NCBI GenBank assembly: GCA_021432635.1
Contig: MU270034.1
Location: 777,966 to 841,965 of the forward strand
DNA length: 64,000 nucleotides
Direction of reading: 5' to 3'
Origin: Thozetella sp. PMI_491
Taxonomy: Eukaryota > Ascomycota > Sordariomycetes > Chaetosphaeriales > Chaetosphaeriaceae
The first letter of the stretch is position 1, and every line of letters begins with the position of its first letter. Shown here in pieces: positions 1 through 64,000 of the stretch. Under the pieces are notes generated by a model that saw only the letters and a program-made list of their open reading frames with translations, did not search any database and had not been told where the DNA came from. The position numbers and the translations under genes are program-made.

Positions 1-44
1 TCCGGTCCGAGAAAGTAGCGCGAAGGATCCTTGGTTTGCCCTAT

Positions 45-79
45 TCGGACGTGCTCGGACGTCGGGCTTCCTCGGACGT
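45..79. repeat. three short TCGGACGT copies
   Basis: The octamer TCGGACGT occurs at about 45, 55 and 72, inside a GC-rich stretch at the left edge of the window. The rest of 1-679 contains no convincing gene. The copies may be a regulatory repeat or chance, and no partner gene is visible to the left. Confidence 0.4.
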
Positions 80-679
80 CGGCCTACCTCAGATGCCGGG
101 CTGCCCCCGTATAATGCCTCTTTTCCGGAGCGTCTAAAAATCAGGGTTACCGGATCGGATTTCGGGCAGAGACAAACTAGACAGAGCTACCTGAAACCCG
201 TCTGCCAAAATCGCTTCACTTTCCTCTATGCAATACAATTCATTCAGAGGCGAGGAAGTGGCCTGGGCGCAAATTGATAGCTCCTTTTAGGGGCCACATA
301 CCATCTATCACACCGTGACGAATTTAGTACTTTTCTATGACATATTGAAGGTTTCACAAGTGATATCCTTGCTCGGAAAATCGTGCACGCTGGAGGTCAC
401 ATACAGTAGTGTCCCGATCGGCCAAACTCAGGTCGCGAACATAAGTCAGCCGAGGACCAGGGCTCACTTCCAACTTCTAACTGAACTCCGTGTTTCTACC
501 GCGAAGTCCGAAGCGGAACAAATTCTGATGTGATTGTCAGCGAAATTGGGTTCAACTTGCACCCCGAAATCCTATGAACAATGTTCTCGTTCTCGGTTCC
601 AGAATACAAGGCGTCAAGAAGAATCGGTGATTCGATTGTTAGCAGCAGCTCAATAAAAAAGCAAATCCAAACGATAAAA

Positions 680-1957
680 ATGCGCATTCGGAACAGTCTC
701 ATTGCCACCAGCCTCTGGCTTCACTTTGGTGCCGTCTTTACGCTCCCGGCAGTTGAGCCAATTCCTCCCAGCCAAGACCCCTTTTACACTCCGCCCTGCG
801 GCTTCGAACACACTGAGCCTGGAAGAATTCTACGAACTCGACAGGCTTTGGGCTTGGTTTCTATCATTGCCAATAGCTCAGATGCGTACAGTCTCCTCTA
901 TCGAACAACTGGCACCAGAGGCCAACCCTCTTGGGCGGTCACAACGCTTCTCGTTCCAGCCAATACCTCCGCGACACTACCCAAGAAATTGGTTTCGTAC
1001 AACCTCGCCTATGATACCCCGGCTGTGGACTGGAGTCCAAGCTATGGACTGTATAACATTTACTCTACTCCCACCGGTAGCGGCTTCCCAGCCGACTCGA
1101 CATTTATTAGCGAAATCCTTGGCCGCGGTTGGTACGTCACTGTCCCCGACTATGAGGGCCCGGAAGCGTCATTCATCGAGGGGCCCCAGTCGGGGTACGC
1201 TGTAATTGACGCAGTTAGAGCGTCCATCATGGCCGATGCGATTGATTCCTCTGACGTCCAAACGGCCCTATGGGGCTACTCCGGCGGTGGCTTCGCTACC
1301 GCATGGGCGGCCGAGCTTCAGCCTGTGTACGCGCCAGATCTCAAGATTATTGGCGCCGCGGTCGGAGCACCACCCACCAACCTCTCCTTTTCTTTCGAGC
1401 AGATCAATAAGTCACTTTTCCAATTCCTGATTCCAACGACCTTGATCGGATTAGTATCGCAGTTCCCCGATGCCAACGCGTCGTTCGCCAACGCGCTGCA
1501 TACAGATGGCCCGTTCAATGCCACTGTACTTTACCAAGTAACAAAAAGGAGTGCGAACGACAACAGAGAGGCGTTTGCGTACCAAGACATCCTAGATTAC
1601 ATGGTGGATAAACAGCCCCCATTAGAGCTCCCTTTTATCGTCGACCTAGTGACGACCCAGACGGTACTAGGGAAAAATGGCACCCCCCAGATGCCCTACT
1701 TCATGTATAGTGCCATTGACGACCGTGTGGTGGGTATTTCCGGAATGGATGCCCTGGTCGACCAATACTGCTCCTCCAATGCAACGGTTCTTTTCCAGCG
1801 CAATACTGTAGGAGGACATGTGGCGGAAATTACCAATGGCGTCCCGAGAGTCTTCGACTTTTTGGACGCGGTATTTGGGGGAAATTTCGTGCCTGGAAGT
1901 GGCTGTCGGATTGAGAACGTGACAGTCGCTCTCGTCACAACTCCTGATCCCCTATGA
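680..1957 (+). CDS. secretory lipase (LIP family)
   Basis: Single-exon gene of 425 residues, an alpha/beta hydrolase of the fungal secretory lipase family, which releases fatty acids from triacylglycerols outside the cell. I start at the ATG at 680 rather than the upstream in-frame ATG at 581, because the 680 start puts a typical signal peptide (MRIRNSLIATSLWLHFGAVF) at the N-terminus. The nucleophile elbow reads GYSGG. A later SAIDDRVV stretch can supply the catalytic Asp and GGHVAE near the end the catalytic His. Many N-x-S/T sequons (NSS, NTS, NLS, NAS, NAT) fit a glycosylated secreted protein. It converges on the acyl-CoA ligase, with about 290 bp between them. The exact lipid substrate cannot be read from the sequence. 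Confidence 0.88.
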   Translation: MRIRNSLIATSLWLHFGAVFTLPAVEPIPPSQDPFYTPPCGFEHTEPGRILRTRQALGLVSIIANSSDAYSLLYRTTGTRGQPSWAVTTLLVPANTSATLPKKLVSYNLAYDTPAVDWSPSYGLYNIYSTPTGSGFPADSTFISEILGRGWYVTVPDYEGPEASFIEGPQSGYAVIDAVRASIMADAIDSSDVQTALWGYSGGGFATAWAAELQPVYAPDLKIIGAAVGAPPTNLSFSFEQINKSLFQFLIPTTLIGLVSQFPDANASFANALHTDGPFNATVLYQVTKRSANDNREAFAYQDILDYMVDKQPPLELPFIVDLVTTQTVLGKNGTPQMPYFMYSAIDDRVVGISGMDALVDQYCSSNATVLFQRNTVGGHVAEITNGVPRVFDFLDAVFGGNFVPGSGCRIENVTVALVTTPDPL

Positions 1958-2245
1958 GAATGCGTGGAGGTCAGATTGCGTTTCTAACCCTCCCTTGGAT
2001 CTACAAAGGCAGTTTATTTTAGGAAGGATTCATTACCAAGGCTTGGCACGTACCATAAGTAAGGCGATCTGTACACTAGTTGCCATGTCCAATACATCCG
2101 AGCATAGTGACAATTTAGTACTAGCCACGACTAAATCCAGGTTGGCAGAAACGGCCGCTCGAGGTCCGACGAGTTCCATCTAGAAGCCTCTCACGGCACT
2201 GGTGTTTTATTTCTATTGGCCAACATCCATAGCCACTTCTCGCCT

Positions 2246-4239
2246 TTAAATCTTGGCTCGAGAGGCCCATTTAGGCCTGGAGGTTAGTCTATTCCCCATC
2301 TCTCTCAGGAGATCCTTCCTGATCTTCCCGCTACCTGTGATAGGATAATCCTCTACAGCCTCGCCCTTACCTACCCAGATGATATGCTTCGGAGCCTTAT
2401 GTCGGCCCAGCTCCTCACGCACCCAAGCTACCACGTCGTCTTGGTATGGTTTCTGCTGACCTGGCCGCACCTCCAAGAAGGCTGTCACAGCCTCGCCATA
2501 TTGATCGTCCGTGACACCAACAACGCTTGCATGGCTGATCGCTGGGTGTTGAAGCAAGCGCTCCTCGATCTCCGGTGGGTAAATATTCTCGCCACCTAAT
2601 GCCGCGTGTTAATAAGGTATCAATATATTGCTTCATTCATCAGAATCCCGAAATCTCGGCATCTCACCCCGAATGATAATGTCCTTGACCCTCCCTGTGA
2701 TCCGGACATAACCGGCCTCGTCAATAGTCGCTTCGTCTCCCGTGTGCATCCACAGGACGCCCTTATCGTCAGGGACCATGGCCTCTTCCGTCTTCTCTCT
2801 CGCTCTGAAATAGCCCTGCTGCAAGAGGTAGCCAGATATGCAAATCTCACCGCGCGTTCCCACCGGGAGTATCTTGCCATTTTTGTCGACTACCTTCGCC
2901 AGCACGTGGGGCATGGCACGGCCAACCGTCTCCAGTTTTCGTTCTTGTGTATCACAGCTCTCAGTCATAAAGCTCATGGGAGACGTTTCTGTCATACCTT
3001 TCCGCGACAGATTGGATTATTAGCTTAGTCAACGCAAAAATTTTGCCAATGTGTTAGGGGCAAGGTTTACCGTATGCGATAGCGAGGAACTCATACCCTA
3101 GTCGTTTCTTCGCTTCAATGGCGAGCGTAGGAGCGACCTTTGATCCCGCGATGATACCCTTCTTAACAGTATTAATCTCTATATCGGTAAGCTCCATATG
3201 CCTAAAGATGGACGTAAACATAGTAGGCACCCCGTGAAATGCGGTGCATCTCTCACGTTGGAGCATGTTGGCCACAAGAGCAGCGTCGAAATCCCGCCCG
3301 GCAAAGCCGATGCATGCACCGTGAGTGAAGGTCGCGAGTAGCCCAGCAACGAGGCCAAAGCAGTGAAACAACGGGGGGCCGCAACAGAGGATATCCTCCG
3401 TAGTGACACCAAGCCGCTTGCCGATGAAGAAACCATTGTTCGTAATATTGCTTGTAGTGGCTTAGCTACAATTTCATCCGTTTTAGGCTGCTGATGGAGT
3501 ATTGCTATGCGATACTTACTGATGGCTCAGCATTGCAGCCTTTGGAGAGCCAGTGGTGCCACTTGTAAACTGAAGGTTAACTATCGACCTTGTGTCTACA
3601 GACATCTCGGCTTCATCAAGCACCGAGCTACCAATAGAGACCGCGGCGCTGAGGATATCATTCCAGGTCATATCTGTTTGGCAGTGTAACTGCTCTGGGC
3701 GGAGCAGCACGACATGCTCGAGCCCGTGCCTTTTTTGACGGAGGCGCTGGAGGAGAGGTAGAGTTGATTGACGGTTAACCTCATCAGGAACGAAAAGCAT
3801 ACGAGGGGCTGTATATGAAACGTATCCAATATTAGCAAGAGATGCCTCAAAGCATGTTGCTGCGGATCAGACCTGCGTGCTCGAGTGCCCTCAGACATTC
3901 GGGAACAGTGTATGTCTTATTGAGGATGACAAGGCATGCACCAATTCTGCCGATGGCAAAGAATAGCTCAACAAAGCGCTCGTCATCGCCGGAGAAGATG
4001 GCGACGCGATCGTCCTTGCGAATGCCAATGGCCAACAGACCCTTTGCTAGCTCCTTCGTCCGCTTCGCCATGTCACGATAGGTGATACGCGCCTGTGTCC
4101 AGCCGACGATCACAGCTTCTCTATCGCTGTAGAGCTGTGCCTGCCGGTCCACGAGCTGGCCAAGCGTTAGCTCGATGAGCGGAGGATCTGTGGTGCCGCG
4201 GACAAGAGAGAGGCCATCGTGAGGAGCTCGTTTTTCCAT
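2246..4239 (-). CDS. acyl-CoA ligase (AMP-binding, 4CL/fatty-acyl type)
   Basis: An ANL-superfamily ligase that would activate a carboxylic acid as acyl-AMP and then acyl-CoA. I read five exons joined by four introns: near 3888-3820, 3515-3451, 3062-3000 and 2652-2590. The spliced protein carries the P-loop LQFTSGTTGSPKAAM, the A5 motif YGMTETSP, the A7/A8 block MHTGDEATIDEAGYVRITGR, and the A10 lysine in PITGSGKIRKDLL. The ATG at 4239 (MEKRAPHDG) is preferred because the open frame further upstream begins at GTG. The protein ends in A-K-I, a tripeptide known to act as a type 1 peroxisomal signal in some yeasts, so a peroxisomal site is possible. The next gene upstream is an MDR reductase on the same strand. 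The substrate is unknown. Confidence 0.85.
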
Positions 4240-4777
4240 TTTCGGCAATAGTCGTTTGTTCACCTATAGCTAACTACGGGCTAACTTTGTATAGGAGCAG
4301 GACGAGACTTTAAATAAAGAGGGAAGGAGCTGATATAAGCTATCGACATTACATGCTTAGTCTAGGCGAGCCCTAGGGTTGCAATCAATCTGATCTGCAT
4401 TGAAGTAGAGAAGTAAGACATGACATGGTCATAGGTTGCAAATGTCACCGAGTCCTGACTAAGACAATAAGCTGCATTCATGCTATGTCACGTCAAGCGG
4501 GGCCAGTGTCGATCGAACGGACACCGCAAACAGCGAGGCAGCACACTCGATAGCCGTCTGTCAAACGGACTTGCTATATATTTCCTCTGTGATTCATTCG
4601 TAAGATATAGAATATTGCTGAGATTGGATTGAAAGTTGGTCCCTGTCCTCCCAACAACGGAGTAAATCTCTCCTTATCCCATCTTGTACATACTCTGCCT
4701 TCAAAGTCGTCGCCAGTGGAGGTACAAATTAGGTATGTACCATACGTAGTTAAGGGCTACGCACTATATATAGCAGC
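4240..4777. other. intergenic, ligase promoter side
   Basis: About 540 bp between the start of the acyl-CoA ligase and the stop of the MDR reductase, both on the minus strand. It should hold the ligase promoter and the reductase 3' end. I see no ORF, repeat or RNA gene. Confidence 0.6.
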
Positions 4778-5979
4778 CTAAATGCCAATGCCCTCTGTCT
4801 CTTCAATCCTAAAAACATACTTCATGCCGCTCGCTTTCCCATCCTTAAGCCCCTCGAGCGCCGTCTGAATCCCGCCTAAGCCTCCCGGCACCACTTGAGT
4901 TCTCTGCCCGCGAAACCATCCCTGGCGTAGGCCCCGTGAGATATACCTAAAAAATATATACCCAAAGTCGGCGTCATTCTTGTGCACGCTCCCAACAAGG
5001 GTTGTACTCTTCTCTACCCACTCGGGCAATCCATTCATTTCCCCGCCAAGTACGAATGTAGCTTTTGCAGTCTTGCCATCTCCAGCCCGTGCGAAAACGA
5101 GACCGATATTTCTAGAGCTGCTTTCCTCTGAAACAGCATCTAAGGCATGCCTCACGGGCGGCTTGCCATCTAAAGCCTTCGTAAGGGTTTCCACAACATT
5201 TTCGTCTCCTTCTCGATAGTCAACAACCAGGTCTCCCTTTCTTGGATCAATAAATGTCCTGACGTATTCGATCGCTCGGCCAGCAACGCAAAGGATGGGG
5301 TGGATATTGCTGCGTAAAGCAAACTGCAGGCCGTAGAAACCAACAGAGGAAGAAGCTCCGTAGATTATCAGGGGAGTCTCGACAACGTGGCTCCTACTAA
5401 CCACCCACGGGTACGGCAAGTCAAGGAGCCCATAAAGAGCCTTAGCGGCGGTCATAGCTGCAAGGGGGAGTGCCGCGGCTTCTATAGCAAGTGATAATGT
5501 CAATTGTCTGTTCGAAGATGGATTCAGAAGGAGCTGAGAAAAGATACCTTCAAAGGTTGTCTCCTTAGGGATGTGAAACGTAGTATGCTGCCAGGCGATG
5601 GCATATTCGGCAAAGCTACCCCCGGGGGTATTAATCTGGTGGAAAGCGGCCACACGATCGCCAGGCTTGAACTCGAACACATTCGCGCCAACCTTGTCCA
5701 CGATACCAGCAATGTCATCTCCTGAATTTGTGGTTATATTCCAAACTTCCGCAAGCTTCCAGTCCTTGGGGTTTGATCCGCTGACAATGACACGAATAAG
5801 GACCTGGTCCTCGTTTGGCTCGGGGACTGGCGAATTCACGATTTGCACCCTTGGTCCTTAGTATAGAATCAAGTAAGCTTCGAGCTTCCAATTAGCCTAA
5901 GATTAGAGGGAGCTGGACAACCGCCTGTCGATACAGCAAGCGCTTATCCCATACCTTTACTCACGATTGCTTCTTTCAT
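4778..5979 (-). CDS. MDR-superfamily reductase (quinone/enoyl reductase-like)
   Basis: A medium-chain dehydrogenase/reductase without the zinc ligands of alcohol dehydrogenase, so most like fungal quinone- or enoyl-reductase/ToxD-like proteins. Exon 1 is only 25 nt (ATG at 5979, giving MKEAIVSK). A 98-nt intron (5954-5857) joins it to GPRVQIVNSPVPEPNEDQV. A second intron of 66 nt (5547-5482) is in frame and stop-free, so a simple ORF call would wrongly include it. Removing it restores the family sequence TTFEEAAALPLAAMTAA. The product is 345 residues. Visible features are SGSNPKDWK, GDDIAGIVDKVG, PGDRVAAFH, and the dinucleotide-binding region IIYGASSSVGFYGLQ. It lies upstream of the acyl-CoA ligase on the same strand. 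No PKS that it could serve in trans lies next to it. Confidence 0.85.
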
Positions 5980-6530
5980 CTTCTCTGATATCACTTGTAG
6001 TGGCTGCTGGTTACGGCTACCCTCTGGTCTAAACTTTTGCGGTTGATAGGAGGTGGAGAACCGAGCATATAATCCCTTTAGGTTGTGTGGTAGAGACCGC
6101 CCAAAATCTACTGCCGAGGAACGCGGCAGACGCGTTTGGATAAAAGGCTAGGATAGTCTCTGGACTATATAAAGGTCGAATGAGATCTCGGCAGATAAAC
6201 AGGCTCTCGGCGCCGGTTTAATATTTATAACAGTTGCTAAACAAAGGGGACTTCATTTAATATTATTACGGACCTTCCACTCGGTAAAATGATTAGGAAA
6301 CCTCATATTATTCGAGCTGAGAATATATCAAACTTGTCTGTGATAACTGCACTTGAAAGTCGCTGTGACTATTTTACGACGACATAAATTTTGATTTGCG
6401 ATCTTTATATTTAGTTGCCATCTCCTCCTTCCTGCACGTGGTGAATTGATCGGGAAAGTACTAGAGACTTGAAATTTGAACTTAAATTTAACGATCCTGG
6501 ATTTGCTACGCGTAGATCGTGCCTTTATTC
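5980..6530. other. intergenic, partly AT-rich
   Basis: About 550 bp between the MDR reductase start and the GH31 stop. The part from about 6200 to 6500 is AT-rich. It should contain the reductase promoter and the GH31 3' end. No other gene is seen. Confidence 0.6.
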
Positions 6531-10290
<3,760 letters not shown>

Positions 10291-11366
10291 TTTACTCCCC
10301 TTCCTTTCACTACTGTATGACTTTTCGGGGGGTGCTTCCTGTCTCTCGTCTTTCTCTCGAGTTGTGACAACGCATCCGGCCGGGATTGACTAATCTGGTA
10401 TACATGTAGATTTTATTTTATTCGGCACTGCGTGACACGGTAAGAGAGAAATTAGTATGACGACAGCTATTCATAGAGGTTGTGCGATGTAAAGTTGCGG
10501 GGCTTATCCCCACCCCTCCTACCATCCCCAAAATATCTACCTAGTCACACGGGTGCAAAACGCGCCACGCATGTGACGTGGCTTTGGGGATGTACACGGT
10601 ACGGTACCATCGTCTGCATCACACAGGGCACTACGGGCGGCCGCCCCCAGCCACCCCCAGCGGGGTATCCTAGTCAAGCTTTCAAGGGCAGGGGACAACG
10701 TACCTAAGGTAGGTGATAGGAGAGGTGGGACTGGATGATATGTGCTGTACATGCACAGATACCTACACAGGTACCTACTCAGAGTACCTCAGGCAAAGGG
10801 AAGGAGGTACCTATGCATGATTATCGTTCCGGCGCCGAATGAACGTCTCTAAAACCTGGGGATTGGAGGTTAGACACTAAAATCTGGGGTTTGAAGACTG
10901 GGATGCTATCAGCTTCGTGTCGAGCCTGCCCGAATTAGGCATGCCGGTCGTATTGATGTGACCTGGGCACCCTGCTCCTGGACTATCGCAGTCGCACTCG
11001 CCGGCCAGTGCTGTCCCGAAGGAGAAATATACGGTAACAAGCCGCCAATGAACTCTCGATACTGTCCCTATCTCCTTTCCATTTACAATTAAGGCAATAA
11101 AAGGACGTATCGTTTCATACCGGCTAGATGGAAAGAAGGATGCGGGGATTGTTGGCCAAAACTCACTCGGACATCGCATACCGTGCCGACAACCCTGGGT
11201 CGGCCAGCCACCTCGCAAAAAATACGTCGAAGAGCAGATAATTCTCAACTCGCCGAAGGGACGAGCTTTCCTAACTCAGTAGTTTACTAGCATCCATCCC
11301 AGTTTTGAGTTTCTGAGTCTCTTGTCCTGCTCGCTGTATGCTGGAACAGTTCTCACTTGTGCAACT
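10291..11366. promoter_or_regulatory. shared divergent promoter with CreA-like motifs
   Basis: About 1.08 kb separates the starts of the alpha-glucosidase (-) and the sugar permease (+). Four matches to the SYGGRG consensus of the carbon-catabolite repressor CreA are visible: CCCCAC at about 10508 (GTGGGG on the other strand), CCCCAG at about 10645 and 10655, and GCGGGG at about 10660. The last three lie within 21 bp. The stretch 10700-10815 also repeats TACCT five times. The motif matches are seen; glucose repression is inferred from the known role of CreA. Confidence 0.55.
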
Positions 11367-13110
11367 ATGGAGAAGCCCGCCGCCACGCACGTCGACGAAC
11401 ATGTCGACTCCGTCATCCCTACATCGGTACGACTCGATGATGATGTCCTGGCTAGGATGGTTCAAGATATCGACAACTTTGCTGGCCTCACAGAAAATGC
11501 CGCCGCTGCCACAGCGTTTGAGAAGAAACTGACAGTAGCTCAGGCCCTTCGCATGTATCCCAAGGCTGCTTTCTTCTCAGTCGTTCTCTCCACGGCCATC
11601 ATTATGGAGGGCTTTGACACGGCGCTGCTTATCAACTTCATGGCGTACCCTCAGTTTCAAAAAAGATTCGGCGTGCCAGTCGGCGATGGTACCTACCAGC
11701 TTACGGCGCCGTGGCAATCTGGTCTGTCGGCTGGTGGCCAGGTTGGACAAATCCTCGGCCTGTGGGCGGCAGGTATCGCCGCTGAGCGTTGGGGCTACAA
11801 AAAGACAATGATCGTCAGCTTGGTACTCATGATTGGAGCCATTTTCATCATGTTCTTTGCTCAGAGCATCGAGATGCTCCTCGTCGGCGAGATCATATGT
11901 GGTTTCCCGTGGGGCGCGTTCCAGACTTTGACGACGACTTATGCTGCCGATATCACCCCCGTGGCTCTCCGGCCGTACCTGACAACCTTTGTCAACATGT
12001 CTGTGAGTGATATTACCTCACTTCTTATGGCCACCATCAGCGCTCTTTGCGGCGTTCTGGACTAACCAATGCTAGTGGGTGATTGGAGGACTGATTGCCA
12101 CTGGTGTTATCCGAGGCCTGGTAGACCGGACGGACGATGACTGGGGCTGGCGTATTCCCTATGCTATCCAGTGGGTGTGGCCAGTCCCAATCATAGTTGG
12201 TATCCTCCTCGCGCCTGAGTCGCCGTGGTGGCTTGTGCGCAACGATCGCATAGAAGAGACCAAGAGAGTTTTACGCCGGCTAGTCTCGCCTGAGCATACA
12301 GACTACAACATCGAGAACCATATTGCTATGATGGTCTATACAAATGCGCATGAGAAGTCTGTCAGCGCTGGCACTTCGTATAAGGATTGCTTTCGAGGGG
12401 TTGACCTGCGACGTACGGAAGTCACTTGCTGCGTTTGGCTCCTCCAGGTTACTTGCGGTCTTGCGTTTGGCGGAAATGTGACCTACTTTCTCGAGCAGGC
12501 CGGTTTCGACCCTACAAATGCTTTTAGCTTCGGCCTCGGCACCAACGGCCTTGCCCTGTTAGGGACGCTCTCATCGTGGTGGGCCCTGCGGTTTGTCGGC
12601 CGCCGTACTCTATACCTCTGGGGCCTCGTTATCATGTTCTTCATACTCATCATAGTGGGCTTCCTCGGCATCCCAGAATCCACGCCGGCCATTGGGTACG
12701 CCTCGGGTGCCCTCATGATGATTTTCGTCGCTACCTACGATGTCACCGTCGGCCCTGTCTGCTACTGCTTGGTAGCTGAACTTCCCTCAACCCGACTTCG
12801 TATCAAGACAGTCGCGTTGGCACGCAATGTCTACAACATCGCTGGTATCGTGTGTACCTTCTTCAACAACCCGATCTTAAACCCTACTGCATGGAATTTG
12901 AGAGGCAAAGGCGGATTTGTCTGGTGTGGCTTCACGCTTGGCTCTATAGTTTGGGTGTATTTCCGGCTGCCCGAGCCCAAGGGCTTAACTCCTGGCGAGA
13001 TAGATGTCTTGTTTGAGAATAAGGTCCCAGCTCGCAAGTTCGACAAGGTTAAGGCGGATGAGTTCCGCTCGGCCGGTTTGGATCCCCGAGCTGGTATCAA
13101 AAAGGTATAA
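11367..13110 (+). CDS. MFS sugar permease (maltose/alpha-glucoside type)
   Basis: A 556-residue sugar:proton symporter of the major facilitator superfamily, plasma-membrane type. Two exons flank a 73-nt intron (12003-12075). The ATG at 11367 (MEKPAATH) is chosen because the frame upstream opens only at a TTG. The motif PESPWWLVRN after the sixth helix is characteristic of fungal maltose and alpha-glucoside permeases. Also visible are GFDTALL in the first helix, AAERWGYKKTM after helix 2, and the C-terminal PEPKGLTPGEIDVLFE. About twelve hydrophobic segments can be counted. Divergence from a GH31 alpha-glucosidase suggests the two genes form a small alpha-glucoside utilisation unit: one enzyme hydrolyses the sugar at the cell surface and the permease imports it or its products. 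Confidence 0.9.
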
Positions 13111-13795
13111 GGCATCAATTCACCCCTCTGAGTTAACTTGAGGGCAAGCGGGGGAGCGATAGTTGTAATTTTCCGGGTCGAACCCAGTATACGTATCTCA
13201 TACATCTAGCTACATATTTAGATAATCTGAATGTTAACAGCTTATCATGGGGCTCATAACCTAGTTTCGGTACAGAGCTATCCTTTCACTCTCCTTGCCG
13301 GAGATGGGACCGGTGAGAATGTCTATCTTTGTGTGTATTCGTCGAGCACAGCGTACCGCCTACTTCGCACTTCTGCAAACTTCTCAGTCTGAAACGATTT
13401 CTATAATGCAGAGGGATGAGCCCACACAAAGTAGGTACCTAGATACGTCGCAGCTAGTGGAGGCAGGCGGGGTATTCGGAAATAAGTTGCCGAGTGACCA
13501 CCCAATATTACACCAACTTAAGTAACTACCTAGCTTGCGCATTAGCTTGAACTAGCGGGCATCTATTGGTCTGTGTGCGAGCGTTGGTCCCCGATACCTG
13601 AACGGGGGCCTTTGGGTGGGTAGAAAGCCAGGCCGCAAGACCGTGGGCCAGCGAGGAAGTGTCAAAGGCTCCGCCTGCTGTGATCAACAGGGTGAAATTG
13701 CACTCATCGCTCAATTTATCGCTCTTTTTCTTCCCTGCTCTTGTCGCTTCGGAATTCAGGGCCCTCCCTTACACCAGAGCTAACCTTGAAACGAA
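13111..13795. other. intergenic
   Basis: About 690 bp between the permease stop and the SGNH hydrolase start, both genes on the plus strand. It should contain the permease 3' end and the hydrolase promoter. I see no other gene or repeat. Confidence 0.6.
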
Positions 13796-15113
13796 ATGCG
13801 CGTAGTCACGGCTGTAGATGCGCACACACGTTCCCACTGGGTCGGCGTATGGGCTGCCGCGCCGGTGTTAACCAACGCAATGGACATGCCACCGCCGCCG
13901 TATGTGAGTCCCAGGCTTCCACAAACCTTAGCCGTAGAGAATATTGACTAACTTCAGCATCTAGACCACGCCAGAGCTAGCCTTCCACAATACAACGGTT
14001 CGCCAAACTCTACAAGTGACAACCGGCGGTCAACATTTGCGCATCCGCATATCGAACGCGTTTGGCTGCACAAACCTCCATATATGGTCTGTCACCATCG
14101 CTTTGCCCAAACCTGAGCTAGGGCAGCCCCATGCAGGCTCCAAGGCGGTTGTCGCCGACACAATACGGGCTGTGACTTTCGACGGTAGACCATCGACCGA
14201 AATCCCAAATGGCGCGCTCGCGCTCTCCGACCCTATAGACTTCGCTGTGCGTCCTGGGCAGGACATCACGGTGAGCATTTACCTCCGCGACGGTCAAGCT
14301 GGCGGTCATATTACTGGGCACGAGGGAGGCCGCACCGAATCGTGGTTGTGTCATGGCGACCTCACGGCCGATGCGGAATTCGACGCACCCGGCGTGCAGA
14401 GTGTGTTCCATTGGTACTTCCTCTCAGGTGTCGAGGCTTGGCAGGAACATCGTCATAGCGCATTCGTGCTGCTCGGCGACAGCATAACAGACGGCAACCT
14501 CAGCACCAACAATGGCAATGACAAATGGCCTGACTTACTGTTCGAGCGCATGATGGCACACCCGTTCGCGCAATACGTCTCGATCATCAACCAAGCTGCG
14601 GGGGGTAACAGCGTCCTGCAGGACTCACCGGCCGGGCATGCATTGGGCCGCTTAGACCGCGATGTATTTGCACAGCCAGGAGTTCGATACGTGCTTTTGT
14701 TGGATGGCGTTAACGATATTGGTGGGGCTCCAGATGATACTACGCGCCAAACAGAGGTTGGAGACCGACTACTGTTGGCATACAGGCAGATTACGGCGCG
14801 AGTACACTGTATGGGCCTACCTATGTTCGGGGCCACCATCGGGCCGATGGGACCTGACCATCCATACGCGACAGTAAAGCGAGAGGCTACGCGGCAGCGC
14901 GTGAACGACTGGATCCGCACTTCGGGAGTGTTCGACGCTGTAGTGGATTTTGACACCGTGCTCCGCGATCCCGACCAGCCGCTGCGCCTACGGCCCGACT
15001 TTGACTCGGGTGATCACTTGCATCCAAACGCCAAGGGATTCCAGGCCATGGCGGACGCATTTCCATTGGAATATTTTGAGAAGTTTGCGAACTATGTAGG
15101 CATGTTTAAATGA
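13796..15113 (+). CDS. SGNH/GDSL-type hydrolase
   Basis: A 418-residue SGNH hydrolase, a family of esterases, lipases and carbohydrate deacetylases. Exon 1 (13796-13903) begins at ATG with RVVTAVDAHTRSHWVGVWAA. The intron 13904-13964 has the branch point TGACTAAC, and exon 2 runs from 13965 to the stop. The four catalytic blocks are visible: GDSITDG (Ser), a Gly-containing block II in QAAGGNSVLQD, GVNDIGG (Asn), and DHLHPNAKGF (Asp/His). About 120 residues in front of block I form a beta-rich domain, seen in the group that resembles bacterial secreted GDSL esterases. I see no clear signal peptide. The substrate cannot be told. Confidence 0.87.
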
Positions 15114-16523
15114 TAACCCCAACCAATTTCGATGCCAGAAACACATTGAAGCCGTAATCATAGGGCACGAGAAAGATGAATATAGCTTAGACGCCGCAGA
15201 GAGAGCGCCGTCGGACTCAGCACTTAAGTATAACTGCTCTAGGGAAATGAACTTCTAGGCAGTCGCCACCCGTTCTCGACTCTATCTTGCATTGCTGCGG
15301 GTGTTCCACCCTTCGATTGACGGTGCTAATAATACTCGGGAAACCATCTACTATACTGTTCTAGTGTCATCTTCAGCAAGTAACACCTCATCAATCTAGA
15401 CTGCCCGCATATTGGTAATACAGGTACTTCTCGCGCACCTCTTCAACAATCCCCCTCTCCCCAAAAAGGATACTGCCTCACTCTCGCTATCATTATAAAT
15501 TAGGCTATGTTGAGGGACCGACAACACCTCGCCACCTGATGCTAGTGACTACAAGCTTCGCCAGAGTACTGTCAATGCATACAACTATAACCGCTTCGTA
15601 ATTGACCTGATTACCTAAACCCTATTTCGAGAGAGTTGACGCATTGTATACAAAGATGGTTCTGCGCCTGGGGCCATTAGCCTTACCATGAAGCAAACAG
15701 CCTACCAGCAGATTCAGAAAGCACCCTTGCCTTGGCAGAACTACGGGGCGCATGACTAGTGCTGACTAGAGCCCATTTTAATGCTAGGGTCAGGTACCTA
15801 CAGCCGTCTGATACTGATCAACCAGGTTCTTAGGTCCGGGGTAATGAAGTACCAGAGCGGTAGTAATGCGGGGAAATCCAACCTGAATCTAACCTCGACC
15901 TTCCCAGCTTAGCAGTGAGTCGTTGTTATGGTGTCCATTCATCCGGGACATCCTAAACAGGCATGGTCTCATCCAATTGCAGCAAAGACTCCCTATAACT
16001 AACGCCGACTACTTCCACGGCCAGTGACCAGGTAGTTGACACGCTGCTAATAAGATGCAACGCAACAAGGGATGTCCTCACGACACAGGCCAATCACAAC
16101 CAGTAAAGCGACAGGGCCGCTCGTCCGCGACAATAGTGCCAGAGTCCGGGCATGTATAAGAAACATCTATACCGTATTAAAGACCTATCGTTAAAGTAAC
16201 GTTACAGTTCCTGGACGATATTTACTTTTTACGTGACTGCTCTTAATAGACTTGAATTGAACCTACTAACTGGAAATAACCTTTATACTAACTCTATGAG
16301 GTAAGAAACCGTAATTAGGGAGGGAGAGGGAGAGAATATGTTTATGTATGCGAATAAATATGTCAAAATGAGATGTGCATACGTACAACAGTATATATAG
16401 CTCCACACGCGCAGAAATATGTGTATTATGATAATCACTACGAGTCCCTTCCACTGTGATGCAACAGGTTCCTATTTGCTCTCATCGACGGTGAAGTGTC
16501 ACGCAATTTAACCAATCAAACCA
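15114..16523. other. 1.4 kb gene-free stretch
   Basis: No ORF with family features, no repeat and no RNA gene. The part after 16200 becomes AT-rich with a purine-rich patch (about 16315-16335). The last few hundred bases probably hold the promoter of the DUF4185-like gene. Confidence 0.6.
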
Positions 16524-17726
16524 ATGATGTTCAATCATTTTCTTCTGCGGGTATTCATCCTAGGTTTGGGTCTGGCCCAAGCTCTACCAGACAGACATCG
16601 AGTCCGTACCAGGGTTCCTCAGGTGAGCTTCAAGCTCCTCGGCAAAACAACGACGAACTTACCCAATATCTACCGCGACGGTGGCGGAAGCGGTACTGTC
16701 GATGGTAAAAATATCGTCTGGTTTTCAGATGGGCTCTATACATCGGGCGGTTTACCTACCGCGGACGGCAGCAATGTGGTCAACTTCACGTCCAACTCTA
16801 TCGCCATCACCGATGCTGATGGCAAAGACATCACCAGCCTAAAAGACTTCGGTACTACAGAAAAAGGGCCTTATCAATCCATCCCGTTTTACTACGAGAA
16901 CGGCGAGACGGATAGTCTCACGGGTATCTGGCCCAATCAAAACTTGGTGACACTGTGTGGTGGTGCCTGCGCCGTAGGATTTCCTGCCGTCATCAACCGT
17001 ACCCTAGTCTCGCAGCTCGTCATTGGCGACTTGTATAACACTGGCGTCGAGGTGAAGCTCACCCCATCTGGACCAGTTGCTACGCGCCCTGTCCAGAGTT
17101 TGTTCGATGCTCTCGCCGGTGAGCCGCTGTTCGGTAGCTTCTGCATCTATCCCGAAGGCGGCTACCTCTACATGTTTGCCAAGGTTGCATGGGCTAGTAA
17201 CCCCTCCAGCAACGGGATCAAGCTAGCCCGTGTGCCGCAAGACAGTTGGGAGGACAAGTCAGCCTACACATTTTGGGATGGCGAACAGTTCGGAAGGGTA
17301 ATGCCTCCTTTTGACGACGGTGGTAAGGCCAACATCATATCGATCAATGAGGTCGATCCCTCGGGTATCAATTACGGTCCTAACGCAGGCGAGATATGGT
17401 GGAGTGAAGTCAACAACTGCTATATTCTAATGTATCAGATGGAAGATGCATCTCAAGATATGAATGGTAAGTTGCCTCCCCTTGATAAAGAGATGTGAAG
17501 TATCTAACATTGTCTAGTATGGATGTCGTACAGCAATTCGATAACTAGAGGGTGGTCGGCCCCCATCACTGTGTATCAGCTCACCTCAGTTCCCGACACT
17601 TACAGCTATAGCTTCCACGTCATGCATAATGTCGACCCTACCGGAAAGAAACTACCGATCATGTGGACCGCGTACACTTCACCGGCTGGTTATCTGACTG
17701 CCATGGCTGAAGCAACATTCTCATAG
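16524..17726 (+). CDS. secreted DUF4185-like protein
   Basis: A 383-residue protein in two exons, with the intron 17467-17517 (donor GTAAGT, branch CTAAC, acceptor TAG). It begins with a hydrophobic signal peptide (MMFNHFLLRVFILGLGLAQA). The body has spaced aromatic/glycine motifs such as DGKNIVWFSDG, NQNLVTLCGGACAVGF, AGEIWWSEVNNCYILMYQ and GWSAPITVY, which resemble the beta-propeller-like DUF4185 family of secreted fungal and bacterial proteins. Four cysteines lie near positions 147-240 and 300. Function is unknown. A carbohydrate-binding or glycosidase-like role is only a guess from the fold. The next gene is on the other strand and far away. Confidence 0.75.
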
Positions 17727-19432
17727 TGTCTACAGCAGGCCATGAGTATATAAACAGTAGGAGTTGGAAGATTCAAGGAATAAAAACAAGCTTATGCGTG
17801 TTAGAAATGCACGTTACGCGCTTCATCTCTGTTGCCTTTGGGCAGATTGAGATACAAAAACTGTCACACCAAAACGTATACTCAGTAGCTCTCACGAAGA
17901 TTAAGATTGAAGACTCTCTTGCTTCCCTTATATACTAGGGAAGCTCGAACCTATTAAATACACGTTTTCCACGCTCGTTTGACCGCCTATCCAATGTACG
18001 GGGGTGCGCGCGTGACTATGAAATATTGCTCGCTACGTAAGACCCCTTATTCCCGAGCTCGGCAGCTTGCAGAGTCTGTTGACGAGCTTCCCCTGCTTCT
18101 TTTGTGACAAAACAGACCCAGAATCCCAACCAAGTGTATTTATCAAGACAATTCGGTAAAATATCGATGTACAGATGGGTTTTACGGCTGCCATACTGCC
18201 GTTATGCAGGCGGGAACGAGCAAGTAACCCTCAAAGAAGTGTAGGTAATCTGATGATTGAGATACGGGAGTTAATTTCCTATATTGGTACTAAACTTGAG
18301 CTTCCTTCTCTCTTGCTTGGAAAAGACAAGGTGAGTTTGACGGTCGTTGCGAAAAGGATCATCGGGGGCGGAAGACGTCAATGGCAGCTGGCCAACCATT
18401 TAACTAGCGATCACTCCTAACCGCTTAGCAAGACTAACAAACCTCTCCTGATCACCCTTAATCCACATACCTGGAAATTTTTTCTCGCGCAAGACGCTGA
18501 AGCTGCAATTATAATCCCTTTACAAGACTTGTACCATTGTCGCAGCCACGGCAAGTATCACCGCCACCCTAGGATTTAGGGGATGGATGCTGCGAGTAAG
18601 GGTAGTCTATCTAGCCTAGCACTTACCACGTCACATAATCTAACAATGAATAGGGAATAGAGAGGCGGAAATGAAGGATGTCAAATATTTTTTCACCTTT
18701 ACGTTGATTCTGAGAGCGGCGCCTGTGAACGGAGTAAGCGGCTTAGACGCGTTAAGCTGTCATTGTTAGATAATGAAGCAGGACCAGTCGCTTGAAATCC
18801 ACAACTGCCTTGTGAATTTGGCCGGACATAAAGTGAGCCTGAATCAGAAGTAGGAAATTTGCTAGAAGCGGAGTATCCACTGTATATCGGAGCTGACCCT
18901 GCCACCAAGTAGATGGGATTAGAACCTCCATGCAACAAAAGGTAACAACATTGGATATATACCGTCTGTTCCTTATAATAGAGCTTATGCTTATCCTTAT
19001 GACGCAGGGAAACTAACCGTGGAACGATACTGATAGTGGCTATGACAGCGAGAATTGCGTCAATGATGCGCAAAATACTGTATTCTCGGGCATTAATCAC
19101 GAAGGATATATATACATTATAGCAGGACTAGGTAGCTATGGCGGTGCTGCTACTTCGAATAGTTAACGAATCGAGGACAGACGGGGGATGCGCGTTTGAA
19201 GTAGCATACACTACAAGTTTAGAGCCCGACGTAGATAATTTAAAACAATGGAAAGTTAGTAAATAAAGGCGTTCCTGTGATCTTAGTGTGATGCCCCCAC
19301 ATCAGGTTGAATTCTGAAGACTATTCTTTGGTTTTGCCTTCTACCTAGGAACCCTTCCTTAGAGTTATTGTTGCGATCATGCAAAAAAATATTTCCTAGG
19401 GCGACAGCTTCGTGGCTTCTCATACAGCGTCA
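17727..19432. other. 1.7 kb gene-free stretch
   Basis: Lies between the DUF4185-like gene and the end of the MFS transporter. Open frames here, such as one at about 18699-19100 on the minus strand, have no family signature and no intron logic. I see no repeat. It may be decayed DNA. Confidence 0.6.
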
Positions 19433-21391
19433 TCATACTGTGTCCATAGTGCCATAGCACAGTGCCGCCTGTATTGGTTCTTCCACATCTTCCTCCAGGC
19501 TCAACCCAAAGCTCTCATGAGCTTCTTCCACTCCAGCCCGCTTTGCCTTGAGCTCCTTGACACCGTTTGCTACAAATATAGTCAAACTAGCGCTTATAAG
19601 TGTACCAATAACTGCCATGAAGGCATTAATGGCCAGAGGATCGCCGCGAAGCCTTCCGTGGGTGAGCTCATCGAGGAACGGTTGGGTTAAGTTGATAAGC
19701 CCGGAGACGCAGATTAGAGACCCATAGATGCGGCCGAAAGTGGCGAAGCCGAACACTTTGGTAGCATAGTCTCTATATAGAGAGATCGCATGAGCCAGTC
19801 TGAAGATACATCACAGAAAGCGGAGGAAGTGGGCCGATAGGCCTGGAGGCGAACTTACGACACGGTCGAGTAATACAGCGGCCGGAACAACACAAAGACA
19901 GCGACGGTGAGATAGCCGGCCCATAGATGTGGAAGACAGTTGAGTATGCCTAGGAAGGCGATTATAGCAGTCAGGATGGCGAGGGTGGCGACGCTGCTCA
20001 GGTTGTTGAGCAATATGCCAATGAAGGGGGTGGAGACAACGCCAGCGACGGGAAGAGCGATGTCGAAGAAGTTGTTGATCGCTTCAGCGGCTTCTTCGGA
20101 TCCTAGCATATGCCGGTACTGGGAACGCACGGTGGCGATGAAGTAATTCATGCGAAGCATCTGCAGCACTGTCAGGAGCAGTATTAGGAGGAACCATGGC
20201 GTCATCATCTGCTCGCGTGGTGAGAGCCCATGCAAAGCGCCCCACACTCCGCTAGCGGCCTGGCGCTCCTCAATCAGCTTGCGACGTTCCAACCGCTGGT
20301 CAGCATCGCCAGCGACCTGCTCGAGGCGTTTCAACTTGGCAAGCTTATCGTCGGCGCATGATATGCGCACACGCCGCTGCTTCCAGTCCCTCTCACGGCC
20401 CAGCGCGTGGAGATCCCGCGTCATATCCCGGGCTTTCTCGATCTTTTGCTCCAGCTCTGCGCGGTTGTGGTAGCTACCCGGTGGCATCACTATCATCTCG
20501 CCCATCACTATCAGTGCTGGTACTATCAGGAAGCCGCGGAAAAATTGCAGTGGCGTGAAATTGCCGTTCGACGCATCATACACCACCCTGTAGAAGAGGA
20601 ATACCGCGGCCGACGCGTCGAAGGCGCCTGTCACTAGCGCTACGACGAGGCCCGAGTGCTTAGGAAAGGCTTTAGCGAGCTCGAAGCTGGGCACGAAGAC
20701 GAAGGTGCCGCCAAGGCCTAGCAGCACGTAACCTAGTATGTAACCATCAAACTCAGGGGTAGCGAAAGCCGACCCTATGAGTATACAACCGGCTGCAAGT
20801 AGCACCGATGACGCTAAGTAGCACGCCCTCCGGCCGTAGTAATCGAGCATGGAGCCCGCTAGTATTGTCGCGATGTTGAGCGCAATGGATGCAGATGTGA
20901 ACGACGCGTTGAGGCGCAGGTCCTGCTTGGGACAAGGCACCTCGGAACCTCGCCCTCCACCCTCCTTACTGTCGCCGGCGCGGCGAATGCTAGCCCCGAC
21001 CTCCAACTGGCACGATTTATGGAATACGCCCTCAGCCACCAGCACAGGCTTCAAGGCGGCGTACCCGAACACAATGCCCGAGGCGAGACAGCACACCAGC
21101 ACGGCGAAGCACACCTGGGCTGTCATGGACGTTAGATGTCGCTCATGTAGGCACGGGTGGGACAAATGATGCCGCCTTACCCCCTCTTCGGGCGGCCGAG
21201 ACCTTATATGCGGCGATGTGCGGCAGCGTATCCGTCGTCGGCGGGGGGTCGGCTGGAGCAAAGGCGTCGTAGCTTAGGGTGTGCCATATCGGGACTAGGT
21301 TCTCCTCTTCGCCCTTATCATCAGTGTGGGTTGCATCTTGTTCGACACCTTCGATACCTTCCGTGGTGGTGAGTGGCTTGACCAGGGACAT
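19433..21391 (-). CDS. MFS transporter, FMP42/SLC43-like
   Basis: A 603-residue major facilitator protein in three exons: 21391-21181, 21119-19859 and 19772-19433. Both introns have good donors (GTAAGG, GTAAGT) and the first has the branch CTAAC. The N-terminal 70 residues are hydrophilic and acidic. The first helix region (LASGIVFGYAALKPVLVAEG) and the paired DYYGRRACYL loop match the fungal FMP42-like group, distantly related to animal SLC43 amino-acid transporters. A long charged loop of about 100 residues (around KIEKARDMTRDLHALGRERD) separates the two six-helix halves. The substrate is unknown, and small neutral amino acids are only an analogy. No obvious partner gene adjoins it. Confidence 0.83.
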
Positions 21392-22430
21392 CTGAGACCG
21401 AGGTTGAGTCAGCCAGGGAGCAAAGCCGTTGCTGGTGATCGACAGGGCCCAGTGTGGAACTTTTGAGCGGGACAGAGAATTGGAGAGAGTTGCGCGTGTC
21501 CCATCCGTGGAGATTTGTGGGGAATGCGGGCAAGTCTTATGCCGTGGCTAGAACGACCACCCCAACCCCTCCTTCCTTCTCAGCCTCTCTACTGTGTCGC
21601 GTCATGGTTACCTCAAGTGTCTTCCTAACTACGCTAGCCCGGCGGTCCTACGGGTGAGTTGCTATATCTTCATTTGCGATTGGATCATAACTAGAGAATG
21701 GTTCACGTGGTAGTGCAGGGCAGCACTATTGACCCCGCATGGGAACATGGAGTCATGCATATTTGCACCTGACCACACCTGCTAGGTAGTCGTTGCTGCT
21801 GACTTTGGGGCAAGATGAAGACTAGCGTCCGATGCCGGCATCTAGCCCCTTCCTCGGACCTAGAGGAGGCTCTTGTATCCTCTCTGATGGCGAACTTGAG
21901 GCAAGGTTTAAAGTTTAGCGTAGTTGCCCCCTTTCTTTTCCATCAGCAGGGTTTCCTGTTGTGGCAATAATTGGCAAGGCCGGGCCCCAATCTGCCATTC
22001 GTTAAGGAGTTTCGGCTCACCTGGAGTTCGCTTCTGTGATGAACTTTTGGCATAGTCAACCTTTTGACCCAAGTCCAGGGGCATGATTGCGTGTGGCAGC
22101 CAGGTTGACAACGTGTTCAGTACCACTGGATTGGCTCAGGGTGGTTTGTTCTCCAACAAACCCTGTAAACGTCTGTCGGGACAACCGGATACGTAGTTGA
22201 TGCATGAAACTAAGTTTGCAGATGTAACATTCCTATATCTCAGGCTGATGCTCATGAGAGATCATTTGGACTAGTGGTCGACAACAATTGGCTGTACCCT
22301 TCCTCCTCATACTGCCAAGGCCGCGTCGAGGCCCGGCTTTTCGTGGTGTGCTTTTTGCTTTTGGCGTCGAGTGATGGTATACTGTAACTGGTAAATCTTT
22401 TACCCGAGGGCATAACGTTGTAAACAAGTT
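21392..22430. other. 1.0 kb gene-free stretch
   Basis: Separates the MFS transporter start from the dioxygenase stop. It should contain the transporter promoter. Nothing else is recognised. Confidence 0.6.
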
Positions 22431-23629
22431 TCATACCTCGAGAAGATTCCTAGGTTCGTACTTCGCCGGATTTTCCAGTGAAGTGCAGCTTGGCATCACC
22501 TGCACTGTATAAGAATCTCTGCACAGATATCTAGGGTAGAAAGTAGCAGCATACTGACACATCCACATCCATATTGAACCCGAGGAAGAAGGGGATCGAA
22601 TATCGTTCTTTTCCAGACGAGTTTCTTACTCGATGAACCGTAGAAACGAATGTATCATTGGAGGCTCGCTCCAAAAAGTCCCCGATGTTGACAACAAAGG
22701 TTCCATGGATATACGGTGCTGGGACATAGATTCCGTTTTTGTTTAGCACCTCGAGCCCACCGACGGGATCTTGGTTCAATATAGTGAAAGCTGCACCCTT
22801 GTAATTAGCAAGTTTATGGCCAAAGCTCTAGCGTGATCAACATACTCTCCCAGTCGGTATGAGCCCCCAAGCTATCTCGATTGTCTGCTTCGGGATGCGT
22901 GGGAAGGTAGTGTTGTAGAATGATGGATACAAATGGCGCAGTAACCATCTTATCAAAATATGTTTCCTCAGCTCCTAGGCTAAGTGCGAAAGAGCGCAAA
23001 AGTTTTCGGGAAAGCCCAAGAAGCTCGCTTTGGTATCTGAGCATCGTCTTTTTAAAGTTAAGCGGCGTTTCAGGCCATTGATTGTAGACACCAACACACA
23101 GCTCCCGCTGCTCCATAGTAAGCAGTGGCGGGGCAGGATCATTGTCGGGATCGTAGCTGTAGAGAAATGAACCCTTTTGCACTAGATTTTGTCAGAATCA
23201 ATGTCTCCTGGGTCACCAAGTGAGCATCTACTCACACATTGGCCCCTGTGGGGTGTTGGTGAAGTGCTGGTCGAAACCTCGCAACTTCTCGTGGTTATAC
23301 ACATATTCTTTCATCTTCACCTCCGAGGGCTGTGCGTGATACGCGCGCGACAATTCGAAGACCTCATCTATGAGATCCTGAGAGATCCCATGATCCTTGA
23401 TATACATGAATCCAACGCTACGACATATTTCCCGGATCTCTTTAGCTACGGCTCTGCGGTCATCTATGCTCTCGCTGAAGATACGGCCGATATCGACAAT
23501 AGGGATCTCATTGAAGGTCTCGACCGCTCTGTCACCGCGGAGAATTTCTCTCTTGTTATCGGCCCGATTATCACGAAAATAAAATTCATACTGTGGAGGC
23601 TCCGTAACGGTGGTAGTGCTCGTCGACAT
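22431..23629 (-). CDS. 2-oxoglutarate/Fe(II) dioxygenase, IPNS-like
   Basis: A 344-residue member of the isopenicillin N synthase-like oxygenase family, which uses Fe(II), usually 2-oxoglutarate, and O2 to hydroxylate or desaturate small molecules. Four exons are read: 23629-23236, 23181-22846, 22790-22555 and 22499-22431. The DIOX_N domain (IPIVDIGRIFSES through GFMYIKDHGI) is in exon 1. Iron ligands are HTD, formed just before an exon junction, and the His in VSTVHRV. The 2-oxoglutarate-binding Arg and Ser are in RYSIPFF. The start ATG at 23629 (MSTSTTTV) is chosen because the longer frame begins at TTG. The 3' exon is short, and I end it at the TGA at 22431; an alternative extra intron there cannot be excluded. 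Substrate unknown. Confidence 0.83.
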
Positions 23630-25694
23630 GGCGTAGTTGGACTCGGTGTCAGAATGTAACGGTGTAGCGATCGAATGGTGCAACTTCTAATCCATGGGAT
23701 CAACTTGTTAGCAGAGGGGGCCGCTATGTATATCTATGCCCTGTCAGACTATCGGCCGGCTATAAACCGGACGCATTCGTCGGGCTTCCCGATCGTAGAT
23801 AGCCTGGTGATAAGGAGTAAATGTAGGCTCCGCAAAATGGATCTCTCTGCAGTTGTTATCGCCCCCCTCTCACAGCCTCCTGCAGCACTAGCTAGGGAAA
23901 CTAGAGTGAAAAGCGCATGCATACCTTGTTCGCCAATCGGCAGGATGATCTTTGCGGAAGTAGCCTATCTTAATCCGACGAGGGAGTCGTTACTTTGCGT
24001 CCGTCTCGGACAATCCGATATCATCTTATGCTCCCCGCCGACGTATACCTATGATTATAGGAAACGTCTTATTGATAGCCCAAATCTATGGGCATATAAT
24101 TAAGGGATTACTTGGGCCTCTTGAGTTTATTTTTTCAATAGCTGGCTTTTACTGCCCGCTGTCTGTCGCAACGGACGCATCTCCGGAAACCGATACCGTA
24201 TTCTGAATACCTTGGTACGTGGCCGAAAACGAGCGACAGAGTGGCTGCTCACGAAAAAAAGGCCAACGTCGATGTTGATAGCGGGGAGGTGCAGACCGTA
24301 CAATTGGGTACGGCGCATCTCTCGCGAAACTTAGTGGCAAAGAAGTTCAGCTTTTCGCAATCGGGGGTGCTATAGAGAAACAGTATGCTCAATCTTACTC
24401 TCCTGCTGCTAACTACAGCACCTAGGTCTCTTGGTAACGGTGGGGTCCTATCTCCCCAAAGGGGGCCATGACTTTGTAGAAAGGGACATAACCCAGAAAC
24501 TTTTCGCCCTAGGTTAGCAGGTATTCTGAAACAGACGTTTAGAGGAGCTTCTTCTTCCCCTCGGAAGGGCATCGGAAGGGCACTAGCTTGGTCTTACCGT
24601 CTCGATGGCTTATATGGTCGTGAGGAAGAGGCTGTTACGTTTCTGACGGCATTAGTGCGCGGCGATGCACTATTCGATCATAAACCATGGCTAGAACTGA
24701 AAGACGGAATATCTCGCACAGATTACCAATGAATGTAGCAGGTTGTATTGGTCCCAGTAATAAAGCTGCTGCAGGACTTGACCGGGTCGGCTTTAATTAA
24801 TCGCAAAGACATACCCGTCTGGAGTACCGCATTCGATGAGAGAATATATGTGGCAGAGGTTTAAGGAGAGGCTATCTGGGTATTCCCGATGGAAGAGAGG
24901 CCCGACAGTACCTTCTAAAGGCTAATCCCTTAAGGGATACATTTTAATAACGGCACAGCGTTTACTGGACTAGTCTGCCCCGGTCGGATACCGTTCGTAT
25001 TTTCCCCAGTCCAGTGGGAAGCATCACAGCGGAGGTCCAGCAAAGGCCTAATGAAAGCTAAATATCGCCGGGCTCGACACAAAGCCTAGAGAGACGGGTA
25101 TCATGACAGAGATCAGAACACTAAAGCCCAATGGTGGTAACTATACGTGTTACCAAGAGACGCTCGAAGCACATTTCAGACAATGGCAGTCGATCTAGTA
25201 AATGGTTTGTTTACCACTTTCTAGATATGTTCAAGATATTAATTCTCGCTAGTCAAAGCTAGGAACGCAATGCGTTACAACATGGCGCGGCATGCGACAT
25301 TTTCTAATGCGTATGTCGATAGAAGTATAAGATGCGGCGTCTACAGTCTTGTGATTGACGACGGATATGACACGCTCATCGGCCAAATGGCAAGCGCCAG
25401 TAGCACCTAAAGTTTAACTGCCTAATATAGTTCCTAAGAGATGTGGGCGGGCCTGCCACTGAAGTACAGATGCCGCAGACACTTTGCGTCATCCGACGGC
25501 GCAAAGTTCAGGCCTCGTCGCTGCCTTCAAGGTTTCCATACAACCCCATACTGGTTACTAGACACTCCCTCACGGCCGAGGGTGGCGCCACGGGCGGTGT
25601 GGCTGTATGTAACCACAGTCTAGACGGCTCGCGTGCACGGCACAGCGTCTAAGTCAAGGGGGCTTAATAAATCCGAGAAATACATGTTACCGAA
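23630..25694. other. 2.1 kb degraded, gene-free DNA
   Basis: No intact gene. Scattered short open frames break within 200-400 nt and show no consistent family. The texture looks like an old, decayed insertion or gene, but I could not identify the ancestor. The left end should hold the dioxygenase promoter. Confidence 0.5.
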
Positions 25695-26136
25695 TAACGT
25701 AATCCATAAGCGAGTGACGAGGACAAGCGAGTGACGAATTTCTTATCGCATATTATACTCTCTATTTTCTTAACATCGTAACAACACTATACTTTGATAA
25801 AAAGCCGTAAAACTTTGTATACCTCTTTTTATAGTAAGTAAGTAATTAATGAATATTCTTGATAATTATAGAAAAAAGTTTTCGGAGGTGGATATGGAAG
25901 GTGGGTGAGTTTAGGTGTCCACTTTTCTACTTTCTCGAATTTATTTAGCACTTTATTTTTCTAGAATTATAAAAAGAGTACTTATAGATAATATAATATT
26001 TCTTTTAAATACCTGTAAATTTTTAAAGCTTTTATTCAAGTATGGTGTTGTTATGATGTTAAGAAATATTGAGGACAATGTGTGATAAGAAATTCGTCAC
26101 TCGCTTGTCCTCGTCACTCGCTTATGGATTACGTTA
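25695..26136. mobile_element. MITE with 54-bp inverted repeats and TA duplication
   Basis: A 442-bp non-coding AT-rich element bounded by near-perfect inverted repeats. The left end reads ACGTAATCCATAAGCGAGTG and continues to about 25750. The right end from about 26081 is its reverse complement, with a single mismatch over about 54 bp. A TA dinucleotide lies outside each end, as expected for Tc1/mariner-type target duplication. The ACGTAATC terminus resembles, from memory, that of Aspergillus Tan1/Vader elements. Each inverted repeat holds an internal direct repeat, GCGAGTGACGA, spaced by six bases. There is no transposase, so it would have moved with a source supplied elsewhere. Confidence 0.85.
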
Positions 26137-26319
26137 ATATAAACACACTAACTATACCAAGAGAAGCTCGCAAAGAACTTTGGCCATAGCAACAACTACC
26201 TAGGTTCCAATACCCAGTCTGCCATACACCACTTTACAACTAAGTAGCTAAACTCTTTGGGTCAAGGTCAGAACTAAGAGTGATTTAAACAGCACTCTAA
26301 GTTGAAGGATCAACATTAT

Positions 26320-29300
26320 TTATATGCTATCTATCTGTTTCAAAATGGCGAAGATATCGCGGGATACCTTTCCGCGGTCACTAATATCTTCTCCCACTGT
26401 TAGATAAAACTTCTCCTTGCGTCTTGACAGGCAACTGCAACAGTACAACCAGGACAACCGGACTCGCTGCCCCATGGCGAGCGGTCCTAACAGAGGCGTG
26501 TACTCATCAATGCTATTTGAACCTCGAATGAAAAGGGAGTCTTGCTCAAGGGCCTGAACCATTCTGCTCAACATCCAGATAACGGTCTCGTTGGGAGAGT
26601 CCATGAGATAGCCTAGACATATCCTCAGATATTCGCCGCGCTCGTAGTGGGTTGCCGCGGACGCGTGTTCGCTTCCCATCTCTTGTATTTGCATCTCAAT
26701 TTGGTATAAGTCGATAAATGTACGGGTAGCAAGCCAGCTGTAGCTGTCGAACATGGGCTCAGGTACACGGCCTCTCCAAAGGTGTTCGATATCCTCCTGG
26801 GCTAAGAAGTCGCGAGCAGTACGGTGCAAATAATGCACCGTTGAGTCAACACCGTATAGGTCGTGGAAGTTTCGTTTTCTCCCAAACCGCATCAGATCAG
26901 TATCGTCATCGATAACCATGTCTGTACTAGCCTTGATATTGCCAAATGCCAATTCCCCCCTGAAGGACCGTAGTTCCAACAGGCCGGCACATTGGCTCAT
27001 TAATCGCAAGTAGAGCTGGTAGCATCTAGCTAGTTGTGTCTCGTGGCCAATCTCGCGCTCTAGTGGCTCGTATCCTCGCTCGCCGACATGCCAGAGGAGT
27101 AGTGCCTTGGGTGGTCTTATTGAGCTCTTTACTACGCTGAAAAGACGAAAGGAAGAGGACCAGTATCGATTCGGTATGCGCTCTACCAAGTGGCGATAAA
27201 GGTCGTCTAAATCGCTTGGCAACTCATTAACACGCTGTTGGAGGATAGACGTTTCGTCACCATTTCGAAGGCCGCTTTTCAGGGACCTAGCGACGAGGTA
27301 TACCCAAAGAAAGACCCCCTCAGCCTTTTTGACGATGGTTGCCTGTAGGTCTGACAAGGTATGAGGATTTGCGAGGTTTGATATGTTCATAGAGTTGGAA
27401 TGTTTAAAAGAGTCGGAAACGTAAAGCTTGATGTCGCTGACCGTAAGATCCTGCAGCCTCAAAGAAGGTACTTGGCCCCGACCAAAGTTGGTTTCAAAAA
27501 CAGCCCATGGGCGGGTTGATACGCAGACTTTAGTATTGGGAAACGTAGCCCAGGACTGTAGGACTGCGACCAAGCCTTCCAGGTCGTCCTCGGATCCCTC
27601 GTATTCATCCAGGCCATCAATTAAGAGGAGTGTTCGATTGGACGTGGAATGTGACAGCACGTACTTTAAGGGGACTAGGAAGTTGGTCCCACTCCATTTT
27701 AGAAGACCTTCATGAACTGCATATGAGTTGAGGTTTCCGAGTGCGCGAGCTTGCCATTCATCTGTTCCAAGGAGGCCATTTGTCCGGTGGAGTAGTCTTA
27801 GTTCCGTCCGGCAAAACCTCTCAGCGTGAGGGTAGATAGAGGCCCATTTTTTGGGAAACGCTTCCTGAACCATCTGAGGTTTCTTGCGTAAAAGGCTGAA
27901 GAGAATAGTTCTGAACAGCCCTTGGTGTGATTTCTGGTTACCTGTCCCAGCAGCCCAGAAGAAGTAGCTAGCGACATCCAGGGGCAAGGACGAAGTTGAA
28001 GCAGATGCGGCAGATAAACCATGAAGCTTCAAATCCAAATGGCTGGCAATGAATTTCATCAATGTAGACTTGCCAGAGCCTGCTTTTCCGTTGATCCAGA
28101 AAAGGCCGCCTTTATCTTGGAGCCACTCAGCAAAGCCTACCTTGCCTGGCTGGAATATCCAATCATACGTGCTCCTTCGAGAATCTTCAATGCTTCTATG
28201 AGCTTGTGCAATGGCCTCAAATCGATTGTTGATCTCGTCGAAACTGAAGGAGCTCCAGATGCCTACAGTAAAGTTAATGGGAAGTCGCAGCCGGCTAGGT
28301 TTAATCAAACAGGTTTGAACAAACATTGACTTGTAATCTCTTCACAGATGATAGATAGATTCTCGAATTCTTCATCCTGATTGATCTCTTTGCCTGTTGC
28401 GGTATATTAGCTCCTAGAGAGACTGAAACCTGTAGAGGCAAGGTTCTTACGAGAAGGGATGTGAGGCTTTTGAGCCTGAAGGGCACGTTTGATGTAGTCG
28501 AGGACAATCATGTAACCTTTATCAGTTCTAGAGGCGAATCTAGCCATAGATCTGTGGTCCCGGCCGGGTATATGTTCCTTCAGTACTTCAGATCCGTCGA
28601 TACACGCGGATGCCTCAGGAACAACCTGAAGTGGATGCTCCTAAATTAGTATGGTAAACGACTGTAGACCCCCCCGATTTGACTACTTACCAAGCCGATC
28701 AGGGGCATGGGAATATCCTCCCATAAACACACAACAAAGAAGTTGCGTCGGATAGAGTCGAAAGAATTTCGCTGTTGCTCTAGAAGTGCGGAGTCGTTCT
28801 CGAGGGCCTTGAGCATTTGGTCGTTGGCACCGACAATCTTGCCAACTTTGGCGGCAATCTTGCCAAGAGTAGCCTTGGAACTTCCTCGATGAGGTGTGCC
28901 CATGAAAATGACACCACATGCCGCCAAGAATATACTTCCCAGAGGGGATGTATGACTTTGTTGACTGTGGTAATGCTCAAATGATCTTACAAGCGCCTAA
29001 TCCTCTAGTTAGCACATTTTGTATCCCATAGTTGCCATCAGTTGACGCGTACTTGTTTTACCACAAGACCTCCCAAACTATGACAAACAAATACAATCGG
29101 CCGGTCATCCTAGACACAGGATTAGCGGTCGATTCAAGACTGACACTGGGTATCTTCACCTTCAAGTCACGGCGCGATCGGGCTAGGTCGTTAAGGAGAC
29201 TCTCTGCTTGACCGGCGATGCTCGTTCGGCTTCCGGATTCGGCAATTTTGAACACTTTCGAATCATAGCCTTTCTTAACTCCTTGTTAGTGAAGCTGCAG

Positions 29301-29593
29301 GAGATCTAACTGGCATTGACGAGGGGATTGCGAGTTGGTAGGTCGGAAACCTCACCGAAAAGATACGTGCACCAGGAAAGTCCTGTTTGAGCAGATCTCG
29401 CGGCCAGCAGATGCTTCCACTAGCCCAGGTGCTGAGATAACCGCCCCCTAGGCCGTGAACGAAAACTATACTAGGGCATGATTAGATTTTAACTGCTGCA
29501 GTAGAAGATTTTTATCTAGGGAACATACTCAGCCGTCACAGCCTGGTCAGGAGGTGGCTCGTATAATAGAGAAAGGCCGAGCTCCTGTGGCAT
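26320..29593 (-). CDS. NLR-type protein: SesB-like esterase plus NACHT
   Basis: A 952-residue STAND/NLR protein of the fungal type used in non-self recognition and heterokaryon incompatibility. Eight exons: 29593-29529, 29470-29356, 29273-29160, 29109-29053, 28996-28691, 28640-28451, 28393-28325 and 28262-26320. The N-terminal alpha/beta hydrolase effector (SesB-like) shows IVFVHGLGGG, the nucleophile elbow VCHSLGGLVVK, FMGTPHRGS, and a DHRSM His region. The NACHT domain in the last exon has Walker A GKAGSGKST near residue 365, the Walker B LLLIDGLDEY, and STRPW. About 330 residues follow the NACHT core, but I see no WD40, ankyrin or TPR repeats, the usual sensor. It is either a repeat-less class or a truncated one. 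The last exon is fully open. Confidence 0.87.
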
Positions 29594-31140
29594 GACTCAA
29601 TACAGAAGATGCGGCCTCAACGGCGCCTAAACAGTTATAGCGATGAAATATCGATGCCGCGAGAAGTGTAGCGAGTTTTTAAGATTCGTGTTGAAGTAGT
29701 TGCAGCGTGAGGCGGGTGGACGAAGAGCGGGGTAGGAAGCTGATGGGCAGGTGACAAGGCTCCCTCCTGCAGCCTTGAGGTTGCCTTGGCGAAGAAGGCA
29801 TAAACTGCACTTATAAATCGTATTCCTGTCACTGGTGCCTATCGCTCATGTCTGCCCAACTCAGGCGGCCTCAATTCTGACGAGAATGCCTTTTAAGTTT
29901 GACATCCAACATCCTTTCCACTGGCAAGATGCTTTACCTTCGATTGTTTTGGGAGTTAGTTTTTGCATTGCGCCGAACGCGGGAGGCTGGAGGTAACCGC
30001 GATCGCCTCCTCGGGACTGCTTCTTAGGCTAGCTCGCTCCATCGCCTCCCTTCGACTTCCGGGCTGCCATCCACGAGGCGGTCGCTCGTCTGAAACACTG
30101 TTGGGCCGCGGGCATGAGCACCGCGCCGACGGCGGCCCGAGACCAAAACCAAGACGAACACTGGCGGCACCTTCCGCATCTAATTGTCCAGTTATGCGCT
30201 AACAAGACCCGCGTCCTGGTCGCCTCCTGCTTCCCTTTCCGATCCAACCCAGGCGGGCCACACTAACTTCCACTCCATATCCTAGCAAATCCACACAGGC
30301 CGCAAAGAAGATCCATGTGAAAGTCTTACGACATGACTAGCAAGGGTTGCATTGTTGTTATATTTCTAGATTAATCCTCTCAAGACAATAACCTCTCCAC
30401 GAACCAAACCGTCACCATTGCCCATACTCTTATCGCTCGCACTATGCTATTCGCCCTTCCACGCTGAACTCTGTCCTCATGCTGTAAGTTTACATGGTAA
30501 AATATGCCCTTGCGGCACTGTTTCTCTTTTTATGTGGTTATTGTAGTGTCGGAGCGCTAGGTAACGGGGTATGTACCGTATGTTTCTAGTTCCTATATGA
30601 TAGCTTGTTCTTGTTTATTACATGTCATTTTGTTTGCTTAAACGATCGAAAGTTAACTAAAAGGAGGCGAGGGGGGCTGATGAAAGTGGAGGGAGTGTAA
30701 TGCTTGTGGTAGGCATCTACTCGGTGATCACAATCTTGTGCTGAAAAAGTGGGCCGATCTCAGGTACATCAGTTAGTAGTGCGAGTTATATGGCAATCGA
30801 TGTATCGAGTCAGGCTCATGGCGGGGTAGTTCCGTGCACAATATCGTGATCAAGGAGGAGGTCATTGGCGACTGCAAAAGACCTGGTGCCCTTTCGGGAC
30901 GTCGGACCCACTTTTCGGAGTCCGGAAGGCCCAGAAAGGAAGGTCTTGGAGCTCAGCTAACGCGTTTGGCGTGACGACGTATGGCGACGTCTCTCCTGGC
31001 TGTGCAAAGTCGCAATTAGCTGCTTGCGACTAGCCATGGGCTGCACCGGCTATTGAGCAGCATCCAAAGACCTCTTCCTGCGCTTCCGCAGCGCCCTGGT
31101 CGCTGCCCCCCAAACACCTTTGCACCGCGCGCCAGCAGCC
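29594..31140. other. 1.5 kb intergenic, NLR and ABC transporter promoters
   Basis: Divergent starts: the NLR on the minus strand and the ABC transporter on the plus strand. No gene is recognised. One AflR-type site lies near the transporter. Confidence 0.6.
30915..30925 (+). promoter_or_regulatory. AflR-type site upstream of ABC transporter
   Basis: TCGGAGTCCGG fits the published AflR consensus TCGSWNNSCGR at every position. It lies about 215 bp before the transporter ATG at 31141. Binding is inferred. Confidence 0.5.
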
Positions 31141-34100
31141 ATGTCTCTGTGTGGAGCATCGAGCGATGGCTCCTTCGGCCCGCGCGTCGACGTTGGGTGC
31201 CGCGCCTTCGACTTCACCGTGTTCTTCGAGGATGTGTTTTTCGGCGCTGGCCCAGCCGCGCTGCTCCTCCTCTTTCTGCCCTTCTTCGGGTGGATCCTGC
31301 TGAAGCAGCGTCGCGTCGCTGGGGGCTCTCTGCTCCTGGCTGCTAAACTGGTGGGTCTCACTAGGGGACCCTGACGGAATGGCCTTGCTAAACTGTGCGC
31401 TAGCTGGCTTATTCGAGCCTATTTGCTTTCCATATCGCGTTTCTCATCCTCCGCACCCGAAACCTGCCAGTTACCACCGCCGCATCCCTTCCGGCTGATG
31501 TGTTGCAGGTTGTTGCCATTGCCGGGGCAGCGGAGCTCTCGTATCTGCACCACGGTCGCTCGGTCCGGCCGTCTACGCTGCTCACGTTGGCATTGTCGTC
31601 ATGGGCCTTGCTGGACGTCCCCCGTTTGAGGACTTTGTGGATGGTCCCGGGCGCCGAACATGCGTCCATTGTACTCACTATCGCCTTGACTTTGACCCTG
31701 ATCACCCTTGGCCTGGAGTCCAAGGACAAGCGGGACATCTTGGAAGCTGGAGTGGCCAAACCAGACACCCCGGAGCCCTTCGCTGGGTTCTGGAAGCGTG
31801 CTAGTTTTGCGTGGCTGGCGACAACTTTCCGCCGGGGATATACCAAGGTTATCTCGGTGGATGATTTACCGGAGCTGGATCCCCAGCTGAGCAGCGGCGT
31901 AGTTCACCACGAGCTGGAAAGGGCGTGGGCTACATGTATAGAAACCCCGAAATTCGGTGAGAATCTTCGCTCATCTTTGCTGACAAGTTCAACAGGCGAC
32001 AAGACCAGGAAGCATGCGCTACTGCTCGCCTGCTTCCGCGCCTATTCGGGCCCTTTCCTGGCCGGCGTGATCCCGCGCCTGTTTTTCACGGGCTTTTCCT
32101 TTGCGCAGCCATTCCTAATCAACGTCACAATATCTTTTATGGGCGACCCAGCCGCGGATACTAACTTTGGAAAAGGTCTCATTGGCGCTTTCGCGCTCGT
32201 GTATCTTGGCATGGCCGTAAGTCGATCTCCCCTGCTATTAACTCGGGGTTTTCGTCCTGACTGTCGCCTGGCAGGTTTCTACTGCCTTGCATTGGTACCA
32301 GACCTTCCGCTTCGTTATTCGCCTACGAGGCGGTCTCATCTCGCTCATATACCGCCACACGGTGCAGACGCGGGCTGTTGATTTGGGCGAGATTACCGCT
32401 GTCACCTTGATGGGGACCGATGTGGAGCGCATCACTACAGGTTTCAAGTCAATCCACGAGCTCTGGTCATCGGTCATCGACATCGCGATCGCCACCTATT
32501 TGCTCGAGCGCCAGGTCCAGATCGTATGCTTCGTTCCTATCTTGATGGTTGTCGGTGAGTACGGGCCCACGGCGGCGTACCAACTCCACTGCCCACTCGG
32601 GCAGCGTATTTCTATCTGCTAATCTCTCTGCGGCGTCCCTGCTTCCCAGTCGCGGTCATCATTATACTCAAGGTATCGATGCTCTCCAAAGGTTCACAGC
32701 GGGCATGGGTCGAAAAAGTCGAGGATCGTCTACGCCTGACCACACACCTGCTTGGAGACATGAAGGCAGTTAAGATGCTGGGCCTGTCCGAGCGGATGTA
32801 CGACCTGGTCCAGGGACTGCGAAAAGTAGAAATAGAAACCTCGCGAGCCTTTCGAAAGCTGCTCATATGGCAGATCTACGTCTGTAAGTGACTCTCTTCA
32901 CTTCTCGCCATGGGCAACACGCCAGGCCTTCTTCCTAAAGTATGCTGACCTGCTGTAGCGAACACTCCGGCTGACCTGGCACCCGTGCTCACATTCACGG
33001 TCTATTCTGTAATCGCACTAGTCCGCAATGACAGCTCTCTCCTTGCGGGCCAGGCGTTCACGTCCCTGTCGCTCATCTCGCTGCTTACTTCTCTCGTACT
33101 GGCTTTCATCCAGGCGATTCCGGCGGTGCTTCAGTGCATCGGCAGCTTTGACCGCATACAAGAGTATTGCAGCGAGCAGTCCTCGTGCACTACTATGGTT
33201 CTAGAACCTCCAAGCAGCGAGAAGAATAGCAGCGAAAAGAATAGCAGCGAAAAGAATAGCAGCGAGAAGAACAACAGCGAGAAGGACATCAGCTCCATCG
33301 GTTTGGTACCCCGGCCTTTGGATTCCATACAGCGCACCAACGGCGACGAGACAAGCATTATCACTGTCCGCGGATCTTCCTTTGGCTGGGGTAAAGACGA
33401 TAAGGCTGTTTTGGAGGATATTGATGTAGCCATTCCTAGAAATGCCTTCACACTCGTCCTCGGTCCGGTGGGGAGCGGGAAGTCGACCTTTCTAGAGACC
33501 ATGCTCGGCGAGACCGTGTCTGCGGACCGACAAGCTCAGGTGGCCCTCCCAACAACGGCATATTGCTCGCAGACGGTATGGCTCAGGGGTGGCACGATAC
33601 GCCAAAATATTATTGGTCCGTCCGAGGTCGATGAGACGTGGTACAAGACTGTCGTCTGGGCCTGTGGGCTAGAGCCAGATTTTCTTCAGCTTCCCCGCGG
33701 CGACCAGACGCCCGTGGGAAGCAAAGGACTCGGCCTCAGTGGCGGCCAAAAACAGAGAATCGTAAGTGTCTGCCTACGCCAAGAAAACTACTGGCACCCA
33801 TGGGATTTCTAATGACTTCTAAAAGGCACTCGCGCGCGCGGTTTACGCCAGAACTGCCATCGTACTGCTAGACGACGTCTTCAGTGGTGTGGATGCTGCG
33901 ACGACGGATCTTATTGTTCGCCGGCTGTTCGGCAGTGAAGGTATCTTTCGTAGGAACAAGAACACTGTCGTCTTGGCCACGCATAATGGTGAGTCGGATC
34001 GCTAGGCCACAACAGCCGCTGGTGATACTAACGACGTAATCAGCTACCCTGGTCCCCTTTGCCGACAGCTTAGTGGTGTTCCAGAATGGTCGTATCATCG

Positions 34101-36419
34101 AGCGCGGAAGCTACGATGAGCTCAGAAACGGCGACGGGTACGTGGCCAGGCTCGCCGTCAAGTCGTCAGATGTAGCCGAAGGGGCTGCCAACACCAGCGC
34201 GGCGGGCCCCGATGTTCCGGTAACACCTGGCGCGGACAGTGTCACCGATACTGAGCTGGCGCTCGATCTCTCGGACCCGACAAGACAGAATGGTAACTGG
34301 TCTGTCTACAAGTATTATGCGAAATCAGCCGGCTATACCGCGGTTTTTTCCTTTGCAGCGGCCATGGTCGTCGGGGCATTTTGCCACGAGTTTCCTAGTG
34401 AGTCTATACTCGTGAAATATGGAAGGAGAGGGTTAACGGTAGATCTTAGCAATCTGGCTAGACTGGTGGTCGGCCGCGAACGCAAAGAATCCGAATGCTG
34501 ACTTAGGTCTATACCTTGGAATTTACGCCCTACTCTCCGTGGCAACTCTCACCTCATTGCTGGTGGCCTGCTGGTACTGTTCTCTCCGTTTTTCCAGATC
34601 ATTCTTGGTGCACTCCAAAAATGGCTTACACCAAAATAGGTTCATTTTTATAACTATGATATCAAATTCCGCCATCAAGCTCCACAGCGACCTCCTCCGT
34701 GCTACCACAAGGTCAGTTTCCAAAGCCTAATTTCTCAAGCCCTCATCGCTTCCCAAAATGCAGTATAACTCGCTCTTAACACCTTAACTCTACCATAGAG
34801 CGCCAGTTCAGTTCTTCCAAAAGTCTGATGTCGGAAGCATCACCAATCGGTAAGAAATCCCCTAGTCTGTATTTGTTTGTAGGCTCCGATCTGCGATTAT
34901 CGCCTCCAGCATACAAAGAATTATAGGGAAGACTGATTGGATTTTGGATGTGAAGATTTAGTCAAGATATGGACCTCATCGACATGAATCTTCCTCTACA
35001 GGTCGTCAATTACGTAGTTGGTAAGTCTTGCCAAAGCTCGAAACAGCCACACGTGCTAAGCTGACGGTCGTAGCGGCTAGTACTTGCTTGGTAAAGGCAA
35101 TCATACTCTTCGTGTTTGTCAAGTATCTCGGTGTTGTCCTGCCTTTCATGGTAGCAGCTATCTACACCACGCAGAAATTCTACCTGCGGACGTCTCGCCA
35201 AGTCCGATTGCTCGACATAGAAGCCAAGGCGCCGCTATATACGCATTTCCTGGAGACAGTCCAAGGAGCGGCGATAATCCGGGCCCATGGTTGGCAGGAG
35301 ACCGTCGAAGCCGAGTGTCAGTCCCTGCTTGACACCTCCCAACGTCCCGTATACATTCTGTCGTGCATTCAGCAGTGCCTAGCCCTGGTTCTTGACTTGC
35401 TTGTCACGGTGTTGGCCGTCATCTTGGTATCCGTCGTCACTACATGGCGGGACGCCTTTGACCCCGGGGCCGTGGGCGTGGCCTTAATCATGGTCATGAC
35501 TTTTAATACGACATTGATGTCGCTCGTCAAATTCTGGACCACTATGGAGACTTCGATCGGTGCTGTGGCGCGCGTCAAGAAATTTGTCGATACGACCGAC
35601 TCCGAAGAGCCTGCACAGATCCCGGAGCCGATCCCGCGCGAGTGGCCCGAATCTGGAGCCGTCCAGTTCTCGAGCGTTGTCGCTGCGTACTCGAGCGGAT
35701 CCGATCCCGTGCTGAAGGGCATGACTACGTCTGTACGCCCTGGCGAGAAGCTGGCAGTCTGTGGGCGATCGGGGAGTGGAAAGACATCTTTCATTCTCGC
35801 TCTATTGCAGATGGTGGAGGTGCAGCAGGGCACCATAACCATCGATGGCATCAATCTCTCGCGTCTGAGTCCGGCCGACTTACGATCCCGCCTTAATGTC
35901 GTGACTCAGGACCCATTTTTGATGCCAGGGACCATTCGTTTCAACCTGGACCCGTTCGAGAAGGTCCCGGACGAGGATATAATCGCTGCACTGCGAAAGA
36001 TTGGCCTCTGGGATGCGATCGAGAAAGACGAGGGTCTGGACAAGGACATGACGGCTGAGTCATGGTCTGTCGGCCAGAGACAGCTCTTGTGCCTAGCTCG
36101 TGCCATGCTACGCAAGAGCCGTATCCTAGTGCTTGATGAAGCGACTAGCAGGTATGTTGAGTCTGTTAACCCCTTTTGAAGACTAAGTGCTAAAAGCTAT
36201 AGCGTTGATGCGGAGACGGAAAGAATGATGCAGGGAATTATCGACTCTGAGTTCCCGGACGTTACGATTATCGCTGTTACGCATCGGTTCGACTTTATCC
36301 ATCAGTATGACCGTGTTATTGTTCTTGATGGTGGCGTCTTGATGGAGGATGACACTCCTGCTGCCCTTCTGGCTTCCGAGTCGCATTTTAGAAAGATATA
36401 TCAAGCAGGAGGACACTAG
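31141..36419 (+). CDS. ABCC-type (MRP-like) ABC transporter
   Basis: A full-length fungal ABCC exporter with extra N-terminal helices (TMD0), then TMD1-NBD1-TMD2-NBD2, in roughly fifteen exons. It starts at ATG 31141 (MSLCGASSDGSF), and the first exon ends at about 31350. NBD1 has Walker A LGPVGSGKST, signature GLSGGQKQR and Walker B IVLLDDVFSGVD, where the usual catalytic Glu is Asp as is normal in this family. NBD2 has Walker A GRSGSGKTS, signature WSVGQRQL and Walker B ILVLDEATSS with the Glu. TMD2 is cut by several short introns between 34390 and 35075. An unusual SEKNS repeat sits in the linker before NBD1. It lies next to the FAS pair and has an AflR-type site in its promoter, so export of the cluster product is a reasonable role. 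ABC transporters also accompany fungal lipopeptide clusters. Confidence 0.88.
33216..33290 (+). repeat. 15-bp coding minisatellite (SEKNS repeats)
   Basis: Five imperfect in-frame 15-bp units (AGCAGCGAGAAGAAT and variants) encode repeated SSEKN/NSEKD in the linker between TMD1 and NBD1 of the ABC transporter. The unit length is a multiple of three, so copy-number changes keep the frame. Confidence 0.85.
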
Positions 36420-36774
36420 ACTATTTAGAGGAATTAGAGCCCTGTAGCCTGACCGCATCCCATACATACGTTGCTGAAACTTCGCGATATGTTATGGATT
36501 TGTCGCATGTGATCCGCAACCTGCCGCATCCAATCACCCTTTAGAGAGACCTGAAATGCCGTAGTATACATGCGACAAATTCATTGACACCCTCTTAGCC
36601 GTACAAGATACACCCAACACCAGATTTAGTATTGCGGAATATATTACGAGCTGCAATCTGTTGATTCTCAAAGGGCAGCTAGCGGGAATATCAAGGACTA
36701 AGAGCGCAGGCGATAGCTGATGGCTAATACAATTCATAACAGGAAACTCGTACCGACCAATATCAACTTCACCG
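36420..36774. other. convergent intergenic gap
   Basis: About 355 bp between the converging stops of the ABC transporter (+) and FAS beta (-). Nothing is recognised. It should hold both 3' ends. Confidence 0.6.
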
Positions 36775-39700
36775 CTATGTGGTCTGTTCTAGAAACTTTT
36801 TCAACGGCAGGCTACCCGTCATGTGCGCCACCTCCTCCACATAAGTCCTGTCCAGAAAGAAAGGCTTACCCGTGAGATTAGGTATGTACCTACCAACGAG
36901 ACGGTCCGGGTCCACATCCTCTACGCGAATCTCTTTCATGAGGGTGATCCTATACGGGTCGATGCCGCCACGTAGATAGCTGGAGTGGAAAGGAACATTT
37001 ACTCCGCTCAAAGGCACCGTGGCTTTCCCTCGTTTCAGTACTAGCGGCTTTGGTGCCCGACTGAGGGCTGCTCTTGACGCTGCGATCAGTCCGCCTAGAG
37101 AAGCATTAGAGACTAATGGCCCTCGGGTCCCGGAGGAGGCTAGCTGGTCGCAAACGTGCGCGAGTATCCAGAGAGGTTCGAGCTAGGTGAAGTTAGACGG
37201 ACTGTTCTGCAATAACGCGGAGGAAGAAATATCCTTTGCCTACGAGCGCCAAGGAAAACAACTTACGTGACCCGCACAGACATATTGTTGCCCTTCCACA
37301 TTGAGGTTGACTACCTCTAGGAGAAGTCCTGTGTCGGAGTTGATAGCCGCAACAGTTTCCTGAAGCTGCCTCTCTCCGAATTCTATATGATGACCATGTA
37401 AGCTATTGGACTGGTGCACTGGCGGCCTTTATTCCCTCCTGTCGGGGGAGGTTCTCGGGGAAGGGGCGTACCTGGGTGCACTCTGCTGGGGTTTACGGCA
37501 ACCATGGAGTAATCCGTTCTACCATCCTGGTCTTGCTCAACTGCAGTTTGCATTACCATACCCCGGTAGAAAGACAGTCGCATCAGCGTTTCGACCGTAA
37601 GGATACTGGCGCACCCTGCCAGCGCACTGTACTCGCCAAGGGAGTGGCCTGCAAAGAGCGCTTTGTCCAGAATGAGGCCGCGGGATCGAAGTGCGGCCAT
37701 CTCGGCCAAGTTCAACAGGCTGATGGCTGGCTGCGCCATTTGGGTGGCAAACAGCAGCCCGTCAGGGTTTTGGAAGGTATACGACGAAGAGGACTCGGTC
37801 AAGCCATCAAACACCGACACCGCAACTTCCTCGCCGTTCTGTACAACCGATTTCGTGAGGGCGAGGTAGTTCGTCCGAAGCTGGCGCCCTCGATGGCCGC
37901 CAAAATACACTGTAAGAGCCTTGGGATTCCTCCGGACGATGTCCAGGAGCGAGAATCCTGAATAATTAACATGAGTCACCATAATTACATCTGGTATATT
38001 TGGTCCATGACCATCCATAGAGGGTAGCAGAATGGATTGGTACTCACCGTAAAGCTCAAACAGCGTGCGGTCGCCACGGTCCCACACGTCTCGGGCTGCC
38101 GGGTCAGACTCGTAGGTTGCCATGCCCATGCCTTGCCTTTGGCTTCCTTGCCCGCAGAATAAATACGCTGTCCCAGTCTGCTCGATTTCTGCTTCTGCTC
38201 GAATAATCTTGGCACCAGATTGGACGTCGTGGGCTTGAACTTCGAGAACCATGCGGCCACTCGTCATTGACGTATGCCGTATCTCGATCCTCAGCTGCTC
38301 GCCGCCGCGCAACATTCCTTCAAAGGATGTGCGCCATTGGCGGAACTGGGCTCCTCCGCACATGGCTGCAACATGATCCTGTACGGCAAGGCGACAGACA
38401 GCAGACGTGTACATGCCGTGCAGGATGGGCTGCTGCAACCCGGCGAATGCTGCAAAACTAGGGCATGTGTGGATCGGATTTGTGTCTCGGGATGCTACTG
38501 AATATTCCCAGGACCGATTGGGAATGGTGATGATCGGGCATTCTGATGAAAACCAGCCCGGCTGCTCAAGCGTGACGCGCGGTTCGGCAACGGAGCCGTG
38601 GCGGCGGAGGAAGTCAACGACAGGATTTCCAAAGCACGTCTCCGCAGAGAAGGCAACAGTAGCGATAAGTGCAGATCTTGAGTATACCTGCCCAGTAACC
38701 TTCAAACTCGATGGACTCTTAGCACCTTTGTCGGCTGCACCCGTAACCTCACGCGTAGCGATGCGAAATAGCAGTGTGCGTCCCAGAAGGCTGACAGACG
38801 CATCTGCCACATTAAACCACTTCCGACTTAAGAGGAGAGCCTCCATCTTAGCTGAGTTGACACGTATATGCGTATCGGGTGCCGTGATGTTCGAAACTGA
38901 CTTCTCGGGAGGGAAATTGCCGGGGATAAAAAAGGTCGATTCGATAGTAAAGGCTACTTCGCCATCTTTAAGCACCGTTCCCCTTACCTCGACGGTCTTC
39001 CCTCTGCGCTGGTTCTTAATGCTGATAACACGGGATGTGGCTTTGAATAAGTCGCCTATAGCAATGTTATAGCCGGCAGGGCCAACCTCGATAGTGTTCG
39101 CACGGTGAAGCAAGCGTTGCAGGTTTCCTCCTATTTGTGGATTGCACAGGGGCTTCACTAGGGCGTCCCATCCAAGCACCATGGCGATGTCTAGCGGGAT
39201 CTGACTGAACGTTTCGTGCGACTCTAGCTCCGGAGCTATGGCTGCCACGAACTCTTGAGCCAATCGTGGCGTCAACTCCAGTCCTGTGCCGGTGTAGTCG
39301 ATATCCAGCAGTGATGAGCTCGGAGAGATGCCTCGTGGAATATCTCCCACACCCCAGCAGGCTGCGTAGAAGAAACGGATCCTGGCATCGCGGTCCCTGG
39401 TTACATCTACTAGAGTCTGGACGCCACCCTCCTCTGCTCCGAAGATCTCGAGGTCTAGCCTTAGAGAGCTCATTGTTTGGCACAGGCCCCGCGAACCATT
39501 CAGTGTAACATCGATGTGTTTTCCATTTGTCGAAGCTAATGAGATTGCTGGATACGATGTATTCGATTTTAGGTCGAATCTTTGAAGTGTCAGGGTCACG
39601 GAACCGTCAGTCGGATTCTCAGTAATGTCGACAGTGTCCCGGGGACCAGGTGCACAAGCGCGAGGGATGGGATTAGGAACACGCCTGCGGCCTAGCACCA

Positions 39701-42700
39701 TCTCCTCGTCCTTCAGACAACATCGCAGCCATTCTGGCCACCTGCGGTCGTCTGAGCTTAACAGTATCGTCCCTGAGCGATCCTGGCGATTCATGTCTTT
39801 CGAGTTTGCCGAGCTGGTGTGCTTCTGCGTCTGGAAGTTCTCAGCTGGCGAGCTCGCCAGCCGTCGGCCAGAACTGTCGTGCCGTTCTATGACGACCACT
39901 GAACTCTCCTGCAACATCTCAACTAGAACTGTAGTGATGCTGCCAAGAATATCCACGGCGGATTCGGTGGTTGAGTTCGAATAATTCGCGGCCACAGGCC
40001 CGTGGATGATGCACACTCTTTCCGGATCCTGGTCGATAACAGCCTCTAGCCTATCCGCCTGCCACAGACTGTCCTTTTTGAAGTATGTCTCAAAGTGCTC
40101 GTCGAGTCTCGGAATAAAGTTGACTGGCTTCTCTCCTGGCCGCCTGCACAATGTCAGGAAGAGAGAGACATCCTCAGGATATAAGTAGTCATCCAGTTCC
40201 TCGGGGCACCTTCGGCGAAGACCAGCAAGAATTTCTCCCGGCGATGAATCCACGTTCCCGCGTGCTTCAGCTTCGCCCTCTGTCGGTGGCGGCAGACGCT
40301 CAACTACTCGGGTGAGGAATTCGCGGAAGAAACCTTTGTATGACCGCGCAAGCCACTCTCCAGAGGTGCTCACGAATTGCAGCTCGACGAGTCGGGCAAG
40401 GCACTCGTAATAGGTCAGGTCCTCCAGATCAACAGCTTCGCCCGTGGCATCCATGGCAAACCAGGGCTTGGAGTAGTCCTGATTCAGCCGATATATGATT
40501 TCAGCCCTCCGTCTTTGCAGCTCCGCCAGTCGCGACTTCGCATCGCTGATGCTAAAGACAGAGTCATCGAGCTCCCTCCAAAACCGCGCGGCTCGGTTTG
40601 CCAGCTGGTGGATCGGCTCGCCCATCTCGGATCGCACGGTGATCACCCCGCCGGACGCACCAGCGTAGGTCGCATGCCAGTTTGCCTCGGCCGTGCCGGG
40701 CGTTGCGCGTATTAGCTCTTTGACGCCCGTAGAAGTATGCGCCTCTCTAGCCACCATCAAGCGGCTGCCTAGAAGCACGCCGTCAAAGGGCATGCGGGGC
40801 CGGTGGAAGACTTCAGACCACTCGCCTGTGAGAAATGGCGAAATGGACTGCGCGTCCCCAAAGCCGCCGCCGACGACCAGCACAACGTTCGGACGCGCAC
40901 GAATGGAGGCATAAGCTTGGAGTATCGGTTCGTATTGATCCTCGTACGAGTGATGGCCACCAGCGCGCCCGCCCGTCCACTGTAGCATGAACGGAAACCT
41001 AGGGCACGTATCTGCGATCTCGAGTGCCCGCTCGATCGCCGCCGCAGAGCCGGGCTTGAGGCCAATGTACTTCAGCCCTAGCGTCTGGACGTACTCCACC
41101 GCTGTGTCGAGCGATGGCACGCCTGCCCCAATGGTCATGCCGTGGATCGGCAGGCCCTCGGCTACCAGGCGCCGGATCAGCTCCGTCTGCCATGCTACAG
41201 CTTGCGGGTTGGCATATATGATGTTGATCGCGATGCCTCGATGTGGTGGGATCGCCACCGCGAGCCTGCGAATAGCCTCTTCGAGGTCTCCTTCGCGAGC
41301 ATAACCTCCCCCTGCGAGTTCAATGTGATAGCCGGCATTGACCACGGTCGCGACAAAGTCCCACGGAACTGTCGTCGGCGTCATACCGGCTACTATGACT
41401 GGGGGGGTACCGAGAAGGCGACTGAGCCGAGTCGAAAGCCGAGGACCGGAACTTTCCTCATTGACAATCTTCGGCGCGTAGATTTGAGACCAGTCCGCGG
41501 GAGGCGTGATGGGATGGCGGGTGAACAGTTCATGCTTCCCGCCACTGAATGATGTCGATTCGACCATCTCCGACGCGAGTATTACTCGCGTTCCAGAACC
41601 CTGCACATGGCCCTGGAGCATGTAAGAGGCGCGGCCCGGGCCGAAATCGACCAAGTGCGTCACTCCTGCCTGGATGCCGGCTTTTGTCCAGTCTCCCGGT
41701 TCGCTTGTGATCATGGAGATAAGCGAACTGACTAGCTCATTCGTCGAGGAATAGACAATTGGCACTCCACTCCTTGGATGAATGACTGGAATGCCGAAAG
41801 TGGCATCTGCAAAGAGTCGCTCGCCCACCGCCTCTAGCACCTTTTCCGCCACGCCACGCAGTAGAGGGGAGTGGAAAGGCGCCGAGACCGGTAGAAAGAC
41901 TAGGTCTATGACGGGACGACGCCTAGGAAATGGTATTTTACTTTGGTCCTGGCCAGGCTTGGCTCGGAGGTTCTCGAATAGCTTGTAGACGCCGACCAAG
42001 GCTGCTGGTGGCCCTGCGACCACCACCGAGTCCGAGGAATTGACGAGCGCAACGGACACCTGTTCACTGGGCGGGAGGTGGATATTTGCCTGATGCAGCA
42101 CATTCTCAACTGAGGCATAGGCAAGACCTCGGACACTGAGCAAACAAGACACCACTCCGTCCACTCGGTGGCCGGGGACCGCCCTGGCGGCTGGTGGTGC
42201 CGAGGCAAGGGCTGCGTTATGGCTCTGGAGTCCGATCCAGAAGAGTAGCTCTACAGCATCGCCTGCGAGAGCCTCGAATCTCTCCCATGTATCAGAGGAG
42301 GCGACTACGGCCGCAATAATGATTCCCTGTGAGTGTCCCGTGGCGCCAGAAAAGAAGCGCCGCATGGTGCCGGGGGTAACTTGAAGGACTTTGCAGGCAA
42401 TGCAGTAGTGGCAGAGGCTGAGTATTCCGTTCATGGGAAAGCTGACAGGAGCCGAGGAGAGACGTGTCCGGCTCGGCGTGGTGCCAACCTCATGCAACCA
42501 GCTCTTCAGATCGAGATATCGACCCGAGTCTCCGTCTCCATACCCGGCAGCTCGAGATGCTTTCTGGAGTACCTGCGCCACGGAATCCACCAGGTCTCCA
42601 AGGAGGGGTCGGTACGCGTCATATATTTTGCGCAAGTCGTCTAATCCCTGCGAATTGTGTGTTCCCTGCCCACCAAATAGAGCCAGCAGCGATGCCGAGT

Positions 42701-43103
42701 CGCTCGCAGATGCTTGAAAAAGAGAAGATACCGCCCACCCCTCTCTCTCTGGGTGTCTCATGCCAAAGTACGCCTTCAGGAGAGAATACCGAGCGTCGGC
42801 AGGTGCGCGCGTGGCTACGCTGTGGATTTCGTCGTTGCCGAGGAGGTGGATGCGAAATGCCTTCATAGCCAAGTCATAGAACCCCTGCGCGACTGTCTTC
42901 TCGTGGAGAAAATCCAAAAATGCTGCAGCGTGGGTGAGAGGAATTCGGAGCGGGTTCCCATCGGCTTCAATGCCCTCCGCGATCGTGGGCGCCGGCCGGA
43001 ACATGTTCAAGTAGGGCATTAGTACGCCCTGCTCCTTCTCGTCCAGGCAGCTAAAGTCCCAGCACATGCCGCCAGGCGGGCTCTTGGAGTTGGTTTGAAG
43101 CAT
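36775..43103 (-). CDS. fatty acid synthase beta subunit, secondary-metabolism type
   Basis: Beta subunit of a fungal type I FAS, about 2,021 residues from the first in-frame ATG (43103). Exons: 43103-38048, 37957-37472, 37382-37267 and 37182-36775. The first two introns are nearly or fully open in frame. Domains in order: acetyl/acyl transferase with GHSQG near residue 254; the FMN enoyl reductase, with AGMTPTTV near 573 and GGRAGGHHSYEDQYEPIL near 714; hot-dog dehydratase with NPIHT near 1543; and malonyl/palmitoyl transferase with GHSLGEYSALAG near 1790. The open frame reaches 43157 but starts there at TTG, so a short upstream exon with the true start may be missing. It is divergent from FAS alpha. 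It is shorter and more diverged than a primary FAS, like the AflB/HexB group that makes short acyl starters. Confidence 0.9.
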
Positions 43104-43596
43104 GATCAAGGTGCCTCTAGGCTGGTAGACGGGAAAGTCTTGGCGCAGTTGGCGCAACCTGAGTCTTTTTTTTGCCGATATTTACAGCCCACTCGATGGG
43201 CTATCCATAGGACCTGAACCAGCTACCTGGATTTGGATTCTGGCACGGACTCAGCGGAGTGGATAGCTAGATCTTCAATGGGCTGTCGCGTAGAGAGTGG
43301 AACAAGAGCTATACAGGGAGTAGAGGAAGTACTAAGTGTCTACAGCCGTGTAGCAGCTGTAAGCGTGGAAATGGAGACGGGGTCTACATCTCTGAGACGT
43401 CGGCTGGAAAGGCACGAAAGCACGAGATTCATTCCATGTTCAGACGCAATACCTGCTCTTTCCCCGTAGCACCCACTGAGAGACCCGATTGGCTCTCGAG
43501 TAGCCTCCACCTGCGATGCCTGACTGAAAAGGTAACTTCTCTGTCAGGCAGGACTTGGCCGTACAGCCTGAGCCACCCAAAGCGGACGCACCGTCC

Positions 43597-43607
43597 TCGG
43601 AGAGCGG
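43597..43607 (+). promoter_or_regulatory. AflR-type site 1 in FAS promoter
   Basis: TCGGAGAGCGG matches TCGSWNNSCGR at every position. Binding is inferred. Confidence 0.5.
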
Positions 43608-43664
43608 TGTACTTGAAGAGCAGACCCCATAATGCTAGCAGATATTTGCTTCTTTCGAACAAGT

Positions 43665-43675
43665 TCGCCTAGCGA
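43665..43675 (-). promoter_or_regulatory. AflR-type site 2 in FAS promoter
   Basis: TCGCCTAGCGA is a palindromic TCGN5CGA core; read on the minus strand (TCGCTAGGCGA) it fits the refined AflR consensus. Confidence 0.5.
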
Positions 43676-43939
43676 CAGCATCCTAACAGCCCCTTCCCGT
43701 GCCAGAAACTGCCAGCTCTCCTATTATTTACCTGATCGGGGCCACGCCCGAAATGGTCATGTTTTGCACTCTAGGCCAATCGTGGCCGTGCTCACGGCCC
43801 GGCTGCAATGCAACGCTGATTGCCCCGCCTTTACCGTTCCTTTGGGCGGCGAACCCAACTTCTTTCTCCCTATCCAGTGCTTCGCTCCCCGTGTGTTGGC
43901 CGCTATGCCCCTTTAGGCACCATTGCTAGCCTCTGTATT

Positions 43940-43950
43940 CCGGACTGCGA
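43940..43950 (-). promoter_or_regulatory. AflR-type site 3 in FAS promoter
   Basis: Read on the minus strand this is TCGCAGTCCGG, a full match to TCGSWNNSCGR. It lies about 310 bp before the FAS alpha ATG. Confidence 0.5.
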
Positions 43951-44258
43951 AGACAACCTAGGTCTGGCGCAAAGGGTTCAGCCGCGGCTCTACGGATTCT
44001 GTCCGCTTAGACCCACCTGCAGGATCCGCGCACCCGTGGCGAGGAGGTCTGTATGCAAGGCGAATGCATGGTCGCGTCATTTGTGGTCTCAGCTCGGCCA
44101 CTGGCAAGAATTAACCTTGGCGAACAACGACTTGGTCGCACATCAACACCGCCTCCAGAGTGTGGCTAGATGAGACGTGTAGTGTGCTTCCGTAGCCAAG
44201 CCCAGCACCTCGACCCGAACGACAACAAATCCCAGGACTGGGGCCAACAGCAGCTTCG

Positions 44259-47200
44259 ATGGATTCCTCCGACAAAATCACCGCCGAGAGGAAGATTGCA
44301 CATTTGCTGCTTGTAGAGCTTCTCGCGTTAGTGTTTCTGTCTTTGGTTTGCTTGGAGTCCAGCCAGCAACACTCTGCTATTCTCAATGCAAGGCACGAGC
44401 ACGAGAAGCCCATGGTCGATTGCTGACGCTTTCCAACAGGCATCAATTGGCATATCCGGTAAAATGGTGAATTTGGCCCTCGCCAATCGATGGAGCGCTA
44501 GGCCGCTCGAATGATCCATCATAGTTTCTGACGCTCTCGCCAGGATAGATACCCAGGATGTTTTGTTTTCCGATCGCGACATCAGGCGCATGGTGGAACT
44601 GGGGCCGTCCAATGTGCTTAGCAACATGGCCAAGAGGACTCGAGACTTGAAGTTCCAGACTATGGACTCCGTGCTGGGCCTAAAACGTGATTTCCTGTCT
44701 GTTAGCAGGGACGCGCAGTCTATTCAATACAAGCATGGCACGCTTGACACACTTGACAACAGCACGGAACATCAATTACCGCTCAGGAGCCCACCCGCCT
44801 CCACCAAAGAAGATCTGGCCACCAAGGGCAACTCAGCGCCTCTTTCCCTCGACAACCCGCCGGAGACACGACCGGTTGTGGCTGCACAGGAAGTGTCCAC
44901 TCCCGCAGATGCCGTCCCTGATGCTCCATTGACGCCGTTGGAAATTATTAGCAGCTTGGTGTCAATCAAATTGAAGCGACCGCTCTCCCAAATTGCCCCA
45001 TCCAAAAGTCTCAGCGAATTATCATCTGGTACGTCTCAGCAATCTTCTGTAGCGAGCGAGCTTGCGGGTGATTTCTCGGGCAGTGGTGACTAACTCTGGA
45101 CCGCAATCTACCAGGGAGATCGACTTTGCAGAATGAGCTCGTAGGGGATATTGCCTCAGAATTCGGCAGCGTCTCGGATGGAGCCGAGCAGCTTTCGCTG
45201 GCGGCACTCGCAGCTGGGCTGCAGCCGGTAAAGAATGGCACCGAGTTCGGCAAGACCGTATCGCAGCTCGTAGCTCGATGGATCTCGGCCACGATGCCCG
45301 CTGGCTTCGGAGTGGCAACCATGCGAGACTACTTTCGTGTACAGTGGGGGCTCGGCCCCGGCCGTCAGCACTCGGTCCTGCTGGCAGCTCTCGTGCGCAG
45401 CACAATCCAGCCCCCGCCACCTCTGAGCACGGTTTCGGAGGCAAAGGCGTTCTTGCAGGGGATCGTGACCGACTACGCCAAGGAGTGCGGCATCTCCTTG
45501 GGCTCTGCCTCCGCTGCGACATCTTCTCGGCAGACCGTGGTCGCGTCTATCGACCCGTCAGTACTTGCGACTTTGTCAGAGGAGCCCAGGAGGCTAGCGG
45601 CTGTGCAGCAGAAAGCGCTTGCCGCCTACCTGGGCCTAGAAGATGCTTCGGCATTGCAGATCCGAGAACTTGAGAGCGCCCAGGAGCAGTGGCAGGCCCA
45701 GCGCGATCTGTGGCTCTCTGAGTTTGGCCCAGCGTTTGAGGAAGGGATCAAGCCTCTTTTCGATGTGCGCAAGCTCCGGCATTTCGATTTCTCGTGGAAC
45801 CAGGCACGCCTTGAGCTTCTCGACCTTTTCGGCGCCCTAAATAGCCGATCGAACCCGTTTTCTGGCATACCTCTATCAGCTCTCCAAAAGCTCGCCGACA
45901 AGTGCGGCACGGAGAGCCTCGCCCTCATCCGGCGCCTCGAGGCAAAGGCAGACGAAGTAGGGGGCCAAACCTCCGCCAGATCTCGATTCGCGCGAGAAAT
46001 GGCCGACATGACAAAACGGTCCCTGCAAAGCGGCCCGCAGTGTAGGTTCTTGGGTCTTGCGACCCGGCCAGTCACAGAGGTTGGAAAGGATGGGGCAGTT
46101 TCAACGCACGAAGTTCCACGAATCTCAGATCAAGAGGCTGGAACGTATCTAGACGTACTTCTTAAGAGTGCCTCGGTCGATGCGCTAGGAGAATCCTCCA
46201 TGGGACCCTTCGTATCCCTCCGAGCCAAGGTGGACGGCTCTTGGGTGCGCGAGGACGCACTGACGACCCAGCTGCTTGACAACATCTCGACACTGATCAC
46301 AAGCGGCGCTTCCTTCCGCGACAAAGTGGTCCTCATTACGGGTGCCGGTCCCAATTCCATTGGCGCCGAGATTGTCAAGGGCCTGCTCATGGGCGGGGCC
46401 GTGGTCGTCGTCACCACGAGCCGGGATATCGCAGTTGCCCAAGCTTTCTTTCAGCCGATATACACGCAATGGGGCTCCCGAGGCTCTCAGCTGTTTGTAC
46501 TTCCGTTCAACCAGGCTAGTGTTGCAGACTGCCGCCAGCTCGTGGATTACATACTTGGCGCCAAAGGCCTGGGCAGTCACATCGACGTTCTGATCCCCAT
46601 GGCAGCGGTGCCGGAGAAGCACGCCGAGATCGACCAGCTCGGGGAGCATTCCGAGTTGGCCCACAGGCTGATGCTGACCAACGTCCTTCGCCTCGCGGGC
46701 CTAGTCATAGAGAAGAAGACCGAACTGGGAATCGAGTGCCGTCCAACGCAGCTGCTGCTTCCGCTCTCCCCCAATCATGGTATATTTGGCGGCGACGGCC
46801 TCTATTCCGAATCGAAGCTAGGCCTGGAGAGCCTTCTTAACCGCGTCTCGTCTGAGTCGTGGCGAGATAAACTTTCTGTCTGCGGTGTCGTGATCGGCTG
46901 GACACGTGGGACAGGACTGATGGGCTCGAACGACGTGGTCGCTGAGGCTATAGAGTCACACGGTGTGCTGACTTTCACCGCAAGAGAGATGGCTCTGAAC
47001 ATGCTAGCGCTACTCCTGCCCCCAGTTTCGTCGTTCTGGGAGCTACAGCCGATATTGGCTGACTACGCTGGTGGCATGCAGCGACTTCCAGATCTCAAAG
47101 CCATAACCCGCGAGGCTCGGGAAGCGATCCAAAGGAAGAGCGAGGTTGCCAGGCTCATCGCCGAAGAGGACCGCTTGGAACGTTCTATGGTACACGACGG

Positions 47201-49712
47201 AAAAGAAGGCCAAGCACCAGGCAGTTATGGGACGGCACCCCCTGGCTCTCCTCTCCTACAACCGGCAAACAGCAGGAGGAGTCGATTTCAGCTGGAGTTC
47301 CCGCCGCTGCACAATCATCAGCAGGATTTGTTGCCGCTACACCATCTTAGAGACATGGTCGACCTCAGCAGTACAGTGGTCGTGGTCGGCTATTCAGAGC
47401 TGGGGCCGTGGGGAAGCTCCCGGACGCGGTGGCAGATGGAATCTCATCAAATTCTCAACGCGTCCGGATATGTCGAAATGGCGTGGATCATGGGCTTGAT
47501 CGAGCACGCTGACGGAGCCGGTGGTGGCAACGCCAAACAGTATGTCGGCTGGTTTGACGCCGCCAACAAAAAGCCGTTAGATGAAGACCAGATTCGCGTC
47601 AAGTTTGGCCAGCAAATCCTCGAGAACGCCGGGGTCCGGGTCATTGATCCCGAGTCCTCGGGTGGCTACGATCCCATGAAGAAGGAATACCTCCAGGAGG
47701 TTGCCATCGAGGCCGACTTGCCCGAATTCGAGACAGACCGGGCCACCGCGGAGGCAATCAAACTAAAGCACGGTAATAACTGTATCGTCCAAGAGCTCGA
47801 CGGTTCGTGCCGCGTTGTGATCAAGGCCGGCGCCCGCATCATGATTCCCAAGGTATCGCCATTGTCATCGAGCCACGTGGCTGGGCTGCTTCCTAAAGGC
47901 TGGGATCCAGCGCGATATGGCATCCCTCAGAATATTGTCGACCAAGTCGACAGAACCACACTTTACACACTCATTTGCGTAGCTGAGGCTTTCCTTTCCG
48001 CCGGGATCGAAGACCCGGCCACCGAGCTGTTCCGCTACTTTCATCCTGCCGAACTGGGTAACTTTGTGGGAACGTCGATCGGCAGCACGAGCAAAACCCG
48101 CGACATGCACCGCAACGTTTTCTTGGACAAGTCGGTCCAGGTTGACTTCATTCAAGAGGTCATGATGAACTCGGCCGCCGCCTGGGTGAACATGCTGCTC
48201 CTCGGGGCCAGCGGACCCATCAAGACCCCGGTCGGGGCATGTGCCACCAGCATGGAGTCTCTGGACAACGCAGTCGAGTCGATCCGGCTGGGTCACACCC
48301 GCATGTGCGTAGTCGGTGGCGTTGACGCCTTCCACGAAGACGAGTCCTACGGCTTCGCATCCATGAAAGCCACCGCCGACACCGGCGCTCAAGCTGTGGC
48401 GGGCCGTCTGCCTAAGGAAATGTCCCGACCGACTGCCGAGAGTCGCGCCGGATTCATCGAGTCCGAGGGCTGCGGCGTCCAAATCCTCTGTGCGGCTGAC
48501 CTCGCCCTGGAGATGGGTCTGCCGGTCTACGCCATTGTGGCCGGGTCCGCGATGGCAGCCGACAAGATCGGCCGCTCGCTTCCAGCACCGGGCAAGGGCG
48601 TGCTGACGTTCGCTCGCGAGGCCGAAGGAGCCGCCCAGTCGCCCGTACTAGACGTGGACTATCGAAGATCTCAGATGCGATCGATCATGGCCGCTGTTGC
48701 TTCCGGGATGGACCGGGATGGTGACTTTGCCACTAGCCCGTTGTCTCTGATCAGCAGCCCCTCCTCAAACACAACCTCCGGCTGGCAATCTGTCTCCTCC
48801 TCTGGTGGCACCAGCACGCCAGATCTCGTCCCCGGCGGCATTGCTCCTAGCACAGCGTCAGCTGGGTCGACAGGGTCTTCGGTCGTTAAGATCGAGGAAG
48901 CGGATGCGCGGTCCCACAGCCCCATGCTGCATAGCGCATTTGAAGCCAGTATTCGTGCCATCCGTCGGCAATGGTCCACCGATCTCAGACGGCTGGACCC
49001 GCGAATCTCCCCGCTGCGTGCTTCGCTGGCTGTGTGGGGCCTCACAGTAGACGACATAGGTGTGGTCTCGATGCACGGCACATCTACCAAGGCCAACGAT
49101 ATGAACGAGCCGGCCACGTTACAGGCGCAAATGGAACACCTCGGGCGCGCCGGCCGGCCCCTTCTCGCCGTGGCGCAGAAGTCCGTCACGGGGCACCCGA
49201 AGGCACCGGCAGCGGCTTGGATGCTGAACGGTTGCCTGCAGATGTTGGCGACGGGAGTCGTGCCGGGGAACTTCGCCGTAGATAATGTTGAGCCCGCCCT
49301 GGCGAAGATGGACCATCTTGTGTTTCCCACGACAAGCCTCAACGTCGGAGGCCCCAATGGGCTCTGGGGCGGCGAGGGACTGCGCGCGTTCATGCTCAGC
49401 TCGTTCGGCTTTGGGCAGAAGGGGGCGCAAATGGTCGGCGTGGCACCACGATATCTCTTTGCCACTCTTGGCGAGAAGGAGTACCGTGCATATTCAGACC
49501 GGTGTTCCTTGCGGAAGAAGCGTGCTAACAGGTCGTTTGCCAATGCAATTCTACGGACTAAGCTCGTGAAGATGGTCGACTCGCCCCTCTACGCTGCAGG
49601 GGATGAATCAAGGGTGTTGCTCAGTCCATCGTCGAGGGTACGATTAAATAAGGATGGGAGGGAAGAGTTTAAGATTGATGAAGACGATGCCGCTGCGAAG
49701 GATTTAATTTAG
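44259..49712 (+). CDS. fatty acid synthase alpha subunit without PPT domain
   Basis: Alpha subunit of a fungal type I FAS, 1,725 residues in four exons: 44259-44326, 44440-44466, 44544-45028 and 45115-49712. Exon 2 is only 27 nt and is needed to give the family sequence LLVELLAHQLAYPVKWIDTQD. The acyl-carrier serine lies in GRSTLQNE (Ser196), right after the last intron. The ketoreductase shows GAGPNSIGAEIVKG near residue 602. The ketosynthase shows the nucleophile GACATS near 1235 and histidines in MHGTSTKAND and VTGHPKAPAAAW. The protein stops about 100 residues after the ketosynthase and lacks the C-terminal phosphopantetheinyl transferase of primary FAS2, as in the AflA/HexA group. It must therefore be activated by a transferase in trans. 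It pairs with the divergent FAS beta and likely makes a short or medium acyl chain for the neighbouring NRPS. Confidence 0.92.
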
Positions 49713-51119
49713 ATCCAGATCATTTTGGCCCGTTGTCCCCTTGCTTCCTAAGTTTGGCTTGCTTGATAGGGTCTTATTTTAGGGTGTCTTCAACGTGTTA
49801 TTCCCCTTGCGCAGCTCGCAATCAGATTAAGCCAAAGAAGAAGGATTTTCCATAGTCGTTGTGCTTCGAGCAAAGTCACATGTATTTGCCCGCAGCTTCC
49901 ACACTACCGTACGTGGCCACATGATGAGAAAAAGGTTTCTTTGGTAGTTCCAGAATACTACTTGTTTCCCAAACCTAGTAAACTTGACATCATGTCTAGT
50001 TATGCTGAGCCTAACCGTTGTGTTTATCTTTTGTGCGCTAGGTGAAGGTATCCCTGGATCATGTTGAATGAGGTCGAGATATATATAGGTAGGCATATTT
50101 GTACACCCTCATTCCGATTTCTACTGCAGCCAGTATTGGACTGAATATTAGATGGCATGGAACAATATTTCTACTTTACTCTTCGAGCAATGTCACGGAG
50201 ATTGGGCTAGCATGTCTACGGACGCCAAAAATGGACGAGGGCCAGAGTTGTCGGTTTAAAGTAACCACTTTGCAGTTTTGTGTATTAGAACGGGGTTTGC
50301 ATTGGCGAAAGTTCGTGGGGAATGCCACAATATTCTATGTCGTTTTGAACCGTACTAATTTCGCTTTCCGTCCTTGGACCTCACCCGCTGCTTAACCCGA
50401 GTGACGACCAGGGCAGGCTGAGCTTGGGTGAGCATGACTGAGCCAATACTAAATAAGCTTGGCATCTCGCTCCTCGGAGTTTGATCAGAGGCACCCACCA
50501 AGTTAATGTCGCCCTGGCTAAGATTTAAGGGGCAGTGATTCCTCTTAGGACATCACTTGGGGTGTGATTGACAAACCGCTGTACTGTGCGCTGTGATGTG
50601 CTGAGATACCTATTCGTCTACATAAGTGTGGCCAGGGTGGCTGGATATACAGTACTCCTCGGGCTCCTGTAACTAGGCGCTATTCCATAGGGATTTGCCT
50701 CGGATAAGCAGCTCTAGCCGTATTAGTGATTAGATTTACCCTAGAGGCAGAGGCCGACCATGCTGAACTGTTCGAAAGAGTGGAGAACCCGAGGGAAAAA
50801 AACAACCGCCCGACAAATTCCGCTCACGACACAAGCCATTCTTTTGGCTGGGGCCCTACTTTGGTGAATCCTGGTGTTATCAGTGAGACCGAGCCAGACG
50901 CGGGCCAGCATATTATCTCCGGCAGCAAGTAAATCGCCTCTTGCACCACAGCCAGTGAGTCTCTCATATACATTCAATCCAAACCCTGACGTATTTGCAG
51001 AAGCACATTGTGCTTCTAGGAACTCCATATCGCCAATGGGCACCTCTTAGACCAATGATATTCTTTCGCTGCAAAGCCACTCCGAAAATGATGTTTTCCC
51101 AGGACAACCCAGCACTGGG
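49713..51119. other. 1.4 kb intergenic
   Basis: Downstream of FAS alpha. No recognisable gene, repeat or RNA. The right end runs into the degraded zinc-finger gene. Confidence 0.55.
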
Positions 51120-52458
51120 TTGCGCTTCTTTGAACGTTCTTTCTGTCGCATAGTTTCAGCGTTTTATTCCGACGCGAATGGGAAGACAGCAACTAGAGCT
51201 GGTGGAGGGGATAAAGCAAGCAATCCCGAGACACAAGAGGCACCAAGTATACCTCCAGCTTCCTCAAGCCTGTCGAGATCAGATACCGGGAAGAAGCGCC
51301 AGTAATAAAACGATAGGAACTCTGATGGTGAAGATGGCAAAGAGGGAAGCGATAGACGGCAGCTAAAGAGGCCTAGAGCAGACCAGGCTAGCGGCCCCAA
51401 AAGGCTCAAACATCCTGCCTGTCCTTTTGGAAGTTAAATCCAAGGAATCATAATATATGCCTATTCAAGAGGCTAACATCTATTAGCTCCGTAAAGCAAC
51501 ACTTAGTCAGGCGACACACCCCAGCCTTTTATTGTGCCGCCTGCTTCAAGCAGTTCGATGGCTTCGCTTCTTACGACGATCACGCGCTGGGGAGGTCATG
51601 TCGGCGGAGCCCGACTGCTGAGCTGGAAGGTATCTCATACGAAAAGACCAGAGAACTACGCCGCAAATCTAAACCTGGTACTCTCCAGGAGCAGTGGCTC
51701 GCCATATGGAGGGTCTTGTTCCCGGACCGATCTGGCCCCTCGTCCGTCTACGTGGATTCGGACCTGTCTGAGGACTTCTGTCTCGTACGCGAGTTCAGCG
51801 AGCGCTGCGGTGTATCTATTCTGCGGGAACAGCTCCGCAGCGATGGGCTGGCCCCGAGACTTGGAGTCTCAGAGGGCGAGCTCCTAGAAACACTGAGTAA
51901 GGCAATGGACGCCAATATTTGAACGCTTCGACCCCGAATGGTCTGCCGCTTTTCCGGTATCGCTTACCGATTTAAACGAGACAAGCTCCGAGGCCCTGGC
52001 ACCAGAGCCGGCTGTCGTGGCGACTAGCGCGGATAGCGAGGCGGTGATGGGGCCACAACCTTCCCAGGATGCTTCCCGGGCGATTGATGTGGCGTCATCC
52101 TCTTGGAACCGCATATATGGTCCGATAGCGCAGCAAACTCCGTTCCGGTAGGGTGTGCAGCAAACGGATGCAGAATCAGCAGCCGTTTCTAGCTCTCTTG
52201 ATGTTTCCCCGTAAAACATCGTACTAACAAGAGCAGAGGTAGTAGAGCCTTCCCCCAGTGTTCTCGCACAATACCCTTGGGATATTAGTTACACAAAATA
52301 CCTATCTCGAGCAGGAAACGGTTAATTGCCAACCTGAAGACCTCGCAAATATCTCTAGCGCCTTAGAACCCGAGTCATGGGATGTTGTGGGAGATGCCTG
52401 TGACTTTGATGTTTTGTTGGCAAATGTTCTTGGGGGCCCAGAGTCTCTGCCGAATTAG
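51120..52458 (+). pseudogene. degraded C2H2 zinc-finger family gene
   Basis: Remains of a common fungal gene family with C2H2-like fingers and a conserved C-terminal helix region. Readable pieces in order are: a charged stretch (RSDTGKKRQ) ended by two adjacent stops at about 51303; KRPRADQASGPKRLKHPACPF; SISSVKQHLVRRH followed by CAACFKQFDGFASYDDH; ISYEKTRELRRKSKPGTLQ; then VLFPDRSGPSSVYVDSDL; and a last open piece ending at 52458. The frame shifts by one at about 51428, so the finger is split, and more stops appear after 52140. Several stops look like CAA/CAG-to-TAA/TAG changes, as repeat-induced point mutation or decay would give. It sits inside the cluster but is unlikely to function. Confidence 0.65.
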
Positions 52459-52692
52459 TAGGGTCATGAAACCATGTATCAATAACTGATATGTCGCTAA
52501 CTAGGGCTTCTGGTTCTAAGAGAAGCGGGTTTATACAAGTATCAGGAAATTATAAACAGAGCGGACGAAATACCTGAGGATTTCTTCAGTATATATATTA
52601 GCTATTTTATTGCTTTGCCACCTCACAATGTCTCTACCATCCTATCTATGGCATTTCATATCTACCGTACGGTTAGGCAGGAAGGCAACAGG

Positions 52693-54326
52693 TTATCGAT
52701 TGCGATATGCAATCTCTATTGTCGACAATAGGCAGCCCGGTGACCGCCGTACGCCCATGATCACAAACCTCCCTTCTTCATCGCTAGCATCCTGCAGCAC
52801 TTTGCGGAATTGGTCTAGGTCGCGTTCCGTGGTGTTATACATGTGCATGCTACAAAGGGATCGCGCCCGCAACAGCATCTCTTCCGCGGGGGTCACTTCA
52901 CTGGCAGCATCCCTCGCCGATTTGAAGGTGACCGGCGTTGGGAGGACTGCCTCAGTGATCAACAGTCGCGAGTCATAACCCGCTGATATCAGGGCCAATT
53001 TCATGGCGCGCACAATACGGGTTGCATCTTGGTCTGCGTGGCAGCGTAATAACGTCCGAAGTACAAATACAGTTGGACCCGCTAACGTCGACCCGGAAGA
53101 TGAGCCGGACGCTTGCGAATTACTCCGTCGGATCGGCAGTGACCTCTGGACAAACGGATCTTGTATCTGTATATCGATACGAGTTCGAATATGATCCGGG
53201 GCGCCGCTCAGTGTTGCTTTTGCGCCACCGACTTCCAGCTCGCTGGGGACCTGGACAGTGCAGCGGAGGGCCGGAAACGCCTCGGTGAGAGCCAAGCAGG
53301 CGGCCGCGGAGCCCGGGCCGGACTAAGCAGTGCTGTTAGCTTACATTCGTGGGGACGAAATGCCGAGGAGACAATGGGTTTCTTGGGCTTACGTGAACTA
53401 CCAAGCCTCCTTCGATATGATGCCAATCGTAGTCAGCGACCAGATGGTCCACCCCCGTAGGAGACATATATGACTCAGCGCTAAGGCTGGCGGCAAAGAG
53501 ACGCCCGAACTCATCAGAATGGGCAAGATACTCGGCGATCGGCAGCGCGGTGCTCATGGCGACGTTGGCTGCGGTCTTGCAGGTGTCGTCCGTGGTGCCC
53601 CAGCGCTCCGTTGCTGCGATAGCCTTGGAGGCTACCGGCACTAGAAAGTCGGCCACGAACTTGGCCGCGCCAGCGTTCAATTGCTTGCTGACGAAGTGGC
53701 GTGACAAGGCCGTGTGGGCTAGTCGCCCCGGATGCGGCTCACACAAGAAATTGCTTGTCATCGCCATCCGCGCGAAGGCCTGAAGCTGCCGCTCGGGAAC
53801 ATCACTGCGAAGAGACAGGGAGTTGGATTAGCTTTTCAATCTCGAGCTGCCTCAGGATAGGTTCCTCCACGTACCAAATACTAGCTAGGTATCTGTACTC
53901 AACAGCACCGGTCAACGGTATAGCCGCTAGGATCTGAAAGTGGCTAAGCCACCGAATGCTGGTCTGAACTTGGTGCTATAGCCCCTCACAGCCGCCATCA
54001 GCCCTCCTCCCATGGCGAGTCCGCCGGCCCGGGGCAGCAAGCGCAGGACTGCTGCGTCGACGTACCTGGGCTGCTAGGGACGGCAGATATTCGGTGGGCT
54101 CCGTGGCGAGCTGTTGTATCTTCATGGCGGCGCTTATCAGGGTCTGGCGGGCCTTCTGGACGTTGACGGGGGCTTTGCGAAGCACGCTCGAGTCCGGGCC
54201 ATCGGGGGCCAAGGAGACATGGGGGACGAAGTTTAGGTCACAATGCGCGGTGATGAACTTGGCGGCAGAAGTGATATCCTTGGCTATCCTCTCAAGCTCT
54301 GATAAGTCCTCCATTGTGGCCTCCAT
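52693..54326 (-). CDS. AflS/AflJ-like O-methyltransferase-fold co-regulator
   Basis: A 467-residue protein in four exons: 54326-54066, 53975-53875, 53804-53393 and 53322-52693. It resembles AflS (AflJ), an O-methyltransferase-fold protein that in aflatoxin-type clusters binds AflR and boosts its activity. Similar parts are the N-terminal helix pair, SIRWLSHFQILAAIPLTGAV, FLCEPHPGRLAHTALSRHFV, the degenerate AdoMet loop VVHSGPGSAAA, and a C-terminal VFVLRTLLRCHADQDATRIV block. The AdoMet motif lacks the usual glycine spacing, as expected if catalysis is lost. All introns keep frame, and the third has the branch CTAAC. It lies about 830 bp downstream of the AflR-like gene on the same strand, whereas in Aspergillus the two are divergent. 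Confidence 0.8.
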
Positions 54327-54602
54327 ATCGTCGTACCGCGGTATCTCCGATTCCGGCCGACCGTCACGGGGGAAACGGACATAGATGTCAAGCGTTGGGA
54401 TATATGCAGTTGAGCTATTGAGCTACTATGTATAGAGAGTCCACTATAGCCGCTTGCCCATCTGGGACGGCGAGGCAAGGATCTGGGCCAGCCGCCGGAC
54501 TCGATAATCCGCGTATGGGGAAAAGAATAGCTGTCAACCCCTTATTGCTCGGCGTACGGTAGAGGGCCACAAGACTGCAGGTGTGCCACAGCGCGACGTG
54601 CT

Positions 54603-54613
54603 TCGCTCACCGA
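54603..54613 (+). promoter_or_regulatory. AflR-type site upstream of AflS-like gene
   Basis: TCGCTCACCGA matches TCGSWNNSCGR fully and lies about 280 bp before the ATG at 54326. Binding is inferred. Confidence 0.5.
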
Positions 54614-54743
54614 AACACCACGCTGGCCAGTGGCATGCTCCGCACATCGAATGCGACTACACGGCAGGCTTTGCGTATTTGGCAAACGATCTGTCCAATC
54701 CCTGTCTAGTGTGTTCCGTACGAGAGCCCTACAATAACGGTAT

Positions 54744-54818
54744 CTTAGATCCACTCCGGGTACTCCCTCTTAGATCCACTCCGGGTACTCCCTCTCAGAT
54801 CCACTCCGGATACTCCCA
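54744..54818. repeat. 25-bp tandem repeat, three copies
   Basis: Three head-to-tail units of 25 bp (core AGATCCACTCCGGGTACTCC). The first two are identical and the third has about three changes. The array lies about 420 bp upstream of the AflS-like gene and about 335 bp downstream of the AflR-like stop. Confidence 0.85.
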
Positions 54819-55153
54819 TTAAAGTTCCCTAGGGGATCTTCTGGACCCTCCTGAGCTAGGGCTTTTAATTCGTAGCAGCTTTCTAACAGACCCATCACGG
54901 TACCAGACAAAGTGGGAGACTGTTGACCAAATGCGGTCCATCGTCAAAATAATTCCGGGCACCAGGCATGAAACATTCCTCTTCGGTCTGATTTCGGAAC
55001 ACGCGTACTCTACATGCTATATTCTGTGTCTCCTACTCTACGCAGTGTCTTCACTGCAATATACAGCCATCTGTTTGATTTGCCCGCTAGGCCAAACAGC
55101 ATGGGACCCCAAGCACTTTTCATTGTCACATAATTTGTAATATCCAAGAGCAT

Positions 55154-56491
55154 CTAGACGTAGCTATCGACACGCCGCAGAAAGGTTACGGCTTCATTGG
55201 TGGCCCCTTGCAGGCGGCGTCGCAGGTCGAGCTCCAGATGCTGAAAGACCGACGCTGAGAGAATCCGGCCACCGCTGCCCGTTCCCGGTATAGGCAGAAA
55301 GCCGGCGTCCGGACCCGCCAGTTCGGCGCTGGCCCGTCGAGCCAGTAGTTCGGTCAGCGGATAAAAGCCATGCAGCTGGCCAAGCACGGCCTGTGTGCAT
55401 GCCCTGGCTTCCTCGTAGCTGTGCTCTCCGCTGGCAGCAACCGTCGCCCCACTTTTGATGATGCTGTGGTATCGTTCTAGGACCTCAAAAGCTGCCATCA
55501 CTACCACCAGCACCAAGCTGTCATCGGTAGCCGCGCATGTGCAGCTTAGCATTTTGATCGCCTGGCGCAGTACGTTAATGCCGGTCGTAACCACTTCTTC
55601 TGCCGATGACCGACTTGTGCTGCCGGTCCCGCTAGAAGCGCTTGACTTCGCACTCGGCGGGTTACCTACTCTTACAGGCATATGCGAGTCGGACGGCAGA
55701 ACGACGAAATAATCGTCCATATCGCCGCTTGAGGCTTCTGATTCCTTCAAGGTCACCAGAATCTCTGTTGCTTGCCGCAAGCAGCTGTGCTGGGGCGAGG
55801 ATTGCGCTGAACAAGATGACCACTGCCTCAGGTCGCCTAGTGCGCCGGTAGGAGCGCCCACCGGGTCTTCGAACCAGCGCAAAAGATTAGGAATGGATAG
55901 ACTGGTAGCGCTCGCATTCTCTTGTTGCTGTAATGAGCCAGCCAGAACCCCCGCGAAGCCAGCGTTGAGGTCCGCAGGGCGAGGAGGTCCGGTGTCACCG
56001 TCGGGCAGGATGCCGTCAAATGAATCTGGATCATGCGACAAGCTGATGGTTTCTTGGGGGCCGAGGCGCGGGGCAGAGGGCGCAAGGGCGGTGTCATGGC
56101 TCTGAGGTGCCAAGCTGAAGTCTAGGCATAGATCTGAGTCTAGAGAGTCGCCAAGTGCTGGGCGCGCACGGCCAGATGGCAAGGGCAGCGGGCGCTCGCG
56201 GGGCGTGGGCGTGGGCGTGGGCGACGTCGTGTCTGGCCTTGCGCTGCCAGCCGCCTCGGAATGCTGTGAGAAGTCCAGGACGCCGGCGCCGCGCCATGGG
56301 CTATGGGTGATGGGCCTCCTGCCTCCGGCCGGCAGGCGGCCAAAACGGTGGGATAGAGCGTAGTTGCACTGGAGGCCACGCTCATCGCAGCGAGTGCAAC
56401 GTGGGCGCGTCTTGCTGCACCGGACCTTGGCCGCAGAGCAACCTGTGCAAGTGTCGCGAAACCTTTGCCCGCCCGGCGGCCGGTCGGGCAT
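55154..56491 (-). CDS. AflR-like Zn2Cys6 transcription factor
   Basis: A single-exon, 445-residue regulator, close to the usual AflR length. The binuclear zinc cluster is at residues 15-42 with spacing C-x2-C-x6-C-x6-C-x2-C-x6-C, preceded by an RFRDTC arm and followed by the AflR-type linker SHRFGRLP. A Ser/Thr/Pro-rich middle (SPTPTPTP) and an acidic region precede a C-terminal half with EILVTLKESE, INVLRQAIKMLSC and FEVLERYHSII, consistent with the AflR family domain. In aflatoxin and sterigmatocystin clusters AflR binds TCGN5CGA-type sites. Such sites occur before several genes here, though I found none in its own promoter. It most likely activates the FAS-NRPS cluster. Confidence 0.85.
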   Translation of the reverse strand: MPDRPPGGQRFRDTCTGCSAAKVRCSKTRPRCTRCDERGLQCNYALSHRFGRLPAGGRRPITHSPWRGAGVLDFSQHSEAAGSARPDTTSPTPTPTPRERPLPLPSGRARPALGDSLDSDLCLDFSLAPQSHDTALAPSAPRLGPQETISLSHDPDSFDGILPDGDTGPPRPADLNAGFAGVLAGSLQQQENASATSLSIPNLLRWFEDPVGAPTGALGDLRQWSSCSAQSSPQHSCLRQATEILVTLKESEASSGDMDDYFVVLPSDSHMPVRVGNPPSAKSSASSGTGSTSRSSAEEVVTTGINVLRQAIKMLSCTCAATDDSLVLVVVMAAFEVLERYHSIIKSGATVAASGEHSYEEARACTQAVLGQLHGFYPLTELLARRASAELAGPDAGFLPIPGTGSGGRILSASVFQHLELDLRRRLQGATNEAVTFLRRVDSYV

Positions 56492-58844
56492 GACGCGCTG
56501 TTGTTGTGTCCGTCGGGGTCGGACTTCCCCTCCCGACGTGATTCGGCAGATCGGCTACCCTGGATTCAGCACCACTGCAAGCCCATGCGCTCGGGGCCAA
56601 GCAGTGTTATGTACACAGCATGCTCCGTATAGGTACCCCCCTTCCGCGGCCCCCAACTGCACATGGCTGGAAGGAGCTGGGAATGCAGGGCGGGTTTAGC
56701 GAGCGAGGTACCGAACTCGCGCCGCCGCCCCCCCTGGATACGCTACCAAGCATTCGCTGCCACGATTTAGGGTCCCGAGCACGGAATACGAAACCACTGC
56801 AGTATGTTGTCTAGGCTGCTAGGTTAGGCCTACAGACAGTAAATCCCGTACGCTAAGCAGGGGCTGAGCAGGGGTTACATACGTATATGTAGTCAACGTG
56901 AGTCAGGATCCCACCAAACGAATTTACTCACCGCCTTTGCACGGTTCTAACACTAACCCTGGATTAGATGCGTCTGCGCCTTGAAAAGTAGTTTGTTGGC
57001 TGATTAAAGGCGGTGATTAAGTTCATGGTGCTCTGGACCTCTCATAGTAGTACTTTTAGACCCAACAGGTCCCAGGATATGCTGTTCTGTCTAGAGTTAT
57101 ACACCTTTTAGCTACCTTATATATCTTTATATTGGTCTAGCTGGGGATAGCTAACCCGGGGTTAAATATCCTCCCATTTTACTAAACGAGCACTTGCGGA
57201 AACTCCCTAGCGGTTATGTACCACCATTATGCTAGCACCTTTGTAGGGCGAACGAGCTGGACCCACAACCTAGAATGAATTGGCGTATTAGGCTTAGCGC
57301 TTTGCAGGATCCGCCGGCCGCCTACGGCCCGATAGCCTGGGGAACTGCCCAGCCGAAGAGAGGTCACCAACCTCTGGGTATACAATCCTCCAGGATCACG
57401 AATCGGCACAGCAGACCAACTACTCCACATAGAAGGCGTATCTGGGCTGGATTGCATCGCATGGACCAGCCCCTCGGATTGCTTCTGCATGGTTCTCCTA
57501 AAGAATTCTAGAACCCTAGAGCTGAGCCGCTGACAAGCTCACGCGCCAAATGGTAGGAATAGGCAAAGATGCTGTGTTATGAGCCTGCCGCTGACGCCCA
57601 TTAACTGTGGGTAATATACTGCCTAATGAAGAAGAATGTTCCATACAAAACCACTGTCTCGTGTTGGCTAGTGTACGTGCTCCTAAATCCGATCGCCAGT
57701 TGGGAAAGAAGCCAGACCCACCCTTCACATGGTGTGTGGACTGCAAATCACCTTAGGCACGATTTGTGTTGTGTTCCTGTGCAGCCAATCAAAGCTTGGC
57801 TTGGCATGGCTAGATACCTCGAGTGACTTGCTAAGCAAGCATCGCTGATCAAATTGCTGGTGTCAGCCAATAAGATCAGTAGGTAAAATCAGCTGTCCAC
57901 TAGGAGCTCCATTGAAAGCATATACACTATTTTAACAAGGATTTTTTAAGAAGAAATCGTTAAAAAATCACAATAAAAGATGGATCGCTTAAACTAGTAA
58001 ATATAAAAGGTAATTATTAGATAGGTATAAAGATTGCTTTTAATCCTATTATAAAGGTTAGGATAGCTGTAAAACTAAGCGACTTTAAAAGTAGTGGTTT
58101 GATGACCCGCTAAATAAGTGATGTACTCAGTTGTACTAGTGGGTCGACCCGTTTTCACAACACAAGATCGGGCCTATGACTGGGGATGCGCTGTTGACCA
58201 ATGTAAACTATTGCGACATCGTCGCGCGCACTCGCGTCAGGATTTCCTAATCCACACCTCTGTAGACGCAAGGTTCGTCCGTCCCCCTGACAGGGAAGGT
58301 AGTATAGGTAGCTACAGTGCGTGCAGTGAAAGCCTCCAGCGGTTTGAATAGGGCGGACCCCCGGCTCATCTGCAATACCTGCCTATCTGGTGAGCGAATT
58401 AAACGGTTTACGGCACGGGCGCGGCCGCGAGGCGGCGCGCTAGCGGGAGGCGAAACCGAACCGTGGGTCCGGCGGGCTCAGAAGAGGTAGGGTACTTTTT
58501 GGACCCCAGACAAATATCGTACCTATATGTATGGACGGACGGGGTTCCGTACTTAATTGCCAGGGTTCGTCCTGGAAGGTCCAGGCTTTGAAGCATTCCG
58601 CACTTCTAAAAAAAAAAAAAAAAAAAACTTAGTCCGATGCAGAGGTCTGGACCCCGGAGTTCTATGCAGGTTTGGCACTAAATAATAGGAAGTCAAAGCT
58701 CCGCACGCATCGCCAACAAGTTTCTCCATTGTGCAATATTGTCAAATTATTGGCTCCCTGACACGTCTACCCTGAAAGCAGCCACCTGACAGTACTGGTA
58801 CCTGATAGCTCGTTCGACACGGGTCGGCCGCCGAATTGCCAAGC
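56492..58844. other. 2.35 kb intergenic with AT-rich patch and poly-A run
   Basis: Lies between the divergent starts of the AflR-like gene and the MFS transporter. No gene is recognised. The part from about 57900 to 58110 is strongly AT-rich, like a decayed repeat, and an uninterrupted run of about 19 A follows at 58608. Both promoters must lie here. Confidence 0.6.
58824..58834 (+). promoter_or_regulatory. TCGN5CGA core before MFS gene
   Basis: TCGGCCGCCGA matches the palindromic TCGN5CGA core but not the refined consensus. It ends about 10 bp before the MFS start codon, close for an activator site, so the call is weak. Confidence 0.3.
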
Positions 58845-60715
58845 ATGTCTTCTCTCGCAGACGAAGCGGACACCCCTCTGCTGTGCGACGAAGATTCCGT
58901 TGACCCATTGAGCCATGGGCATGCTCACTCGCGCTCTGGTGCCGACTCGACAGGTATTGCCTCGTGGCCTATCTTTCTCCTCGCCACCCTTGTCATCTTC
59001 CTCGCCCAGGCCGGCCTCGCGGTGGCAATTCCTTCTATAGCCGAGCTGCTCGAAGACATAATATGCGCCCACTATTACGCTGAGCCGCTCGCTGAGCCAC
59101 GCAATCGAATGGACTGCAAGGCCGAACCAGTCCAGACGCGGCTGGCAATGCTTAGAGGAGTCGCTTCCGTACTCCTCCTCCTACCCTGTAATCTGACCCC
59201 TGCCCGGCCTTGCCCTGCCCCCCCTTTCTCCCTGTTTTTCGTACAACGCTCGCACCATTCTCTGCCGGCCACGCTGTCCTTCCCGCCCCCAAGGGCTGAC
59301 CCAATGCCAAAATTCAGGTGTTGTCCTCACAGTTCCCTACACTGGCCTCGCGCAGCGCTGGGGCGTGCGTCCGGTTCTGGCTCTTTCCGCTTCGGGCATA
59401 TTCCTGGAGCAAGCATGGGTTGCTCTTGTTTGTGGGTATTCGCCGAAGCCTGCAAGGCAAATTGGGCGCGCACGAACCACTTACACCGACGGACATAGGC
59501 TGGTACGGCAGGACCTCGTGGCCGGTGGAGCTGGTCTATCTATCCCCCGTCTTCTATCTGATTGGCGGCGGCCTTGGGACCGCATCGTCGCTCGTCTTCA
59601 TCCTCGTTGCCGACATTACCCCTCCACACCTTAGGTACGTCCTTTCGAAGCACGTTGCCGACGTCATCGGCCGCACCGCGCTAACGCTGCAATTGTGTAG
59701 AGCGTCTCGCTTCTATCTCCTGGAGGCGTCTTCGTTCGGCGGAAGCATCGCCGGATACACCGTGAGCCCCTTGGCTTCGCAATGGAGCCCATGGGTGCCT
59801 GTGCAGCTTGGCCTCGTGCTTCTTGCGACGGCCAATGCCCTGATCATGCTGGATCTGGTATCGTGGCCACAGCAGAGTGATCAAGAGGTCCCAGCAGCAC
59901 CGGAGTCTGTGGGTAGTCCACTAGCTAAGTCTTCCACCTCATTTCACTTCGTGGGCTTGGCATATGCGTTTTTCTGGCGCCGCAAACTCGTCAGTATCGT
60001 ACTGATAGGATATTTCCTGAGGGCTCTCGCAATGAGTGTGATGAAGTTGCAGATTCTTTACGTATCGCATCTCCTCCACTGGGAATTCTCGCAGGTACGT
60101 GCACTGTGATACCGCCTAAACTACCAAAGTTAATACCCATTCGAATGTGCACAGGCAGCGTACATATTGTCGCTGGATAGTGGAGTGCACCTGGTCGTGC
60201 TCCTACTACTACTTCCGATCATCAGCCGTATGCTCCAGGGAAGGCTCAAGCTGCCCAACACAGTCAGCGATGCTTGGATCGCAAGAGGGAGCAGTCTGCT
60301 GTCGCTCGTCGGTTGCCTGGGGACCGCAGTCTCATCATCGCCTCCTACTATTGCCATCAGTAAGACTATATAGAACAACGGCTTCTCCTACCGATGACGG
60401 AAGAGAGATGCTGATTATTTTACAGGCACCGTATTGTACTCCCTTGGCGCAGGGTACTACCAGTCCGTCCGCGCCATGTTGACTGCGGTGACAGAATCCC
60501 AGGATCGGGCGGTTCTGTACTCGGTCATGATGATAGTTGAGATCATAGCTACTCTCATCGGCGCTTTCTCATGGCCGATGGTTTACGGAGCTGGCCTGCA
60601 GGCGGGGGGCTTCTGGGTTGGGATGCCCTTCGTAGCGGCTGCTGCCATTCTCGCATTTGTTTACTCTACCTTGGCAATTGTGCCCTCCAAGGAAGTCGTT
60701 TCTGAGGACGAATAG
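58845..60715 (+). CDS. MFS transporter in the FAS-NRPS cluster
   Basis: A 493-residue major facilitator in six exons: 58845-59187, 59318-59431, 59499-59634, 59701-60094, 60155-60359 and 60426-60715. The ATG at 58845 (MSSLADEADTPLL) is used, as the longer frame starts at TTG. A hydrophilic head of about 40 residues precedes the first helix (WPIFLLATLVIFLAQAGLAV). The loop LAQRWGVRPVL is a form of MFS motif A. About twelve hydrophobic segments follow, with a charged central loop. It stands between the AflR-like regulator and the dioxygenase/NRPS pair, so efflux of the cluster product or an intermediate is the likely role. The substrate class cannot be read from the sequence. Confidence 0.83.
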
Positions 60716-60931
60716 ATATTCTAAGCAAAGTAGAAGCACCCTGATCATCTAGATAGGAGATAGAAGAAGTTACATTCTTCCAACCTATGGAAATTTGTAG
60801 AGCCTTGGCTTTCAAGATGTAACCCCATCCCCCGGAGTTTTTCGCACCAGCCTAGAGATAGCAATAAAGAGACAAATTGGCCGCAGAAAGCCCGATAGCA
60901 CCCTGAGAACAAGTCCCCGACAGCCTCGGCC

Positions 60932-62045
60932 CTAACCAGCGATTTCCTTGCGCAGCAGCACGTCGCCGCTCTCCATGCCGCCAGTCAGGAAGCGAGTGCC
61001 ATCAGGCAAGTCAAATGGCTTCCTGAAGATGTCAAACTTGAAGTCGTGCCAGTCCTTGGCCGACCAAGCCTTTCCGTCCTGGTCGCGGAACGTGGCGTTG
61101 TCGGCCATGCGGAGGAAGTAGGCAATGCTGTATCGGTCCTCGTGCTGCACATCGTAGAGCGGCGTGACCCGGTGCACGACCGAGGCGAAGCGGAAGCCGG
61201 ACACAAATCGCAGGCTGTCGCCGACGTTGACGACGGCGTGGCCCTCGCGCGGCTCCACGAAGGCCCAGCTCGCCGTGTCCGGGGAGAGGATCTGTAAGCC
61301 CCACTGCTTGCACAGCAGGAACGTGAGCGTGCCCACGTCCGTGTGCTTATTGTGGCCCTTTCCCTCGGTGATGCCGTCATGCTTGGGATAGCGGAGCATG
61401 CCGAGGGTGCTCAGCCCGGGCTTAGACGCATCGTCGTGCAACACCTCGAAGCGGTCTGGGCCGGTGAGGCCGCAGGCGTCCGACAGCTCCGAGAGGATCG
61501 TCAGCGTCGCTCCATGCGCGCTGCGTATGAAGTCGAAGAAAAGCGCCTCGTGCTGCTTGGCCGAGCTTGTGAGCTCGGCGGAGCCATTGAGCTGCTCCCG
61601 TCGGGAGACCTAGGAACGTGGTCAGCGCTTTGCCACGCGATCCCGTGTCTACATCCGTGGACACACACCTTGAGGGACTCGTACGAGTCGACCGAGGTCA
61701 AGTCGTCACCCGCTGAGGTGCCCGCCGGCTCGTACCTGGGAGACGGTTATGTCGTGTACCACTGCAAGCATCTGCGTGTGAGAGAGCATACCCTGTATTG
61801 TCGCTTGCGCGGTCATCCTGCATCTTGACCTCCTGCGGCTGGGCGAAGTACTCGGCCATGGCATCGAGCAACTGCTGCCACTTGTCAAGCAGAACCGAGT
61901 CGCTGCGCAGGTCCAAGTAGAAGAATCCATACTTTTCGCACGTCTGGAGCAGCCGCGCGCGCTCGGTCAGGTCGCCGCGGCGGAGAAGGCCCAGATCATG
62001 AGTGGGGAGGGACGACGACACAATGTCGCCGCTGATAGTCGCCAT
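60932..62045 (-). CDS. 2-oxoglutarate/Fe(II) dioxygenase, cluster gene
   Basis: A 332-residue IPNS-like oxygenase in three exons: 62045-61792, 61735-61669 and 61609-60932. The ATG at 62045 gives MATISGDIVSSS. The N-terminal DIOX_N part has CEKYGFFYLDLR and FAQPQEVKMQDD. Iron ligands are in HTDVGTLTFLL and VVHRVTPL, and the 2-oxoglutarate Arg/Ser pair is in RYSIAYFL. It converges on the MFS gene, with about 215 bp between the stops, and shares a promoter of about 780 bp with the NRPS. A role in oxidising a residue or the acyl chain of the NRPS product is inferred. It is only distantly like the dioxygenase at 22-23 kb. Confidence 0.87.
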
Positions 62046-62828
62046 TACGAACGAGTGGGAGCAAACTCTATACAAGGCTTTTAATGGATGTCAATGGGGG
62101 TTCATCGCACTCCCGAGAGACGGGCAACTATGCCTAGAAAAGTAGGACTTGGCGTGATGCCTGTGTGTCATGTAGCATGGACACGCAAGGCAAATCGACT
62201 TGGACTAGCTGAGTAAATAATTAATCTTCACCTTGCCGCTTTTGCTCTGGGTTGTGGTGGTACGATATTGCTATCGCGGAGATTCGAACATTACGCATCT
62301 GGTCTTGTTCCGCGGGCCAACGACCTTGCCGTCGCAAGCCGTTTGCTCTTCAAACGGCTAGATGTTGGGAAGGATTTAGCTATACATTCCTCATCTGGCC
62401 TGACGATCCGAGACCTCTCTAAAACGGCGTTTACCGAGACCGTGGGGCTCGCCAATGCCGATCCGCTATTGGCCGCCCGTGTAAAGCTCCTTCGCTGAGC
62501 GAAGCCCCAATTTCAGCTGGGCTGTCCCATGATCCTGGGTCTCCGCTCCCCATTTGGCTAGAGCAATAAGGTGCCCGTCCCCACGAGGCACGATCAGTGT
62601 AAGTGGGGGGGCCGAGAAACCCTGTATCCAACGGCCATGCCATATTGCCAGCCTGTGGTAAGCTAAGTAAGTACCTTGCTCTGGTAATGCATCCTCTATC
62701 CCATATCTCTAGTTTGTAGTCGACCTAATCACAATCTTCTCGAACATAGCTGCCAGCCCTCTCAAGTTTCCCGAGCTACCACATCATTCGAAAGACCGTG
62801 TACTTGTAGAGAGAAAATCGGCGCAGCC
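62046..62828. other. divergent dioxygenase/NRPS promoter
   Basis: About 780 bp between divergent starts. Apart from the AflR-type site listed separately nothing is recognised. Confidence 0.6.
62492..62502. promoter_or_regulatory. AflR-type site between dioxygenase and NRPS
   Basis: TCGCTGAGCGA matches both TCGN5CGA and the refined TCGSWNNSCGR. It is embedded in a longer inverted repeat CTTCGCTGAGCGAAG. It lies about 330 bp before the NRPS start and about 450 bp before the dioxygenase start. Confidence 0.55.
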
Positions 62829-64000
62829 ATGATTCCACCAAACGGCGATGACCGCGGGGCGATAGGGGGAGCCGTTGGGAGCCTGAAGATGCTAGGTTTC
62901 CAACAGGCGTCCAATGAAAGCTTTGGGTCCTTCCCGAAGACTAGCGGTATCGTCACAATCGACGAAGTATCCCCCCTCCAGAGCCCAGGACCTACCAGCT
63001 ATGTCGATAGCTCGGCTCCAGCAAACGAAGCTCAGCTCGAGCCTAGCAGGTTCCCACTGATGGACTTCACCCAAGAGAGCCTCCAAGCTCTAGTTAGTGA
63101 ATTCCTTGCCAGACACGATGGCCTTACCGAAGGCGACATCGAGGACATCTATCCTTGCTCCCCCGTGCAAGAAGCTGTTCTCGCGAGCCAGCACCAGGGC
63201 AGGAGCGACTATGTGATTCGCGGAACCCTCGAAGTCATGTCGCTGGGAGACGGCCCTGTCCAACTGGGTCGACTCGAAGACGCGTGGAAGAGCGTCGTGA
63301 GGCAGTCTCCTATCTTGCGTACTGTCTTCCTCGAAGATACGACTGGGAGGGGTCTATTCTGCCAAGTAGTCGTCAGAAGCATCGCTGCAAGTATCGACAA
63401 GGTCCAGTGCAGTTCGCTGAACTCTTTCCTCGACAGAGTTGGCTGGACCAAGGACAGCTTCTCTCCACACTGCCTCACGTTTTGGGAAGCGCCTGCAGGC
63501 AAGACCTACCTCAAGCTTGAGCTTAACCACGCCATATCCGACGGTGTGGCGACGCTGGTTATAGTGCATGAGCTCATGCGCTTGTACGATGACCCGTCTC
63601 TGCGACTCACCGGCCCGTCGTATCGAGATTTCATGACGCACCTCCGGGATGTCCCGTATGAGGAGCATCTAGACTATTGGAGAGACTTTCTCTCCGGCGC
63701 GGAACTGTCGAATTTCACGCGGCTGAGTGACCCCACTCCATCCGGGTCCGAGCCCAAGATAGGCCGCCGCGAGATGAAGCTAGACAGAAACCGGATCCGC
63801 GCGGTGGGGGGTGACAAGGGAGTAACGCTCACGATGTTCTTCCAGGCAGTCTGGGCTGTGATTCTTCGCAGCTACCTTCACAGCAACGATGTGCTCTTTG
63901 GCTTCGTCTCATCAGGGCGACGATGTGTCCCGCTCAAAGCCGTCGGTACGGCCCTGGGCCCGTACATCGCCCAGATGGTGGCCAGGGCCCAGATCCAGAA
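62829..64000 (+). CDS. nonribosomal peptide synthetase, N-terminal condensation domain (partial)
   Basis: Open to the window edge, 390 codons visible. The ATG at 62829 (MIPPNGDDRGAIGG) is the likely start, with a disordered head of about 70 residues, then SLQALVSEFLARHDGLTEGD leading to the C-domain opening IEDIYPCSPVQEAVL. The active-site block reads LNHAISDGVAT, where the usual first His of HHxxxDG is Asn while the second His and the Asp/Gly are kept. Further C-domain pieces are SYRDFMTHL, ILRSYLHSNDVLFGFVSSGR and ALGPYIAQMV. Nothing resembling an adenylation or carrier domain precedes it, so the enzyme starts with a condensation domain, as lipo-initiating NRPSs do. That fits the dedicated FAS pair nearby. 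Downstream domains lie outside the window. Confidence 0.87.
   Translation, partial: MIPPNGDDRGAIGGAVGSLKMLGFQQASNESFGSFPKTSGIVTIDEVSPLQSPGPTSYVDSSAPANEAQLEPSRFPLMDFTQESLQALVSEFLARHDGLTEGDIEDIYPCSPVQEAVLASQHQGRSDYVIRGTLEVMSLGDGPVQLGRLEDAWKSVVRQSPILRTVFLEDTTGRGLFCQVVVRSIAASIDKVQCSSLNSFLDRVGWTKDSFSPHCLTFWEAPAGKTYLKLELNHAISDGVATLVIVHELMRLYDDPSLRLTGPSYRDFMTHLRDVPYEEHLDYWRDFLSGAELSNFTRLSDPTPSGSEPKIGRREMKLDRNRIRAVGGDKGVTLTMFFQAVWAVILRSYLHSNDVLFGFVSSGRRCVPLKAVGTALGPYIAQMVARAQIQ

What the first reader, a model, noticed from the sequence alone, without database searches (positions are those of the whole stretch)
30915..64000. AflR/AflS-type regulators paired with a FAS-NRPS cluster and no visible PKS
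The sequence shows, side by side, an ABCC transporter, a dedicated FAS alpha/beta pair of the AflA/AflB kind, AflS-like and AflR-like regulators, an MFS transporter, an IPNS-like dioxygenase and a C-domain-first NRPS. In known systems AflR/AflS control norsolorinate-type polyketide pathways (aflatoxin, sterigmatocystin, dothistromin), where the FAS feeds a PKS. FAS pairs also feed NRPSs in fungal lipopeptide clusters such as aspercryptin, which have other regulators. The mixture suggests an undescribed acyl-peptide pathway under an AflR-type switch, or a cluster assembled from two ancestral ones.
Basis: partly seen in the sequence, partly recalled or inferred. Interest (0 to 1): 0.88.

Follow-up and report, generated by a model that had tools for sequence, protein, structure and literature searches.

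The report
Aflatoxin-type switch beside a lipopeptide cluster
In the fungus Thozetella sp. PMI_491 a gene cluster carries the kind of regulator pair and fatty-acid-synthase pair that usually accompany aflatoxin-type polyketide synthases, but next to a giant peptide synthetase and no polyketide synthase, so it is predicted to make a fatty-acid-capped peptide and likely shows that this control-and-supply cassette can be reused with a different kind of assembly line.

Summary
From 30.9 kb the window carries an ABC transporter, divergent FAS beta/alpha genes, AflS-like and AflR-like regulators, an MFS transporter, an IPNS-like 2OG-Fe(II) oxygenase and the start of an NRPS. Past the window the NRPS ends near 85.6 kb: five modules, three E domains by motif, a degenerate A4, a terminal C domain. 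Of 97 ketosynthase matches in the genome the only one on this 1.08-Mb contig is the FAS alpha's own. The genome (Thozetella sp. PMI_491) holds a second, canonical set on contig C52: FAS beta/alpha, AflS, AflR and a SAT-KS-MAT-PT-ACP-TE polyketide synthase. All four shared genes have their best in-genome relatives there; the two FAS betas fall in one clade of three (support 100/100). Six AflR sites (TCGSWNNSCGR) lie in the ABC, FAS, AflS and 2OG/NRPS promoters where 0.6-0.85 are expected (post hoc). Best reading: an AflR/AflS/FAS cassette, shared by descent with a norsolorinate-type PKS cluster, here predicted to supply and control an NRPS that would make an N-acyl peptide. That the FAS feeds the NRPS and that AflR controls it are inferred, not shown. 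New variant of a known kind.

The parts
31141..36416 (+). full-size ABC transporter gene, ABCC-type by layout (multi-exon; likely export)
   Evidence: ORFs and exons; ABC_tran and ABC_membrane; start codon approximate
36778..43103 (-). FAS beta (GQ53DRAFT_806166); AT and MPT serine motifs intact
   Evidence: Pfam; 3' exons by match to C52 FAS beta; public entry P0002; GHSQG and GHSLGE motifs. Start codon approximate (the public model starts further upstream)
44259..49709 (+). FAS alpha: ACP, KR, helical, KS; no C-terminal phosphopantetheinyl transferase found
   Evidence: Pfam; ACPS domain found only in the C3 FAS alpha and one free gene; KS Cys and His motifs; start codon approximate
43597..43950 (.). 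three TCGSWNNSCGR sites in the divergent FAS beta/alpha promoter (43597, 43665, 43940)
30915..30925 (+). TCGSWNNSCGR site upstream of the ABC transporter gene
52693..54326 (-). AflS-like gene (GQ53DRAFT_719356), OMT-like by sequence, no PF00891 hit, altered SAM-motif region
   Evidence: the public model starts a few codons later
54603..54613 (.). TCGSWNNSCGR site (fits on both strands) upstream of the AflS-like gene
55154..56494 (-). AflR-like Zn2Cys6 regulator (GQ53DRAFT_746205)
   Evidence: Pfam; full-length relation to the C52 AflR
58845..60712 (+). MFS transporter (no match to the MFS frame of the C52 cluster)
60932..62045 (-). 2OG-Fe(II)/IPNS-like oxygenase
62492..62502 (.). TCGCTGAGCGA, AflR-type site in the 2OG/NRPS divergent promoter; the same 11-mer lies upstream of the C52 PKS (C52:430257)
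62829..64000 (+). NRPS, first part (C1). The gene goes on outside the window to about 85595: C1-A1-T1-E1-C2-A2-T2-E2-C3-A3-T3-E3-C4-A4(degenerate)-T4-C5-A5-T5-CT
   Evidence: E and CT are called by motif and place, Pfam labels them Condensation
51392..52148 (+). possible C2H2-like gene between FAS alpha and AflS; uncertain
   Evidence: sequence; no Pfam match over cut-off

Best explanation
The cluster holds a dedicated fatty acid synthase pair, an AflR/AflS-type regulator pair and a five-module NRPS without any PKS, and it likely makes an N-acyl, D-amino-acid-rich peptide under AflR/AflS control. Shown by sequence: the FAS beta/alpha, AflS and AflR genes have their nearest in-genome relatives in a FAS-NR-PKS-AflR-AflS cluster on contig C52; AflR consensus sites are present in four of five promoter regions, more than expected; the NRPS has three E domains by motif, one degenerate A domain and a terminal C domain; no phosphopantetheinyl transferase domain was found on the FAS alpha. 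Inferred: AflR, helped by AflS, switches on the ABC, FAS, 2OG and NRPS genes; the FAS, made holo by a separate PPTase, makes a medium-chain acyl-CoA; C1 joins it to the first amino acid; modules 1-3 add D residues; module 4 is skipped or loaded in trans; the terminal C domain releases the chain, probably as a ring; the 2OG enzyme hydroxylates it and the ABC and MFS proteins export it.
For: Second cluster in the same genome: FAS beta, alpha, AflS, AflR and a SAT-KS-MAT-PT-ACP-TE PKS on C52. Order and strand FAS beta(-), FAS alpha(+), AflS(-), synthase(+) are shared; AflR stands elsewhere. FAS beta: window, C52 and Gnomoniopsis form a clade at SH-aLRT 100 in a tree of 50 of the 120 listed hits and at 100/100 in a careful tree of 19 of them. 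FAS alpha fragments: 51% to C52 against 37% (C3) and 32% (C28); FAS beta fragments 44% to C52 against 38% to C3. AflR: match along nearly the whole length to the C52 AflR (30% over 454 aa, E 8e-32), while the other two genomic PF08493 proteins match over 46 and 55 aa only. AflS: after its own exons C52 is the best match in the genome, 240 bits against 75 for the next; one intron position is shared. Sites: 6 in 6,118 bp against 0.85 expected from the genome count (p 2.5e-4) or 0.59 local (p 3.4e-5); the backward pattern gives 2. No KS match on C20 beyond the FAS alpha's and no class IV aminotransferase match on C20. NRPS anatomy.
Against: No expression, metabolite or binding data. The AflR/MFS interval has no perfect site, although 6 of 17 A. 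nidulans sterigmatocystin genes are said to lack one too (PMC7344883 passage). That paper's abstract reports a different, 18-bp motif for A. flavus AflR, and such sites are said to stand before many non-dothistromin genes as well (PMC3153176 passage). Start codons, and so the promoter intervals, were set by me after the motif list was seen (one search came), so the p-values are post hoc. Genome-wide the backward control pattern is the commoner one (12,500 against 10,024). A first C domain without a preceding T domain does not prove acyl initiation, and no stand-alone acyl-AMP ligase was seen in the frames scanned. The FAS beta is not in the hexB clade. The 11-mer shared with the C52 PKS promoter occurs 64 times in the genome. 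The window AflS has two introns that the C52 gene lacks, no PF00891 hit, and its structure model was poor (mean pLDDT 52.5).
Confidence: 0.62

Rival explanations
1. The FAS product is turned into a long-chain 2-amino acid and built into the peptide, as in HC-toxin or apicidin, and is not an N-acyl cap.
For: Fungal FAS-NRPS pathways in print include the HC-toxin and apicidin family, with long-chain amino acids (PMC3729494 passages), and aspercryptin, which requires octanoic acid (PMC6162547 passages). C1 without a T domain could be inactive for initiation.
Against: No class IV (TOXF-like) aminotransferase match on C20 (7 matches in the genome), and none of any class among the cluster frames scanned. 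Frames under 150 aa were mostly not scanned, and a distant gene is not excluded.
Confidence: 0.17
2. Two unrelated units lie side by side: the NRPS with its 2OG oxygenase is one cluster, and the FAS/AflR/AflS block is a stranded copy that acts with the C52 PKS or with nothing.
For: The C52 cluster has its own PKS and related regulators, and dothistromin genes lie in separate mini-clusters (PMC3153176 passage).
Against: An AflR consensus site lies in the 2OG/NRPS promoter; between AflR and the NRPS only the MFS and 2OG genes were recognised; C52 has a FAS pair of its own; AT, MPT and KS motifs of the window FAS are intact.
Confidence: 0.15
3. The AflS-like protein is a catalytic OMT-fold enzyme (methyltransferase, or a pericyclase as I recall for some of its PDB matches) acting on the product, not a co-activator.
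For: Its best PDB sequence matches are Methyltransf_2-type proteins including HpiI and ApiI (E down to 7e-15).
Against: The match covers mainly the N-terminal half; the SAM-motif region is altered and PF00891 is not detected; its best in-genome relative lies in the AflR/FAS/PKS cluster; published AflS is described as lacking a conserved domain, with low similarity to a methyltransferase (PMC8395729 passages).
Confidence: 0.15

Closest known systems
Aflatoxin/sterigmatocystin/dothistromin-type clusters (hexA/hexB FAS, aflR, aflJ/aflS, NR-PKS)
   Same: FAS alpha/beta pair, AflR-type and AflS-type regulators, AflR consensus sites. This covers much of the proposed ancestral basal set pksA, hexA, hexB, nor-1, aflR, aflJ (PMC3153176 passage) and the AflR plus accessory-FAS block found by synteny around aflatoxin-group PKSs (PMC5635595 passage).
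   Different: No NR-PKS match on the contig; an NRPS stands in its place; the FAS beta lies outside the hexB clade in the trees.
Contig C52 cluster of the same genome
   Same: FAS beta(-), FAS alpha(+), AflS(-), synthase(+) order; nearest in-genome relatives of all four shared genes; the same 11-mer AflR-type site before the synthase gene.
   Different: Synthase is a SAT-KS-MAT-PT-ACP-TE PKS; AflR stands after the PKS on the other strand; the MFS frames do not match; no match to the window ABC, 2OG or NRPS frames at E 1e-6 in the 100 kb compared.
Aspercryptin-type FAS-NRPS clusters
   Same: FAS pair nested with an NRPS (PMC6162547 passage).
   Different: The positive regulator named for it is AtnN, not an AflR/AflS pair (PMC8395729 passage).
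HC-toxin/apicidin clusters
   Same: FAS subunit gene(s) with a multimodular NRPS (PMC3729494 passages).
   Different: Regulator is TOXE/APS2; they carry a branched-chain-type aminotransferase that was not found here.
AflR/AflS-type pairs elsewhere (mdpE/mdpA, tpcE/tpcD, P. fijiensis PKS8-1)
   Same: Paired Zn2Cys6 regulator and AflS/AflJ homologue.
   Different: In the passages seen these pairs serve polyketide synthase clusters; mdp and tpc are NR-PKS.

Membership tests
AflR-type regulators | Zn2Cys6 domain plus PF08493 domain | tested here: met
   Both over cut-off
AflR-type regulators | kinship beyond the DNA-binding domain with the AflR of a FAS/NR-PKS cluster | tested here: met
   30% over 454 aa to the C52 AflR, E 8e-32; the other two paralogues match over 46 and 55 aa only
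AflR-type regulators | clade with named Aspergillus AflR proteins | not tested
   The homologue search returned only the window's own protein; no reference sequence was at hand
AflR-type regulators | cognate sites TCGSWNNSCGR in cluster promoters | tested here: met
   6 sites in 4 of 5 promoter regions, post hoc; binding itself not testable
AflS-type co-activators | OMT-like protein paired with AflR | tested here: met
   Adjacent gene; 42% to the C52 AflS-like protein; PDB sequence matches to Methyltransf_2-type proteins
AflS-type co-activators | co-activator function | not testable with these tools
   Needs genetics
AflA/AflB (HexA/HexB) hexanoate synthase | secondary FAS pair distinct from the housekeeping FAS | tested here: met
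   Three FAS beta and four FAS alpha in the genome; PPTase domain only on the C3 FAS alpha
AflA/AflB (HexA/HexB) hexanoate synthase | FAS beta in the same clade as hexB | tested here: not met
   Fulvia fulva hexB sits in another supported clade; Aspergillus AflB itself was not identified among the rows
AflA/AflB (HexA/HexB) hexanoate synthase | makes hexanoate | not testable with these tools
   Chain length cannot be read from sequence here
Norsolorinate-type polyketide cluster | non-reducing PKS in the cluster | tested here: not met
   No KS match on C20 except the FAS alpha's; no SAT match except the FAS beta's
HC-toxin/apicidin-type FAS-NRPS cluster | class IV (branched-chain) aminotransferase in the cluster | tested here: not met
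   None on C20
Fungal N-acyl lipopeptide NRPS | N-terminal C domain able to take an acyl donor | tested here: inconclusive
   C1 is first, has an NHxxxDG core, is 29-34% identical to the other C domains and alone lacks the intron that C2-C5 and CT share; donor not testable

The most novel reading that the evidence does not exclude
AflR, AflS and the hexA/hexB-type FAS form a portable acyl-supply-and-switch cassette that is older than, or separable from, the polyketide synthase. In one genome it now drives two different assembly lines, an NR-PKS on C52 and an NRPS here, so one AflR-type signal could turn on a polyketide and a lipopeptide together.
Probability: 0.4. Interest if true: 0.76.

Novelty: new variant of a known kind. 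Interest (0 to 1): 0.62.

Why it matters
AflR/AflS and the dedicated FAS are treated as part of the aflatoxin-type polyketide machinery. Two related copies in one genome, one beside a PKS and one beside an NRPS, give a natural test of how clusters are rebuilt: whether a regulator-plus-precursor block can be moved to a new synthase and keep its promoter code. It also points to an unknown acyl peptide and to possible cross-control of two pathways.

Tried and rejected
AflR homologue search: 1 hit among 7,997 candidates, the window's own protein, so no AflR family tree. AflS search: 3 hits among 7,995 candidates, two of them from this genome, so no AflS family tree. Structure prediction of AflS: mean pLDDT 52.5, not used; no fold search made. 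PDB comparison of A1 showed only that it is an A domain (214 matches, 60 listed). Amino-acid pockets: residues at the usual positions were read by motif anchors and recalled GrsA numbering (A2 and A3 alike, A5 close, A1 different); no amino acid is claimed. A tree of the 9 C/E domains put C1 next to the E domains on a long branch; not used as evidence for a starter domain. MFS synteny with C52: rejected, the frames do not match. NCBIfam gave no useful subtype.

Literature, all in an open-licence library, so 'not in print' is not claimed beyond it: (Thozetella; 33 papers, 25 listed) showed no paper on this cluster by title. Searches (3 papers; 18; 2; 105, 10 listed; 4), with AflR, AflS/AflJ or norsolorinate terms beside NRPS, FAS or lipopeptide terms, listed no FAS-NRPS cluster under an AflR/AflS pair by title or start of abstract. 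Searches (6; 3; 37, 8 listed) were for known FAS-NRPS and lipopeptide systems; (4) for the site. Eight papers were seen as passages only: PMC7344883, PMC8395729, PMC3729494, PMC5635595, PMC6162547, PMC9002641, PMC4979122, PMC3153176.
Full report
What is there. The window is contig C20, bases 777966-841965, of a 72.3-Mb, 157-contig fungal genome. The AflR-like protein matches GQ53DRAFT_746205 of Thozetella sp. PMI_491 on a contig of 1,084,023 bases, the length of C20. Pfam scans of the open frames give, left to right: ABC transporter, FAS beta on the minus strand, FAS alpha on the plus strand, an uncertain C2H2-like frame, AflS-like, AflR-like, MFS, 2OG-Fe(II) oxygenase, NRPS. Left of 30.9 kb lie among others a NACHT protein, an MFS transporter, a GDSL lipase, a sugar transporter and a GH31 enzyme. 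Right of the NRPS come frames that read like an MFS permease (by eye), two fungal transcription-factor frames, an acyltransferase, an S15 peptidase and an SDR. The 20 kb fetched left of the window were not scanned with Pfam. The cluster is taken as 30.9-85.6 kb; the borders are inferred.

The NRPS outside the window. Frames 62688-68903, 68719-73689, 73685-78475, 78499-81960, 81942-85115, 85179-85388 and 85404-85595 carry C1-A1-T1-E1-C2-A2-T2-E2-C3-A3-T3-E3-C4-A4-T4-C5-A5-T5-CT; Pfam calls all C, E and CT parts Condensation, and E and CT are told apart here by motif and place. The three E domains have the HHxxxDxxSW core. A4 has lost the usual A3 motif with its lysine, the E of YGPxE, the A8 motif and the A10 lysine, so it is predicted to be inactive. 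An intron lies at the same codon boundary in C2, C3, C4, C5 and the terminal C domain, after D-P-S/T-E (A-D-E in CT) and before the next Y/F, while C1 reads through that place without one (in one search the C2 donor was entered one base late). This fits duplication of the later C domains and a separate history of C1, or loss of the intron there. The gene model is by eye, not by transcripts.

No PKS. Of 97 ketoacyl-synthase matches in the genome, the only one on C20 is the FAS alpha's. Of 18 SAT matches, the only one on C20 is the FAS beta's. No class IV aminotransferase match lies on C20 (7 in the genome).

The second cluster. FAS beta matches are on C3, C20 and C52 (3); FAS alpha on C3, C52, C28 and C20 (4); PF08493 proteins at C20:570 kb, C52, the window and C100 (4). 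On C52 within 403-444 kb lie FAS beta(-), FAS alpha(+), a HET/NACHT-WD40 stretch, AflS(-), an MFS frame, a PKS with SAT, KS, MAT, PT, ACP (four stretches) and TE domains, and AflR(+). This is the set expected of a norsolorinate-type cluster; its product is not known. In a six-frame comparison at E 1e-6 of the window plus 78 kb of flanks with 100 kb of C52, all matches fell in FAS beta, FAS alpha, AflS and AflR, antisense shadows of the FAS genes included.

Kinship of the block. FAS beta tree of 50 of the 120 listed proteins (1,146 hits in all): window, C52 and Gnomoniopsis P0011 form a clade with SH-aLRT 100; the order inside is open; Fulvia fulva hexB is elsewhere. A careful tree of 19 of them gives the same clade at 100/100. 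FAS alpha fragments are 51% identical to C52, 37% to C3, 32% to C28; FAS beta fragments 44% to C52 and 38% to C3. The PPTase domain is found on the C3 FAS alpha and one free gene only (2 matches), so the secondary FAS alphas would need a PPTase in trans. AflR: 30% over 454 aa to the C52 protein; the other two share only 46 and 55 aa around the DNA-binding domain. As a yardstick, the AflR proteins of A. flavus and A. nidulans are given as about 33% identical (PMC7344883 passage). AflS: 42% to C52, with one shared intron position and two introns that only the window gene has; after its own exons the C52 gene is the best match in the genome, 240 bits, next 75 bits at C16.

Promoter code. The published site TCGSWNNSCGR (PMC7344883 passage) occurs 10,024 times on both strands in the genome, its backward control 12,500 times. 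In five promoter regions of the cluster (6,118 bp) there are 6 sites: one before the ABC gene, three between FAS beta and alpha, one before AflS, one between 2OG and NRPS, none between AflR and MFS. Expected 0.85 from the genome count or 0.59 from the rest of the 142 kb; Poisson p 2.5e-4 and 3.4e-5; the backward pattern gives 2. The p-values are post hoc, since the list of sites was seen before start codons were fixed. Against it: the same paper's abstract gives another, 18-bp motif for A. flavus AflR, and a review says such sites also stand before many non-dothistromin genes (PMC3153176 passage). The site before the NRPS, TCGCTGAGCGA, also stands before the C52 PKS; it occurs 64 times in the genome.

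How it likely works. Inferred chain: AflR with AflS switches on the four promoters; the FAS supplies a medium-chain acyl-CoA; C1 acylates the first residue; modules 1-3 add D residues; module 4 is skipped or loaded in trans; module 5 and the terminal C domain finish and release, probably as a ring; 2OG hydroxylates; ABC and MFS proteins export. The catalytic motifs checked in FAS and 2OG are present. None of the steps is shown by experiment.

Compared with what is known. [quoted passage not shown] AflR/AflS-type pairs named in the passages of PMC8395729 serve NR-PKS clusters, and the AflR-like/AflJ-like pair of P. fijiensis PKS8-1 a PKS cluster too (PMC9002641 passage). FAS-NRPS clusters exist (aspercryptin-like, HC-toxin) but with other regulators. 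The present mixture is therefore called a new variant; by the searches named in Tried and rejected I found no described case.

Noticed in passing
G000:C52:403724-443787 (L025-L029): FAS-NR-PKS-AflR-AflS cluster in the same genome; its AflS-like protein is named in the public record as a putative sterigmatocystin 8-O-methyltransferase precursor.
   Followed up: partly
NRPS, outside the window to 85595 (L011-L013): An intron at the same codon boundary in C2-C5 and the terminal C domain, absent from C1; a sign of module duplication.
   Followed up: yes
78499-81960 (outside the window, L012): A4 domain open in frame but with several core motifs lost; predicted inactive.
   Followed up: yes
G000:C28:459500 and C28:280-288 kb: A fourth FAS alpha-like gene with no FAS beta match on that contig, and an NRPS about 170 kb away.
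   Followed up: no
G000:C100:14-31 kb: NR-PKS with SAT domain and a PF08493 regulator about 15 kb apart, no FAS match on that contig.
   Followed up: no
window 26323-28341 and C52:417681-422581: NACHT genes (with HET and WD40 on C52) lie beside or inside both clusters.
   Followed up: no
window 51392-52148: C2H2-like frame between FAS alpha and AflS, no Pfam match over cut-off; might be a third regulator or a remnant.
   Followed up: partly
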